Part shown: positions 1-64,000 of the stretch, piece after piece
How positions within the stretch are numbered: position 1 is the first letter of the stretch
Layout of the letters: the number at the start of each line of letters is the position of its first letter
Assembly (NCBI GenBank): GCA_030867875.1
Contig: JAOWCC010000936.1
Coordinates: forward strand, 15,942,095-16,006,094
Length of the DNA stretch: 64,000 bases
Direction: 5' to 3'
DNA from: Actinernus sp. WN-2022
Taxonomy: Eukaryota; Cnidaria; Anthozoa; Actiniaria; Actinernidae
Notes under the pieces: model-generated
Databases searched by the model: none
What the model saw: only the letters and a program-made list of their open reading frames with translations
Told to the model about the DNA's origin: nothing
Translations under genes and position numbers: made by a program

Positions 1-842
1 ATGTTGGCCACCGGTCTAAAACTCTTGAACAGCTCGCTGTCGAGGTTAGTTTTCTTCAGCCGTGGGCGAACTTGAGATTTCTTCAGTGAAGTTGGAAATT
101 CACCGGTGGACAGCGATTTTCTCACTATGTCTGTTATAACAGGAGCCAGGAAGTCAGCATGATCCTTAACTACATGTGTAGGCATTGGATCAAGGGCACA
201 TGTTTTCCTTGATAAGGATGTAATGATAGAGTCCTGTATGTAGCAGTTAGAGGGTAGGTTAAAGTCTCTAAATTCACAGGAGAGGGATCTTTGCCGTTCA
301 TAAGAGGGTTCAGCGGAGCCTGACGAGAATGATGTAGTTCCGTTAAGTTCAGTTCTTATATCCTGGATCTTTTTAATGAAGAAATCACTAAAATCTTCAA
401 CAAGCTGCTCTAGTGAACTGTGGGTAGGTAAAGCCGTGTTCTTCGTCCAAAACATTCCATCAATGAGTCTAAATAGTTGGTTACGGTCTGCTTGTTCAAT
501 CTTTGATTTGTAGTAGTTGTTCTTACGAGTTTCTATCAATTTGTTATAATTCCTACATTTTTCATGAAACAGTTGCTTATCTACAGTAAGGCCTGATTTC
601 CTGTATTTGCGTTCCATACGACGTTTATCACGTTTAGCTTCACGGAGTTCATCGTTATACCAGATAGCGTGTGGGCGGTGTTTTACCCATCTTGTTTGTA
701 CAGGCGCATAAGTATCGTAGATTTTTTTAAGTGTTTCATTATATTTAGTAACCAGATCGTTTATCTTATCCATACCAGAATAGTCAGACTGAAAGAATGA
801 TTCAGTTAAATCATTATGAAAGACTATTCTTACTGAATTTTG
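1..842 (-). mobile_element. LINE ORF2 fragment (linker and start of RT), runs off the window
   Basis: The minus strand is open from about 842 to the window edge. The translation has the basic region found between endonuclease and reverse transcriptase in CR1/Jockey-like LINEs (WVKHRPHAIWYNDELREAKR). It ends in the beginning of the RT domain (RPRLKK, then SFRPVAN, at the window edge). Downstream RT motifs lie outside the window, so completeness cannot be judged. Upstream of 842 the reading is lost, so no endonuclease is present here. It lies in the PATJ/MPDZ-like gene beyond exon 6, in the same transcriptional orientation. Confidence 0.8.
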
Positions 843-1034
843 TGGTGCAGCTTATACATTGTACATGAGGTTTTTCCTTAAACCTTTCGGCTTCTGTTTA
901 TCAGGCTGAAGTTAGGGGTGTGGCTTATACGTGAGGTGCATCTTGTACATGATAAAATATGGTAGTCACTACTGTTAGCAGTAACTTTCCTGATCACATG
1001 AATTCATACAAAATCTGATCTTTTTTTAACAAAC

Positions 1035-1131
1035 CCGAGCTACTTTCTCCTACGTAACCAGCGATGGTAATGCCAAGTCCCTTGTTTCCCTTGACCAGGT
1101 CTATGTCAAATGTATCTACCTCGTGCTCTTC
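1035..1131 (-). CDS. PATJ/MPDZ: PATJ/MPDZ-like exon 6, first part of PDZ3
   Basis: The acceptor is TTTTCCAG after position 1131 (minus-strand reading) and the probable donor is GTTTGT at 1034. The 97-bp exon reads from EEHEVDTFDIDLVKGN into GLGITIAGYVG, the carboxylate-binding loop of a PDZ domain closely matching PDZ3 of MPDZ/PATJ. It starts in phase 0 and ends one base into a codon. The exon that completes the PDZ domain (the GIFV and DGR segments) lies outside the window. Confidence 0.82.
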
Positions 1132-1654
1132 CTGGAAAATAATCAATGATAACAATCAGCACAATATACATTACATACATGTACATGTATACATGTACAG
1201 GGATTGAGCCAGAAGGGACAATTTGGCCCTTTTGCAAGTGATCTGGCATTTAATTTCCTTTGGAAGCAGAGAAATTAAGCTGGTCAAAGTGGGTCTTCCA
1301 AAATATTTTCTAACCCTGTTGTTATTTTGCCATTAATAAAAATCATATAAGCTAAGTGGTCATATGATACAAAAACTCATTAACTATAAAAGTTACATGT
1401 ACAAATGTAGGTCAGGCCGGATGGCAAAATATTTTGCTCTCTGTCTTTTTGTACAGACCTTGCTGCGCTCGGTCTATACGTCATGACCTCGAGCAAAATA
1501 TGTATTCCATCCATGCAGCTTTCTCACTCAGTCAATAAGTACATGTGCATATACCTACATGTAGTCCTTCATGGCAAAATATTTGGCTGGCATTGTGACC
1601 CAAATACACATATCTGAGTGGAGGATTATTTGTAAGGGTATAATAACAATAAAT
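1132..1654. other. Intron 5 flank, no gene
   Basis: This is the intron sequence between exon 6 and the 4.8 kb inverted-repeat element. It is rich in the palindromes ACATGT and TACATGTA, and no coding feature is seen. The last four bases (AAAT, 1651-1654) are the left copy of the target-site duplication of that element. Confidence 0.6.
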
Positions 1655-4079
1655 GTGACCTTTCACGAGAAAACATACACTAACGCTTTTCCGTTAAACG
1701 GGCAAATTTAAACGGTTAGTAAACGCTTTTTTGGGTCGTTTAAACGCTTTTTCAGATCGTTTAAACGCTTTTTCAGATCGTTTAAATGGGCAGCTTAGGA
1801 AAGCAAACGGTTTACCAAAACGTTTAAATGGACTGGGTTGAAGAGCAATCGGTTTCTAAAAACGTTTAAACGATCTTGGAAAGTGATTAAACGGTTTTCG
1901 GTGATAGCCTAAACAATTAAACTGCTTGCGGAAAGCAACTCGCGAGTGTCTTGTTGGCCCTGTAAATGTTTGCGGATAAGAGCGCGTCACTGGATGGATT
2001 TCTATACAGGGGCAAGAAATTTCACTCAAAGGCATGATCTTGGAGTTGAAACTGAAACAAAAAGCGCTAACTCCTTGCAGTTTGTTCAACTTTGCGAATA
2101 ACTGCAAGGAAAACAATACTTCAAATGCCCTAACAGGTTTCAGACAACTTCAATAAAATCGTTGTACACTTACATCCAATCAGAATATGAACTACTCTCA
2201 CGGTCATATGATTTTGGAAGAAAGATTTTAGATTTAGATTTTATTAAAGTAAACTATACAATAGCGAATGCACTAAAATAATAGTAGGTACTCTCTCTAC
2301 CGTTGTCAGTTTCTCAGTTTCCCTGCTCTTCGACTGATGCAATGGGGAAAGTAAAAGCAAGCCGTTAAACTCACCTGTAAACTTGTCTAAATTGCCATTT
2401 GCAGGCCTATCTTTTTCTTCTTAGGTGTCTTCTTTGCAATCCGATCTTGCGACTCCCGTTGTGTTCATTACTGTTGAACCGGCACCGAATGATTTTGAAT
2501 GCGAATTTCCTGATCCGACTTCCGATCCCGGGTGGTTTGTTATGGAAGTTAAATGTAGTTCCAGTGTTCCGACTTACTGGTAGTAACATATTAATCAGAA
2601 ATATTGTGCTACAGTTGTACATATACTCGCGCAAATGATTCGGCATGGCGGATCCCTTGTTTTTCTGCAAGAACACTGATTATTCTGAGCGCATCAGTGC
2701 CGTCATGCGCGCGAAGTTGTAAGTTAATTTGCATGTTTCCATAACAACAAAGAAAACAATACTTTTGACAGGCAAAGTTTCCAGTTCATACCTTACAAAC
2801 ATGCTGTGGATCAACAAGACAAAGAAACCAAAGACAACATTTTCGAGAAGTTAGAATCAGCCAACAGTGTTAATGTAAATATTGCCAAACGATGTTTTCA
2901 ATAAAATGTTTATTTTACTCTTAATGGCTAAATTTGGTGATATGGGTTTAAAAACAATGAACAAAGTCGAGCGCAACTGCCTCGTGGGATGCGGAAATCA
3001 GTTTGATATACACCAGGAGGTTTGCCATATCCAGGGATTGAAGATAACCAACTATGGAACCCCGTATTGGACCCTTTGAATCATCTAAACTGTTTCGGGA
3101 CCCCTACAATAAAATAGGTCTGAACTGTTCCGGGACCCCCTACAATAAAATAGGTCTGAACTCGATAAAAAAAAACATTTCAACTCCAAGCATTGGATGA
3201 CTTAAATGTTTTCCTTGCTGTGGTTAGTAGTCAGTCATTCTAATACATACATGTACTTGATGTAGAATCGGTATTTAGGGGAGGGGGGGGATGAAAAAAA
3301 GGTTAGATGCCACTCAAAACGTCTGACAGCAATCCCCTGGCGGCAGTGATGTTCACTACATGGCTTGTTCATTTCACTCCGGTGTGTTTATCTTCACATC
3401 ACATTCTCTGGTCGATCTGGCGTACAGCATGGCTTGATTGTTCGATGTTTCAGTGTTCAGGCCAGGTAAGTAATTCTGTACAATAATTTTATATAACGCT
3501 AATGTTCTTATATGCTGCCCTTTACAAGTAAGTTCAAACACTTGTGATAATTATAATTTCTGAAATTGAAGTTGGGACCCCGCGGTATGTTTGTGTCCGA
3601 AATGAGACACGTGTCTGCATCCCTGAGTCGGTCGTTTTCTCAGGCTTGAGAATCATAAAACTTGGAAGATGCCGCTTTGCAGCGTAAATCTTAGAAAACC
3701 TCTAGCACCCAGGTTATTTACCTTATGGAAATTCATCTTACATTTTGTATAACGGTGTTACATTTAAATCTCGTATTTTGTCACACCTTCGTTATCTGAG
3801 GATTATAATAATTATTTATTTCTTTATTGCAAACCAGCAATTCCCATAAGTGAGTTTCGAACCGTTTGAATTAAGTTGAACTTCTTGCGGGTCGAACTTC
3901 TTGCGTTTAAGAAGTTCTTGCGATTCGATGAGGGTGAACGTTTGTTTACTGGCTCGTCCATGTCCGTGGCAGAGGACAGTCGCCAAGGCTCACCCGCGGT
4001 AAAAAATACGAAATATCGATCTGTCAAAACAAAAGGAAGATAAGTTCTCATGGTGAAGTACGAAGTGCGGCATGTAAGA

Positions 4080-4441
4080 TAGTTTGGTTGTTCAATTAAA
4101 CGGTTTGCCAAGGCAATTAAACGGCCAAACACGGACTATTGAACGATCTGACAAATCGTTTAAACGGTTTCTGTTTTGAAGCAAACGATTTGCGAAAACG
4201 TTTAAACGGGCAGGCTGAAAAAGCAAACGATTTTTCAAATCGTTTAAACGAAATTCTAAACCGTTTAAACTATTTTCGAAAACGTTTAAACGGTTTTCGA
4301 AAACGTTTAAACGGTTTTCGAAAACGTTTAAACGATTTGCGAAAACGTTTAAACGGGCAGGCTGAAAAAGCAAACGATTTTTCAAATCGTTTAAACGAAA
4401 TTCTAAACCGTTTAAACTATTTTCGAAAACGTTTAAACGGT
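4080..4441. repeat. Array of AAACGTTTAAACG-type palindromic repeats (left of LINE)
   Basis: Units of roughly 20-21 bp such as TTTTCGAAAACGTTTAAACG follow each other, each containing the octamer GTTTAAAC. Longer sub-blocks of about 120 bp also recur, joined by GGGCAGGCTGAAAAAGCAAA. The palindromic units leave open frames on both strands (Asn/Leu/Arg-rich peptides), which are a by-product of the repeat and not genes. The array resumes after the LINE at 6223. Confidence 0.85.
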
Positions 4442-6222
4442 TAAATTTGAGATATTTGAGCCTGTCACGACTGAGGAACTGTCAAATCTCATCAGTACTT
4501 CATGTTTGAAATCTTGCGCCCTTGATCCAATCCCTGCATCAGTTCTAAAGGGCTGTTTTGATTCGCTGTTGCCGTTCTTCACCAGGGCTGTGAATTTTTC
4601 ACTAGATCATGGCGTATTCTCCGATGACTTGAAGGAAGCTATGCTCAAACCGTCACTTAAAAAGCCGTCCCTTGATCACGAAGTCTTCAAAAATCATAGA
4701 CCAATATCGAACCTGGTGTTTCTTTCCAAGTCTTGTGAAAAAGTGGTTGCATCTCAACTTAACCGTCATTTGCGTGACAACAATATCGAAGAACTTTTTC
4801 AGTCCGCCTATAAGTCAGGACACAGCACTGAATCTGCGCTCATCAGGGTCCAAAATGATGTTCTTCGTGCCATCGACGAGGATAGATGTGTTATTCTGCT
4901 GTTATTAGATCTCTCGGCAGCCTTTGACACGGTCGACCACCATATTCTGTTGTCTAGGCTGTCTGAGTGCGCCGGGACAGAAGGCACAGTACATGCATGG
5001 TTTACGTCATATCTATCTGGTCGAAAGCAGTTTGTTTGCATCGAGAATGCAAGGTCTTCAAGTCGTCCTTTGACCTGTGGTGTCCCACAAGGGTCGGTCC
5101 TTGGACCGATCTTGTATCTCATCTACACCGCCCCTCTCGGTGATATAATGCGTCGTCATGGTATTTCTTATCACATGTATGCCGATGACACACAAATATA
5201 TCTCACCTTCAAGTCATCTGTGTTGGGGGATATGGAGCAGTCTCGTGCTAGAATCGAAGCCTGTTTACGCGACATAAATTGCTGGATGCTGTTTAACAAC
5301 CTTAAGTTAAACAACGATAAGACAGAGCTATTGGTTCTACACTCGAAGTATCGCGCTCGGCCATCATTAGAGTCTGTTGCCGTTGGCGATGTCCTGGTTC
5401 CGCCCACTCACGCTGCACGGAACATTGGTGTTGTTTTCGACAGCACTATGAATCTTGACAGACACGTAAACGAAATATGCAAGTCAGCTTATTACCACAT
5501 TAGGAATATTTCTCAAGTTAGGAGATTTCTTAGCTATGACTCTACGAAGACTCTTGTTCATGCTTTTGTCACCTCAAGGATAGACAGCTGTAATGCGCTT
5601 TTGTACGGTCTTCCAAGCTGTTTAATTCAGAGGCTGCAATACGTACTAAATTCTGCTGCTAGGCTTGTCTCACTAACACGAAAAGCTGAACATATTACGC
5701 CAATATTAATGCAACTACATTGGCTCCCGGTAGAGCAACGCATTATTTTTAAGATCTTGCTGTACACATATAAGATAATTAATGGTATGGCGCCATCATA
5801 TCTTAGCGAGCTCGTAACTCCTTATGTTCCTCGGCGTGCTCTCAGATCTGCGGATAAATTGCTGCTACAGCAGCCGATCTTCAGGCTGAAATCGTACGGC
5901 CTCAGGGCATTTTCGGTGTGTGCACCTAGCCTCTGGAATGCGCTTCCCCATGAAATCAAGAGTAGCTCTTCCACTTCTATTTTTAAGTGTAAACTTAAGA
6001 CCCATCTTTTTAAACTAGCTTATTATTGACTCTTTTTAGTATTACCTTTTTTATCTTAGATTAGTATTTATTTTATATTTTAACATTGTGTTGTGTTGCA
6101 TAGAGTTTTATTATTTTTATGTGATAAACGTATAGTTATAGATTTTTACTTGATGTAAAGCGCACTCGGGCATTTATGGAGATTGCGCTATATAAATACA
6201 TTATTATTATTATTATTATTAT
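4442..6222 (+). mobile_element. 5'-truncated CR1/L2-like LINE inserted in the GTTTAAAC array
   Basis: The insertion starts in the repeat array and ends with an (ATT)n tail at about 6200-6222, preceded by GCGCTATATAAATA, a typical 3' end of L2/CR1-like LINEs. The array continues directly after it. About 20 bp of array sequence is the same on both sides; this may be the target duplication or simply the repeat. Only the RT part of ORF2 remains. Confidence 0.85.
4446..6029 (+). CDS. LINE reverse transcriptase (ORF2 C-terminal part)
   Basis: The frame is open for 528 codons from the 5' truncation point, so there is no native start codon. It holds the RT motifs of non-LTR retrotransposons: RPISNL, then LLLLDLSAAFDTVDH (first catalytic Asp), GVPQGSVLGPILY, and YADDTQIY (catalytic Asp pair). 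The C-terminal part ends in the common LINE motif SLWNALPHEIK. The endonuclease domain is missing. The unbroken frame suggests a young insertion. It copies LINE RNA by target-primed reverse transcription; this truncated copy is unlikely to be autonomous. Confidence 0.88.
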   Translation, partial: FEIFEPVTTEELSNLISTSCLKSCALDPIPASVLKGCFDSLLPFFTRAVNFSLDHGVFSDDLKEAMLKPSLKKPSLDHEVFKNHRPISNLVFLSKSCEKVVASQLNRHLRDNNIEELFQSAYKSGHSTESALIRVQNDVLRAIDEDRCVILLLLDLSAAFDTVDHHILLSRLSECAGTEGTVHAWFTSYLSGRKQFVCIENARSSSRPLTCGVPQGSVLGPILYLIYTAPLGDIMRRHGISYHMYADDTQIYLTFKSSVLGDMEQSRARIEACLRDINCWMLFNNLKLNNDKTELLVLHSKYRARPSLESVAVGDVLVPPTHAARNIGVVFDSTMNLDRHVNEICKSAYYHIRNISQVRRFLSYDSTKTLVHAFVTSRIDSCNALLYGLPSCLIQRLQYVLNSAARLVSLTRKAEHITPILMQLHWLPVEQRIIFKILLYTYKIINGMAPSYLSELVTPYVPRRALRSADKLLLQQPIFRLKSYGLRAFSVCAPSLWNALPHEIKSSSSTSIFKCKLKTHLFKLAYY

Positions 6223-6440
6223 TTCGAAAACGTTTAAACGGTTTTCGAAAACGTTTAAACGATTTGCGAAAACGTTTAAACGGGCAGGCTGAAAAAGCAA
6301 ACGATTTTTCAAATCGTTTAAACGAAATTCTAAACCGTTTAAACTATTTTCGAAAACGTTTAAACGGTTTTCGAAAACGTTTAAACAACTTTTTTACCCG
6401 TTTAAACGGATAACAAACGGTTTAGAGCACTAAACGGAAA
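6223..6440. repeat. GTTTAAAC palindrome array (right of LINE)
   Basis: This continues the array that precedes the LINE, with the same units and the same GGGCAGGCTG spacer. It ends in the right terminal inverted repeat of the 1655-6473 element. Confidence 0.8.
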
Positions 6441-6477
6441 AGCGTTAGTGTACATTTTCTCGTGAAAGGTCACAAAT

Positions 6478-6881
6478 ATTCTTATTAATAGGGTCGCTCC
6501 AATGTCGGTGTTGATGATACATGTAGTAACTAAATTTAGTTGACCTCACCTAATTTGAAATTTCATGTGCCAACAGTCGTCAGATCAGGGGAGACATTGA
6601 CTCACGGAATCATCTAAACTAGTATACTTTTGTATGGGTTCAACAGGTTTATTTTCACCTGAAGTTTATGTTCAACCCCTCCTAATTTCGCTGTGACCGT
6701 TGGCCTGGCGGTTACACTATTTTAGGTGGCATTAACTTAAATAGTTAACTAACTTAGTTATACTTATTTAAATCATCAACAACGACGTTGGAGCGACTCT
6801 ACATGTATGTACATGTACAGTACCGCCAAGAAACATAGGTACATTTATCACGATTTGCTCGCGATTTGCTCGTTTGCATAC
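6478..6881. other. Intron 5 remainder, no gene
   Basis: Intron sequence without a recognisable feature. Near the downstream exon it has TACATGTA-type palindromes (about 6800-6820). Confidence 0.5.
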
Positions 6882-7055
6882 CTCCTCAGCATGTGGAATG
6901 TCAGGTGGCGGTTCCTCCTCCACCATCCTGGCAATGACTAGTTTCACGTGTTGACCTGCATTACGCAGCACTTGTGCAACCTGCTCGCTACCCATCCCAC
7001 CGACATTGACATCTCCTATTTGCATGATCTGATCATGCTCACCAAGGCGGCCATC
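6882..7055 (-). CDS. PATJ/MPDZ: PATJ/MPDZ-like exon 5, second half of PDZ2
   Basis: The acceptor TTATTATTAG precedes position 7055 and the donor GTATGC starts at 6881, with phase 0 at both ends. It encodes [20 protein letters not shown] followed by the last helix and strand of a PDZ domain ([20 protein letters not shown]), then an acidic linker. Joined to exon 4 it restores the PDZ hallmark ADR-DGRL. The domain should bind C-terminal peptides of membrane partners. Confidence 0.88.
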
Positions 7056-7741
7056 CTAATAATAACAAAAATACAAGTACATGATTGTTTAATGCTCTTA
7101 ACTTTAGCACAAAAACCATACAGACTACAACTGTACAATAACAACACATATAATATGATATGTAAACATGTTTAAGAGTTGTCATTAGAAGCTTAGACTG
7201 CTTGCAAGTCCCTTCTCTTCCACTAATTTCTACATTTATAAACATGGTTCAACATGAAACACCTTCATGATCACTTGTCAATCAGCTTTCATCAAGTGAA
7301 CATCTCTGTTCAAAGTTCTGTTCTACTTGAGTGATCTCCGACATTTGGTATCGTGCAAAATTCAAATTGAAAACTTGAATGTCTAAAAATGCACTAATTA
7401 GAGTAAATGCAAAATGCTATTGACGGGCATAACGGAGCAGCTACAATGCAGCTTGCTGCTGCTGACATTTTCTTGGCTTATTTTAATATTAATTAGCTTC
7501 AGCAATTTAGTATTTTAACATGAGAAGACTTACTTATTGGCTTGACTTCTGAATTTGATATTCAAATTTAGAATCCCAAGAGGGTCTTTTCCTTTTATAC
7601 AACATAGTGCAGGTCCTTGTTTAATTATCATGAATTTTTATTATTTTATTTCCTGCAATAATTGCAGTTGCTGATAAAACTATTTTCTCTGCTGCTACAT
7701 GTAGATACATGTACTAAGAGACAAGATGTTAAACATTTTAC
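7056..7741. other. Intron 4, no gene
   Basis: AT-rich intron of 686 bp with GT/AG borders. No element or RNA gene is recognised. Confidence 0.6.
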
Positions 7742-7882
7742 CCTATCAGCCACTCCTCCTGGTAAAATGGTCTTGATTGACACTCCTGAGCTCCGCCCAC
7801 CAATTATGCCAAAGCCCAGTCCACTACCATCATTATGCAGCTCAATTGTTTCTATTTGACGCCAATGTACACTGTCACTTGC
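7742..7882 (-). CDS. PATJ/MPDZ: PATJ/MPDZ-like exon 4, first half of PDZ2
   Basis: The acceptor is TTTACCAG and the donor GTAAAA, phase 0 on both sides, 47 codons. The translation runs from [12 protein letters not shown] to [10 protein letters not shown], the carboxylate-binding loop, then [13 protein letters not shown]. It is very close to PDZ2 of PATJ/MPDZ, where a W-x-x-I-E-x-I-E-L lead-in precedes the domain. Confidence 0.9.
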
Positions 7883-8171
7883 CTGGTAAATAATAATGCA
7901 AGGTAAGGTGACCTTATTTTAATGTTGGAAACTCGTGACAGTCTTGAAAGACTTACATGTATGAACTTGTGGCCAACGAGAAGCCTATAATTCAATGTAT
8001 CGTATCAGAGAAGCCATCAAGGTTTAACCATTTGCAGTTTGTACAGTGTACAGGAGGGATTATACATGGAGGTGACATGGGTATGGTATTGAAAGGAGGG
8101 GATTATACATGAGTGGGTGATTATTTACTGCAGGTTATGCATGGGGACTATCAACAGACAGGGGGATTATA

Positions 8172-8393
8172 CAGTACCGTGCAAAAAGATTTCAACGGGG
8201 GAAGTTATATATTCTCTGAAAAGAGATATATCCCCTGAAAAAAGGATATTTCCCTTTTGGGGGAAGTTTCAGGGGATATATCCTTTTCAAAAGGGGTTAT
8301 TTCACTTCACGAAAAAGGGATATATCCCTTTTAAAGGATATATCCCCAGGGATATATCCCCAATTAGCGTTGAAATCTTTTTGCACGGTACTG
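8172..8393. mobile_element. 222-bp foldback MITE with TA target duplication
   Basis: Terminal inverted repeats CAGTACCGTGCAAAAAGATT / AATCTTTTTGCACGGTACTG flank an interior of GGGATATATCC-type palindromes. The element interrupts the minisatellite unit at GATTA-TA-CATGG, and TA is found on both sides (8170-8171 and 8394-8395). The TA duplication and the start CAGT fit a non-autonomous Tc1/mariner-type element. The intact unit in neighbouring copies proves the empty site. Confidence 0.85.
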
Positions 8394-9430
8394 TACATGG
8401 AGGTGACATCCTAAATATAAGACAGGGCATGGTGTTAAAAGGAGGGGATTATACAAGAATGGGTGATTATCTACAGGAGACTACATGTATGTGTGGGAAC
8501 TATCCACATGATTTGTACAGTGTACAGGGGGATTATACAGTTTACATAGAGGTCACATGGACATGGTGTTCAAAGGAGGGGATTATACAAGAGGGGGTGA
8601 TTATCTACAGGAGACTATGCATGGGGACTATCTACAGTGTACAGGGGGATTATACATGGAGGTCACATGGACATGGTGTTCAAAGGAGGGGATTATACAA
8701 AAGGGGGTGATTATCAACAGGAGACTATGCATGGGGACTATCTACAGCGTACAGGGGGATTATACATGGAGGTCACATGGGCATGGTGTTCAAAGGAGGG
8801 GATTATACAAAAGGGGGTGATTATCAACAGGAGACTATGCATGGGGACTATCTACAGTGTACAGGGGGATTATACATGGAGGTCACATGGGCATGGTCTT
8901 CAAAGGAGGGGATTATACAAGAGGGGGTGATTATCTACAGGAGACTATGCATGGGGACTATCTACAGTGTACAGGGGGATTATACATGGAGGTCACATGG
9001 ACCTGGTGTTCAAAGGAGGGGATTATACAAAAGGGGGTGATTATACAAAAGGGGGTGATTATCAACAGGAGACTATGCATGGGGACTATCTACAGTGTAC
9101 AGGGGGATTATACATGGAGGTCACATGGGCATGGTGTTCATAAGGAGGGGATTATACAAGAGGGGCTGATTATCTACAGGAGACTATGCATGGGGACTAT
9201 CTACAGTGTACAGGGGGATTATACATGGAGGTCACATGGACATGGTGTTCAAAGGAGGGGATTATACAAGAGCGGGTGATTATCTACAGGAGACTATGCA
9301 TGGGGACTATCTACAGTATATACAGGGGGATTATACATGGAGGTCACATGGGCATGGTGTTCAAAGGAGGGGATTATACAAGAGGGGGTGATTATCTACA
9401 GGAGACTATGCATGGGGACTATCTACAGTT

Positions 9431-9849
9431 ATTGTAGAGAAACTGAAGGAGGTAGAACATTTGCTGTTACTAGTTGTAAATTGTGGAACTCTCTACCATT
9501 AGATTTAAGGAAGCAAGACTCTTTACATTCTTTTAGACGTAACATGTGGAATCGAATTTTTAGTGAGCAAAAATTTATACATCATTTTGTTATTTAATTC
9601 AATTTTATCCGTTATCTTTTCCTGTTGTCCATTTTTATGCCTAGTCTAGTTTTATATATTCTTGCATTTTTATACTTAAATTTAGCTAGTTATAGATTAG
9701 TAGTTTTTTAGATTTTAATATTGTATATGTAGAACGTAGAGCTTTTTATATCACTGTTTGTATTTTAACTACTAGGAGGGCCACAAGTTTATTAGCGTTG
9801 CTATTATGTGTTACCCTCGCTAAATAAAGTCTTTATTATTATTATTATT
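9431..9849 (+). mobile_element. LINE 3'-end fragment inserted in the minisatellite
   Basis: A short open piece encodes GRTFAVTSCKLWNSLPLDLR, the C-terminal motif of CR1/L2-like LINE ORF2, followed by a 3' UTR and an (ATT)n tail after TAAATAAAGTC. The repeat unit is split at CTACAGT, and TACAGT is repeated on the right, which is consistent with a short target duplication. It is extremely 5'-truncated. Confidence 0.82.
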
Positions 9850-11682
9850 ACAGTGTACAGGGGGATTATACACGGAGGTCACATGGGCATGGTGTTCAAA
9901 GGAGGGGATTATACAAGAGGGGGTGATTATCTACAGGAGACTATGCATGGGGACTATCTACAGTATACAGGGGGATTATACATGGAGGTCACATGGACAT
10001 GGTGTTCAAAGGAGGGGATTATACAAGAGGGGGTGATTATCTACAGGAGACTATGCATGGGGACTATCTACAGTGTACAGGGGGATTATACATGGAGGTC
10101 ACATGGACATGGTGTTCAAAGGAGGGGATTATACAAGAGGGGGTGATTATCTACAGGAGACTATGCATGGGGACTATCTACAGTATAGTGTACAGGGGGA
10201 TTATACATGGAGGTCACATGGGCATGGTGTTCAAAGGAGGGGATTATACAAGAGGGGGTGATTATCTACAGGAGACTATGCATGGGGACTATCTACAGTG
10301 TACAGGGGGATTATACATGGAGGTCACATGGACATGGTGTTCAAAGGAGGGGATTATACAAGAGGGGGTGATTATCTACAGGAGACTATGCATGGGGACT
10401 ATCTACAGTATAGTGTACAGGGGGATTATACATGGAGGTCACATGGGCATGGTGTTCAAAGGAGGGGATTATACAAGAGGGGGTGATTATCTACAGGAGA
10501 CTATGCATGGGGACTATCTACAGTATACAGGGGGATTATACATGGAGGTCACATGGACATGGTGTTCAAAGGGGGGGATTATACAAGAGGGGGTGATTAT
10601 CTACAGGAGACTATGCATGGGGACTATCTACAGTGTACAGGGGGATTATACATGGAGGTCACATGGGCATGGTGTTCAAAGGAGGGGATTATACAAGAGG
10701 GGGTGATTATCTACAGGAGACTATGCATGGGGACTATCTACAGTGTACAGGGTGTTTATACATGGAGGTCACATGGGCATGGTGTTCAAAGGAGGGGATT
10801 ATACAAGAGGGGGTGATTATCTACAGGAGACTATGCATGGGGACTATCTACAGTGTACAGGGGGATTATACATGGAGGTCACATGGGCATGGTGTTCAAA
10901 GGAGGGGATTATACAAGAGGGGGTGATTATCTACAGGAGACTATGCATGGGGACTATCTACAGTGTACAGGGGGATTATACATGGAGGTCACATGGACAT
11001 GGTGTTCAAACGAGGGGATTATACAAGAGGGGTGATTATCTACAGGAGACTATGCATGGGGACTATCTACAGTGTACAGGGGGATTATACATGGAGGTCA
11101 CATGGGCATGGTGTTCAAAGGAGGGGATTATACAAGAGGGGGTGATTATCTACAGGAGACTATGCATGGGGACTATCTACAGTGTACAGGGGGATTATAC
11201 ATGGAGGTCACATGGGCATGGTGTTCAAAGGAGGGGATTATACAAGAGGGGGTGATTATCTACAGGAGACTATGCATGGGGACTATCTACAGTGTACAGG
11301 GGGATTATACATGGAGGTCACATGGACATGGTGTTCAAACGAGGGGATTATACAAGAGGGGTGATTATCTACAGGAGACTTATACAGGAGGCTATGCATT
11401 AGATATTCTACTGTCTGTAGATGTATTTGTATTAAAACATGATGAAAGCAGACAAAAAGTTCAAAACAATAAATATGCATGTACTGTAATCTACATGTAC
11501 TGTAATCTACATGTACAAATTAATGTACTCTGATAAATATTAAAAGTATGTAATTTTCATTTTGTTGTGGCTATGTTATATAACACTGTAGGCCTGTTAA
11601 TGTGGCTGCTATTCTCAAGTGAATACATGCATGACTGTACATAATGTATACGTAGTACAGTACTTCATGTTTTCATACTCAC

Positions 11683-11929
11683 AGGTACTGTCGTTGAAGA
11701 CTGAGATATGGAACTATTGACAGAAGGTGTCCTGGATATCAGAGAGCTTGTTCCAGATGTTGTGCGAGATGGATTACGAGAACGAGGTATACCACCCCTA
11801 GCTACAATCAGTTCAACTTCTCCCTTTGTCTGCTGCAGCACTCCAATGGCTTCTTGATGAGAAATGCCACTATCAAGCTGCTGCCCATCTATTGCCAATA
11901 TCTGGTCACTTTCATGAAGACGCCCATCT
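11683..11929 (-). CDS. PATJ/MPDZ: PATJ/MPDZ-like exon 3, second half of PDZ1 and linker
   Basis: The acceptor is GAATACAG and the donor GTGAGT. It enters with one base completing a Lys codon and leaves in phase 0. It encodes [20 protein letters not shown], then the C-terminal helix and strand of PDZ1 ([20 protein letters not shown]), then a Ser/Thr/Arg-rich linker (about 45 residues) toward PDZ2. The linker is of low complexity and likely flexible. Confidence 0.9.
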
Positions 11930-12257
11930 CTGTATTCACAAAATTAGATATTATGATTTGTATAAACATAATGGCAGTGTTGAGTAAGAGAGACAACTCA
12001 TGAAGTGTGAACATGAATAAAAGTTAACCAAAGATTGTTAGTGGGCCGAGTCTGTTCATTTTTAAGCACTTCTCTTCGTTAGTTTAAACACACGAACAGT
12101 GGTGTTCAGTTGAGAAAGACTTGAAACAAGAATAAAATTGAGTTGAAGATTGTTAGCGGGCCGAGTCTTAAGAATGTTTATTTTGAAGCATGTCTTCTTT
12201 AGTTTCAATATGCAAACGGCTCACAAGTGGAGGTTGCGTTGTTCGTCAATAATGATG
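11930..12257. other. Intron 2 part with an internal duplication
   Basis: The segment holds two related stretches of about 100 bp sharing the core GTTAGYGGGCCGAGTCT (about 12040 and 12150), apparently a diverged tandem duplication. No gene is seen. Confidence 0.5.
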
Positions 12258-12480
12258 GTGAAAGATCCTGTTCAAAAATTAAAGTGAAATATCACTTTTA
12301 GTGACAGAAGTGAAATATTACTTTTAGTGAAGTGAAATATCACTTTTAGTGAAGTGAAATATCACTTACTTGGTGAAATATCATTTAATTTGTAGAAAGT
12401 GAAATTTCACCTCAAAACTTCACATAAATGTGAAATTTCACATTTTAGGTGAAATATCACTAGTGATATTTCAGTTCACC
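12258..12480. repeat. Cluster of GTGAAATATCAC palindromes
   Basis: About ten copies of the near-palindrome GTGAAATATCAC or its variants (GTGAAATTTCAC) occur within about 220 bp in intron 2. The whole stretch can fold on itself in many registers. Clear termini and a target duplication are not seen, so it may be a MITE remnant or an expanded hairpin repeat. Confidence 0.7.
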
Positions 12481-13501
12481 AGCTTGTTCTAATCTTCTTG
12501 AGCAGTACTGTACATCCATGGGATTTGGAATTATAGGTACACATGTACATGTAGTTTATTATTGCCAATCAAATTAAGCTACATGTATGTACATAACATT
12601 TCATGTAGAATCCATAGTCACAGCTGAATCACACAAGTGCATTGCAAAATCAGATGCTGATTGGTTGAGAGGAGTGGTGATTCTAAGTGGAACCACCACT
12701 GTAGGCTAATTGCACGCAACATGTACAAAAGTACTAAATCTTCAAGTAATTCATTAGACTATGCGATTCAAGGAAAATCACATGCCCGACTCAGTAATTC
12801 CACTTTAAATTGCACACAAAACCGATATTGTCCTTGTTGTAGCGACTCAGCCAATATACATGTAGGTTTTCCTATAGAACTAAATCAATTGACCCACACG
12901 CTAGCTAGCATGTGTAAAACGACTATTCCACGGTGAATGTGGCAATTGAAAACGAATACAGTATCTCAACCATGTACAGGTGTATGCTATGCCATATATG
13001 CTTAATTACATTCTATCTCTTCACCACGTAAAGTAAAATACAGTTGGCCTCTCAACAGCGCCGCCTACTGTACATGTACAATGTAAGGTAAAACAAATTT
13101 GGCCTTAGAAATGTATGGAGTTTACCAAACGAAAATTAGCACATGGTTACCAAATATTTATTTTACCAAACGGCATACAGTTCCGGTTGAAAAACTTTTG
13201 ACAGAGACTGTAGATGTACACATACTGTACATTGCATATACATACATGTATGTAGAGGGAATTTCGTATGAGTGGGCAAAGTATGGCAATGACTTATGGC
13301 ACAGTTACTGTATGGCATGCTTTGACATTGAAATGGTTTCCCATTGTTTACATCTTTCTGATCCAATCAAATTACTGAGTTACGGTACAGTAAGTTACAG
13401 TACAGTTACGGCAAGGCTACGGACATGCCATATTTTTGTCCCACTCATTCAAAATTCACTCTATTTGTACAAGTAAGACCTATAAAAAATAAAGCACTAA
13501 C
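12481..13501. other. Intron 2 remainder, no gene
   Basis: Short open frames here (for example 12661-12936 and 13099-13476 on the plus strand) have no recognisable motif and lie inside the intron. TACATGTA-type palindromes are common. Nothing else is supported. Confidence 0.5.
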
Positions 13502-14084
13502 TTTCCAGCAACCCCTTCAGACTGTATTTCCTGGATGAATATTCCCAGTTCACCACGATTCTCGCTCTTCAGCCCAACAACACTAAATCCAAGTCCACCC
13601 TGTTCTGGTTTCAGAAGAACCACTGTTTCCACTTCCCGCCCCTGTGCCAGTACTTCAATCTTATTTTGAAAATCCTCCTCATTACCAAATTTGGACTTGC
13701 CAAGAGCTTCAAGTATTTGCTCTCTATTGTCTTCAATGTATTCTACATCAGCATCTGGAAGGCCTGGTAACTCAGGCTCAGAACTGAGTGACAGTGGACG
13801 ATGAATGTCAACATAATCATTAGTTTCCACATCCTGAGGTCCGCCATGAGGAAAAATTAACTCTCCATTTGGTGCAAACTCAAATTCTTTAACATCCTCG
13901 TAAGAAGTTCTATGAAGCTTTGAATTCAGTTCTCTCATTGATTGTTGGATAACCAGTAGCTGCTGGAATAGTGGACTTTCCAGCATAACTTTAATTTTTT
14001 CCAGTTCTTCTCCATTGTTATAATCACCTTGGGAGTGGAGCTTTCTTTGAAATCCATCAAGGATTTCTACAGCTCGTGAAGTTT
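13502..14084 (-). CDS. PATJ/MPDZ: PATJ/MPDZ-like exon 2, L27 domain and start of PDZ1
   Basis: This is a 583-bp exon with acceptor TATTCAG and donor GTTAGT. It begins ETSRAVEILDGFQRKLHSQG and continues through SPLFQQLLVIQQSMREL, the L27 helices of PATJ/MPDZ that pair with PALS1/MPP proteins. An acidic linker (about 90 residues) follows, then PDZ1: LLKPEQGGLGFSVVGLKSEN and GIFIQEIQSEGVAGK. The Glu codon at its start is split with exon 1 and the Lys codon at its end with exon 3, which confirms both junctions. Confidence 0.92.
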
Positions 14085-14762
14085 CTGAATAGAAGTAAAT
14101 AAATAAAATGTTGTTACAGTATCAAAACATTTTTATATTGAAGGTACCATGCAAGATAATGAGAGTCAATGCATGAGAGCTGATGAGAGCTGATGAGAGT
14201 TAAACAAGGGAGTGAGGAAAAATAGCAAAAACTCTTATAATTGCAGGTCTTTACTGATCAGGTTCAAATTTGATGAGGCGACCAGGCCTCAAAATTAAAA
14301 ACAATTCTTAGCTGCCACTTGCCAACAAGGAAATAAAATCTAGTTGCCAGCCAGCACATGTTAGTAGCCAAGTTGGCAACTAATCTGTAAGTTTTAGTTG
14401 CCAAACATTTTAGTTGCATTGGTGATAGGTTGCAATTTAGATTCCTGAGAGTGCAAGCAAGTTGGCTGTGAAATTTCAAATGCTGAGGGCACAAAGCAAT
14501 ACATGTAATTTGAACTCTCGTGCATTTGCATACATGTACTTATTTGATTGGGGCCTGCGTACATGTATGTGCGTGTACATGTAAGAGAACAGACCATAAC
14601 AATGTTGTGATTGCTCCAGTCTACCTGTGTTCTCATCTTCCAAGCCAGCTGCCTAGCTACATGTACTAGAGTATTTTAGTTTCTTGTTGTACACAACAAG
14701 ATGACAATATTCTAATGGTTCTGTCCTCTTATCAACTTTAATTTTAGTAGACTCAAGATTAT
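14085..14762. other. Intron 1 start, no gene
   Basis: Intron sequence with a short repeat GAGAGCTGATGA (about 14175) and a stretch repeating GTTGCCA / GTTGGCAA words (about 14310-14410). No gene or complete element is recognised. Confidence 0.5.
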
Positions 14763-15052
14763 TTGGGGGAATTAATAAATATTTCTTTTGAAGGTGACTA
14801 ACATTGTTCTGTAACTACTACATGTACTAAAGTGTAGATAAATATTTGCTTTTCATCTCAAAGTTTTACCATACATGCATTAACATAATATACATACATG
14901 TAACATATATTGTATATATATACAATGTACAATGTATATTTTGTTAATATGGTAAAACTTTGAGATGAAAAGCAAATATTTATCTACAATAGAATACTAG
15001 TTACAGAAAAATGTTAGTCACCTTCAAAATAAATATTTATTAATTCCCCCAA
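14763..15052. mobile_element. Foldback MITE (290 bp)
   Basis: The arms begin TTGGGGGAATTAATAAATAT and return as ATATTTATTAATTCCCCCAA. They are inverted for over 120 bp each around an AT-rich centre of TATATA and ACATGT repeats. Small indels separate the arms. No clear target duplication is visible. Confidence 0.78.
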
Positions 15053-15089
15053 TGTTACATGTGAAATTTACTTTCAGGTCAATTTTATT

Positions 15090-15320
15090 TTAACCTACAT
15101 GTAGGTTATTTATTTTAATCTACAGTAAGTAGTTATTTATTTTAACCTACGGGTACAGTACACTGTACGTTACTTTTGCAAACTACAAATGTAGGTCATT
15201 TTTTGCAACCAAGGTTTATTAGTAACATACATGTACATGTATATACATGTAGGTTATTTTTTAGTAACCTACAATGTACATGTAGGATATTTTTAGTAAT
15301 CTACATGTAGGTTATCTTTT
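15090..15320. repeat. Repeats of CTACATGTAGGTTATTTT
   Basis: Six to eight degenerate copies of a unit containing AACCTACATGTAGGTTATTT follow one another with spacers of variable length. Each centre is palindromic (CTACATGTAG). It lies directly beside the foldback at 14763-15052 and may be related to its ACATGT-rich centre. Confidence 0.6.
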
Positions 15321-15589
15321 GTATTTTTTACAGAGGGCACAACCCGAGTCAGACCCGACCATCTGCCAGTGCTTCCCAGAACATATGTTTTCACTTCTAC
15401 TGTATGTCCAAAGGGGTAATGGTTTGTGTCACCCATTTTTGCACAGTTTTAGTGAAATACATGTACCAATCTATAATAAGGTTTTTACTGGGCATACATG
15501 TATGCAAATTTGAACTAGACCATGGGGGACTGGGTACTAGTAGCACCATTATATATACACTGTAGTAAGAGTATGGTGCTTCACATCAA

Positions 15590-15800
15590 TCACCTCAGTG
15601 GCACAGTGGTTAAGGCTCTGACAAACAGATCCATTGGTTGCTGGCTCAAGTACCAGCAAGGACAGTGATATGGTAATTAGTATAGAACTTTGATTACATG
15701 GGAACAATGCAGCAATGGAAGGAGATAGGGAGAAAGTGATAAGGGTATAGGAAGGAAAGCAGAGGTGGAGAAATAACCTGGGTTGGAGAAAATAGGTTGA
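15590..15800 (+). mobile_element. Probable tRNA-derived SINE
   Basis: A box-A-like TGGCACAGTGG (about 15599) and a box-B-like GGCTCAAGTACC (about 15643) lie about 35 bp apart, the spacing of an internal RNA polymerase III promoter. About 130 bp of purine-rich body follow. A functional tRNA fold is not evident, so this is a SINE head and not a tRNA gene. The ends are uncertain. Confidence 0.5.
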
Positions 15801-15828
15801 CAAAAATGATCTGAAAATAAATTTGCCC

Positions 15829-16023
15829 TCAGCCTAGTCCCTGCAAGGCCTTCTGATCTGGCTGGTATTTTTTCTTAGTGGATTAATGAGTTCCCAGTGG
15901 TTTGTACTGGTGTGACGTCATGGCTTACCTACTGGCAACAATGAGTGGTGATGTCACAGACCAGTACAAACCATTAAACCACTCAGACAAAATACCAGCC
16001 AGAAAGCCTTGGGACTAGGCTGA
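15829..16023. mobile_element. Foldback MITE (195 bp)
   Basis: Ends TCAGCCTAGTCCC and GGGACTAGGCTGA are inverted. Further inside, CTGGCTGGTATTTT pairs with AAAATACCAGCCAG and GGTTTGTACTGG with CCAGTACAAACC, giving arms of about 80 bp. Flanking bases do not show a convincing target duplication. Confidence 0.8.
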
Positions 16024-16399
16024 TTTGACCTGTAACATACATGTATATATTTAAATGTAGGCCAGCCAAAAAGCTTAGCTCGCAATTATCTGAATTGAGA
16101 TAACCCCCACCCCTCCCTGCTCGCTGAGTATGCATTGGGGTTTGGGAATGAGGGAATTAACTGGAAGTCAACCAATTATAATTGTTTTGCTCTCATCTTA
16201 CATGTATATCTACAGTGTTACGGTGCTCCAATCTCACAAAGGACCGTGTGGGAGCTCTGCTACAAGCTTATAGTAACAGCACAGCTGTCAAATTCATTTC
16301 AATTCAATTTACATATTTCTCACTATTCACACTAGATAAATAACAAGGGAGAGATAATAAGTATAATTTATAGCCCTGTGCTATGTTGGTTGCTGAAAT

Positions 16400-16965
16400 C
16401 ATACCCAGGTTAATTGCAATCGATGATCAAAAAACTAATCAATCATAACCAATTGATGAAATTAGTTAATTGATTGGTATTGGTCAATCGATGAACAATC
16501 GATAGTCACAATAAGAAAAGGTTCATTGATTCGTATTGAAATGCTGATACCAATTGTACCAAGTCCTCACAATGAAAAGGAATTCAGTCACACTTCCTCT
16601 AGCGCTATAGTCAGTATTTGGTAAACCGGGTGAACATTTTATGGCCCAACTCCCGAAGAAGAAGGGGGAACATGGAAATGCATTCAACGTTGTGAACAAT
16701 CGAGGGCAACTCAGTCACCTTCAATCTGAGCTTGTTGTCCCACTTATAAGCTTTGGCCACTGCTCAATAGAATTGAACACAAATGGTGTTAATGTGTGTT
16801 GAACATTGAACATCAAGGAATTTGACACCAATCGATACAGTTAGATCAATCAATTGAAATCAATGCCAATTGATAAAAATATGTTATTGTCCATCGATTA
16901 TCAATATCAATCAATTGATATTGATTGGTATTGATTATCATCGATTATCATTGATCACCGATTCA
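16400..16965. repeat. ATCGATT/AATTGAT-rich degenerate repeat region
   Basis: Many copies of CAATCGAT, ATCAATTGAT and ATCGATTATCA in both orientations lie in two clusters (16420-16530 and 16800-16965). They flank about 250 bp of ordinary sequence. The inverted words suggest a decayed foldback element. No coding sequence is seen. Confidence 0.55.
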
Positions 16966-17137
16966 TGGAAACGAGATGTGAATTAACTGTCTTGCACACT
17001 CGCTCTGTTTTCTTAATGAAATTTGATGTTACACTTACATGTAGACTAATTTTTTACAGAAAAACTAAAAAAAACTGAAAAAGAAAACTGAATTTCTAAC
17101 GGGACCTGAAAAATTATCAAAGCCAGGACCCAGCTAA

Positions 17138-17491
17138 GGCCCTGTTTATATGAAGGAAAGTTGGCTCGGGAGGGAGGGTTACCCTTACTACCAACTTTAC
17201 TGAGCGTTTATATGGAAGAAAAGTTGTCTCGGGTGCCCGAGACAACTTTGTTTTGAGCGAGTCTGGGCATGTAATATTGGATTACGCATACTCTGTGTGT
17301 CCCGCGTTGGTCCGGTTAGGCGAGCCAAAGTATTTATATGAGAAAAAGTTGGCTCGCCCCCCAGGGTCACCCTACCTTGTGAACCAAGTGCCTCGGGGAG
17401 GAGGGTCACCCGCCCCCCCGAGCTAAGTTCTGTAGACAGTTGACTTCGTTTTATAAAGAAATGTATGAACAGTTGGCTCGCCCAGGGTAGC

Positions 17492-17522
<31 letters not shown>

Positions 17523-17571
17523 GGGTGACCGGCTCCCCCCCGAGCCAACTTTCCTTCATATAAACAGGGCC
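17138..17571. mobile_element. 434-bp MITE with TAA target duplication and poly-G
   Basis: Terminal inverted repeats GGCCCTGTTTATATGAAGG / CCTTCATATAAACAGGGCC continue inward through AAAGTTGGCTCGGG. Both ends are flanked by TAA (17135-17137 and 17572-17574), as for PIF/Harbinger-type MITEs. Sub-repeats of the end (TTTATATG-GA-AAAAGTT-GTCTCGGG) recur inside, along with a run of more than 20 G at about 17496-17518. Confidence 0.85.
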
Positions 17572-17937
17572 TAAATCACAGATCGAATTGGAATTTAATG
17601 TGTTGTACCAATTCGATTTTCCTAATCCAAGATTCGGTTAAAGGATAAGAGAATTAATGAGTAATGTCGAATACGTGCACGTTTTGCTGTCAAATACATT
17701 GTAGATGCCTAAGAGTCTCAAGAAACTTTGTCATACACCGAAGACTGCGGCCTATATTTAGCTTATACAGGCCTGTATCTGTTTAACTTCAATCGGATTT
17801 GAGAGTAGAAAACTACCTCTGGAAGACAAATCATAATTACCAATAGTAGCTACACATATCACTACATGCATGTCAATTGTCATGTGTGATTAATATGACG
17901 CAGTTCAGCTTATACATGTACATGTCTACAAACTCAC

Positions 17938-17953
17938 CTGATATATTTGGCAT
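17938..17953 (-). CDS. PATJ/MPDZ: PATJ/MPDZ-like exon 1 coding part with start codon
   Basis: The minus strand reads ATGCCAAATATATCAG followed by donor GTGAGT. It supplies M-P-N-I-S and the first base of the Glu codon completed by exon 2. The product starts MPNISETSRAVEIL, which resembles the start of PATJ (MP..., then the L27 helix). Such a short first coding exon is usual for this gene type. The 5' UTR continues to the right; its boundary cannot be set. Confidence 0.75.
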
Positions 17954-18705
17954 GGCAGTTCTTCAGTGGACAAAATACCAAGTGTTATTAGACTAAAATG
18001 TTGATCAATGTTTCCTTGTTTTAAGGTCTCTCCAACCCGAATAAACGTGAACAAGAAAAATCCAAAGTTGAACTTGAAGTGCAATTTATGTCGGTTTTCC
18101 CAGCTCGGGTTTCAATCACTTCTTCTTAAGGAAAGTATGCATTATACACAACATAGCGGTAATAGATATCAGAAGAACACTATGAGCTATGAGTTTTCAT
18201 GCTTAGTAACGTGGTTCGTGTAAAAGAAAAGAAAATTCCAAAGAAATTCCACACGATTTCCAGATAGCTGCATGTAAATATTGCTGCCATCAGACGCTGG
18301 ATACCAGTCTCCTCACTGTTTATGTAAAACGCGGGAAAATCGAGTAATACCACAGGCTTCCCAGTTTCCGAAAATTATTATGTTTATTGCTGGATTCCCT
18401 GTGGCTCCGCTTTCAACGCTTCAAGAACAATTTATTTCACTCAATAGTGCAATGTGGGGAAGCTGTGGTAAAGGATTGTCTGCTAAATTGCAAATGCTAA
18501 GAATAGAGCTGCCAGGGTGGTTTAGTTACTCGGAACAGATAGCTATATATACAGTTAATGGAAGCACCCCAAATTAGTTGACTAAATTTAATTGAGCTTA
18601 CAAGAATTAGCTTAAGTGTATATAAGCCCTATGTGGCTATTATTGATTTGAAAATGGATGGCCAAAATGTTTTTGTTTATTCGGTCTCATATTGATCCCA
18701 CGGAC
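17954..18705. other. Upstream region of the PATJ/MPDZ-like gene, no gene
   Basis: The probable 5' UTR and promoter lie here, but no TATA box or CpG island is evident by eye. The open frame 18281-18577 has no recognisable motif and I do not call it. Confidence 0.4.
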
Positions 18706-18769
18706 CCATTCTCGTTCCCAGTGCCTCCTCAACTAAAGTTAGTTGAGGACGCACTGGGAACGAGAATGG
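18706..18769. repeat. Hairpin, 64 bp
   Basis: CCATTCTCGTTCCCAGTGC pairs with GCACTGGGAACGAGAATGG around a CTCAACTAAAGTTAGTTGAG inner stem. It is a short foldback MITE or the relic of one. Confidence 0.75.
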
Positions 18770-18786
18770 TTGTGACCTGACATCAG

Positions 18787-18946
18787 GCTTTGATGATATT
18801 TTGCTTTTGTTTTGAGCTAAAATCTTCGGCTGCTCGATTTTTGAGGAAACTCCCAAGACCCGAAGATTTTAGCTCAAAACAAAAGAAAAATACTCCGCAT
18901 ATTAAATATGTTTAAATAAAAAAAAAAGCAAAATACCATCAAAGTC
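18787..18946. repeat. Imperfect foldback, 160 bp
   Basis: The arm CTTTTGTTTTGAGCTAAAATC pairs with GATTTTAGCTCAAAACAAAAG. The outer ends TTTGATG-ATATTTTGCTTTT and AAAGCAAAATA-CCATCAAA also pair, although the right arm holds about 40 extra bases. Confidence 0.6.
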
Positions 18947-19203
18947 TAGATTAGATTACCGCTTTTACGTCACAAAGTACCATTCTGAGTGGATTTGTCA
19001 ACTTCGTGGTTTTACAATATAAAAGTATGAGTCCGAATCAAACATATTTTTGGGCCACCATATATATGTACTCAATTCACATATTTCAAATAATAATACA
19101 ATGATGAAGACTCATCTGTACAGGTAAATGTAAATCTCGAATGAAATTAAAACTTTTGAGAAATTTGAAAGAAAGCTTGATCACAAGTGAGTGCGGGCTT
19201 TCG

Positions 19204-19281
19204 TAGCCTGAATTTCAGCCGTCTCCTCTGGTTCGTTCCTACCGAGGAACGAACCAGAGACGACGGCTGGAATTCAGGCTA
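19204..19281. repeat. Hairpin, 78 bp
   Basis: TAGCCTGAATTTCAGCCGTC pairs with GACGGCTGGAATTCAGGCTA, with an inner stem CTCTGGTTCGTTCCT / AGGAACGAACCAGAG. It is a compact foldback element. Confidence 0.78.
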
Positions 19282-19645
19282 GGGCTTTCGGCTCACGTGA
19301 CTGCAAGGTGTTGTCCCAAATGCGGGGGAGCTCGTACCGGCCCGGGTCACGGTTCAAATCAGGTTGATATAATAATAATAATAATAATAATATTGATATA
19401 GTAATAGACACTGGTTACCAGTCTACTCACAGTTTATCTCTGTTTATGGATGGAGGAAACTCAATCTGGGCAGCGGTTTATCGCACCATAAGTACTTCTT
19501 AATAAACTGTCAAGCGTAGGGGTAAAGGGAACTCTGGGATGGTTCAGTGCCTACTCAGAAGTGCGACCCTGACTGGTTTCACGTCTCGTTCGGAAAATTG
19601 TATTTAGCCGACCGTCAATCAAACTGTCTAGTCTCGTACAAAGCT
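19282..19645. other. Intergenic with a (TAA)n run
   Basis: No gene. A short trinucleotide run of TAA lies at about 19369-19391. Confidence 0.6.
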
Positions 19646-20824
19646 CTTAAGGTTATCGTATAGCTTCAGGGCCGAATTTTAAAAAAAAATTGGTTTAATT
19701 TTGTTTTATCTAGACGGAGAAATATCAAAAAGAAACATTTTACCGGAAGATTGTTACATATTTTGATTGACAGCTAATACATCAATCGTCATGAGCATTC
19801 AACCGTAGCCTGAAGCGCGGGAGTCGTCGTTTGTAGTTCAGTTCGGAGTTGTTGTCAGCGTTCTATCGAATCTTTTCTCACAAAAATATGTCATCGTAAA
19901 TTCGAAGCGTATTCGCTAAAATTATCCGTAGATGTCTTTTTCAAAACAAGTATCTGGTCCTTGGAGTTCAAGAAAGAGGAAAAATTCAAAGAAATATATT
20001 CGAAATTATATATTCTTATTACCACTGGCTAAACTATTTTGTTGTACATTAGGCCGCTTGATTCCTCTTAAGTATTTCTACAATAACATGCCCAATCTCT
20101 GACATTTTCCGGAGCATATATCACGGGCTGATTCTTCGGGTAATGCCTTTATCTGTCCTCGTGCTTTTCTTTCGTCTTCCGCGTTCGTTTGGTCTGCTTT
20201 GGTTTTGCCTTCTTCTTGTGTTTAGCTGGTTTATCCTTTGCCGTTGCAATTGCCTTATTCTGGCGTTTGACCTGTTTATTCTTACCAATCTTGGTTTTGC
20301 CCATAATGAAGAGTGACTGAAAATCAACTGAGCACATCTGCTTGTTCTCCCCCACCCCCTCTCCCCTCCATTTGTCATTCGATCCCAGGTCTCAATCACG
20401 CTCGGCCAATATGGCGGCCGCTTCGATGATCCGTTTGTTGCGCGAAAAAACACCCTCCACCGCCTGCAAGCAGGCTAGAAGACCTTTGATTGTGTTGCTT
20501 TCATGCCGCTGAGAAATTTGTGGGAAGATTTGACAGTGACATTTCCCAGTCACTGGTTGAACATCATTGGCTGCTTTATGTAGAAGGTGTTTTTAAAAGC
20601 TCCAACTCGACGCGAATTTGTGCGAATTACTTCAATTTTTACAGATTGTTCGCAATTATATCAGCTAAAAGAGAGGCGCTGAGAGCGATTCCCGCATCTA
20701 TACTTGGATTGCGCGTTAGCAGTTTCACGAAGACCGAAATATCTTCAGAACGGCTTCGAATTTCCACAATCGCCGACACGGTTTCGTAAACAAGGACTGT
20801 GGGAGTCCAGAAAAGCAAACCAAT
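19646..20824. mobile_element. Tandem element copy 1 (left end TTAAGGTTATCGTATAGC)
   Basis: It starts CTTAAGGTTATCGTATAGC and is followed by a block GACGGAGAAATATC...CAAGTATCTGGTC, then GGAGTTCAAGAAAGAGG, a short basic frame on the minus strand, and a final block ending GTGGGAGTCCAGAAAAGC. The same blocks recur in the same order in the next copy, which begins where this one ends. The copy lacks its own right terminus. Here the two sides of the 2.8 kb insertion seen in copy 2 are directly joined, so this is the empty form. Confidence 0.65.
20149..20304 (-). CDS. Small Lys-rich basic open frame inside the repeat
   Basis: A 51-codon frame starts MGKTKIGKNKQVKRQ and is made almost entirely of K, R, Q, A and T, suggesting a nucleolar or RNA-binding basic protein. 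It is faintly like small ribosome-biogenesis factors, but this is not established. A second, frame-damaged copy lies at about 24200-24352 in element copy 2. It may be a captured host exon or simply repeat sequence. Confidence 0.25.
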   Translation of the reverse strand: MGKTKIGKNKQVKRQNKAIATAKDKPAKHKKKAKPKQTKRTRKTKEKHEDR

Positions 20825-21210
20825 CTTAAGGTTATCGTATAGCTTCAGAGCCGAATTTTTCAAACAAAAAAAATTTTCACGTAAAAACAAAGTTTAAAGT
20901 GTTAAGTATCCAACAGAAACAAAATGGTTGAATTTTCTTTTATCTAGACGGAGAAATATCGAAAAGAAACATTTTACCGAAGATTGCGTTACATATTTTG
21001 ATTGACAGCTCATACACCACATCAATCGTCATGAGCATTCAACCGTAGCTAAGCGCGGGAGTAGTTGTTTACTGTTCAGTTCGGAGTTCGCTCTGTGGCT
21101 TGTTGTCAGCGTTGTATCGAATCGTTTCTCACATAAATATGTCATCGTAAATTTGAAGCGTATTCGCTAAAATTATCCGTAGATGTCATCTTCAAAACAA
21201 GTATCTGGTC

Positions 21211-24018
21211 TATGGTGGCCGATGACTGCCATTGCAATTTTTAAAAGAAAATGAAATAAAACTAAAATGAAAATGAAATAAAAGTAAAAACAAATCCAAA
21301 AGTAAAAACAAATCCAAAAGTAAAGTCAAATTCAAAGTAAAAGTGAAATAAAAGTAAGAAAAAAGTAAATGCAAAACAAAGGTATTTTTAATTCGAAAGC
21401 GAACTCAAAGTAAAATGAAAAAAAAGATGCACGGCCTATGGCTGCCACAGTATCCCAAGAAGCGTTGCGAGAAATAACGTGTACGCACGGGGACTGGTGA
21501 CCAATGTTATTGCCTTGTCAATATGGCTGCCACTTGGGAAGAATTTCAAAACAATGTCCCTACCGGCTGATATCGTCAAGAAAGAAGAAATAGTTATTCA
21601 AAGAACTCTGAGGTATCAGGAAAGGCCCAAAAATACTCTCGTGTGGGTCCTAGAGAGTTCGTATCTTACGAGTACGAGGAGAATCATGGAGCTTTATAGC
21701 AACATAAAGGAGGCCTGTAAGACTGAAGCATTTCACATCAATAATAGGGGAGAGTACGATCTGCGGCATCCTTGCCGGATAACATTAGGGCCGTCGTGCA
21801 CTTCATTAGATGAGATTCCAGATCTTAGGGTGGTCCATATTCGTTTTATATAGAGCTACAAGGTCAGGATGTGGAGACCATAATGAGTAAAGACCGATCA
21901 CCGATAATACCGCCCAAAGAAAGTATGCGAAGACGAAGCACTGCGGCGCGGTATTGCTGAATATACAGCAACAACAACAACAAGTTTATTCGTACCATTT
22001 TGGAAATTACAATATGTACATATAGAGAAAAAACTATAGATTGTAGGTACAGGTTACCTGTAATAGCTGAGTGGGCTAATCGAGACAGATAACCAAAAAT
22101 ATATGTATAGACAACTGTCAATATAACTGTATATTCTGTATGTATAGACATGGCAGTATATACATGATCATAATATACACAGTATACACTAATCAACACT
22201 GCATGTGTATTATGTATATATATGTAGACATGGCAGTATACATGATCATAATATACACAGTATATACTAATCAACACGGCATGCATATTCTGTATCTTCC
22301 GATACCAACGTCAAAAGAACAGTGTCTATTCTGTATATAGTGTCTAATTAAACAATATACACTATATACAGACGTTAGTATCGGTAATAATATACAGAAT
22401 ATACACCATATACACTTTAGATGTATATAGTCTATAATATACATAATGCAGAATATACAAATGATGTATAGACTGTATATATATATAGTATATTCAGTAT
22501 ATATGTATATGTATTAAATCATACGGTTTTGAGTGCAATTTGGGATTAATTTGCATGAGTGGGTTTTTCAAAGAATATCAGAATTGCACGAGCCCGAAGG
22601 GTGAGTGCAATTTGAGCTCTTTGAAAAAATCACGAGTGAAAATTAATCTCAAATTGCATGAGAAAACCGTATGATTACTTATTAATAATATACATGAAAA
22701 AAATTATCAGGAAGTGACGTTGGAAAGTGATGTGACAAAGTAATTTATTCAGTCAACAAACCATAATAGTTCACACTTTCAAATTCATTCAAATTGTTTG
22801 AGTGTTCTCAGAAGTCGAAAGGAAATGTTTCATTACTTTCCAAAAAAAATTGCATCGTATTTCCTTTTTTCGGCACTATGTTTCCTTTTTTCTGCACTGT
22901 GTTTCCTTGAAATTGCACTGCCCTCAACCAATCAGAATTGAGCATTTTTTTCATGTATATTATTAATATATAAACACTATATACCTATGTCATATATACT
23001 GTATATTCTGCAATACCACCATAGTGTATTAGTTGCTGTCTGTGTAGTATTGATATGAAGCGAGTTTTCATTTCCTCTGTTACCACACAGACAGCAAGTA
23101 ATACATTATGGAAGCAAGGTAAGGCATTTTATTCATAATTATTTCGTATTTCTAGATCGTTGAAAAAATATAAACGCTATTAGTATTAGCTAGATATTTA
23201 GAGCTTGGGCTGCCTGTGGTTTTCATGATTTTTCCCAGTTTCAACATTTCTAAACACCAATAAACTTTTAGGATAGGCTTTGCTTGGCAAATAATGGCGG
23301 TATTATCGGTGATCGGTCTTTATTTATTATGGTCTCCACATCCTGACCTTGTAGCTCTATAAACGAATATTGACCACCCTAAGATCTGGAATCTCATCTA
23401 ATGAAGTGCATGACCTTGTTATCCGGCAAGGACGCCGCAGATCGTACTCTCCCTTATTATCGATGTGAAATGCTTAAGTCTTACAGGCCTCCTTTACGTT
23501 GCTATAAACCCGGTATAAAGCTCCATCTCCTCGTACTCGTAAGATACGAACTCTCTAGCCTGACCCACACGAGAGTCCTGATACCTCCGAGTTCAATCTT
23601 TGAATAACTATTTCTACTTTCTTGAGGATATCAGTAGCAGGGACATTGTTCTTGTTTGTTCGTTATCTTTCTTGGTCGCTTTGAAATTCTTCCCAAGTGG
23701 CAGCCATATTGACAAGGTAACTCGTGTAACATTGGTCACCATTCCCCGCGCGTACACGTTATTTCTCGCAAAGCTTCTTGGGATACTGTGGCAGCCATAG
23801 GCCGTGCATCTTTTTTTTCATTTTACTTTGAGTTCGCTTTCGAATTTAAAAAAAATTGAAAGCTACTTTTGTTTTGCATTTATTTTTTTCTTACTTTTAT
23901 TTCACTTTTACTTTGAATTTGATTTTACTTTTGGATTTGTTTTTACTTTTGGATTTGTTTTTACTTTTATTTCATTTTCATTTTAGTTTTATTTCATTTT
24001 CTTTTAATTTAAAAATTA
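21211..24018. mobile_element. Large foldback element nested in copy 2
   Basis: The left arm (about 21215-21925) and right arm (about 23285-24015) are inverted copies of about 0.7 kb each. From the outside inward they carry an A-rich (AAAGTAAAA) block, the phrase GATGCACGGCCTATGGCTGCC, an open stretch, and GACCGATCACCGATAATACC. The arms are diverged by many small changes. The centre holds TATACA repeats (22100-22500), a 160-bp foldback (about 22520-22680) and a GTTGCTGTCTGTGT hairpin (23020-23110). The frame 21479-21853 spans the left arm but is broken in the right arm, and I do not recognise it. Confidence 0.65.
22100..22510. repeat. Tandem repeats with TATACACAGTATA and TGTATAGACATGG
   Basis: About 70-bp units recur (CATGGCAGTATA-CATGATCATAATATACACAGTATA-ACTAATCAACAC), then become simple TATACA-rich sequence. 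These repeats form the loop of the large foldback. Confidence 0.65.
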
Positions 24019-24875
24019 AAAAATGGAGTTCAAGAAAGAGGACAAATCAAAGAAATGTTCGAAATTATATATTCTTATTACCAGTGGCTAAACTATTTTG
24101 TTGTACATTTATAGGCCACTTGATTCCTCTTAAAACAACATGCCCAATCTCTCACATTTTCCGGAGCATATATTCACGAGCTGATTCTTCGGGTAATTTA
24201 TCTGTCCTCGTGCTTTTCTTTCGTCTTCCACGTCCGTTTGGTCTGCTTTCATTGTGCTTTGGGTTTGCCTTCTTCTTGTCTTTAGCTGGTTTATCCTTTG
24301 CCGTTTATCCTTTGCCGTTGCGTTTGACCGGTTTATTCTTGGTTTTGCCCATAATGAAGAGTGATTGAAAACGCGAAACTAACTCAACTGAGCGCTAAGA
24401 CCTTTGATTGTGTTGCTTTCATGCCGCTGGTGGGAAGCCAGTTTTGACTGTGACATTTCCCAGTCACTGGATGAACATCATTGGCTGCTTTTTATAGAAG
24501 GTGTTTGATTGCTGTGAAAGAGGCGGGGCACCAGAATCAGTCTCGCCGGCCGGCTAAAACTTTTCAGAGCGTTTTCTTGACTTTCTATTTTCGTTCTAAA
24601 CATAGTTTGAAAAAAGCTCCAACTCGACGCGCATTTGTGCGAATTTCTTCAAATTTTCACAGATTGTTCGCAATTATATCAGCTAAAAAATTGTGTCGGC
24701 GATTTTTTAAATTTTCAAAAGAGAGGCGCTGAGAGCGATTCTCGCAACTATACTTGGATTGTGCGTTAGCAGTTTCACGAAGACCAAAATATCTTCAGAA
24801 CGGCTTCGAATTTTCACAATCGCCGACACAATTTCGTAAACAAGGACTGTGGGAGTCCAGAAAAGCAAACCGATC

Positions 24876-25309
24876 TTAAATTCATTAAATTGCCGTGGAG
24901 TTGGAGCTTTTGGAAACCAACTCGCTTGTTCGGAAAAGAAGTTTATTTAAAAATCGCACTTTTATCAAAATTACAAACCTTAGGTATATCGTTGTAGCCA
25001 ATTTTATAAGCTTTAAAATGAGGTATAATGTATCTAAATACGACGAATATTCGAGACGCTACTTAATTTTATCCGGAACAGTACCCTGAAGGTATACGAT
25101 AACCTTAAATTCATTAAATTGCCGTAGAGTTGGAGCTCTTGGAAACCAACTCGCTTGTTCGGAAAAGAAGTTTATTTAAAAATCGCACTTTTATCAAAAT
25201 TACAAACCTTAGGTATATCGTTGTAGCCAATTTTATAAGCTTTAAAATGAGGTATAATGTATCTAAATACGACGAATATTCGAGACGCTACTTAATTTTA
25301 TCCGGAACT
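24876..25309. repeat. Direct repeat of about 205 bp, two copies
   Basis: Copies at about 24876-25078 and 25104-25309 are nearly identical. Each runs from TTAAATTCATTAAATTGCCG to TTAATTTTATCCGGAAC. Between them lies the end motif TACGATAACCTTAA of element copy 2. Both encode the same 60-residue open stretch, which I read as repeat sequence. Confidence 0.8.
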
Positions 25310-25739
25310 TAAAGTGCATATGAGCCCAAAAATGTTTAAATTTATAAAAATTGTCAATAAAATTAGCTGTCGAATGACATAAGAAAAAGTTCGATCTGAG
25401 CAGATTTACTATTTGTTTGCGAGGGTTAAAGTTGCCATAAAACAACAATTTGGGTTGCCTGTGGAAGTCAGGGCCGTGAAAAAGACTGAAGCCAAATATT
25501 GGGCTGTGACGTCATGGGAGTACATGTGAAAGACTATCATATCACTCTGTTGTTGTATTCGGAAAGCGAAAGTCCAAATCTTTTTGAAGTAATTGTACCT
25601 TATCGTTGTGTTGTTGGTGGTTGTACAAATTTTCCTGACCCAGAGAAAGGCATTGGACTCCACAAGATCCCTTTCGCGGACGATCGAAGACTAGAAACCA
25701 AGAAAATGCGAAAAAGATGAATTGACTTCGCGAGTCTAA

Positions 25740-26623
25740 TGCGGGTATCAGCGGCCATCCCGAGGGGGCGGCCACCGAGCATCCAGGGGCATTTGTCACA
25801 GCATCCATGACAAATACATGCTAAAACCCCTCGGGTGGGGCAGAAAATTGTGACAAAAAACCGCACCCCTGGGGCAACCTGGGCAACATATTATAAGTAT
25901 TAGAAGCTAAACGTTTTAGAAGTGTCAAAAATCTTAATAGTTTTATACAAATATTATCCTTTATTTCTTTGTTCTGTTTTCCGACAGTGGATGGCTTAAT
26001 TTAATCTCTTAATTTGAATGATAATGATATGACTTACTCAAGGATATTTAGCAAATTTCGACTGGTTTTCCGTGGTGTGGACTCTTATTTACCACGATTT
26101 ACGTCATCACATGGTCAAAATTTGTTGAGTCCACAACAAATTTTGACCATGTGATGACGTAAATCGTGGTAAATAAGAGTCCACACCACGGAAAACCAGA
26201 GGAAATTTGTTTTTTACAACAATATTAGAAAACGTACAAGGAAGTTTAGTTACAAAGCGTGACAGCTTTGAAAGAGCCAGCGTTGTCTATAACTTTCTCG
26301 CGTCAGCACCGTTGTCTGGACTCTCATTTACCACCGTACTTCAACCAATCAGATCGCGAGATTACCGGCAGTTGTGGTAAAAAAAGAAATCGAAGAACGT
26401 CGATCGATCGAGCGAGTCCTGTGGCGAAAACCGCTGAACGTTGAGACAGCAGATTACGTGCAAACCCCGTGGTTATGTCCCCGGGGTATTTTGACGAAAA
26501 CACAAAAGTGCTCTAATGCCCCATGTGTGGGGCATGTTTTTGCTACAAATCCCCTGCTAAGCCCCTGTGTTGCTCGTGGGTTGCCCGGGGGCCGCCCCCT
26601 CGGGATGGCCGCTGATACCCGCA
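25740..26623. mobile_element. 884-bp inverted-repeat element with TAA duplication
   Basis: Terminal inverted repeats of at least 34 bp begin TGCGGGTATCAGCGGCCATC and end with the complement. TAA is present at 25737-25739 and 26624-26626. The TAA duplication suggests the PIF/Harbinger type. The interior has no transposase and includes GC-rich ends, a second foldback (26052-26209) and short open frames without motifs. It splits a THAP pseudogene. Confidence 0.82.
26052..26209. mobile_element. Foldback MITE nested in the 884-bp element
   Basis: CTGGTTTTCCGTGGTGTGGA pairs with TCCACACCACGGAAAACCAG, and the arms continue through CTTATTTACCACGATTTACG. Outer ends CAAATTT/AAATTTG also pair. The arms are nearly perfect, so this is a young insertion. 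Confidence 0.82.
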
Positions 26624-26850
26624 TAAAGGCAAAGTAAAGCGTGCCAAGTCACTCACTCACTGGGATGTTCGGACTATGTTAATCCAGATGACTTTGTAAG
26701 GAAGTTTACTGTTATCGAGGGTCGAAAGAAGGCTTAGTTATCCCGTCTTAAGTCAGATGATATATACATGATATCGGGATTGTTGCCTTCCGTCTGTTCA
26801 TAGCAAACTGCTTGAGCCAGAGAAACCATCGTCAAGGACGCTCCACAAGA

Positions 26851-28080
26851 CTGTTTCAATAAGACTGTTTGCAGACGACACTAACATCTTTTATTCAGAC
26901 AACAATCTTAATAATCTTCAAGTACTAGTAAATAAAGAGCTCTCCAAATTAGCAGAATGGCTTAAAGCCAACAAATTATCACTTAATATCTCCAAATCAA
27001 AATATATGTTAATTTGTTCTTCTTGTAAACTAAAAACTAATTTAAATATCCAATTAGGTGACATTGTATTAAAACAAACTGAATATGTAAAATATTTAGG
27101 TGTATACATAGATCAAAACTTAACATGGAAGCCTCACATAAGCTATATATCTAAGAAAATATCCAAAAATGTTGGTATTATATCCAAACTACGACACTAT
27201 GTTGACTTAGGCACCTTGATGCAAGTCTATTATTCTCTTGTTTATCCATACTTACAATATGGTGTTAGCACTTGGGGAAATACCTACAAAACACATATAT
27301 CTCGATTAAACACGTTAAACAACAAAGCTATCAGAATAATGACATTTTCAGATTTCCAATCCCATGCCCCGCCACTTTTTAAGTACCTTGGCATCCTACA
27401 AATATCAGAAATTAATTACCTACATATTGCCCTATTTATGCATGATTATATTAATAATCAGTTACCTCAAGCCTTTCAAAATTATGCAAAACCAGCCTCC
27501 AGCATACATAACTATAATACTAGACATGCTTCAAGGAACCTCTTTGTCTTACCAGTCTCAACAAATTATGGAAAATTTTCTATTAAATCAACTGGTATTA
27601 AACTCTGGAATAATTTACCAACTAGCACAAGAGATCTCAAACGCTCAAAATTTAAAAGTCGCATAAAACATAACTGTTTAATGGCCTACGTGTAAATTTT
27701 CATCTCCTTTCACTTTACTTGTGATGAAATTATGATTAATCAGATACAGCTTAATGTACATTTCTTAGTTGTTATTGTATTTTTTGTACCATACATTAAC
27801 AGTCCTTAATTTCTTTTCATTTTTTTTTTAAATTATTTACTATGACTATGATTACTTGGATTTATAGGCAAAGGCAGATCACACTACACATATTTATTTC
27901 ACATAATGGGGAGTTGACTTAGAAAACGTTTAGTTCCTTCAACTTCCCTGCACCCTTTCCTATTATATAATTTCTTCTTTCCTTTTCCCCCCATATCTAT
28001 TATCATAATTATTAAGTGTATATGTCTGTAAACTACCCAAATGTAAAGTAACGAGTGTGAAATAAAGAAAGATTAACAAG
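26851..28080 (+). mobile_element. 5'-truncated LINE, RT C-terminal half and 3' UTR
   Basis: Reading starts inside the RT domain at FADDTNIF (catalytic Asp pair) and runs to 27695 (about 281 codons), ending in the LINE motif GIKLWNNLP. The 3' UTR runs to about 28080 and ends in GAAATAAAGAAAG. AT-rich codon use differs from the LINE at 4446-6029, so this is another family. The truncation point joins the THAP pseudogene. Confidence 0.82.
26853..27695 (+). CDS. LINE reverse transcriptase, C-terminal fragment
   Basis: The open frame has no native start. It contains the catalytic FADD box, the thumb-type motif VKYLGVYIDQNLTW, and the CR1/Jockey-like C-terminal end (NYNTRHASRNLF, LWNNLP, FKSRIK). 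It lacks the endonuclease and the first RT motifs and cannot be active alone. Confidence 0.82.
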   Translation, partial: VSIRLFADDTNIFYSDNNLNNLQVLVNKELSKLAEWLKANKLSLNISKSKYMLICSSCKLKTNLNIQLGDIVLKQTEYVKYLGVYIDQNLTWKPHISYISKKISKNVGIISKLRHYVDLGTLMQVYYSLVYPYLQYGVSTWGNTYKTHISRLNTLNNKAIRIMTFSDFQSHAPPLFKYLGILQISEINYLHIALFMHDYINNQLPQAFQNYAKPASSIHNYNTRHASRNLFVLPVSTNYGKFSIKSTGIKLWNNLPTSTRDLKRSKFKSRIKHNCLMAYV

Positions 28081-28189
28081 GTGAGAAATAACGCGGCACA
28101 TGTATATATTGTGTTCGTTTTTGCTTTCATTCCACTCAGCTTCCACTGATTTGTAACTTGCCATTGATTTCATCAAAAGCTTACTCTGT

Positions 28190-28506
28190 CTTTTTAGGTT
28201 TTAGAGATCTTGACATCAAGGGATACTTTGGAACTGAAGCCTACCACTTCAACAGCTTCCACTTCAAGTGAACCGGGATTTGAAGTGGAAGAGGGGATGG
28301 AAGAGGGGCAATCTCAGTTTCAGACAAAGGAACAACAACTTAGTCTTTCTCCTACTCAAGAGTAAATTAATTATTTGGTATTCTTTTGTAGACTATGTTG
28401 AACAAATTTACCAGACTTTCCTTGGGGCTCGAAAAGATCAACTTTCTGGTGCTATCCAAGAACTGGAGCAAATGACCCCAGCACCAATGCACAGTATGCT
28501 GACTAA
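28190..28506 (+). other. Possible host exon remnants, uncertain
   Basis: Two open stretches are bounded by plausible splice signals. One starts after TTTTTAG at about 28197 and encodes a Ser/Thr/Glu-rich segment. The other, after TTTTGTAG at about 28391, encodes YVEQIYQTFLGARKDQL and SGAIQELEQMTPAPMHSML. The phases of the two do not match if spliced directly. I do not recognise the protein. The second stretch is interrupted by a MITE at 28507. Confidence 0.3.
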
Positions 28507-28651
28507 GGGACGGACCATTAGATATTTGAGGTGGGGGTTGGGCAAATATCAAAAAAATAAATCCTGCACAGCCTCTGGCGAAAAAAAAATCCTGCACAAC
28601 AAAATTGCCCAGCCCCCCCCCCCCCTCCCTCAAATATCTCATGGTCGTCCC
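28507..28651. mobile_element. 145-bp MITE with TAA duplication
   Basis: GGGACGGACCATTAGATATT and AATATCTCATGGTCGTCCC are inverted ends, flanked by TAA at 28504-28506 and 28652-28654. The interior holds a duplicated AAATCCTGCACA and a C-run. It is PIF/Harbinger-like by its target duplication. Confidence 0.82.
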
Positions 28652-29275
28652 TAAACAGCCAAGAGAGAAAGCCATACAAAAAAAAAATGGATCATACTCA
28701 TTAAATATCAGAAATATTGTTAATTGACATTTTTGTCTACTTTCAGTAAGAATTCACACCATGGGGCATTGTTTTGTCCTCATTATCAAGACAATATTTA
28801 AATTTGAGAACTCTGGCATTGCTATGACAGCTTGAACTATTAAAGCAATTTCTTAAACTTGACAAACTTCACAATTTCATTACTAATTAGTTGTAAAACT
28901 GTGTTTTAATATTATTGTGGAAATTATGGCACTAATGCATCTGTTATGATGAAATTGAAGTGGTACATGTAGGTTCAGAACGTGAATGGATTAAGTTAGT
29001 TTGTAGCAGAGTGGTTTCAATAAGGGCCTGTTTACAAAGTGGTTGGGTTAACCCAATGCCCAGGTCAACAACCCAATGCGAAAATTACTTGGATTATAGC
29101 AAACCAAATGGTGGGCAAGAGAAGAGTTTTGGTGGCTTAATTCTTCTTTCTGTGACACCAGTGATTACTGCTTTTCAGTGTCGTGGACTGCTGTTAATGT
29201 TACCTACATGTGTACTAATTTGTAGATGCCAGCAAGTTGTCTCAGGTAGGAGAGTTATCCCAAGCAAACCTTTTA
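28652..29275. other. Intergenic or intronic, no gene
   Basis: No gene is supported. The final five bases (TTTTA, 29271-29275) are the left target duplication of the Polinton. A 20-bp exon-like stretch at 29225-29244 (after TTTGTAG, before GTAGGA) is too short to judge. Confidence 0.5.
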
Positions 29276-29509
29276 AGTAGTATAGTCGGCGTCAGTTAAA
29301 TACCACTTTTTCTTGTACAACAAAACTCAAAAGGTTGTGAATGTTATGGACGCCTTGTTTTCTTGCACAAGGGGCGTCATAAAGTGAATTCAGAAATCCA
29401 CTTCATAACGCCCCTTGTGCAAGAAAACAAGGCGTCCATAACATTCACAACCTTTTGAGTTTTGTTGTACAAGAAAAAGTTGTATTTAACTGACGCCGAC
29501 TATACTACT
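29276..29509. repeat. Terminal palindrome, left end
   Basis: AGTAGTATAGTCGGCGTCAG pairs with CTGACGCCGACTATACTACT, and pairing continues over about 110 bp per arm to the centre GTGAATTCAGAAATCCAC. Arm asymmetries are ATACCAC (outer) against ATACAAC (inner), and CGTCATAAAGTG against CGTTATGAAGTG next to the loop. In single-stranded form the end would fold into a long hairpin. Confidence 0.93.
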
Positions 29510-29611
29510 ATGGGGTAACTAAGGGTCATTCAAAGTGTCACTAGACATTCTTGTACGTAAAATCCAACTTGATAATCCTATTAGAGATATAATTACATAT
29601 AGTTATATCGA
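29276..29611. repeat. Polinton left terminal inverted repeat (336 bp)
   Basis: It comprises a 234-bp palindrome (29276-29509) and about 100 bp of ordinary repeat that includes the first of three 71-bp iterons. It matches the right end in inverted orientation except for a base at TATAATTACA (right: TATGATTACA) and the orientation of the palindrome loop. Confidence 0.95.
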
Positions 29612-29752
29612 CATCGATTGCTTGTACATAAAATCCAACTTGATAATCCTATTAGAGATATAATTACATATAATTATATCGCTGCAACGTCCTTACACAT
29701 AAAATCCAAATTCGAGTACCTGTTAAAGCTATCCTAACACATAGTTATATCG
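29550..29752 (+). promoter_or_regulatory. Three 71-bp-spaced iterons upstream of PolB
   Basis: Units of 61 bp start at 29550, 29621 and 29692 (TTGTACRTAAAATCCAACTT... ending ATAGTTATATCG or ATAATTATATCG). The first two are almost identical and the third is diverged. The last unit ends 8 bp before the PolB start codon. Only one unit exists at the other end. They could be promoter elements or binding sites of a replication or packaging protein. Confidence 0.7.
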
Positions 29753-29760
29753 AAGGGAGA

Positions 29761-32700
29761 ATGGTGAGACCACGTAGTGAACCACTTCCACGGAGTCTAG
29801 CTCGAGAGGCAGGTGCCATTCTAGAGGAGAGAGATGGAATGCTCGAGGGGATGGAGATAGGTCGCCGTACTATCCGATGGGGCTTCTTCCAAGGTGTGGC
29901 AGGAGACTTGACTCCTAGGATCATGGAAAAGTTAGTTGCAAAGGTAACCACCAGCTTCTACCTACGCTATAGCTACACCTATCGCATTCGCAATGTCAAT
30001 GACGGACGCGTGATTCTATTCTCCAAGACTGTCCCAGGCTCTCCATGGGTGAACATCCTAGAAGATGCAGAAGAGTGGATCAATAGCAAGGAGACAGCTC
30101 GATTGAATCCCGACAACATCACTCGACCAAATACCCAATGGGCCTTCGTTCGTTGGATCTACGTAGATGTCAAAGTCGTGATCGATCGTCAGCTTTTGTT
30201 GGGAACAGGTCCACTGCCCCAATGGCTTCGCCTTAAGAAAGGAATGCTTGCCCTTGATCGATATGGCGACAACCTATGTCTTTGGCGCTGCCTTGCCATG
30301 CATGAAGGAGCAAGAGTAGATAGGTGTTGCGTCAAAGCTCGAAAACTTGCCCAGAACTTCTATCGCCTGACAGCACCCACACAAGACGTTCCCAGAACTT
30401 CCTTAGACCAGCTGGAGGAAGTCGAGTTACACTTTGGAATCGGTATTCGGGTGTATGAACCCACGGAGGACGGCGCTTGGCATCTGACGCGACATGCAGC
30501 TCACTACAAGCATACGATGACGATTGGGATATACGACGGACATGCCTTCTACATCAAGAACATCAACAAGCTAGGGCACATCTACGTATGTAACGATTGT
30601 AAGCAACGGTTCACGAAAGCCTCAGACCTTCACCGTCATGCAGATCGTTGCAGGCGTGGCGAAACAAAGATCGTTTGCCCCGGAAAAGTAATCACAGTAC
30701 CCCAGTCGGCATACGAAAAAGCCTTCTGGCCAGAGAGCACAGCCAGCAAAGTCGCTTTATGCTGGTTGGAACGCGAAACCAAAAGGATTGGACAACACAT
30801 TCATCATGCAGCTTGTGGGCATGGTGGAGAGCATTGGATCGAAGGAGCGCCGGTCGACGGCTACGAACCTATTTCGAAAACCATCTTTCAATTTCATGGA
30901 TGCTATTTCCATGGCTGCCCGAAATGCTTCCCTAGGGAAAGGAGGCTCTATCTCAAGACCTGTGAAAGAACGGCAAAGCTACAAGGAGCTGGTTATACAG
31001 TAGTGGAAGCTTGGGGTTGCTCTACAAAGAAGAAAAACAAACCGGTCCCCACACCAACACAAACTGTCTACCCACACTTCATAGTTTACGATTTCGAAGC
31101 CTATCTCGATACAACGAAAGGAAGACAACCAACAGACCACCTGACCATCGAAAACGTCCATGTCCCAATATCAGTATCAATTGCCGACACATACAATCGA
31201 AAGTCAACCCACATCTGTCGACGCAATCCAAAAGAACTCATCGAAGCCTTCGTCGAAGAACTCCAGCGAAGAGCGAAAGCGATCCAAGAAGTCATTGCAG
31301 AACAGTTCTGCCCCAAGACACCTGAATTCTCTTTTGACACCCTACCAAAGAAACAACAAGCGAAGATCGACGAATGGATCCGCCAAGTTCCAGTAGTGGG
31401 ATTCAACTCTGGCAGGTACGATCTTAATCTGATCAGGGAGCACTTCGTAGGAATCATTGCCGACACCTGTTCAAAGATCCTGGTAGCAAAGAAAGCCAAT
31501 TCCACTATGTTCCTATTGACCCCAGATTTCCGTTTCCTTGATGTGATCAACTACCTTGGACCTGGAACTTCTTATGAACGTTGGATCAAGGCATATGGAT
31601 GCGAATCGCAAAAGAGTTTCTTCCCATATGAGTGGTTCGATTCTCCAGACAAGTTGGATCACATTGGATTACCAGACTATCCAGAGTGGGGTTCGAAGTT
31701 GAAAAGAGAACATCTACTATCTATGTCAGAGTTCGAAGACTGTGAGTGCACCTTTCTCGACAAAGGAATGGAAACCTTTGCAGACTGGCTACGATACTAC
31801 AACGACCTAGATGTAGTTCCATTCCTAGAGGCACTCGAAAAGATGCGAGATTTCTATCACGAGAAAGGAGTAGACATGCTGAAAGACGCAGTGTCCATTC
31901 CAGGAGTCTCACTACAGTTCCTACTTCGAGGTAGTGTAGAAAGGGGAGCTGAGATGTACGCTCCAAGTAAGGAAGCCTACCGCATGCTGAAAGACGCTGT
32001 CGTGGGAGGTCCAAGCATAGTGTTCACCAGACTCCACGAAGCAGGAGTGACTAAGATTCGTAGTCATCAGGGAGGAACTAAGACTTGTCGTAAGATTCTT
32101 GGATACGATGCCAACGCCCTATATCTTTCTACCATGGAATTCGAAATGCCTTGTGGAAAAGAAAAGGTTGTGCACTATGACGATCCAGGTCCAGCCACCG
32201 AAGGATTCGTTGAATGTCTACTTGGTGGAACGTGGTTTGGATATGCAGAAGTAGACATCGAGATACCAAAGAAATTGTGGAAGGAATTTGAGGAGATGCC
32301 ACCCTTCTTCTACAACAAGAAAATCCCCAAAGAAGCAATCCCTCCAGAAATGTTGGCCTACCTCACAAAGACAGGTAGAAAGCTCAGCGAGGAAAAGAAG
32401 CTAGTTGGGAGTCTCTCTGGAAAGAAGTTGCTACTCTATGCTCCTCTTCTACTTTGGTATGTAGATCATGGCGCAGTGATCACTGCTGTCTACCGCACGA
32501 TAGACTACGAACCCAAAGAAATCTTCGGATGGTTCGTGGACCAAGTCACTGAGGCACGTCGTATGGGAGATGAAGATAAAGGTGAGGCTTTGCTGGCAGA
32601 TGTGTTCAAGCTGCTAGGAAACAGCGCCTATGGAAAGTTGCTCGAAGACTTGGGACGCCAAACAAAGGTCACCTATACAAAAGATGAGAAGGTTGTGGAC

Positions 32701-33351
32701 AAAGCATTGCGAAGTGTTTGGTTCGAAGACCTGGAAGAGATTGGTGATGCATATGAACTCGAGAGCCGAAAGGACCAGATCCAAATCAAACGCCCTTTCC
32801 AAGTAGGTATCGCTGTGTACCAGCTCGCAAAGCTGCGTATGCTTGAGTTCTACTATGACTTCATCGACAAGTACATTGATCGCAATGATTTCGAATATAT
32901 ACAGATGGACACAGACAGTGCCTACATTGCCATCTCGGGAAATAGCCTCGATGAGGTTGTAAGACCGGAACTGCGAGAAGATTTCGAAGCCGAAAGGAAT
33001 GAATGGCTAGCTTGGGACGAATGGAGCAGTCGTACGCCAGGACTCTTCAAACTCGAATTCGAAGGACATCGCGCCATTGCCCTATGCTCGAAAGCCTACT
33101 ACGTCGATACAGGTGGCAGCAAGAAGTATTCCGCTAAAGGTATGTCTAGACGGCACAACGACATTTCGTGGGAACGATTCAAAGCAGCCCTCCAGGGTAG
33201 TATCGACATGGCGGAAAACCGAGGCTTCCGACTATCGCCAGAAGGCATAGCAACCTACGAACAACGGAAGCTTGGGCTATCGGCTTACTACGACAAAAGA
33301 CGCGTTCTTCCCGATGGAATCCACACCGAGCCAATAGAGTACGCTGTTTAG
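29761..33351 (+). CDS. PolB: Protein-primed DNA polymerase B (Polinton pPolB)
   Basis: 1196 residues. It should replicate the element from a protein primer. Exonuclease motifs: DFEAY at about 444, GFNSGRYD at about 547, YYNDLD at about 679. Polymerase motifs: GYDANALYLS at about 781, LLGNSAYGK at about 951, DTDS at 1050-1053 (catalytic Asp pair) and KAYY at about 1111. The N-terminal third has DNLCLWRCLAMH (about 169) and HAFYIKN (about 261), a Cys...His pattern like an OTU-type protease fold, then a C2H2 zinc finger (CNDCKQRF...HRHADRC, about 277-297). The OTU assignment is inference. The start ATG follows the third iteron. The gene meets integrase tail to tail with a few bases of overlap. 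Length is typical of Polinton polymerases. Confidence 0.95.
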   Translation: MVRPRSEPLPRSLAREAGAILEERDGMLEGMEIGRRTIRWGFFQGVAGDLTPRIMEKLVAKVTTSFYLRYSYTYRIRNVNDGRVILFSKTVPGSPWVNILEDAEEWINSKETARLNPDNITRPNTQWAFVRWIYVDVKVVIDRQLLLGTGPLPQWLRLKKGMLALDRYGDNLCLWRCLAMHEGARVDRCCVKARKLAQNFYRLTAPTQDVPRTSLDQLEEVELHFGIGIRVYEPTEDGAWHLTRHAAHYKHTMTIGIYDGHAFYIKNINKLGHIYVCNDCKQRFTKASDLHRHADRCRRGETKIVCPGKVITVPQSAYEKAFWPESTASKVALCWLERETKRIGQHIHHAACGHGGEHWIEGAPVDGYEPISKTIFQFHGCYFHGCPKCFPRERRLYLKTCERTAKLQGAGYTVVEAWGCSTKKKNKPVPTPTQTVYPHFIVYDFEAYLDTTKGRQPTDHLTIENVHVPISVSIADTYNRKSTHICRRNPKELIEAFVEELQRRAKAIQEVIAEQFCPKTPEFSFDTLPKKQQAKIDEWIRQVPVVGFNSGRYDLNLIREHFVGIIADTCSKILVAKKANSTMFLLTPDFRFLDVINYLGPGTSYERWIKAYGCESQKSFFPYEWFDSPDKLDHIGLPDYPEWGSKLKREHLLSMSEFEDCECTFLDKGMETFADWLRYYNDLDVVPFLEALEKMRDFYHEKGVDMLKDAVSIPGVSLQFLLRGSVERGAEMYAPSKEAYRMLKDAVVGGPSIVFTRLHEAGVTKIRSHQGGTKTCRKILGYDANALYLSTMEFEMPCGKEKVVHYDDPGPATEGFVECLLGGTWFGYAEVDIEIPKKLWKEFEEMPPFFYNKKIPKEAIPPEMLAYLTKTGRKLSEEKKLVGSLSGKKLLLYAPLLLWYVDHGAVITAVYRTIDYEPKEIFGWFVDQVTEARRMGDEDKGEALLADVFKLLGNSAYGKLLEDLGRQTKVTYTKDEKVVDKALRSVWFEDLEEIGDAYELESRKDQIQIKRPFQVGIAVYQLAKLRMLEFYYDFIDKYIDRNDFEYIQMDTDSAYIAISGNSLDEVVRPELREDFEAERNEWLAWDEWSSRTPGLFKLEFEGHRAIALCSKAYYVDTGGSKKYSAKGMSRRHNDISWERFKAALQGSIDMAENRGFRLSPEGIATYEQRKLGLSAYYDKRRVLPDGIHTEPIEYAV

Positions 33352-34391
33352 CGTCTAGGTACAAACAGAATTCCTTTTGGTGGTAGTTCTGTATCCCTAG
33401 GAACGACTTGTAGCTCTTCACGAACGAATCCACGTTTGGGTGCGTCCTTCTCCTTCGCAAGGTAGTAAAGCACAGGCTGTCCCGAAGATACTACACTTCG
33501 CGAAATGGTGTATATCTGCAAACTCCACACAGGATCAGTAGCTCTACGTTTTTCACCTCCTTCCAATTCTCCTGGTGCATAAAGATATCGAACTAGAACG
33601 TCGAATGGTAGACGCTCTTCTCTCAATCCAACGGTGCGCGAATACGTAGGAGTCTTCAGATCTACTTGTTGCGCCATTACAGAATTAGAAGGCTCTTTAC
33701 CAGTCAAACGAGTCACCTCACTGTTCATGGCTTTGATAACCATTGGTAAACGAATTACCCATTCTCTACTACGCTCATCTGATCCTTCCGAAGTAAGCAC
33801 CATCTCTTGTGCATATTGATATCCAAACAATCTCTCAGCTAGAGTCCTATTTGCTCTTTCAACAAAACTTTGCGCTCTATGATTACCAGCCTCACCTCGT
33901 TGAACTTTCGTACCATGTAGTTCTAGCGTTTCAGACATACGTCCCATGAATTCTCTACCAGGATCTACTTGCAAAGTCTTTGGCCATTCTAGTGGACTAC
34001 GTTTATAGATTCGTTCGAATGCCGCAGCAACTTCACCACTATCTTTAGATGCCAAAGGTTCGGCTTCTTTGTATCGAGAAGCTACGTCGATTACTACCAA
34101 TGCGTACTTGTATAGCTTCCGTCCACGCCCAGGTCGATCGTGTGGTAGAAATATCAAATCAGCTTGGTGGACTTCATTTGGTTTCGATACAGTCCAATGT
34201 GGTCGTGGAATGTGTTTTGGTGGTGGTAGATATATTTGCCACATAGATTGCTTTTCCAACCAACTCCTAGCCACGTCTTCTGATGCTTTCGCTGCTACCG
34301 ATAGCTTGCCAATTGCAGTGTGACCTTTCCAATAGCCCATAGGCCCATAGAAGATATTCGCAAGTTTAGAATCCATCATACATCTATACAT
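33348..34391 (-). CDS. INT: Retroviral-type DDE integrase
   Basis: 347 residues from the ATG at 34391 (an upstream TTG at 34403 is less likely). The rve fold shows D in HQADLIF (about 78), D in QVDPGREF (about 143) and E in SFVERANRTL (about 178). The D-35-E spacing is that of retroviral and Polinton integrases. It would cut and join the TIR ends to new DNA. The N-terminal region lacks a clear HHCC zinc motif, and no obvious chromodomain is seen at the C-terminus, where some Polinton integrases have one. It is convergent with PolB. A hairpin with an A-tract lies just upstream. Confidence 0.93.
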   Translation of the reverse strand: MYRCMMDSKLANIFYGPMGYWKGHTAIGKLSVAAKASEDVARSWLEKQSMWQIYLPPPKHIPRPHWTVSKPNEVHQADLIFLPHDRPGRGRKLYKYALVVIDVASRYKEAEPLASKDSGEVAAAFERIYKRSPLEWPKTLQVDPGREFMGRMSETLELHGTKVQRGEAGNHRAQSFVERANRTLAERLFGYQYAQEMVLTSEGSDERSREWVIRLPMVIKAMNSEVTRLTGKEPSNSVMAQQVDLKTPTYSRTVGLREERLPFDVLVRYLYAPGELEGGEKRRATDPVWSLQIYTISRSVVSSGQPVLYYLAKEKDAPKRGFVREELQVVPRDTELPPKGILFVPRR

Positions 34392-34407
34392 TCTAACCTT
34401 CAACAGA

Positions 34408-34470
34408 TGAAAAAAAAAGGAAGAATAAAGAAAGTCGTTGCGTGACCCTCTTCATTCTTCCTTTTTTTTT
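34408..34470. terminator. A/T-flanked hairpin, copy A
   Basis: AAAAAAAAGGAAGAAT pairs with ATTCTTCCTTTTTTTT around a loop containing GTCGTTGCGTGACC. It lies between the 3' end region of the 34667-35095 gene and the integrase start. Its inverted counterpart with the same stem and loop lies at 43229-43312. Role as a transcript end, packaging signal or origin is undetermined. Confidence 0.6.
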
Positions 34471-34664
34471 TAGTAGTAGCTTAGTAGTAGCTTAAGTAGC
34501 TTACTAGTAGCTTAGGTAACTTACTAGTAGCTTACTAGTAGCTTAGGGCAACTCACTAGTAGCTTAGGTAACTTACTAGTAGCTTACTAGTAGCTTAGGG
34601 CAACTCACCAGTAGCTTAGGGTAACTTACTAGTAGCTTAGGTAACTTACTAGTAGCTTAGTAGT
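34471..34664. repeat. Tandem repeat of TAGCTTACTAGTAGCTTAGG
   Basis: A run of about 190 bp made of AGTAGCTTAG and ACTAGTAGCTTAGGTAACTT units (period about 10 to 24 bp, plus a longer period of about 50 bp). It is the only clear minisatellite inside the Polinton and lies between gene 34667-35095 and the hairpin. Confidence 0.85.
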
Positions 34665-34666
34665 AT

Positions 34667-35095
34667 CTATATCCATTTACTAATAGTGTATCCAACGCCT
34701 AGCATTCCACCCCCAACGTAGAGCAACTCACCAGTCTTCTGATTGTTTGAGGGTTTGTAGTAGTCAGATAAGCGGGGTTCTTTCATCTCTTTGAGATGTT
34801 TAAGCGCCTTACGTAACTTATCGGATCGCACTAAGGCTTCGTTGGTATCTCTTTGATCGTTGTGTGCTTTGCGTTCAAGACCTTCCTGCTCTTGTGCATA
34901 GTCATATAAGCTTTGACGTTTGATTCTATACGCTTTCATTTCACGTTCTAGTTTTTCGGTGGCCCTATCGTGTCTCTCTCGTTCTGCATCTACATCACCA
35001 TCTTTTCCAAGCATTCTAGCTAGTATGCCACCACCAGTAAATGCCGTTGCATTCAATATAGCCCCGAGGAGGGCCATTCCAATTGCTGCCGCCAT
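34667..35095 (-). CDS. Polinton conserved membrane and coiled-coil protein
   Basis: 142 residues. A hydrophobic N-terminus (MALLGAILNATAFTGGGILA) is followed by a charged, probably coiled-coil middle (about 35-105). Then come the motif RLSDYYKPS and a hydrophobic end (LLYVGGGMLGVGYTISKWI). The two membrane segments with a helical centre suggest a virion membrane-type or penton-associated protein. I believe similar DYYKPS proteins occur in other Polintons, but the specific family name is uncertain. It is first in a leftward cluster (toward the ATPase) with short spacers. Confidence 0.7.
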   Translation of the reverse strand: MAAAIGMALLGAILNATAFTGGGILARMLGKDGDVDAERERHDRATEKLEREMKAYRIKRQSLYDYAQEQEGLERKAHNDQRDTNEALVRSDKLRKALKHLKEMKEPRLSDYYKPSNNQKTGELLYVGGGMLGVGYTISKWI

Positions 35096-35123
35096 TATGG
35101 TATGATCTTTTGTTTCTCAAGAT

Positions 35124-35348
35124 TTAGGTTTGGGCTTTTCTTTCTTTCTCAAGTTGTTTCTCAAGATATTCCTTTGCGTATAAGCTACCAAGTATCACGG
35201 CAGTCCACTTTGCGTAATTCGCTAGGGAAGAAGAAGGATCGCTAAGCATAGATTCCTTGGTAGTCTTTTTTACGATCCACCCAATACCAGCAGCGAGTCC
35301 AACGATTTTGACTGCATCGGTTGCCGTCTTCGTCAATTCCTTCTCCAT
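35124..35348 (-). CDS. Small single-pass membrane protein
   Basis: 74 residues with a Gly-rich hydrophobic segment (IVGLAAGIGWIV, about 15-26), a second hydrophobic stretch (WTAVILGSLYA, about 48-58) and a charged C-terminus. The ATG is preceded on its own strand by AGTATATATCTAG, a TATA-like motif shared with other genes of the element. I do not recognise the family; its place among virion-type genes suggests a structural role. Confidence 0.6.
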   Translation of the reverse strand: MEKELTKTATDAVKIVGLAAGIGWIVKKTTKESMLSDPSSSLANYAKWTAVILGSLYAKEYLEKQLEKERKAQT

Positions 35349-35385
35349 CTAGATATATACTACTATGATCTCGAGTCTTTAAGTG

Positions 35386-35736
35386 TTACTCCATGTCTAG
35401 TGCCGTTGGCTTTGCCGGAGCTGCAGGTTGTGTCGTGCTAACGGTGGCAACACGCTTATTACCATCTACATACTTCTTGTACGCAAAGTACGTGCCAAAC
35501 AATGTAGCGCCAGTACCAATGACTGCGAGGATAGTCAGGCTTTCGAACCGACCTTTCTCTACGTCGACTTCTTTACATGATTCGCTTTCGCGCATCAACT
35601 CTCTCTTTTGAGCTTCTTTAGCGAGTTTGTTGCTTAACGCTAGTGCTTTTCCAGCTGCGACGCGCTTTGGGTTTTTTATCTTAGTTGGTGCAGTCGTCGG
35701 AGGATTCGCAGTTATCTGATCCGTCTGTCCTTCCAT
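35386..35736 (-). CDS. Polinton conserved protein with RVAAGKALA motif and one TM segment
   Basis: 116 residues from the ATG at 35736; an upstream TTG extension overlaps the promoter-like sequence and is less likely. It has the basic motif NPKRVAAGKALALSNKLAKE (about 22-41), which I associate with a conserved small Polinton protein, then a single membrane segment (LTILAVIGTGATLFGTYFAY). The end is Pro/Ala-rich. It overlaps the C-terminal end of the upstream gene by about 55 bp. Function unknown, possibly virion-associated. Confidence 0.7.
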   Translation of the reverse strand: MEGQTDQITANPPTTAPTKIKNPKRVAAGKALALSNKLAKEAQKRELMRESESCKEVDVEKGRFESLTILAVIGTGATLFGTYFAYKKYVDGNKRVATVSTTQPAAPAKPTALDME

Positions 35737-36226
35737 CTTGCTTCGATATAGTAGGTATATGTGAAGGTTCAACAGTTGTACCAGGAATGACTACGTGACC
35801 AGATATGTGGAATAGGACGCTAGCTAGAGCTACAAGGCGACCGGCTTTGAGCGATAGTAGGCCAGTCGCAGCACTGATTTCGTTGCGGACTAGAGGGTCT
35901 TCTTGTAGGTCCTTGATCAGGGCTTCTTGAGAATCTATTGGTACTAGGTAGGCAACTAGGCGGGTAGCTAGACGTGTCACACCGTCGACTAAGCCTTTCG
36001 TTACTTGCTTAGCTAGAACGGCCTGATACCTCCTATGCAACTTGTCTACTTCTTTCTCAGGAAGTCTAGAGATGTCTCCTAGAGAAAAGTTCTTACCTAA
36101 GTATTCTTTCGTTACGCCTGTTGCGGCTAAGATCGAAAGTGATTCACGATTGTCTGATGTGACGTCTAGGTTGGTTGGTGGGCCTGTTACATCCTCACCG
36201 AATATCTCGAGTATTTCTTTATCCAT
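35681..36226 (-). CDS. Polinton hypothetical protein (181 aa)
   Basis: 181 residues, beginning MDKEILEIFGED. It is mostly helical, with a mildly hydrophobic patch LSLKAGRLVALASVLF (about 123-138) and an acidic, Asp/Ser-rich end. It lies between the ATPase and the RVAAGK protein, overlapping both by a few to tens of bases, so the cluster is tightly packed. I do not recognise a catalytic motif and do not see protease residues of the adenovirus type. Confidence 0.6.
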   Translation of the reverse strand: MDKEILEIFGEDVTGPPTNLDVTSDNRESLSILAATGVTKEYLGKNFSLGDISRLPEKEVDKLHRRYQAVLAKQVTKGLVDGVTRLATRLVAYLVPIDSQEALIKDLQEDPLVRNEISAATGLLSLKAGRLVALASVLFHISGHVVIPGTTVEPSHIPTISKQDGRTDGSDNCESSDDCTN

Positions 36227-36842
36227 GATAATATGTTGTAGGTGCTGGGAGCTCTAACACTACCTCGAAAGGATGGCGTAGACAGAAGCACATGCGAGCG
36301 AACTTATGGGATCCAAGTATCGTTCGTAACTCTTTACATTCTTGTGAGCCTCCATAATCCTCAAATATCTTTTTACCATCTACGGCCGATGCTGTATGGA
36401 ATGCTACTACGATAGCTACGTTCTCACGGAAGGGCTTACATATGCTCGTTAATTGTTGGGACAGCACCCAAACGGAAATCCCTATATGTCGTGCAGAAAA
36501 GGCTAAGTCCACTAGCTTGTCAGTTCGTTTCTTGACGTCCTTCGATGCGGCGCAATCATCGAGAATCAATAGAGTATTGGTACCTGACCAAAATGTTGCG
36601 CAAATACTCAAAGTAGCATCGATGGCATCTTGTGGTGGCGATATGACGAAGAAATGAGGATCTCGATTTGCGAATCCACGATAAGTTTTGTTGTGGGCAT
36701 ACGTAGGACAAATCAGTACTATGTAATCGAACTTACCACGAAATGCTCCACGAAGTTGTTCTATGAGAAACGCAGTCTTCCCACAATTCGTTGGACCGCC
36801 TATGAGTGCGTTGAACGGCACGTGCTCTACGAGAGAATCCAT
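36219..36842 (-). CDS. ATPase: Genome packaging ATPase (FtsK/HerA-like)
   Basis: 207 residues. The Walker A motif GGPTNCGKT lies at 15-23 and the Walker B motif LLILDD at 91-96, followed by the sensor-like VLSQQ (about 135). The length and motif wording match Polinton/virophage A32-type packaging ATPases, which pump DNA into the capsid. The start overlaps the stop of the major capsid gene, and the stop overlaps the next gene, as in a compact transcription unit. Confidence 0.93.
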   Translation of the reverse strand: MDSLVEHVPFNALIGGPTNCGKTAFLIEQLRGAFRGKFDYIVLICPTYAHNKTYRGFANRDPHFFVISPPQDAIDATLSICATFWSGTNTLLILDDCAASKDVKKRTDKLVDLAFSARHIGISVWVLSQQLTSICKPFRENVAIVVAFHTASAVDGKKIFEDYGGSQECKELRTILGSHKFARMCFCLRHPFEVVLELPAPTTYYHG

Positions 36843-38077
36843 CAGTATAATATACTTTGCAGAGATCTGTTCAATATCGTGACCTGAGCATCCGCAAGGA
36901 CATAGATGTGCATTTTCACATTTCCACTTCCCTTTGCAGTTCTATGTATGCGAATGTCGATGTCCTTTCCACTGCCGGTTTGTGCCAAGCCATCACCATG
37001 AACGGTGGAATCCTTTGCTGTGCGACAATCGATTAGAATAGAGAATCTATTTTCAAAGAACTTCTTTGGAGTCATAGAAGTATTGGGTGTACCAAACCAG
37101 CTTCTTGCAGCCTCCCAGAAATCTAGAGGAAGCATGCCGCTTGGAAAGAGTCTGTTGGGAATCCCATTGACATCTACTTCTACCTTCAATATATCTGGAT
37201 TCGAGAATGCTTCACTATCTCGCGTGCCAATGGTAGGTGGATCTATGAATAGTAGAAGTAGTCCAGCAAAGGATCGTCGTGGAACATTAACGTTTTGAGA
37301 TATCAAAGTATCAGAGGTTTTAGCGATATCTACTGTCTTGAAGTGAACAGCGTAGTTGTATAGGAATGCAGCACCTATTTCATATTTGTGAAGTGCATTA
37401 CTAGCCAGCGTTTCGTTCCTGATTGCTTCGTATTCTAGTTGGATGTTGGTAAGTTGGTACGTACCTATCTTCGTCGTATCCGATCCAATTACAACCTCGT
37501 TGGCAGACGCTAGAGTCAACTCGAATGTAATCGTACTTTCTAAGGCATGTGGATATAGAACTCCATGTTGTGTCAGAATGTCAACATCTAATGGAATCCT
37601 ATACTTTGAACCACATGCAGTTAGGAGTGCGTTGTCTGCAGCAGATGAAGTACTTGCGTCACCAGCTTTCGAGCGTAGCTTATTCAAGTTCTCTGATTGA
37701 ATGCCTTGTTGTATTCTAGACTCTCTCTCCTGCGTAGATAGGTATATATCGGAGTATGTTTGTAGGAGGTCTGGCCTGACAAGGTCTTCTACTGTTTCAG
37801 CTCCCATCCTACAGATTCTACGCATGACCAAACAGCGTCCAACGTTCGAAACGACTCTGTTATTCGCATGTCCACCAGATAGTACGATGTCGCCCAATAG
37901 CGCTAAGCTGCCCGGTACTAGTACTACATCTTCTGCTAGCTTTGGAACTTCTACGTATAGAGTCTCACCTGGATTGGCAGATGATCGAGTGAAAGTTTTC
38001 CTATACAAGTCTCGTGGAGCCTTGAGTGCATGAGGCTCTCTTCGTACTTGTGTGGGATCCAACTTCGATGAGATCAT
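36842..38077 (-). CDS. MCP: Major capsid protein (double jelly-roll type)
   Basis: 411 residues from the ATG at 38077; a longer frame to 38113 would run through the shared promoter. The sequence has alternating beta-strand patterns, with NPGETLYVEVPKLAEDVVLV near the N-terminus and a C-terminal segment FSILIDCRTAK, resembling Polinton/adintovirus major capsid proteins. It should form the hexons of an icosahedral particle. It is divergent from the 38112-39188 gene, separated by 34 bp containing a TATA-type motif. It abuts the packaging ATPase. Confidence 0.85.
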   Translation of the reverse strand: MISSKLDPTQVRREPHALKAPRDLYRKTFTRSSANPGETLYVEVPKLAEDVVLVPGSLALLGDIVLSGGHANNRVVSNVGRCLVMRRICRMGAETVEDLVRPDLLQTYSDIYLSTQERESRIQQGIQSENLNKLRSKAGDASTSSAADNALLTACGSKYRIPLDVDILTQHGVLYPHALESTITFELTLASANEVVIGSDTTKIGTYQLTNIQLEYEAIRNETLASNALHKYEIGAAFLYNYAVHFKTVDIAKTSDTLISQNVNVPRRSFAGLLLLFIDPPTIGTRDSEAFSNPDILKVEVDVNGIPNRLFPSGMLPLDFWEAARSWFGTPNTSMTPKKFFENRFSILIDCRTAKDSTVHGDGLAQTGSGKDIDIRIHRTAKGSGNVKMHIYVLADAQVTILNRSLQSILY

Positions 38078-38111
38078 GTTGAATATAACTATATATATAA
38101 TTATGTTTAAC
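38078..38111. promoter_or_regulatory. Bidirectional AT-rich promoter motif
   Basis: Only 34 bp separate two divergent start codons. They contain AATATAACTATATATATAAT. Related words (TATAACTATA or ATAGTTATA) stand before other genes of the element. Inferred as a core promoter for both genes. Confidence 0.6.
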
Positions 38112-39188
38112 ATGGCCTCTGAGGGTAGGTATGATGAAAGAACTGATGAAGCTGAAAGAGGAAGAGACTACGACAACGATGATACTGTCAATGAAGAAAC
38201 ACGGAAATTGGCGTCAGACTCTACGAATGTGGATCCTAGTGAATCACTCAACCTGAAAACTAGACGCAATTATAATGAAGAAGGTGCTCGACCGAAGTAT
38301 CAGGAAACGTCATTGACAGATGGAGAGCTTAGTGAATTGCTGGATGAGGATAGAATCGAACGGCCTAAATTTAGCGATCACCACGTATTCTTCGAAACAG
38401 GCATATCGGATAGAACGAAACAAATGTTATTCGATGCTGTATGGGAACACTATGCGGATGTAGGGATTCGTGGAGACCTTGAGATAACTAAAGTATGGGA
38501 TGCCGATAAGGAACGGGGTAGAATCTACCTTCACGCACTTGGAAGTAAAGAGAAGCCCATACCTTTGACCACAGTGAAGGGTGAAAGATACCAAAGTATG
38601 GGTAAGGATCTCAAATTTGCCCTAGGCCCTACGGATGCAGAAAGAGCAGAACAAGTCCTCCAAGGTCAAGAAAAGGCCATTGAACATCTCGAAATGGAAG
38701 ATAGTATACTTCAAGATCTAACGTCAACTGAGGACCAGAAGGAAGCGGCTAAGGAAGAGAAAATACACATCCATAACGAAATAGAATTACTCGAACGTCA
38801 AGAAGAAGCCATACTAAAACGTATGTCGCTACGTGAAAGGATCAAATACATTTTCAGAAAGCATGGAATGACCGTTCTTGCAGTAGTAACTTCTATTGGC
38901 GCTATCGTTAGTACGATAGTTTCCCTGTTGTCGAAATCCGTACCGAAACCAATAAAGACTGGTATTGATAAAGCAGCAGATGCAGTAAAGAAGGGATTGC
39001 AAACGACTGGGGGGTTGTTGAAAGAAATGGGAAAGAAACTTGGACAGATCCTACCTGGAATGATTGGATCGATTGCGAGTTTCATATTTACTATGGCTGG
39101 TAAAGCTCTGGGAGTACTAGCACAGAACGTTTGGTTATTCATCGTAGCAATAGTGGTGATCACGATAGAGCAATACAAACGACGTTAA
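38112..39188 (+). CDS. Polinton conserved protein with C-terminal membrane segments
   Basis: 358 residues from the ATG at 38112 (an in-frame ATG at 38052 would overlap the capsid gene). The N-terminus is very acidic. A middle region (DGELSELLDEDRIERP and following) is followed by a coiled coil (about 185-240). Then come the motif RERIKYIFRKHGMTVLAVV, a first membrane segment, a Lys/Gly-rich amphipathic stretch (IDKAADAVKKGLQTTGGLL), and a second membrane segment before the C-terminus. I recall this C-terminal module as common in cnidarian Polinton proteins. It may be a membrane-active or virion protein. Confidence 0.72.
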   Translation: MASEGRYDERTDEAERGRDYDNDDTVNEETRKLASDSTNVDPSESLNLKTRRNYNEEGARPKYQETSLTDGELSELLDEDRIERPKFSDHHVFFETGISDRTKQMLFDAVWEHYADVGIRGDLEITKVWDADKERGRIYLHALGSKEKPIPLTTVKGERYQSMGKDLKFALGPTDAERAEQVLQGQEKAIEHLEMEDSILQDLTSTEDQKEAAKEEKIHIHNEIELLERQEEAILKRMSLRERIKYIFRKHGMTVLAVVTSIGAIVSTIVSLLSKSVPKPIKTGIDKAADAVKKGLQTTGGLLKEMGKKLGQILPGMIGSIASFIFTMAGKALGVLAQNVWLFIVAIVVITIEQYKRR

Positions 39189-40876
39189 CGAAACAACATC
39201 CATGCAATTCCAGCTGCGGCAATGGATGTCACTGCGAGATTAATCTCATGTTGTGAGCCAGCCTTTGCCTTTGCCTTTGCCTTTGCCTTTGGTACAGGAA
39301 CTTGTTTCTTGTGCGTCTCGAGAGGCTGCACCAATTTCTTATCTGGTGGGCCTTTCATAGGAAGAGGTGAATGTCCTTTGCCTTCTGCATTGATGTCGTT
39401 AGTGCCTAGCACCATATCTTTCGTAGCTTTCGGGATTGGATTCTTATAGCCATCTTTCTTACCAAGATAGTACACTAGATCGCTTGGCAATAATCGCACG
39501 CCTACAGCTATTGCTAGATCGAGCCTCTTATGCGTTGATTTTATAGCGGTAAGATAGTTTTTGTAGCTCACCACTAAGTCGTTTTCGAGAATAGCGTCTT
39601 CGACTAAGCTCTTAAACTTTTCTTTGACGTTATGGCTATCTATGATGGATCCGTTCAAGTCGGCTTGAGCACCAAGCATGCAATGTCCAAAAGCCTCGAC
39701 AGATCTATTCAACCTACCCAATCCAGCATCTGTCAAACCCTTTCCGATTGGTGGCGTAAACCAATTGTATTGCTTTCCTTCGTGTTCGTCGTTCCGAATA
39801 AAGGATACTAGATCGCCCTTGTCCACACTGCCTTTCTCGTCTGCAAATAAGTTATTGTGGTTGGGCCATGTGTCTGCTTCCTTGTCGTAGCTTCGGATTA
39901 CGTGGACGTTCTTGTAGCCATCACCATACAAAAGGAATACGTCTCCTAATCCGTGATTCCTACCTCCGTGCCATCGGAAGTCTGGTGGGAAATCTGGTGT
40001 TCGAGATATACCAAATTCAATGCACAATTTCTCAAGAGCTGCTTTGTTATAGAGGTTATCCATTTGCTTGAAATGAGAGTTACCAGGTAAAGGAACTCCA
40101 TTGGCACCACCAAGTTCATGCAGAATTCTTCGTATTGTGAAATAAACGTGAAATCGTAGGAACCCCTGAACGACTGGTGGATACGTTTTGAAAATAGGAT
40201 CAAACAATGACACTCCACATCCAGAAGTCGCACACCACGTTGCGAAATTCAATTGTTGAGGCCAATATTTGAAATCCGGACCATGTAACCAATGGTAGGA
40301 CTCATTTGCTGTCATATGCTTTACGACGGTCTCCTTGAATATGTTTCGAACGCCTGCTTTGAACCTATTCTTTGAGGTGGCATATATCCATAGATTAGTG
40401 AGATCGATATCTTGTGCCGGTCCAGTAGGAGGAACTGCTGTAATAGGATATTTCGCACTTCTATCTAGGGTCAACGTAGATGGGAAACCTTTATGCACAT
40501 CCCACAATGCGTCATCGATGCGTCTTTGAGTGACTGCAGGTAACTTTGAGACATCATTGCCGTAAATGACATAGCTAGAATCTCCATCTCGAAACCAAAT
40601 ACTCGTCGAATATTTGCCTGGACCGTTCACTTCCGTAGAGACATAGAACTTGTGAAGATCTGCATGTGGATATCTTTTCTTGAACTTCACCAACAGATTG
40701 GCATTCAAGGTTGCAACCTCTCTACTTTCCACATCTTTTCTATCTATCCGAGCTTGATTCTCTCTCCTAGCTTGATTCTCAGCCTTTGACCTTATGTTAG
40801 CATTCGGTGTTGGGACCTCTTCCTCTTCGTCTTTCCCTCCGTAATGGTAACTGAAAAGACCTCCAGACCTCCTCAT
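39185..40876 (-). CDS. Polinton conserved large protein with LNFATWCATSGCGVS motif
   Basis: 563 residues from the ATG at 40876 (a GTG-started extension overlaps the divergent gene). Features: acidic N-terminus; conserved centre LNFATWCATSGCGVS and RFHVYFTIRRILHELGGANG; His/Trp-rich RWHGGRNHGLGDVF; an Ala/Lys run AKAKAKAKA encoded by a GCCTTT microsatellite; C-terminal membrane segment (VTSIAAAGIAWMLF). I associate the Cys-containing centre with a widely shared Polinton protein of unknown function. The Cys and His residues make an enzymatic role possible but unproven. It ends 4 bp inside the convergent gene before it and starts divergent from the minor capsid gene. Confidence 0.7.
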   Translation of the reverse strand: MRRSGGLFSYHYGGKDEEEEVPTPNANIRSKAENQARRENQARIDRKDVESREVATLNANLLVKFKKRYPHADLHKFYVSTEVNGPGKYSTSIWFRDGDSSYVIYGNDVSKLPAVTQRRIDDALWDVHKGFPSTLTLDRSAKYPITAVPPTGPAQDIDLTNLWIYATSKNRFKAGVRNIFKETVVKHMTANESYHWLHGPDFKYWPQQLNFATWCATSGCGVSLFDPIFKTYPPVVQGFLRFHVYFTIRRILHELGGANGVPLPGNSHFKQMDNLYNKAALEKLCIEFGISRTPDFPPDFRWHGGRNHGLGDVFLLYGDGYKNVHVIRSYDKEADTWPNHNNLFADEKGSVDKGDLVSFIRNDEHEGKQYNWFTPPIGKGLTDAGLGRLNRSVEAFGHCMLGAQADLNGSIIDSHNVKEKFKSLVEDAILENDLVVSYKNYLTAIKSTHKRLDLAIAVGVRLLPSDLVYYLGKKDGYKNPIPKATKDMVLGTNDINAEGKGHSPLPMKGPPDKKLVQPLETHKKQVPVPKAKAKAKAKAGSQHEINLAVTSIAAAGIAWMLFR

Positions 40877-40919
40877 GTTGAAGCTATACATATATATAGT
40901 TATACCTTCAACATATAAG
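40877..40919. promoter_or_regulatory. Bidirectional promoter between the 563-aa gene and the minor capsid gene
   Basis: The 43-bp spacer contains TATACATATATATAGTTATA and CAACATATAA and has divergent start codons on both sides. It is similar to the capsid-gene spacer at 38078-38111. Confidence 0.6.
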
Positions 40920-41579
40920 ATGGTTCTCTTATATATCACCACAACATCGGCTGACCATACTGCCTACTTCGACGATCCAATTCTTATCAACAACATTTCA
41001 CTAGTTGAGGTCACTTTTGAGAATAGTTGGTGGAATCTAGCGAAGAAGGCTTCGTTCCATTGGGCTATAGAAGAGGGCGTTATGTTTCCACACGCTATCG
41101 TTAAAGGGCACCATGATATAATGAGCATTCAACAAGATTTAAAACCCGCAATTGATGCTGGCATTATCAAATTTGAGCCTAGTAAGGCTTTCATTCTAAG
41201 GGTTATTAAACCAATCCGGTTCAGTAAAAATCTTTGCACACTGTTGGGCGTTAACGGAGATGACTATGGGCAAGATAGTAAGACGCTCAAAAGGAGAAGT
41301 CACGATCTGAGGTTCGACGATATCCACACAGCATACGTACACTGCGATGTCGTAGATTCCAGCTTTTCAATTCTAGATGGAAAGCACTCGACAGTTCTCG
41401 CTAGCATTACGATCCGTGGTGGAAGATTCGCAAAATCGACATACGCCTCTCTACTACCAACAACCACTCGAGCTCTTGGGACAATGCAAAGCAGTCTTCG
41501 TCTGACAATTCGTGATGAGAAAGGCAACGTGGTAGACTTCCGTGGTCGACCGATACGATACGTGTTGAAGCTTGAGTAA
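40920..41579 (+). CDS. mCP: Minor capsid (penton-like) protein
   Basis: 219 residues from the ATG at 40920. It starts MVLLYITTTSADHTAYFDDP, with SLVEVTFENSWWNL and DIHTAYVHCDVVDSSF, wording seen in Polinton minor capsid proteins with a single jelly-roll that form the vertices. Mostly beta-strand pattern. It is followed after 22 bp by the 41602 gene on the same strand, with TATATGTATAACGCG between them. Confidence 0.8.
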   Translation: MVLLYITTTSADHTAYFDDPILINNISLVEVTFENSWWNLAKKASFHWAIEEGVMFPHAIVKGHHDIMSIQQDLKPAIDAGIIKFEPSKAFILRVIKPIRFSKNLCTLLGVNGDDYGQDSKTLKRRSHDLRFDDIHTAYVHCDVVDSSFSILDGKHSTVLASITIRGGRFAKSTYASLLPTTTRALGTMQSSLRLTIRDEKGNVVDFRGRPIRYVLKLE

Positions 41580-41601
41580 GCTATATGTATAACGCGTTAC
41601 A

Positions 41602-42213
41602 ATGGAAGGCGATTCGATTCAACCGTTTCCATCAGCACCAAGTATCTATCCACAGATTGCTAGTGACACTGGAAAGAACTTTAGACTGCAAACGATCCGA
41701 GACACGCTTTCGGACATAGAAGTTCAAGAAAGGCACTACGAAGGTGTGCGCAAGAAATATGCACGTTCTCAAGGAATAGTTCATGGAATCGCAGTGGCAA
41801 CTGGAGGTCTATCTGTGATCTTATCTGGATCTGGATTGGGCGCAGCGTTGACTGGGGTTGGAATAGTGATTGGTCTACCACTTGGAGTCATTGGTGGACT
41901 ATGTGGATTAATTTCAGCATCTACAACCCTTGGAGCTAAGAAGTTAGGAATGAAGGTTTCTAAGCATGAAAGGACAACTATGTTGGCAAAGGCGAAAATC
42001 AATACGATTCGCGATCTAGTATCGAAGGCCTTACGCGATGAAAACATATCCGACTCTGAATACAGTCTCATCCTGAACGAAGCGAATAAGTATGAGATCA
42101 TGAGATCTGAAATTCGTCGCAAGGCTTCCATAGGTGAAAAAAGCACGGATCGGGTTCGAGCCGAACTCAAGCAAGAAGTGCAAAAGGAAATGCGAGAAAA
42201 ACTTGGAATGTAA
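41602..42213 (+). CDS. Polinton conserved protein with Gly-rich membrane segment
   Basis: 203 residues. A charged N-terminal helix (IRDTLSDIEVQERHYEGVRK) is followed by a hydrophobic Gly-rich region (about 65-110: VATGGLSVILSGSGLGAALT, GVGIVIGLPLGVIGGL), then a conserved helical part with KHERTTMLAKAKINTIRDL and ISDSEYSLILNEANKYE. I recognise this layout as frequent in cnidarian Polintons (IVHG...TGVGIV). It is possibly a membrane-remodelling or inner-capsid protein. The gene ends 3 bp before the convergent TFIIB-like gene. Confidence 0.75.
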   Translation: MEGDSIQPFPSAPSIYPQIASDTGKNFRLQTIRDTLSDIEVQERHYEGVRKKYARSQGIVHGIAVATGGLSVILSGSGLGAALTGVGIVIGLPLGVIGGLCGLISASTTLGAKKLGMKVSKHERTTMLAKAKINTIRDLVSKALRDENISDSEYSLILNEANKYEIMRSEIRRKASIGEKSTDRVRAELKQEVQKEMREKLGM

Positions 42214-42216
42214 GAA

Positions 42217-43209
42217 TCAACGTTTCCTATGAAAGGAACGAACATGGTTCTCACTTTCACTTTGCCAAGTCCTACTGCTAGTTAGCCTATGTCTAGTGTA
42301 GATTGGTTCGAAGTGGGAATGGTAAGAAGACAACTCCTTGACAAAACGCTTGACCGCATTTCCAAATATGCCACATCGCTTAACGACATCCTTAAAAGAC
42401 ATAGACGATCCGGAGCGACGTAGCACCTCGTAACTTGCTCCAACGACTTTCGTCTTAAGCATTGATTTGGGGCCTATATTGTTTTCCATTGCCTTAGTAA
42501 CGACCTCGTGGACTATTTGTTGAACGTCCCTAGGTACTCCTACAAGATCTAGTTGTAGGAAAGTCGTCGCAATGTGAGGAACTATGCGCTCAGCATCCAA
42601 GTCTACATCAATCTTATCGTCGTCACACAGAGAACGTATGAAGACCTCTCCATTATGGATGCCTTCGTTTCTTAGTTGCATGAAGCGAGCGACCTCACCT
42701 TTAGATCGGACGAATCCACATTGTATGCATGCATGGTAGAGTAGAGCAGCTAAAATATTTTTCTTAGCATCACTACGCTTGAGACAAACTTTCATTACTT
42801 GGGTGAATGCGTCGGCTACGATTTCTAACGCGTTCATAGGGAACGATAAATCATAACTTTGTTTGTAAATAGTGTCGTATGCTCGTAGTTCTTGTAGTAG
42901 CGTTCGTCGTTTCAGTTCTATGTCATCATCGCTTTGCTTTGGTTTTGCGCGGTCTAGATCACTTTGATACTGAAACCCGTCCGGACCTACTATATGCAGT
43001 CGAGTAGTAATAATGTCGATCTTAGTTTCTGTACATGGTTCAACCTCGGAAACAAGACCACATGTGGGACACACGAATTCCGTTCCTTGTACTTCCAAGG
43101 GACAGAGACAATCAGAACATGTTTCACTGGTGTTAATACGTTCCACTTGTGGTTTGATATTCAGGCTTCTACAAATTCCAGGACCAAACAATCTGACTAG
43201 CTCGTCCAT
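42217..43209 (-). CDS. TFIIB-like transcription factor
   Basis: 330 residues. The zinc ribbon has C31-x2-C34 and C47-x2-C50 (CSDC...CPTCG), as in TFIIB. The following linker is basic or acidic. Two cyclin-like repeats follow: one around ILAALLYHACIQCGFVRSKG with EVARFMQL, one around HIATTFLQLDLVGVP and VVGASYEVLRRSG...KDVVKRCGIFGNAVKRFVKEL. That is the TFIIB layout, in which the ribbon recruits RNA polymerase II and the cyclin folds bind TATA-box protein and DNA. It is not one of the usual Polinton core genes. It may drive the promoters with shared TATA-type motifs. A VLTF3-type late factor of large DNA viruses is the main alternative. Confidence 0.8.
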   Translation of the reverse strand: MDELVRLFGPGICRSLNIKPQVERINTSETCSDCLCPLEVQGTEFVCPTCGLVSEVEPCTETKIDIITTRLHIVGPDGFQYQSDLDRAKPKQSDDDIELKRRTLLQELRAYDTIYKQSYDLSFPMNALEIVADAFTQVMKVCLKRSDAKKNILAALLYHACIQCGFVRSKGEVARFMQLRNEGIHNGEVFIRSLCDDDKIDVDLDAERIVPHIATTFLQLDLVGVPRDVQQIVHEVVTKAMENNIGPKSMLKTKVVGASYEVLRRSGSSMSFKDVVKRCGIFGNAVKRFVKELSSYHSHFEPIYTRHRLTSSRTWQSESENHVRSFHRKR

Positions 43210-43230
43210 GATACAACTATAGATGTCGTA
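43210..43230 (-). promoter_or_regulatory. TATA-type motif before the TFIIB-like gene
   Basis: On the coding strand CTATAGTTGTATC lies directly before the start codon, a variant of the ATAGTTATA word seen before other genes of this element. Confidence 0.45.
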
Positions 43231-43312
43231 CGTTCAATAGAAAAAAAAAAAAGAAGAGGAATGAAGAGGGCCACGCAACGACCTTCTTCATTCTTCCTTT
43301 TTTCTTTTTTCG
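43229..43312. terminator. A/T-flanked hairpin, copy B (inverted relative to copy A)
   Basis: The reverse strand reads GGAAGAATGAAGAAG-GTCGTTGCGTGG-CCCTCTTCATTCCTC between A- and T-rich flanks, which is the stem and loop of copy A at 34408-34470. It lies between the TFIIB-like gene start and the 3' end of the Cys-rich gene, the same relative position as copy A. Confidence 0.6.
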
Positions 43313-43321
43313 TGGCTATTC

Positions 43322-43759
43322 CTAAGCGTCCTTCTCGTTCCTCAAGGCAGCCAACACCTCGTTGAGCGCATGGTTGAGAGACTCTCCAAGACCTTCCACT
43401 GGTTCCAGCACTCTTGATTCAGCGGGCAATGCTACCTCCGGTTCCACCATGTTTGGCTCCTCCTTTCTTGGATCCTCTAGCTTCTTGCTGGACTTCTTAG
43501 CGCGTCTTATATAGACACCGGAAGACTTCACCTTGATGGTGAGACGGTCACATCCTGAGCAAAGCTCGTAATCAGTACGACATCCTTTACCGCACTTCGA
43601 GCATGGTACGTATGGGGCACAGCCTTTTGAGATTTGGTAGTTATGCTGGGAACAGAACTTCGTTGTCTTCGAAATCTTCTTTGGACATTTTGAGTCCTTC
43701 CCTCTCATCAACCAATCACAAGTTATTGCGGCGTCTACATTTGAGTTCTTCTTCGACAT
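43322..43759 (-). CDS. Cys-rich zinc-binding protein
   Basis: 145 residues. The N-terminal half has a set of paired cysteines: CDWLMRGKDSKC, KFCSQH, CSKCGKGC, CSGC, compatible with two zinc sites. The C-terminal half is Pro/Glu-rich and ends in a predicted helix. The pattern resembles small zinc-binding proteins of large DNA viruses, but I do not know its role. It lies next to the TFIIB-like gene on the same strand, downstream of the ankyrin gene. Confidence 0.65.
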   Translation of the reverse strand: MSKKNSNVDAAITCDWLMRGKDSKCPKKISKTTKFCSQHNYQISKGCAPYVPCSKCGKGCRTDYELCSGCDRLTIKVKSSGVYIRRAKKSSKKLEDPRKEEPNMVEPEVALPAESRVLEPVEGLGESLNHALNEVLAALRNEKDA

Positions 43760-43936
43760 GTTCGATCTGTATGGTGTTAATGCGTACTAAGATAACAACG
43801 TAAGCTAGTATTGTGGAATAAAGAATATATACTAATACCATTTAGTGGTAATATACAGTATAATAATCATTCCTTTAACATATACTTCAAGTTTGGATTT
43901 CTTAGGTGCGCGAATATCTAGTGACACTTTGACTTC
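43760..43936. other. AT-rich spacer
   Basis: This contains ACTAATACCATTTAGTGGTAAT and TATACAGTATAATAATC, AT-rich words that could be the promoter of the Cys-rich gene. No coding sequence. Confidence 0.4.
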
Positions 43937-44563
43937 CTACGTGGCAGAATGAGCATCCATGTAGTTGCGTAGTACAACCCTTTCGTCCTCTGTGAGCTGG
44001 GAGTACTGCCACTTAACGAACCATTTAGCGGTATCAAGATGACCATTGTTACAGGCGTATTCTATAGCAAGATCAATGCATTCATACTCTAGGGTTATCT
44101 GAAAACGTCGCATGAGCCACTTAACGTTATTAAGATGACCATTCCTACTGGCACCTAATATAGCAAAACTGACGGCCTTATCCTCTTTGGTGAACTGGAA
44201 GTGCTTAATGAGCCGCTTAGCGATACCAAGATGACCATGCTCAAGGGCAGCGCGTAGAACGTGATTGGCGTGTCTATCCATCATATCGAAACGTAAGTGC
44301 TTGATGAGCCACTTAACAGCATTAAGATCACCATATTCGCTGGCGTAGAGAAGAGAAAAGCTATCGTCGATGGGGCTTGAGGAAATACCGAAAGTTCGAG
44401 CCAATTCGTCTCGATCGTCGTCACTATGAGTAGACCTCAAACCAAAGCATAGTGCTAGTTTACGGAACACTTGGTCTACGTTTTTGTAGCGCGCAAGAGA
44501 TGCGGCATCGTTTAGGCGTTTTCGATGTCCTTGAGAGGCTTGCGAATGACCAAGGATCTGCAT
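43937..44563 (-). CDS. Ankyrin-repeat protein
   Basis: 208 residues. At least four repeats of about 33 residues follow one another (ASEYGDLNAVKWLIKHLRFD, ALEHGHLGIAKRLIKHFQFT, ASRNGHLNNVKWLMRRFQIT, ACNNGHLDTAKWFVKWQYSQ). The G-H-L-x-x-x-K-W-L core is like ankyrin repeats of giant viruses and intracellular bacteria. The N-terminal 70 residues are non-repeat. It is the outermost gene on the right side, adjacent to the TIR, where accessory genes often sit. It could act on host proteins. Confidence 0.8.
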   Translation of the reverse strand: MQILGHSQASQGHRKRLNDAASLARYKNVDQVFRKLALCFGLRSTHSDDDRDELARTFGISSSPIDDSFSLLYASEYGDLNAVKWLIKHLRFDMMDRHANHVLRAALEHGHLGIAKRLIKHFQFTKEDKAVSFAILGASRNGHLNNVKWLMRRFQITLEYECIDLAIEYACNNGHLDTAKWFVKWQYSQLTEDERVVLRNYMDAHSAT

Positions 44564-44626
44564 GCTCTACGATCTTAGTCAGAATTTCTAGAGGGAGGCA
44601 CGATATATAATCCATAGTGGAAGAGA

Positions 44627-44962
44627 TCGATATAACTATATGTAATCATATCTCTAATAGGATTATCAAGTTGGATTTTACGTACAAGAATGTCTAGTGA
44701 CACTTTGAATGACCCTTAGTTACCCCATAGTAGTATAGTCGGCGTCAGTTAAATACAACTTTTTCTTGTACAACAAAACTCAAAAGGTTGTGAATGTTAT
44801 GGACGCCTTGTTTTCTTGCACAAGGGGCGTCATAAAGTGAATTCAGAAATCCACTTCATAACGCCCCTTGTGCAAGAAAACAAGGCGTCCATAACATTCA
44901 CAACCTTTTGAGTTTTGTTGTACAAGAAAAAGTGGTATTTAACTGACGCCGACTATACTACT
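44627..44962. repeat. Polinton right terminal inverted repeat (336 bp)
   Basis: Inverted copy of 29276-29611. It carries one iteron (ATATAGTTATATCGA in reverse) and the second terminal palindrome (44729-44962). TTTTA follows at 44963-44967. Confidence 0.95.
44729..44962. repeat. Terminal palindrome, right end
   Basis: Same length and arms as the left palindrome. On the plus strand the loop (CATAAAGTGAATTCAGAAAT, then CCACTTCATAACG) is written in the same direction as at the left end, although a true inverted repeat should show its complement. The ATACCAC / ATACAAC arm difference does invert as expected. Confidence 0.93.
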
Positions 44963-46019
44963 TTTTACAATGGCAAACCCTAACCCTAGCATAACGCAGG
45001 TAGCCAAGTTAAGTCATCCCATCTGATTGTAAACACATTCAGTTGCCAAAAAAGAAATGTGGCAGCATTAGGGTAACCAGGCCCTGTCTACCACAATAGA
45101 CCCAGTCAGCTTGCCTCTTTGTTGCCTCAGTTCAGATCACCTGACTGTACCCTTGATAATTTTTTGTTGCTCTGTATCTCAAGAGGAATGTCATAAATTG
45201 ATAGAAATTTAAAACAATGAACTGAATCCTCTTGAGAGCTGTCGCATGATCTGGAATGGGGCAACAAAGAGGCAAGCTGCTAGTATTTATGCAAATAAAC
45301 AAGGAAAACACAAGGTGTAGTGGTTACATGTACCTGTATGTATGACTTTTTTTTTTATATTGACACCAGTCTGTGTTGGGCAAAGTACATGATTGTATGT
45401 TACTGTGCCGACTTAACTATAACTGGCACTTTGACAAAAAGAACAAATCTCAAAACAAACCGTTCAAACTTAGTCAACTTGCAAATCCTAACATATCCAT
45501 GCGATTTTCTTCATTCGAAAGACTGAGTAGAAAGTTAGTCCACCAAATTTGCCTTTTACCAGATCAAACCATGGGCAAGTTGAAATGCTATTGTCTTGTG
45601 CTCAACATTGATTGCCTCAAATAAACCATAACTTGGCATGCTTTGTTTTCATCCTGCAATGTGATTGGTCCTCATTGTCTAAGTGACCCCTGTTACAGTT
45701 ATAATCTGATTAGTTATCTGATTAGTTGGAAAATTAAATGGTATGTCTTAAAATGAAAATTGTTGTATTGATAGTTATCCATAAACTACTATCTAGAACT
45801 CGATGAAGATCATAACATGAAACACGAGTTTAACTGTTTCGACTAAGTTCGATATGCCACCTAAAAGTTCCCGGTTGGCATCACACAAATTGCACTATGT
45901 GACAAGTAACACAAAGAATGCCCAAATATGGTAAACACTATAAACAACAGCCTGATAATAAGCTAACCAAACACGTTACAAAAATGGGCAGGCTATAATA
46001 TATAAGGGAGTATTCATTA
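44963..46019. other. Flank without a gene; contains a MITE
   Basis: It starts with the right TTTTA. Apart from the foldback at 45117-45279, nothing is recognised. Short open frames near 45320-45624 have no motif. Confidence 0.5.
45117..45279. mobile_element. MITE with CAGCTTGCCTCTTTGTTGCC ends
   Basis: CAGCTTGCCTCTTTGTTGCC and its complement GGCAACAAAGAGGCAAGCTG form 20-bp inverted ends 163 bp apart. No clear target duplication is seen. Confidence 0.75.
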
Positions 46020-46640
46020 TGTATGGACTTTTTTTTGGGGGGGGGGGGGGGAGGTTGGCATTTCATCTGCTTCTCTTGTCAAAACTTATGACCCCCCTAT
46101 AAATGAATTAACTTATTTGAACCCCCTATAAAATTGCTTAAAACTTTATTGCCCCCCCCCAAAAAAAAAAAAATGATGCAAGAATGTGCAAGAAGAATGC
46201 AAACTGCATATACATGTAATCCATTAAATTTACTATAATTTTTTCTAGATTTATGGCATTTTCCATGATACATCATAAGTAGAAATATATATATATAAAT
46301 TATATACATGTATATACCGGTACATGGATTGTATTCTGGTAATCTCTACCTCACATCCTTCCTGGATGGGAACTTGAAATTGTACTGTTAATTTGTGCAT
46401 CATATGCATTGTTCCGTAGTCTCATCAATGAAAAAGAGCTTAGCATTGCCATAACTAATCTCCTGGACACCAATGCATTATCTGTCCTTTGGGGATGTGC
46501 CCTTGTGTTCTGGAGACTAAACATTGGCTTGGCATTACAACAACAATTTCATTACATTTTACATGACAGATATGTCAAATCATTGATGACCCCCCCCCCC
46601 CCCCCCCCTACAAAAGCACTTAAAACTTGGAATCATATGC
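46020..46640. repeat. Region with long G and C runs
   Basis: There is a G run at about 46036-46051 and C runs at about 46151-46160 and 46590-46608. Repeated phrases GACCCCCCTATAAA, AACCCCCTATAAAATTGCTT and CTACAAAAGCACTTAAAACTT suggest a decayed element with homopolymer ends. No gene. Confidence 0.55.
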
Positions 46641-47034
46641 ACATGATGGTAGTGGGATATTCGTACTCCATCTGAGTAACCATATAGGTGAGCTGCGAAA
46701 ATGCCCTGTATGAAACACTGCTGAGAAATCTATAAGAAAATGGAAAGTATATTTTGATATACATGTATAGTACATAAAACTAGGTACAGTGTACATGTAT
46801 TCAACATATTCAGGCCACAGATATAAACCAGGAAAAGTCAAAGGACTTTTAATTTAATCATTATTCATGGATTAAACATTTAGTGTGTGTTCCAAGGAAA
46901 CCCGAAAAACGTGACTTGGAAAATTTAGAAAGAATCATCGAAAACTGTACGTATTTTATATATAATTTACCCAGCTGCAGAACTGGAACCGAGATAATTT
47001 AGCGAATAGGATTTAGTTCGGCACCAACAAAACC

Positions 47035-47135
47035 TGGATCGGATCGGATCGGAACGGAACGGATCGGATCGGATCGGATTGGAACGGATCGGAACGGAAC
47101 ATATCGGATCGGATCGGATCGGATCACAGATCGGA
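47035..47135. repeat. (GGATC)n pentamer satellite, forward
   Basis: About 20 units of GGATC with GGAAC variants are preceded by CACCAACAAAACCT. The same phrase occurs in complement (AGGTTTTGTTGGTG) after the reverse-oriented arrays at 48386-48420 and 48617-48708. Confidence 0.85.
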
Positions 47136-48191
47136 TCACATATATTATGATTTATCACCAAAAAATCACAGGGCCGTTTAATTTGCTTGAGGGTTTACCT
47201 ATCCTTCCAGTCAAGATTTAAAGTCGGGATTTCGAGTCAGGCTTTAGGGTTTAAGTGTACTCGCATACTGTCGTGGAGATTTATCAAGGGCACCCAACGA
47301 GTACTTTTTGAAATTCGTTTGAAACCAGTTGTCTGCAGCTTATCTAGCCATTTTAAGGCGCCTACTAATTGTCTTTGACGTATTCTAGAAAGCTATTAGC
47401 TGTTCGGATTTTCTAGGTGGAAATCGCGTCAACCGAAAATACTATGGCAAAATATTCCCGGCCTACGAATTTGTTAGTAGTCTAGAACAGAAACAATAAT
47501 TTTCTAGCCCAAGTAACTTCATGTTGCAACGTTTTGTGGAGGTACGAATTTGCCAGGGATTCTTTTTTCCCTGTTCTGACTCTATTGATCAGACGAATTG
47601 GGACGTACGAATATTTTAGGGGAAACCTTTTAGTCTCCCTTTTCTTCTATAATTTTCTAGGGATTGAAAACAAATTTTCTAGCCAGTATTCCAGAAAACA
47701 ATTTTCTAGGGACAATTTTTTTAAATCCGAAAGTTTTAGGCTAACTCACTCTCCAGAACAGCTTTTTAACCGAAAACTTCGTTGGGTGCCCTTGATTTAT
47801 GTCCCATCACCTAGATCACCGACCGACAAAAGAAGTGGTTCGATCGTGAAGATGCATAAACGAAACCCGGCCATAAATCAATTAAAGTGTATCATGGACA
47901 TGGCGAAACGGATCAGTGTACCAGCAGACATTCGCATACATTTAAAGCTTCGATGATAATTTGAGGTTGTATTCAAACGAGTACTCGAGTTTAGCAGGGC
48001 TAGGAAACGGCCAAACAAAAAGGGAACCAGTTCAGGGAAGACAATATTGTGTATTATCCATGATTTTCTCTTTTTTTTTGTGGAACAATTAAACTGTTTG
48101 GAGTCCTTTCATAGCCTTCGAAAAATGTTTAGGTCGCATTTTTGTGTCAATGAAATCGACACGCCGGACTTAAAGCTTTCCAGTTTATAAC
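47136..48191. other. Intergenic with recurring ATTTTCTAG
   Basis: The word ATTTTCTAG or TTTTCTAGG recurs six or more times between 47420 and 47720. No conserved coding motif was found in the open stretch 47534-47956. Confidence 0.45.
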
Positions 48192-48720
48192 TCGCACCAC
48201 GAAAGGTTTTGTTTGAAATTCGGGGGGAAATGCCGGAGGAAATGACTGTCAAAGAGCAAAATACAAAGATAAACATGTGTATTTTATACTTTCATGTCAA
48301 AGCAAAAAAATAAAACTTGATATATGAACGAAACGGGTCGTAATTGTTCTGGCGGGAAAAATATAATTCAACTGTAAAATGTGATCCTATGTGATCCGAT
48401 CCGACCGATCCGATCCGATCCAGGTTTTGTTGGTGCCGCACCACGAAAGGTTTCGCTTGAAATTCGGGGGAAATGCCGGAGGAAATGACTGTCAAAGGGC
48501 AAAATATAAAGATAAACATATGTATTTTATACTTAGATGTCAAAGCAAAAAAATAAAACGTGAAATATAAACGAAACGGGTCGTAATTGTTGTGGCGGGA
48601 AAATATAATTCAACCGTAAATGTGATCCGATCCGATCCGGTCCGATCCGATCCGATCCGGTCCGATCCGATCCGATCCGGTCCGATCCGATCCGATCCGG
48701 TCCGACCAGGTTTTGTTGGT
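48192..48720. repeat. Duplicated 240-280 bp unit ending in (CCGAT)n and AGGTTTTGTTGGTGCC
   Basis: The unit begins GCACCACGAAAGGTTTYG, contains GGGGGAAATGCCGGAGGAAAT and CGAAACGGGTCGTAATTGTT, and ends in CCGATCC repeats followed by AGGTTTTGTTGGTGCC. Copies lie at about 48192-48431 and 48437-48720. The second has a longer pentamer array. With 47022-47135 they form an inverted arrangement, perhaps one large element. Confidence 0.7.
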
Positions 48721-48775
48721 GCCTCGGTGAAACTTTGCTTGTCGGTGAAGCTTGGAATCTGTGGAGAGAAAAGTT

Positions 48776-51700
48776 ATAGCAGAGCGGATATAGGCAGAAT
48801 TATGGCCTAATTGTTCACTTTTGGGTTAAAAGCACCAAACTTACAGGAAATATGAGTTTCCTCGTGGTTATCAATATTAGATATGGAACCAGCACGAACT
48901 CTGCTGCTGGCTCGACTTATGGGGTGATTTCCAAAATGGCCGCCATCTTGACCGGAAGTGAAATATTACGGTGTAAATATGTCTTTCTTTAACTTTATTT
49001 TAACTTTCTTTCTACATTTTATTATATAAATAGATCAAAAAAATAAAGAAATAGTAAATGAATAAATGAATTGCATTTTACTGCTCTACACACGATAAAC
49101 CGGAAGTACATAATTCCAAACCGGAAGTTCTCCTCCACACATCCATATGAGGTGTCTCCTTTGTTCTAACAGGTTTTTTTAGTTAAGTAATGAAAGTTTA
49201 GTAATGAGTGTTCAACGTTTTAATAAAAAATGAATACAAATGAAATATGTCAAAAAACTATTAAAAACGTTTTCTGTCAATATCAAAACTATTTTTTCAA
49301 GTAAACCTTTATAATTATCTTGTGTGGTGTGTTATTTTATACACATTCCTGGCAACACAAAAATTGAATTTAAAAAGTACAACTTTTGTACAATTATGAA
49401 CAATAAAAATTGTGTCATTAATACTCCCTACCGGAAGGACTGGAAAGCTACCCAAAAGGCTCTACGCGCCCATTTTGGTCCGCCATCTTGTCTTCGTAAT
49501 CGTGATGGTTGAAGAATTTGTGCCTTCTGAGATTTTTTAGAAACGTTTTACATGATCTTTGTATGACAAAAAAACCGTTAAGATATCTTCTTTATATGGA
49601 AAGAGCTTGGGATGGACCGCACTGAAAATGAAGATTTGACACGTGAAGTTTCTCTATTTTCCCTGTAAGTAACCGGTAATATTGATAGGCAAAGCGAAGG
49701 TTTTAGCTATGAATTTTACTTTATTATATCATTTCAATTCGTGCACAGCGCAAATAAACTGAAGACTGGAGTGGACGAATGAGCCTGGGACTGCATGACA
49801 TGAAGAGATGACACTGTTTATCTATTTTTCCTGTAAGTACAGTATCTGATGACTGAGCACTGGTCCATAAAAGTCACTAGCTTATCAAATGATTTGAATT
49901 CCTTTAATTTATTCCTGCATAGAGCAGATAACTCAAGAACTGTATAAAATTGTATTTATTTTAAACTGCTATTTCAGTTAAAAATGTCCATCAGTGATGA
50001 GTAATACAAGCACATATGCATCAGCCGAACCAACTGACTGGGGCAAATGTGTCATCTGCCAACAATTTAACAAGAATGAGCCTTTGCAGTGTCCAAGCGA
50101 CTCCAAGCGTCAATCAGATTTTGGTGCTGGCTATAAGACCCTAGCTGAAAATATTACTAGACTTACAGAGTTAGGATGTATGATTGCGGCTTGATGAAGG
50201 CGATGGAATGGAGAATACCTTTATAATAAACAAAGCCCGATGGCATAAAAGTTGTTTTTTGCAATTCAACTCAACGAAAGTCAAACGAGCCGAAAAACGA
50301 GCTCTGAAACAAGACAAACCAATTGGAGGAAAGTACACGCGATCAAGTGCTACGCCGACAGTCGGCAACTCTGATATCTGCTTCATTTGTGACGAGGTTG
50401 GTTGTCGAAGTAATAGTCTTCATAAAGTTTCCACTCTTGGCATGGATGCTAAAGTGCGCGAATGTGCATACACATTACAAGATGAGAAACTGTTGGCAAA
50501 GCTAAGTGAGGGAGACCTGGTGGCTCTAGAGGCATCCTATCATGCCTCCTGTCTAGCCTCTCTGTATAAGAAAGAAAAGAACGCAAAAGCAAAAGATCAA
50601 GAGAATGAAATTGAGGGGAAACCTGAAAGCATTGTTTTGGCAGAGCTTGTAGGCTTCATTGAAGAACAAAGAGCCAATTCAGAAAAAGATCTCCCAGTGT
50701 TTAAACTTGCTGACCTGGCCAGTAAGTATACGGTGCGTATGAATCAATTTGGCATAGATACAGCTGTACGTATTAACACTTCTCGTCTGAAAGAGCGTAT
50801 CCTGTGCCAAATTCCTGATCTACATGCTTTTAAACAAGGACGAGATGTCTACTTGGCATTTAGAAGTGATCTAGCAGAGTCCTTGGAGAGAGCGCACACA
50901 TGTGACGAAGATGCTATACATCTTGCTTAAGGCCGCAAGTATTCTACGTAAAGACATGCAATCCATGCATTATGCTTTTGATGGATCTTTTGATCATAAC
51001 TGTCAAGCCAACTCTGTTCCACAGTCTTTAGTGTCTTTGATTAACATGATTCTATATGGCCCTAATATTGAATCACAAGCCAGCAATTTTAGTCATTCTC
51101 AAGCCAGTATCACCATTTCCCAACTGATCCAATATAACAGTTATCTTGGAGTTAGGCGCCGTGATGCGGATATTGTGAAGCAAGAGCGACGGAATAAAGA
51201 TCGCGAGACACCAGTTCCTCTATATGTAGGACTATCAATTCATGCAAAGACCCGCAGTCGTGACTTGATAGAAACACTGCACAGTTTAGGGCTTTGTGTT
51301 TCATATGACCGGGTCCTGGCCATCTCTACCGAGCTTGGTAATTCAGTATGCCGTCGATACCAAGAGGAGCAGGTAGTCTGCCCGCCAAATCTTCGTCTTG
51401 GCTTGTTCACGACTGCAGCATTTGATAACATTGACCACAATCCGAGCTCTACCACGGCTCGCGACTCCTTTCATTGCACTGGCATATCAATGTTTCAGCA
51501 TGCGTCTGCTGATGTTCCTGGAACTATCCGCAAAAACACTGTTATTACACAAGCAACATCTACCTCGAAAAGCGTAAGTGAACTGCCCCCATCATATACA
51601 CAAGTAGCCCCAGTTGTTCTTGAAAAGAATGTTCCTGTTCATGATGAATATCGACAAGAGTCAGTGTCAGACATTGCTAGCTCTACACCTCTCAGTGAGG

Positions 51701-54700
51701 AGAAAGGCTGGCTTCAAAGTGTAAACAGCATTGTTGTAGCCAATCCACCTGATACTGAAGCAGAGAACACTCAACATGTATATTGGGCGGCATATCATTC
51801 AACGAGAGAACAGCCAAAAGACACAAGCATATCTGCCATCAGCGCTTTGCTGTCTCTTTTCCCCGATGAATCGAAGTCAGCTGCGATGATCAAACACGCA
51901 ATGGATGTTATTAAAGCTTCCATCGACTACTTGAACCCTGGTCAAGTTCCAATCATTGCTATGGACCAACCATTGTATGCCCTTGCGAAGCAAGTGCAGT
52001 GGAAGTTGAGAGAGCTGTACGGAGAGAAGAACTTTGTAATCATGTTTGGCGGTCTCCACATCGAAATGGCTTTCTTAAAGTTAATCGGTGGATGGCTGGA
52101 AGGAAGTGGCTGGACAGCTGCATTGGTGGACGCAGATGTTGCCTCATCTGGAACAGCAGATTCATTTATCAAGGCATCTAGTGTCACACGTACAAGTCGG
52201 GCTCATCAAATTACAGCAAGCAGCTTGTATATCCTACTTGAAAGTGCATACGCCAAGTACCGAGAGCTTGCGAATGGTAGCGAAACCCTTTCATTTGATG
52301 ACTGGTGTGCTCAACAAATGTCAGTACCACAATTCTACTACTGGTATACAACTATGCAGCTTGAACTATGCAGCTTGAACTGTTACTGTTGGTGTTCTTG
52401 AGAGCTCTCCGTCAATTAAATTTCAAGCAGTATATTGATTCCCTCTCCAAGATGATTCCTTGGTTTTTCGCGATGAACCACACAAATTATGCACGTTGGC
52501 TCCCTGTTCATTTGCAAGACATGCGCAGACTTCATCAGACTGCCCCTGATGTCGCATCAAAGTTTGAAGAAGGCTTTTTTACAGTACACAAGTCTTCCAG
52601 GCACTTTTCATGCATAGCCATTGACCAGGCTCATGAACAGAATAATGCCATAGTAAAAGGAAAAGGCGGAGCAGTCGGTCTACTGGAAAACCCTAATGCT
52701 CTTTGTCGCTGGATGGTGTCAGGCCCTGAGTTAGCAAGACTTGTGAATGAATTTGAAGCTGATATGAATGAAGAGGCAAACCATTAGACCCCAGTCACAG
52801 AACATCATGAAGTCCACAAGAGCTTCCAGACTTCATTCTTAGTAGATGTTAAAGCACTCGTGGCTACCATGGAAGAGCTAGGAAATCCTTTTTTGGAAGC
52901 CAGTCAAGATCTGATCGCCTTACACACGAAAGATATCCCCCGACATGAAGCAGTTTTAATGTTGCAACAGATAGAAGCTATTGGTCAAGAACAGAGCCAG
53001 TCTTACATATCTGAGTGTTTGGTCCACCGAACTAAGTCGCTGAATGACCCAATCAAGAGAAATAAAATCTATCTATTTAATGCCCCAGCACCGAAGACAT
53101 CCAAAGCGTCGCAACGAGTTTCATCTCTTAAGAGTGACTGTTCTCTCTTTTCAAGGCTATATATATCATGTCAGACAAGAGATGGAGACCTAGATCAGTT
53201 TTTCAAGCATGAAAACCAGGGATGTCCGCCAGCGTTATCTCAACTTGGGAAATTGCGTCTTCCAAGAAAGAAATCTGAACTGGTAGAATGTCTTCAATCT
53301 CACACAAGTCCACAGAGCACGATGCCTACTGATGTCAATGTTATCATTATTGACGGTGCCGCTCTAGTGAACATGATCAAACCTGGCGCAGAGAAGACAT
53401 TTTCCCAATATGCTACTGAATCATTCTTGCCCTATGTAATAGCACAGATCAACCAGTCTAGCCGAGTTGATGTCGTATGGGATGAGTACATTGACAACAG
53501 CGTAAAGGCAACTACTAGGTGTAGTCGTGGAGCTGGAGTCCGACGGCGTGTTGCAGCAAACAACCAACTGCCTCGCAACTGGAAGGACTTTCTTCGAGTA
53601 GCTGACAACAAGAGAGAATTATTCAAGTTCTTAGCACAATCCATCGAATCAATCGAGACGAATAAGCAAGTTGTAACAACAGATGGCCAAAACGTACTAT
53701 GTACCACTGCTCGTGACACTAAGAACTTATCCCCATGAGCCATGAGATCGCACATAGCTACAACCTGCGGTCTGGTAGCTCCAGACAACAGGGTGTTGTA
53801 GGGAAAACAGACAGGCTAAACAACTTTATTACCTATAAATATCAATATGTGTAAATTATGTGTAATTATTATTATTTATTATTGTATGCTTAATTTTTGA
53901 GCTGACACCCATGTAATTTAGCACTTGCTACAATTTGGGTTAAATAAACGTATATATAATGCTCACATGAAGAAGCAGACACTCGATGATTTTGCATCTT
54001 GCTGACGCCGTAGAAGAAGGATATCGGAAGATTTTAATCCGCACCGTTGATACCGATGTACTTGTGTTAACCATAGCATCGTTCCACCATCTTCAAACAG
54101 AAGAGAATACCCTGGAGCTGTGGGTTGCATTTGGAACGGGTACACATCTGCGATACATTGCTGCCCACGAAATAGCTAGTAGCCTTGGAAAACCACATTC
54201 CTGGTCACTCCCGTTTTTCCATGCATTTACGGGATGTGACACAGTTTCTTGCTTCGGTGGGAGGGGAAAGAAGACAGCACTTGAAACATGGAAGATATAC
54301 CCTGACGTAACAGATGCCTTTCTTGCCTTATCACATTGCCCAACAGAGATTAGCGAGCCCTGCATGCAACGTCTAGAGCGTTATGTCATTCTGATGTACG
54401 ATCGTACCAGCGATAAGACGGCAGTCAACGAGGCCAGGAAACAGCTGTTTTCTCAGAAAGGGCGTTCTCTGGATTCCATTCCCCCTACATGAGCTGCACT
54501 AGTGGAGCACACTAAAAGAGCTGCGTATCAGGCTGGCTACTGTTGTGGTCAAACCATGGAGCCAGCACCAGAGCTGCCAAGTCCACAAAACTGGGGATGG
54601 ACCATGAGTGACGATGGATGGCAGCCCTATTGGTCTTCTTTGCCCGATGTGACAAAGTCATGCAGAGAACTTGTCCGCTGTGCATGCAAGAAGGGTTGCA

Positions 54701-55160
54701 GAGGGAGATGTTTGTGTGTAAAGGCCGAACTAGCCTGCACTGCCTTATGTGGTTGCTCTGACTCTTGTGACAATGCTAGATGACTGTTTAATGTGACTTC
54801 CGGTAGTGTATTATTCCACTTCCGGTTTTAATCAGTACTCGTGTCAATAGTCATGTCCATCGCATATAATTGCGTTTTTTGTGACATTTTAACTCAATAT
54901 TAGTTTGAAGTATCGTTAAAATCATGTATCATCCTAAAAACAGAACAACTTCTCAATTTTGATGAATTTCCGGAGCACGACTTTTTACTTCCGGTCAAGA
55001 TGGCCGCCATTTTGAAAATCTGCCCGTAACTCGAATCAACAGCCGATTTTCGACTGGCTCCATATCGATTCTTTATGACCATAATATAACCTACATTTTC
55101 TGTAAGTTTCATGCTTTTAACCCAAAAGTGAACAATTCACACCTATATCCGCTCTACTAT
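48776..55160 (+). mobile_element. Decayed large DNA transposon with long TIRs and subterminal ACTTCCGG sites
   Basis: The left end (AGAGCGGATATAGG, then TTGTTCACTTTTGGGTTAAA) returns inverted at 55080-55160. Similarity runs over about 150 bp per end, including AAAATGGCCGCCATCTTGAC. Between the ends is a single broken coding region on the plus strand. ACTTCCGG or its complement recurs about ten times near both ends. The exact terminal base and target duplication are unclear. I recognise the coding region as a multi-copy transposon-type family of marine invertebrates but cannot name its superfamily. Confidence 0.75.
49997..54783 (+). pseudogene. Transposon-encoded protein with C-terminal CXC domain, broken in several places
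   Basis: Pieces in order: CVICQ...C zinc-like N-terminus (49997-50194); CFICDEVGC region (50184-50930); central region with VCPPNLRLGLFTTAAFDNID and VIMFGGLHIEMAFLK (50902-52401); PWFFAMNHTNYARWLPVH (52368-52787); a SRLYISCQTRDGDLDQF region (52860-53738); TVDTDVLVLTIASFHHLQ (53986-54492); Cys-rich end CRELVRCACKKGCRGRC (to 54783). Breaks: frame changes at about 50180 and 50925, a 14-bp duplication near 52356-52383, a TAG at 52785, about 220 extra bases between 53738 and 53965 and a one-base loss near 53983. The conserved Asp-rich segments suggest a transposase, but catalytic residues are not assigned. The copy cannot make a full protein. Confidence 0.72.
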
Positions 55161-55530
55161 TAGTAGATACAAGGGGAAGGGCCCCCGATATAACCCGTGT
55201 AGAGCTACTAAATAAATTAAAAATAGTCACAGCTAGGACCCGACGCCTGACCGAAACTAGAATAAACATTTTGGAGCTGATGACGGCCGAAATAAGAACG
55301 AGAAATAAATCTGCTCTCACACCGGGACGACAGAGTGGCAGGATTCTTGCCGTGATCGCTTCTCGGACTTTTCTGGCTCTGGATCGAGATCCAGTAACCA
55401 AGTGGGAACCCATATTTCCGCAAGTGAACTTCAGAATACCTCCAAGAGAATATGGGGGTTCTCTATAGAGACACTCCAAACACGAACACTATTGGAAAAC
55501 CAGCTTGGTTTTGTAAGCCAGATATCAAAA
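55161..55530 (+). other. Unrecognised open stretch
   Basis: An open reading from 55209 to 55468 encodes LMTAEIRTRNKSALTPGRQS and a following basic segment. No start, motif or relative is recognised. It may be the tail of a retroelement. Confidence 0.3.
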
Positions 55531-55624
55531 CATATAAACAAACGGATGCTTTGCGAGATAGGCAGCACTAGCCTTGAGAGAGTCTGACTAGCAAAGAGAC
55601 AGACCTCTTAAGAATAACACAAGT
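55530..55624 (-). mobile_element. Truncated copy of the U2-headed SINE body
   Basis: It matches 57650-57760 in the same orientation (ATATAAACAAACG, GAGATAGGCAGCACTA, AGCAAAGAGACAG, AATAACACAAGTTAC). It stops at TTAAGAAC, just where the U2-like head would begin, and is joined there to another repeat. Confidence 0.7.
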
Positions 55625-55725
55625 TACGAAGAGAAAAATTAAGAACAAACAAGAGCCCATCTGGGCTTTCACTCGGGCCACATGAGATTGAAGATGAAAT
55701 ACACTTTCATTTGAAATCCTCTTAG
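55625..55725. repeat. Dispersed repeat AACAAGAGCCCATCTGGGC (copy 1)
   Basis: AACAAGAGCCCATCTGGGCT with TTTCACTCGGGCCACATGAG follows. A second copy lies at 60736-60815 and a diverged third at 63547-63595 (AACAAGAGGCCCTGAGTGGC). The beginning forms a small hairpin around GGGC. Family not identified. Confidence 0.75.
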
Positions 55726-55833
55726 TATCAAGTCGTGCTTTAATTCGCCAGTGAGAACGTCAAAAAAACAGACTGGTCTATTAATCGCTTTTATGGCATG
55801 ACTATGATAACGCAGGATTCGAACAACAGAATA

Positions 55834-56081
55834 CGAGGGTCTGAATGAGGTTAACTGAATACTGACAAACGGCCTTCAAAATAACTGACAACTGACAAAT
55901 GACGATTTTTTTACTGACAACTGACAACCGAAAAATAACTGACAACTGACAAATTTGGTTTTTGTGGGTCAAACATAGTAAATTTTCTCTAGTAATGATT
56001 AACTAGGGCTAACTGACAACTGACAAATGGCCAAAATTTTAACTGACAACTGACATGTAGACCCCCCCATTCAGACCCTCG
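55834..56081. mobile_element. MITE with internal ACTGACAACTGACAAA repeats
   Basis: Inverted ends CGAGGGTCTGAATG / CATTCAGACCCTCG enclose five blocks of ACTGACAACTGACAAA. Flanks do not show a clear target duplication. Confidence 0.75.
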
Positions 56082-57378
56082 GATACTGGCAATTCCAGTG
56101 TATAAATGCAATACAATGACATATTCAGACTTTGAATTTGATTGAAAATAGATCAAAAACTCGGGGAAATGTCCGGCTAAAACTGTATGAATAAATGTGA
56201 AATGAAACATAAATTTCATAGCAAGAAAAAAAATTGTAATTCCTATAAATGAGAAAGCTCTTCCGATTAAGCCGCTTCTCATATACACAGACTGTTTCCC
56301 AAAAAAAGATTTGCGCTTATCGACACAAGAATTCAGTTGACCTTTCAAATAATTTATTCTGAGGTACGCATACTCTAAATCACAGATGTTAAATAAAGCG
56401 ATAATTAGAAGAAAAAGTACATTAACAGACAAACTGAGAGGAAATTTATTCAAATCAAAAAGAGTTTACTTACAGTACTTACGTAACTGAACTTTCGTTT
56501 TGGATCTTTTGGTAGTGTTGTGCATGTTGACAGCACCCACCTTCGTGCACATATGCACTGAATCGGAATGAAAGTCGAAGCCTACCTCGAACTTAACTTT
56601 CAGCTAACCTGTTTCCTTTCATTCCACAATGAATAATAATCTCATAAAGTAAGCCCGTAGCTTTCAATAAATTTGCCAGTGTCTGAATGAAACAGCTAGA
56701 TCTTTTCGAATTTCTCTCACGAGTCACGGCAGAAGACAGTCTGAAGCTACAAAACTTGAATTTTGAACCTCTTCACAGTAACGTAATTTAACGTCTCAGA
56801 TATTATATATATGCCCTATTTCAGCTAGCGCTGTGCATTTCAAATACTTTTTCCTCTCTCTTTGCTGGCAGTTCATGCTTCTTGTTCGTGTAGTTGCCGC
56901 ATTTCAGTTGGCATACACTGAAAACATCTGCTTAACTAAGATTTGTAAAAATCTTAGCGGATCATGTAAATATTCCGCTTGGCTCAATTGAGGGTTTCTG
57001 CCGTCAAAGTTCATTTTTTGTTTCAGTTTTCCCCATATTAGCCGACATGTATAATGTCTCGAGCTCTCAATCCAGTAGAAAGACTCTGGTTATTCTGTCG
57101 TAAAACATGCCTTAGCTGTACAAGACCGCCCACGATGGAATAGATTTCTGACAATGACTCATTGAAAGTGATATCTCCTTGTCTTGCCTTGTCTGAGAGC
57201 TTTGAACTTTCTTATCTGAGCGCGCCTGACGAGATCTAACCAACGATACCCGTTGATATCCAAACGTGTTTGGATATTGTATTTCGCTTACGTTTCTAAA
57301 TGTACATTGGATCTGTCCAAACAGCGCTGATCGAATGTATTACGGCTCCTGGTTGTTCATGTATTTTTATGGTCAACA
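56082..57378. other. Intergenic, no gene
   Basis: No convincing coding sequence. A small hairpin GATATCCAAACGTGTTTGGATAT lies at about 57256. The open stretch 55989-56453 (minus) has hydrophobic patches but no recognised motif. Confidence 0.45.
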
Positions 57379-57550
57379 AGAGCGCCAGTTGAAATATCCT
57401 GAGCCTGTTGGAAGGCTTTCGCCCTCGCGGGTCGACCATTTTGATTTACTGTATTAAATTCTGTAAATACATTAACCTGGCGATTGTTGCGTGACCAGCA
57501 CAGTGCAATCTGATTGGTGTGAATTTGACCTTTAACGCATGCGCAGATCG
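57379..57550 (-). pseudogene. Shortened copy of the repeated exon-like unit at 62240-62485
   Basis: GCCAGTTGAAATATCCTGAG, GATTTACTGTATT, TTAACCTGGCGATTGTTGCG and TTTAACGCATGCGCAGA are shared in order with 62240-62485. About 86 bp in the middle are missing, which destroys the frame. Confidence 0.7.
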
Positions 57551-57604
57551 CGTGCTACACTGAATAAAAAAAATAAAAAATAAAAATAACGACTTGCATT
57601 TTAA

Positions 57605-57799
57605 GACTCGGCGCTGCCACAGGCAGCCCGAGTAATTACAACATATAAACAAACGAGTGCTTTGGGAGATAGGCAGCACTACTAAGCCTCGAGCAGAGCC
57701 TGAATAGCAAAGAGACAGGCCCCGTAAGAGTAACACAAGTTACAAAGAGGGGAAAAATAAGAACTACACTTGATCTTAGCCAAAAGGCCGAGAAGCGAT
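57605..57799 (-). mobile_element. SINE with a U2 snRNA-derived head
   Basis: On the minus strand positions 57799-57763 read as the first 37 nt of U2 snRNA (starting ATCGCTTCTCGGCCTTTTGG), including the branch-site-pairing GTGTAGT. After a gap of about five bases TTCTTAT also matches. Then a body unrelated to U2 follows (TCTTTGTAACTTGTGTTACT) and a 3' end with ACTCGGGCTGCCTGTGGCAG. A true U2 gene would continue into stems II to IV and the Sm site, which are absent. So it is a retroposed chimera of the SINEU kind. The body recurs at 55530-55624 and the 3' end at 62515-62545. Confidence 0.72.
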
Positions 57800-58597
57800 A
57801 CTTCGGTGAATAATTGTTGAATATGTATTTTTTTTCGGCATCGCAAATGTAAATTGCATAACACTTCCATTGCCGTGTTATCGATGTGGGATAAATGAGT
57901 TTCTCAGATCACACGGCTACCGTGTCGACGCGTTGGACTTCGATACTCTATTTACCTTTTGTCTTCTTCCCAACCTTATTTTTGTTTTTCGATTGACCCA
58001 AAATTGCATTAATCTTTTCAGAATTCGCTGTAATTATTGTTTTTAAACGGTACAGCGTCGTGGTAAATACCCCAAAACGTTGACCATATTTGATAAAACA
58101 CTGCCACATTCATTTTATAAATTCTTTCGATTTCGCGGGAACTTTGGAAATTTTTAATCAGCCATAACGTTTTTTTCCCTTTTTATCAGATTCAAGTCTG
58201 ATTTTCGCTGAACACCTTCACCAAGAGGGTAGAGCACACTGAAAATATTTTCGAAATCCAATTTAAAATCCTAAATTTTGGCGCCAAGATCCGGTTACAG
58301 CGACGTCACATTCTCAATCACTACATCCAAACTACTATATTTGAGATTCCCTTGTCTTGAACTATTTTCCTACCAAATTTCAAGTTATTTGTTTTGAGCA
58401 ATTCTGTTGAAACATTCTAAATTCACTAACTTTGTCATTTTTTAAATAAATGAAATACCATAGAAATCTGTAATTAGGCAGTAATCATATGCCTTAACGT
58501 TTTAAGTTAGGTATTCTGGTGTTTTGGTACCCTGCGATTACGGTGATTCGGTTCTACAGCTGTTAAAAAGAGCACCCAACTGGGGGTGTAATCTACT
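57800..58597. other. Intergenic, no gene
   Basis: AT-rich DNA without recognised features. Confidence 0.5.
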
Positions 58598-58971
58598 CAC
58601 AGGAAACCCAAGCTCTGTTTGTGTTTTAAATTATAAGGGTTTGTATGAGATTTTTAACGAGTATTTGGTTGTATCCGTTAGGCCAGAAATACTGAAATAA
58701 AATGAATGAAAACTCCCCTGAAGTCTTTATCTGCTCTTCATTGGGCTTTGTATGCAATTTCTGTATGTTACGTTATGTTACAGACTAATTTTTTTACAGA
58801 ATTCGCTGAAATTGCATACAGAGCCCAATGAAGAACAGATAAAGACTTCAGGGGAGTTTTCATTGATTTTATTTCAGTATTTCTGGCCTAACGGATACAA
58901 CCAAATACTCGTTAAAAATCTCATACAAACTCTTATTATTTAAAACACAAACAGAGCTTGGGTTTCCTGTG
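58598..58971. mobile_element. 374-bp foldback with 7-bp TSD
   Basis: CACAGGAAACCCAAGCTCTG and its complement are the ends. The arms pair over about 170 bp. ATCTACT is present at 58591-58597 and 58972-58978. The two ends resemble those of the element at 63235-63422. Confidence 0.88.
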
Positions 58972-58978
58972 ATCTACT

Positions 58979-60517
58979 TAGCATAGAGACCCTCAGATTC
59001 CCTATCAGTCGCTCTGGCTCGCTGATAGCTAGTTCTCGAAACCGTTAACATCGACATTGGAGGGACTCGACTAGAAATGGCTGCGGAAAAAGAATTCAGA
59101 CCTATATCATTCAGGTACTTCATTGCTTAGCAGTATACTCACTCCGGTTGATGTGAATTTTAAAAGTATGTAACTGTTGGTATATATTCACGTCTAGCCT
59201 TAACTTGCCACAAGTCGCCCTTTATTTGAGCGAAGCGAGGCGAGCGACGGAGTCGAAGCAAGCGGTTATAAAAAAATTGGAAAGGACTTTGGGAAAGGCT
59301 AGTCTGAATAGCGCAGCAGAGCTGAGTGCCGGAGCTCAGTGAATCCAGGGAAGATTAAACTTTCTCTTGATAGTTTAGCATGTAGCAGTTCGGTGTACTA
59401 GAGAGAAGGTTTATAAAGCAGTATATGAGGCCCATCCTACCAACTCGGACATAGCCCAATCCGAAAAAAAACACCGACTGAAACAATACAGAAGAACCGC
59501 CACGCAGCTGCTAAGATACCAGCCAAGCTAAGGTAATTAAGGTACCAGCCAAGCTAAGGTACTTAAGGTACCAAGCTACTAAGTCGAATTACCGCCAAGA
59601 AAGAAATTTAAAACAAAACAAAATTAATCCATAACTGTATTTGAACTCCTCCTTGTTCGTTAACACCAGTTGCAAGTACAAGAAGTCATTTCTGAATTCG
59701 CTTTTAGTGGGTCTTCGATCTTTAATTAGCACCGAGGCCCTTATTAGTTTCCACTTCTGCATGTTGTTTTGATTTATATGTTGTTTACATAAATGTATTT
59801 GGTCCAAGTCCACGATACTAATCTAGGGCATGGTTTAGTATGACGAGAGGACCAGAGGTGCAAGTCCTTGTATTTCTGATCTGACGGAATCTAAATAATG
59901 GTTAATTATACTGACTCAGCCTTTAACTAAAGGGAAAGAACAGCGTTGTGAGGTTGTCAGTCTTGTCGCCACACTCTATTGACGATAATTAGGACTGACG
60001 ACTACTATCGTGCAGCTAGCTAGAGTCTTGAGATCTCTGTCAGCAACTCCTACCTCGCAGCTAGTTAATAAATTAGTACTGTTCAGACCAAATTCTGGTA
60101 TGCGTAATCTGAGCACTTTAGAGATTTAGTCTCTCAGAGATAGAAATTTGGTCTATAACTGCCCTTGGCGCGAGTGTTTTGTAATCACAAGTAATTGACC
60201 GCCAAAATGTTCAATTGAAATTTCAACCAAAATATTAAAAATGTGCGAAAAACTACTACTGACTGGTGTTCGGCGATCTGGCTCAATTGACGTACAATAC
60301 ACCCGGTAGTTGTCGTGGTAAGAGAAATTTGAGTAGTGAACGTGGTCGTAGCGAGAGCTAGAAGAAAGTCGGCTAGATCGGATGATAACACTTACTTGAC
60401 ATTTGTGTACATTGCAAAACCTTAAAATAACTAAAATCTGTCATCGATGGGCTTTTAGCGCGCCAGATCCTATTCAAACAGTCATCATCATAAATACACT
60501 TCATTATGATTACGGTA
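58979..60517. other. Intergenic, no gene
   Basis: No supported gene. A short direct repeat ACCAGCCAAGCTAAGGTA occurs twice at about 59518-59570. Confidence 0.5.
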
Positions 60518-60709
60518 TAGGCCTAGACACAAATATCACGTAAAATCGCCTAAATATGTTATAAAACAGAGAAAATAAGCATAAAACCTATAAGAAAATT
60601 CTAAATATCTCCCAAAATATCTTTTTTTCTAAATATCTAGAGTTTTTCTAAATATCCTACAACCTTCTAAATATCTCAAAAAATATCCGGATATTTGTGT
60701 CTAGGCCTA
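60518..60709. mobile_element. 192-bp MITE with perfect 8-bp TSD
   Basis: TAGGCCTAGACACAAATATC and GATATTTGTGTCTAGGCCTA are the inverted ends. TTACGGTA flanks both sides (60510-60517 and 60710-60717). An 8-bp duplication fits the hAT superfamily. The inside repeats CTAAATATC. Confidence 0.9.
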
Positions 60710-60735
60710 TTACGGTACCACAGTCTTTTGAATAT

Positions 60736-60815
60736 AACAAGAGCCCATCTGGGCTTTCACTCGGGCCACATGAGATTGAAGATGTAATACACTTTCATTT
60801 GAAATCCTCTTAGTA
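60736..60815. repeat. Dispersed repeat AACAAGAGCCCATCTGGGC (copy 2)
   Basis: About 80 bp nearly identical to 55625-55705, in the same orientation. Confidence 0.78.
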
Positions 60816-61599
60816 ATAACCAAAGGGAAGAATTATTAGCTGAATTTAGCAGTCTTTAGTGGCCGGTAGCGCGGTGACTTTCATTCTCTGCTCCCCTAGT
60901 ATATATGTAATTTAATAGTTTTGTTTTTCTCGTATGTTGACCTTTTAATTTAAACACTACTTATTCGTTTAACACACTGCATTTGAGCAGGCATATATTC
61001 ACACTGCATTTGAGCAGGCATATATTCATTAACCGTACTACCGTACTTCATGGTCCCTTTCTTTAGTAGTGGGTTGTCGGTCAGGTGATTGTAAACTCTC
61101 GTCATTTAGCACAGAAAATGTATTCTGATGAATAGGGATCGGCCGGGTTGTCATGTAAGAAAGATGGCTCTTGAACAAACTGATAAGCTTCAGTAGGTTG
61201 GGTAGTCTCGGTACACTGGAGACCTTGGTCTTTCATTGTCTTCTTTTTTGTATTCTTGATTTTTTTTTTAAAGTTTGAAAGTCGGATCCTAGCTTTATTA
61301 TATCCGCTTTCAACTCGCCATTTTCAACTTCTAGGTCAACGAGATGACAGCATCTTGATTTCGGTCTTGTATATATTATCTTGCTGCACTAATTTGTCTT
61401 CCAAATGACTGAGTTTGGTTTCTTGATTCGTGTTTTGATGTGACGAGAGTAAGAATTCATTACGCATATCATATCAGGTCAGCCTCCATGTTACAAATCA
61501 AGGTCGTTAAAGGAGCGAGAGAGTTCTTATTGCGGGCTAACAAATATTTTTATCCTCGTGAAGAATCTCAAGAATTCCGTCTCTTCCGGTTTGATTTTG

Positions 61600-62391
61600 A
61601 CTCATGTGTATGTTGCTTTTGGAGTTTCAAGGATATGTTGATCCAAAACTACAGGCTCTTGGGGTTTTTCATTGACTTGTGAACTTGCAGGCTCTGTAAT
61701 TTGTTTTGTTTTCTTAGTATAACATAAAGTGTCGAACATGTTCATGTTATCAAGCATGTCGAGCGTGACCTCTGTTTCTTCGTTCATTAAGTTCTCTACT
61801 TTCATCTGTAATCTGGGAAACTCTATCTTTGCCCATGCCTTGGCACATAGCTATTCCTGTTGTTAAGTAGACGTGGATGATTGTAAGTAAAATCCTTCCA
61901 CAGATTGTACCGTTTCCGCTAGGTCAATATCCTCGCTGGAACGAAATAACTTGATCTCAATACTCTCTGATCCAACTTACGGTAAATTTAAATCTCTGAC
62001 AGTTTTTAAGAGACTCATAATATTGGTCTTGAAGTGCCTTCACCCAAAATAAGATGTTCTCCTCGGTTGTTTTAAATGCAGCACAGCGAGCCGATGGCTT
62101 ATAGATTCCAATATCTATTTCTTCTAATTTTAGCTTTCCGGATCCTGGCCCCTACACTGGCTTCAGGTCGTCGTACGTGTCGTATAATAAAATCACTGGC
62201 CATCTGGGTAAAAAACGCGGTCCTTCGGCTCCGACAATAGCGCCAGTTGAAATATCCTGAGCCTGTTGGAAGGCTTTCGCACGAGTGAAGTTAAATAAAA
62301 CATTAAACTGGCTTACATTTGAGAGATGAGACTCCAAATTAGAGAGAAAGTTCCTCGCGGGTCCTCCGCCATCTTGATTTACTGTATTCAA
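61600..62391 (-). pseudogene. Remnant of a coding gene, exon-like with an internal stop
   Basis: On the minus strand the frame starting at about 62391 encodes DGGGPARNFLSNLESHL, FNVLFNFTRAKAFQQAQDIS and WPVILLYDTYDDLKP. A TAG (62152-62154) is followed in the same frame by GPGSGKLKLEEIDIGIYKPS and ARCAAFKTTEENILFWVKAL as far as about 61975, ending with a possible splice donor. A second, separate open stretch lies at 61602-61805. I do not recognise a domain. Part of the exon recurs at 57379-57550, so it belongs to a repeated unit. Confidence 0.45.
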
Positions 62392-62560
62392 TTATGTAAA
62401 TAAATTAACCTGGCGATTGTTGCGTGATCAGCACAGTGCAATCTGATTGGTGTGAATTTGACCTTTAACGCATGCGCAGAAATTTTGCGACACCCAACAA
62501 AAATAACGACTTGCATTTTAAGACTCGGTGCTGCCACAGGCAGCCCGAGTAATTACGAGT
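62392..62560. repeat. 3' part of a repeat shared with 57460-57630
   Basis: AACCTGGCGATTGTTGCGTG, AGTGCAATCTGATTGGTGTG and the tail ATTTTAAGACTCGG-GCTGCCACAGGCAGCCCGAG recur in both places, partly overlapping the 3' end of the U2-headed SINE. Confidence 0.7.
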
Positions 62561-63234
62561 ATGCTGTATTACAATATAAACTCTCAAAAGTCACTTGTGT
62601 TAACCTGAGTATCCGAGGCTCAGAACCAGGATAGGGGAGGTCAGTAAAGTAGGCTAATACACAAAAAATCTCATCACTTAATGCAAAGTGATCATCAAAG
62701 TATATCAACAGGGGCTATTATTTCTCTGAAAGCTGCGACAAGAAAGACGAAGCGGAACCTTTTGGGACCGAGTCCTATAACAAGGAAGGGCAACATTTTA
62801 GGCACCAACTACGAACAAAGATATACTAGTTAGCATTGTCTAACTTTTAAGTTTTCTGGCCAGCAACATCCCGGTCTGTGGAGTAGATATTTTGTTGAGG
62901 AAAAACTATAAATACTCTATTCAAGGAATTCAATTAAACAATAATAGATACACAAATACATACACATACAAACGTACTCACGTACAAGTCCACATGTTAC
63001 ATAACTGTGACACACATACGTGCACATAAACTGACAGAAACACATATAGTTTACGTACATTTATATACGTGGTATGTAAGGTCTATATAATTCATTTGTT
63101 AAAATATGCTAATATTGCGCTACAGTAGCAGTCCGTATCACAAAAATAACCTTGTGAAGCGCATTTGAATATATTCATATAGAATTTGCGCTATATAAAT
63201 AAATACCTTTACCTTTATTTGTGGCTTCTACTAT
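62561..63234. other. Intergenic, no gene
   Basis: A (ACATAC)-like run at about 62945-63060 and the LINE-tail-like GCGCTATATAAATAAATACC at about 63187 are seen. The latter may be the 3' end of an extremely short CR1/L2 insertion. Confidence 0.45.
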
Positions 63235-63422
63235 CACAGGCAACCCAAACTCTAATTTTGAGTTGTTAATTAGTGTATTTATTTGTCAGTATATAGGCTT
63301 TGTATGGGAACTACTATGGTAAAATGTGTAATCTTCCCGGTTTATAATAGTTCCCATACAAAGCCTATATACTGACAAATAAACACACCAACAACTCGAA
63401 ATTAGAGCTTGGGTTGCCTGTG
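63235..63422. mobile_element. 188-bp foldback, same family as 58598-58971
   Basis: CACAGGCAACCCAAACTCTA pairs with AGAGCTTGGGTTGCCTGTG, and the arms continue through TTTGTCAGTATATAGGCTTT. Flanks CTACTAT and CTACAAT (7 bp, one mismatch) fit the target duplication of the family. Confidence 0.8.
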
Positions 63423-63546
63423 CTACAATCAGCTCGTACGAGATCTTTTAGAGAATACATGTACAGGCTAGACTGATCTAAATAGCTTTGTTCTCTTAGC
63501 TTCCAAGGTGTTTTTTAATAGTAGATTTTTGGGACATGTATATTAA

Positions 63547-63600
63547 CAAGAGGCCCTGAGTGGCCTAAACTCGGGCCACTTAGAAATAGGTTAATTAATA
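63547..63600. repeat. Diverged copy of the AACAAGAG-GCCC repeat
   Basis: AACAAGAGGCCCTGAGTGGC followed by ACTCGGGCCACTTAGAAAT matches the layout of 55625 and 60736 but with another hairpin stem. Confidence 0.6.
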
Positions 63601-64000
63601 CATGGAGTTCTAGCATATTTTTGTGTCATACATGGTTTGTGCTAGGGGAGCAGGATAATTGATTCACCGACTTATAAATTTACATTGCAATCACATGGTC
63701 ACGGTCCCGTACAGGAGCTTCTAATTACAAAGTTTTACTGATAATTAAATCGGGGTTTCATGAGGGTTGTCGCTGAAGGGACTGGACAGAAATTAGCAGG
63801 GGGGAAGGGTCATATTTTTTTAATCCCTCAAAATGGAGGGTCCTAAATCATGGGGAACTGAAAAAGGGGTGGTTATAGGGGAGAAAGGGTCAAAATATTT
63901 CATACTCATTGTCGAGGGAGGGTTATATATTTTTTAAACATTTTGATTTCATACTCTACCCCCCCCCCCCCCCTCCCCCCCTTGCATCTACCCTGCAAAT
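63601..64000. other. Window end, no gene
   Basis: The end has G-rich phrases (AGGGGAGAAAGGGTC, GGAGGGTTATAT) and a C run at 63960-63980. It looks like the start of another low-complexity element cut by the window. Confidence 0.4.

Follow-up and report, generated by a model that had tools for sequence, protein, structure and literature searches.

Palindromic ends of a Polinton in Actinernus sp. WN-2022 show rare, recurrent inversion of a central tract

The ends of a Polinton (Maverick) integrated in the genome of Actinernus sp. WN-2022 are complete palindromes, and among the copies that we scored these palindromes change in three ways: by mutation of one arm, by arm correction, and by inversion of a central tract. 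The inversion is real and recurrent, affects one end at a time, and is rare, being found at a few per cent of ends. We favor a model, which we consider the probable one, in which it is produced by template switching or strand exchange between the palindrome arms as a rare by-product outside the normal replication cycle.

Results

An integrated Polinton bordered by palindromes

The element occupies part of a 64,000-nucleotide stretch (the window) of contig JAOWCC010000936.1 (Table 1). It has the protein-primed polymerase B, retrovirus-type integrase, A32-type ATPase, long terminal inverted repeats and short target duplication of Polintons, in which the duplication is 5-6 bp long. Since the TTTTA duplications lie directly outside both palindromes, the palindromes are the exact borders of the element. 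Among the genome copies, 49 of 52 paired elements have an exact 5-bp target site duplication. The second and third copies of the 61-nt repeat are 97% and 72% identical to the first, and the right terminal repeat holds one copy as against three at the left.

Relatives of the polymerase number 793 proteins at E <= 0.001; the 120 of these that were listed are 50-61% identical to it, and those with a named organism come from Oculina patagonica. Two scans of viral contigs found no polymerase relatives, and the palindrome had no match in a phage collection. The candidate frames for capsid proteins and for an adenovirus-type protease gave no Pfam match above cut-off. A single-sequence structure model of the 423-aa frame (pLDDT 30) was unusable, and the best match of the 585-aa frame among solved structures had an E value of 0.1. 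The putative TFIIB-like frame also weakly matches the zinc-ribbon model PF07282 (E 0.001, below the curated cut-off). A Pfam scan of 14 open frames turned up no nickase or Rep-like gene.

Table 1. Positions in the window of the Polinton, its borders and its genes
Feature	Position	Strand	Details
Target site duplication, left copy	29271-29275	.	TTTTA, 5 bp
Polinton	29276-44962		
Left terminal inverted repeat	29276-29611	+	palindrome plus ~100 bp; 337-nt arms, 97% complementary
Left terminal palindrome	29276-29509	+	234 bp, loop form A
Left palindrome, outer arm	~29276-29377		
Left palindrome, loop region	29378-29407		
Left palindrome, inner arm	~29408-29509		
Arm marker position 29	29304	+	C, outer arm; partner position 206 at 29481
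Arm marker position 82	29357	+	G, outer arm; partner position 153 at 29428, C
61-nt repeat, three copies	29550-29752	+	71-bp spacing, just inside left palindrome
Protein-primed family B DNA polymerase	29761-33351	+	PF03175, E 3.8e-11
Retrovirus-type integrase	33348-34403	-	PF00665, E 1.8e-10
Packaging ATPase, Pox A32 type	36219-36842	-	PF04665, E 1.8e-10
Candidate capsid gene, by position only	36842-38113	-	423-aa open frame
Candidate capsid gene, by position only	39185-40942	-	585-aa open frame
TFIIB-like protein, weak match	42217-43209	-	PF00382, E 0.0019, below curated cut-off
Ankyrin-repeat protein	43937-44563	-	PF12796, E 3.1e-16
Right terminal inverted repeat	44627-44962	-	
Right terminal palindrome	44729-44962	-	234 bp, loop form B
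Right palindrome, loop region	44831-44860		
Right palindrome, arm markers	44934 and 44757		outer and inner
Target site duplication, right copy	44963-44967	.	TTTTA, 5 bp

Each terminus consists of an outer arm, a short loop and an inner arm in which the terminus is repeated in inverted form, together forming a quasi-palindrome of 233/234 bp. The preliminary description of both ends as 234-bp near-palindromes is confirmed. The folding energy of the left end as single-stranded DNA is -127.6 kcal/mol; shuffled sequences average -22.6 (z -31), and none of 200 folded as well; the left palindrome is therefore not due to chance. Read on the + strand, the two ends differ only at positions 29 (C/A) and 206 (T/G), whereas the left end and the reverse complement of the right differ at 10 places, all within 103-132, which are the loop and its flanking mismatches. 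The loop thus reads in the same direction at both ends, as had been described, and the outer ATACCAC marker inverts properly between them. At the right end the outer arm is unturned at all three of its markers. The 82G/153C state was seen in 2 of 117 ends, both of them in this element; position 153, a C at the window's left end, is deleted in 97 of the 98 A ends scored.

Loop form B recurs but is rare

The genome contains 438 matches to the inner flank. In a sample enriched for B, we scored 117 ends, 98 with loop form A and 19 with form B, the latter including the hybrid end L049; the 19 may represent fewer events, as one B end may be inherited by several copies. A loop-blind set of 60 consecutive listed ends comprised 58 A and 2 B, far from the roughly 30 B expected of random orientation (p 3e-15 against one half). 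All 60 match the 30-base inner flank exactly, as do all of the 100 places listed. Both loop isomers are therefore present in other copies. The 52 paired elements comprise 38 AA, 14 AB and 0 BB. Seven of 20 partner windows were left out for having no palindrome (L088, L091, L092, L093, L096, L098 and L100), and three duplicates were removed (L051, identical to L011; L067, to L049; and L070, to L001). Solo palindromes might represent a short mobile derivative, but the 40 ends scored from a palindrome query all have the inner flank, L004 only in part.

Two readings of the survey were set aside. The first 50 ends gave 48 A, the window's B and one hybrid, as if the flip were confined to the window; 40 of those 50 had come from a loop-A query and 10 were chosen by place, and a loop-B query found the remaining B ends. 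Elements with a B end also appeared older, with 1.64 left-right differences per 100 bp (13 AB) against 0.86 (31 AA) over the 102 bp inside the palindromes; this was dropped because the differing sites are mostly shared polymorphisms and sampling was unequal.

Inverted tracts reach into the arms

The preliminary description held that the loop alone was inverted. In most inverted ends among the copies scored, the arm markers turn with the loop, and the central tract, which includes the loop flanks, usually extends well into the arms. Fifteen of 19 B ends, but none of 98 A ends, have marker 82/153 turned (-/C; Fisher 1e-15), and their inverted tract therefore spans 72 bp or more. Inversion at every arm marker is confined to two B ends, L054 and L061; in the other 17, at least one break lies inside the arms rather than at the terminus. 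Marker 29/206 is unturned (C/T) in seven B ends, including the window's right end, and 42/193 is unturned (A/C) in three. A single contiguous tract with two breakpoints fits 17 of the 19. For L057 and L059 this fails and a second event has to be assumed, and L049, with inverted loop flanks and an uninverted core, requires either a second event or an inversion of the core. A uniform distribution of breakpoints along the arms is compatible with the data (p 0.08 outer, 0.84 inner) and would yield 1.4 inversions at all arm markers, against the two seen. Outer breakpoints lean to the terminus (9 of 19 lie outside position 29), so there may be some preference for it.

Corrected arms are commoner among the inverted ends: matching arms at 29/206 occur in 10 of the 19 B ends, against 3 of the 98 A ends (p 2e-7). 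Homogenization runs in both directions, the matched form at 29/206 being C/G in five and A/T in eight of the 117 ends; at 42/193 it is A/T in 34 and G/C in 11. Altogether eight arm pairs have more than one matching form, among them 15/220 (C/G 89, A/T 26) and 20/215 (G/C 100, A/T 17), and in three of the eight (21, 46 and 59) the second form occurs in a single end. Correction also occurs without inversion, as in L122, which has loop A and an outer arm matched to its inner arm at all three markers.

Discussion

We envision a scenario in which synthesis or repair at a palindrome would switch template from one arm to the other and then back. A switch within a strand would give correction and a switch to the complementary strand would give inversion, and both switch points could lie at any place along the arms. 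By this account, the window's right end would be one such event, with switch points at 82-103 in the outer arm and 153-206 in the inner arm. These events would likely take place while the ends of the element are single-stranded or being copied. In partial texts, template switching in yeast genes (PMC8604942) and in RNA hairpin genes (PMC8794818) is reported to give spacer inversion and arm homogenization, recurrently and with variable switch points, and the Polinton palindromes likewise combine two-way arm homogenization with contiguous tracts whose switch points vary. The systems also differ, since the Polinton arms are longer than 100 bp and belong to the termini of a mobile element present in hundreds of copies, whereas the arms at yeast spacer inversions are ~10-16 bp (PMC8604942, in part). 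Counting against our model, correction joined with loop inversion is very rare in RNA hairpin genes according to the excerpted PMC8794818. Hairpin-loop inversions have been described in plastid genomes, with one frequent (A) and one rare (B) loop form and repeated switching, although there the stems are short and the loop itself turns (PMC6824564, from part of the text). A further point against our model is that avian nuclear microinversion hotspots are described as free of stem-loops in an excerpt of PMC3123225, so that hairpins do not explain nuclear inversions in general.

The flip/flop arrangement had first been attributed to hairpin resolution of the parvovirus or poxvirus kind, in which each round of replication folds and resolves the ends and the whole palindrome inverts. 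Part of that proposal stands, for inversion recurs on both the left and right sides, one end at a time, and L054 and L061 are turned at the loop and all three arm markers. AAV and the Polinton similarly have palindromes at both ends, each in two orientations and independent of the other. However, AAV orientation is random (PMC11575299, in part), while form B occurs at a few per cent of Polinton ends with breakpoints within the arms; 29/206 stays unturned in 7 of 19 B ends, no nickase or Rep-like gene was detected among the scanned frames, and a single hairpin transfer cannot produce the window's right end with its unturned outer arm. Routine transfer is strongly disfavoured, and we judge it very improbable. 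Random inversion of whole palindromes, which routine transfer predicts, is not seen; rare arm-to-arm template switching fits better. An occasional fold-back of the whole end, with mismatches then repaired to either arm, would account for the enrichment of corrected arms in B ends and for the two ends inverted at every marker, and its site-by-site repair suits L057 and L059 better than one tract does. Yet such repair cannot leave sites unturned, as they are at 29/206 (the window's right end included) and at 42/193, and we consider this explanation unlikely.

Ectopic gene conversion or crossing-over, in which the opposite end or a different copy, aligned in the reversed register that a palindrome allows, serves as the repair template, would yield the same contiguous tracts, and the otherwise unseen 82G/153C state common to the window's two ends suggests exchange between ends. 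It is not separable from template switching with the present data, the correction within one end in L122 needs no partner, and we regard ectopic exchange as an improbable source of the inversions. Long palindromes are hard to assemble, and the B ends are known here from assembled sequence rather than raw reads. The B ends nonetheless lie on many contigs with linked arm markers, the target duplications are intact in 13 of 14 AB elements, and random error would not give A at 58 of 60 loop-blind ends, making misassembly of the loop highly improbable.

Template switching thus remains our preferred explanation for the inverted tracts. What is new here is a Polinton with fully palindromic ends that preserve a record of strand exchange. 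Polintons share with this element the gene set, long terminal inverted repeats and short target duplication; its palindromic termini set it apart. A literature search, mostly at the level of article listings, found no report of Polinton ends as complete palindromes, and neither "palindrom" nor "hairpin" occurs in the main texts of PMC12721341 and PMC10120064. Bidnaviruses have a Polinton-derived protein-primed polymerase and terminal repeats, but their repeats form no parvovirus-like hairpins, according to part of PMC4061559.

The hundreds of closely similar copies with palindromic ends constitute a natural mutation-accumulation record of end events, one that argues against obligatory hairpin transfer and yields measurable frequencies and breakpoints of arm exchange. 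To our knowledge, the copying of Polinton ends has been inferred and never observed. We speculate, tentatively and with considerable doubt, that the palindromes are working parts of replication: displaced strands may form hairpins at the termini and so restore double-stranded origins at which protein priming can start, and the low frequency of inverted and corrected ends may be the footprint of extrachromosomal fold-back intermediates before integration. If so, the element would combine protein-primed with hairpin replication. Our data suggest that arm-to-arm correction can preserve a palindrome of 233 bp through many copies of an element.

Results

The Polinton (Maverick) of the window lies in a 1.39 Gb genome, is flanked by a 5-bp target duplication (TTTTA) and has terminal inverted repeats of 337 nt. 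Among the 120 relatives of its polymerase listed, the entries that name an organism come from the coral Oculina patagonica. As the preliminary description had claimed, each end is a near-palindrome of 234 bp, and the left one folds far more stably than shuffled sequences. Positions are numbered from the terminus inwards, with outer-arm position i opposite inner-arm position 235-i. On the + strand the left and right palindromes are the same except at positions 29 and 206; the outer marker shows the inversion normal for an inverted repeat and the loop does not, a discrepancy that had been correctly described.

Features in the window
Feature	Window position	Description
Polinton	29276-44962	Polymerase B (adjoining left end), retrovirus-type integrase, A32-type ATPase
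Left end palindrome	29276-29509
Right end palindrome	44729-44962
Near-perfect palindrome	26052-26209	~3 kb left of Polinton; 76-nt arms (97%), 6-nt spacer
Nested inverted repeats	21241-24007	Arms 149, 125, 92, 66 nt; centre near 22.6 kb; looking like one older large palindrome
Long tandem array	8543-11380	Unit ~110 bp
Inverted repeat outside Polinton	58597-58972	165-nt arms, 97% complementary, 46-nt spacer; possibly a foldback element
507-aa open frame	4506-6029	Non-LTR reverse transcriptase-like, judged by eye

We refer to the left-end loop as form A and the right-end loop as form B, both read from the terminus inwards. An exact-letter search with the 30 bases of the inner edge (at most 3 mismatches) gave 225 forward and 213 reverse matches and none with the reversed control, a count that would correspond to about 219 elements in the genome if each has two ends. 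Ends were collected with the loop-A palindrome (40 of 1181 candidates scored), with the loop-B palindrome (40 of 1228) and by place, as partners of known ends or from the inner-flank list. After duplicate removal, 117 ends were scored by the better match to the window's two ends, 98 as A and 19 as B (including the hybrid end L049). Because the loop-B query enriches this sample for B, the frequency of B must come from a loop-blind sample: the first 60 places of the inner-flank list, all scored, contained 2 B ends (3.3%, 95% interval 0.4-11.5%). Both ends could be scored in 52 elements, of which 38 were AA, 14 AB and none BB. The 19 B ends lay on the left in 8 cases, on the right in 10 and without an assigned side in one. 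Thus B loops do recur in other copies, at one end per element, but the independent mixing of isomers proposed as a sign of flip/flop was not seen in these copies. An exact 5-bp duplication surrounds 49 of the 52, including 13 of the 14 AB elements; at the 14th, the flanking sequence covered just 4 bases on one side. Two AA pairs, L038/L037 and L020/L046, have no matching duplication and are possible recombinants between copies. The 19 B ends may share ancestry. The body of the window's element belongs to the main young cluster: just inside its left end, 12 of 17 further ends agree with it at the 14 informative sites.

Informative mismatches lie in the arms at 29/206, 42/193 and 82/153 and in the loop flanks at 103/132, 106/129 and 112/123. 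The proposal that the loop alone is inverted holds in part: the loop turns and the window's outer marker is as expected, but most B ends turn a longer tract. At pair 82/153, 95 of 98 A ends carry G/deleted, and 15 of 19 B ends carry the exact inverse of this, deleted/C, so the inverted tract in these 15 is at least 72 bp; three other B ends are deleted on both sides, and the sole B end with G/C is the window's right end, whose turned loop has breakpoints at 82-103 and 153-206. B ends carry G/T (3), G/C (9), A/T (4) or A/C (3) at 42/193 and A/G (2), A/T (7), C/G (3) or C/T (7) at 29/206. Inversion of one tract between two breakpoints would require each arm to be turned from the loop outwards to its breakpoint, a rule satisfied by 17 of 19 B ends and violated by L057 and L059. 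Outer breakpoints fall on the terminal side of position 29 in 9 ends, at 29-82 in 9 and at 82-103 in one, and inner breakpoints past 206 in 5 (including L057 and L059), at 153-206 in 11 and at 132-153 in 3. A uniform spread was compatible with the outer (p 0.08) and the inner (p 0.84) breakpoints and predicted 1.4 inversions at every marker, where 2 were observed; with so few markers the test is coarse. In L049 (4935-5166) the loop flanks are inverted and the 10-nt core is not, apparently through two nested turning events.

B ends have matching arms at 29/206 more often than A ends do, in 10 of 19 against 3 of 98 (p 2e-7). Correction also occurs without turning: L122, with loop A, has an outer arm made like the inner at all three markers, and L047 carries 42G/193C. 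More than one matching form exists at eight arm pairs, for three of them through a single end. In L065, a B-form palindrome at C1380:598372, two pairs are swapped as exact complements (21/214 T/A to A/T; 46/189 C/G to G/C). Outside five common marker sites, one-sided changes number 29 inner and 8 outer, with 3 on both sides, a raw count that ignores shared descent and suggests that the outer arm is more constrained.

Discussion

A literature search of limited depth, covering sources in part, found no earlier mention of palindromic Polinton ends, which does not prove absence. The preliminary description attributed the loops to flip/flop by parvovirus- or poxvirus-like hairpin resolution. Rolling-hairpin replication turns the whole palindrome, whereas only 2 of 19 B ends are inverted at every marker. 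In AAV it is reported to leave terminal orientations random and independent (PMC11575299), unlike the Actinernus ends, where B was 2 of 60 in the loop-blind sample and neither random orientation nor whole-palindrome turning is the rule. Both results speak against routine flip/flop.

Template switching between arms has been reported to produce arm homogenisation and spacer inversion (PMC8604942; PMC8794818), and repeatedly turning loops have been described in plastid hairpins (PMC6824564). Its blanket use is argued against by RNA hairpin genes, where loop inversion combined with correction is described as very rare (PMC8794818), and by a survey of bird nuclear microinversions, which reports hotspots without stem-loops (PMC3123225). 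As a rival to template switching we retain exchange between an element's two ends or with another copy, which is expected to leave the same traces. Among the 117 ends scored, the combination 82G/153C is carried by just 2, both of them ends of the window's element, so a corrected inner arm probably passed between them.
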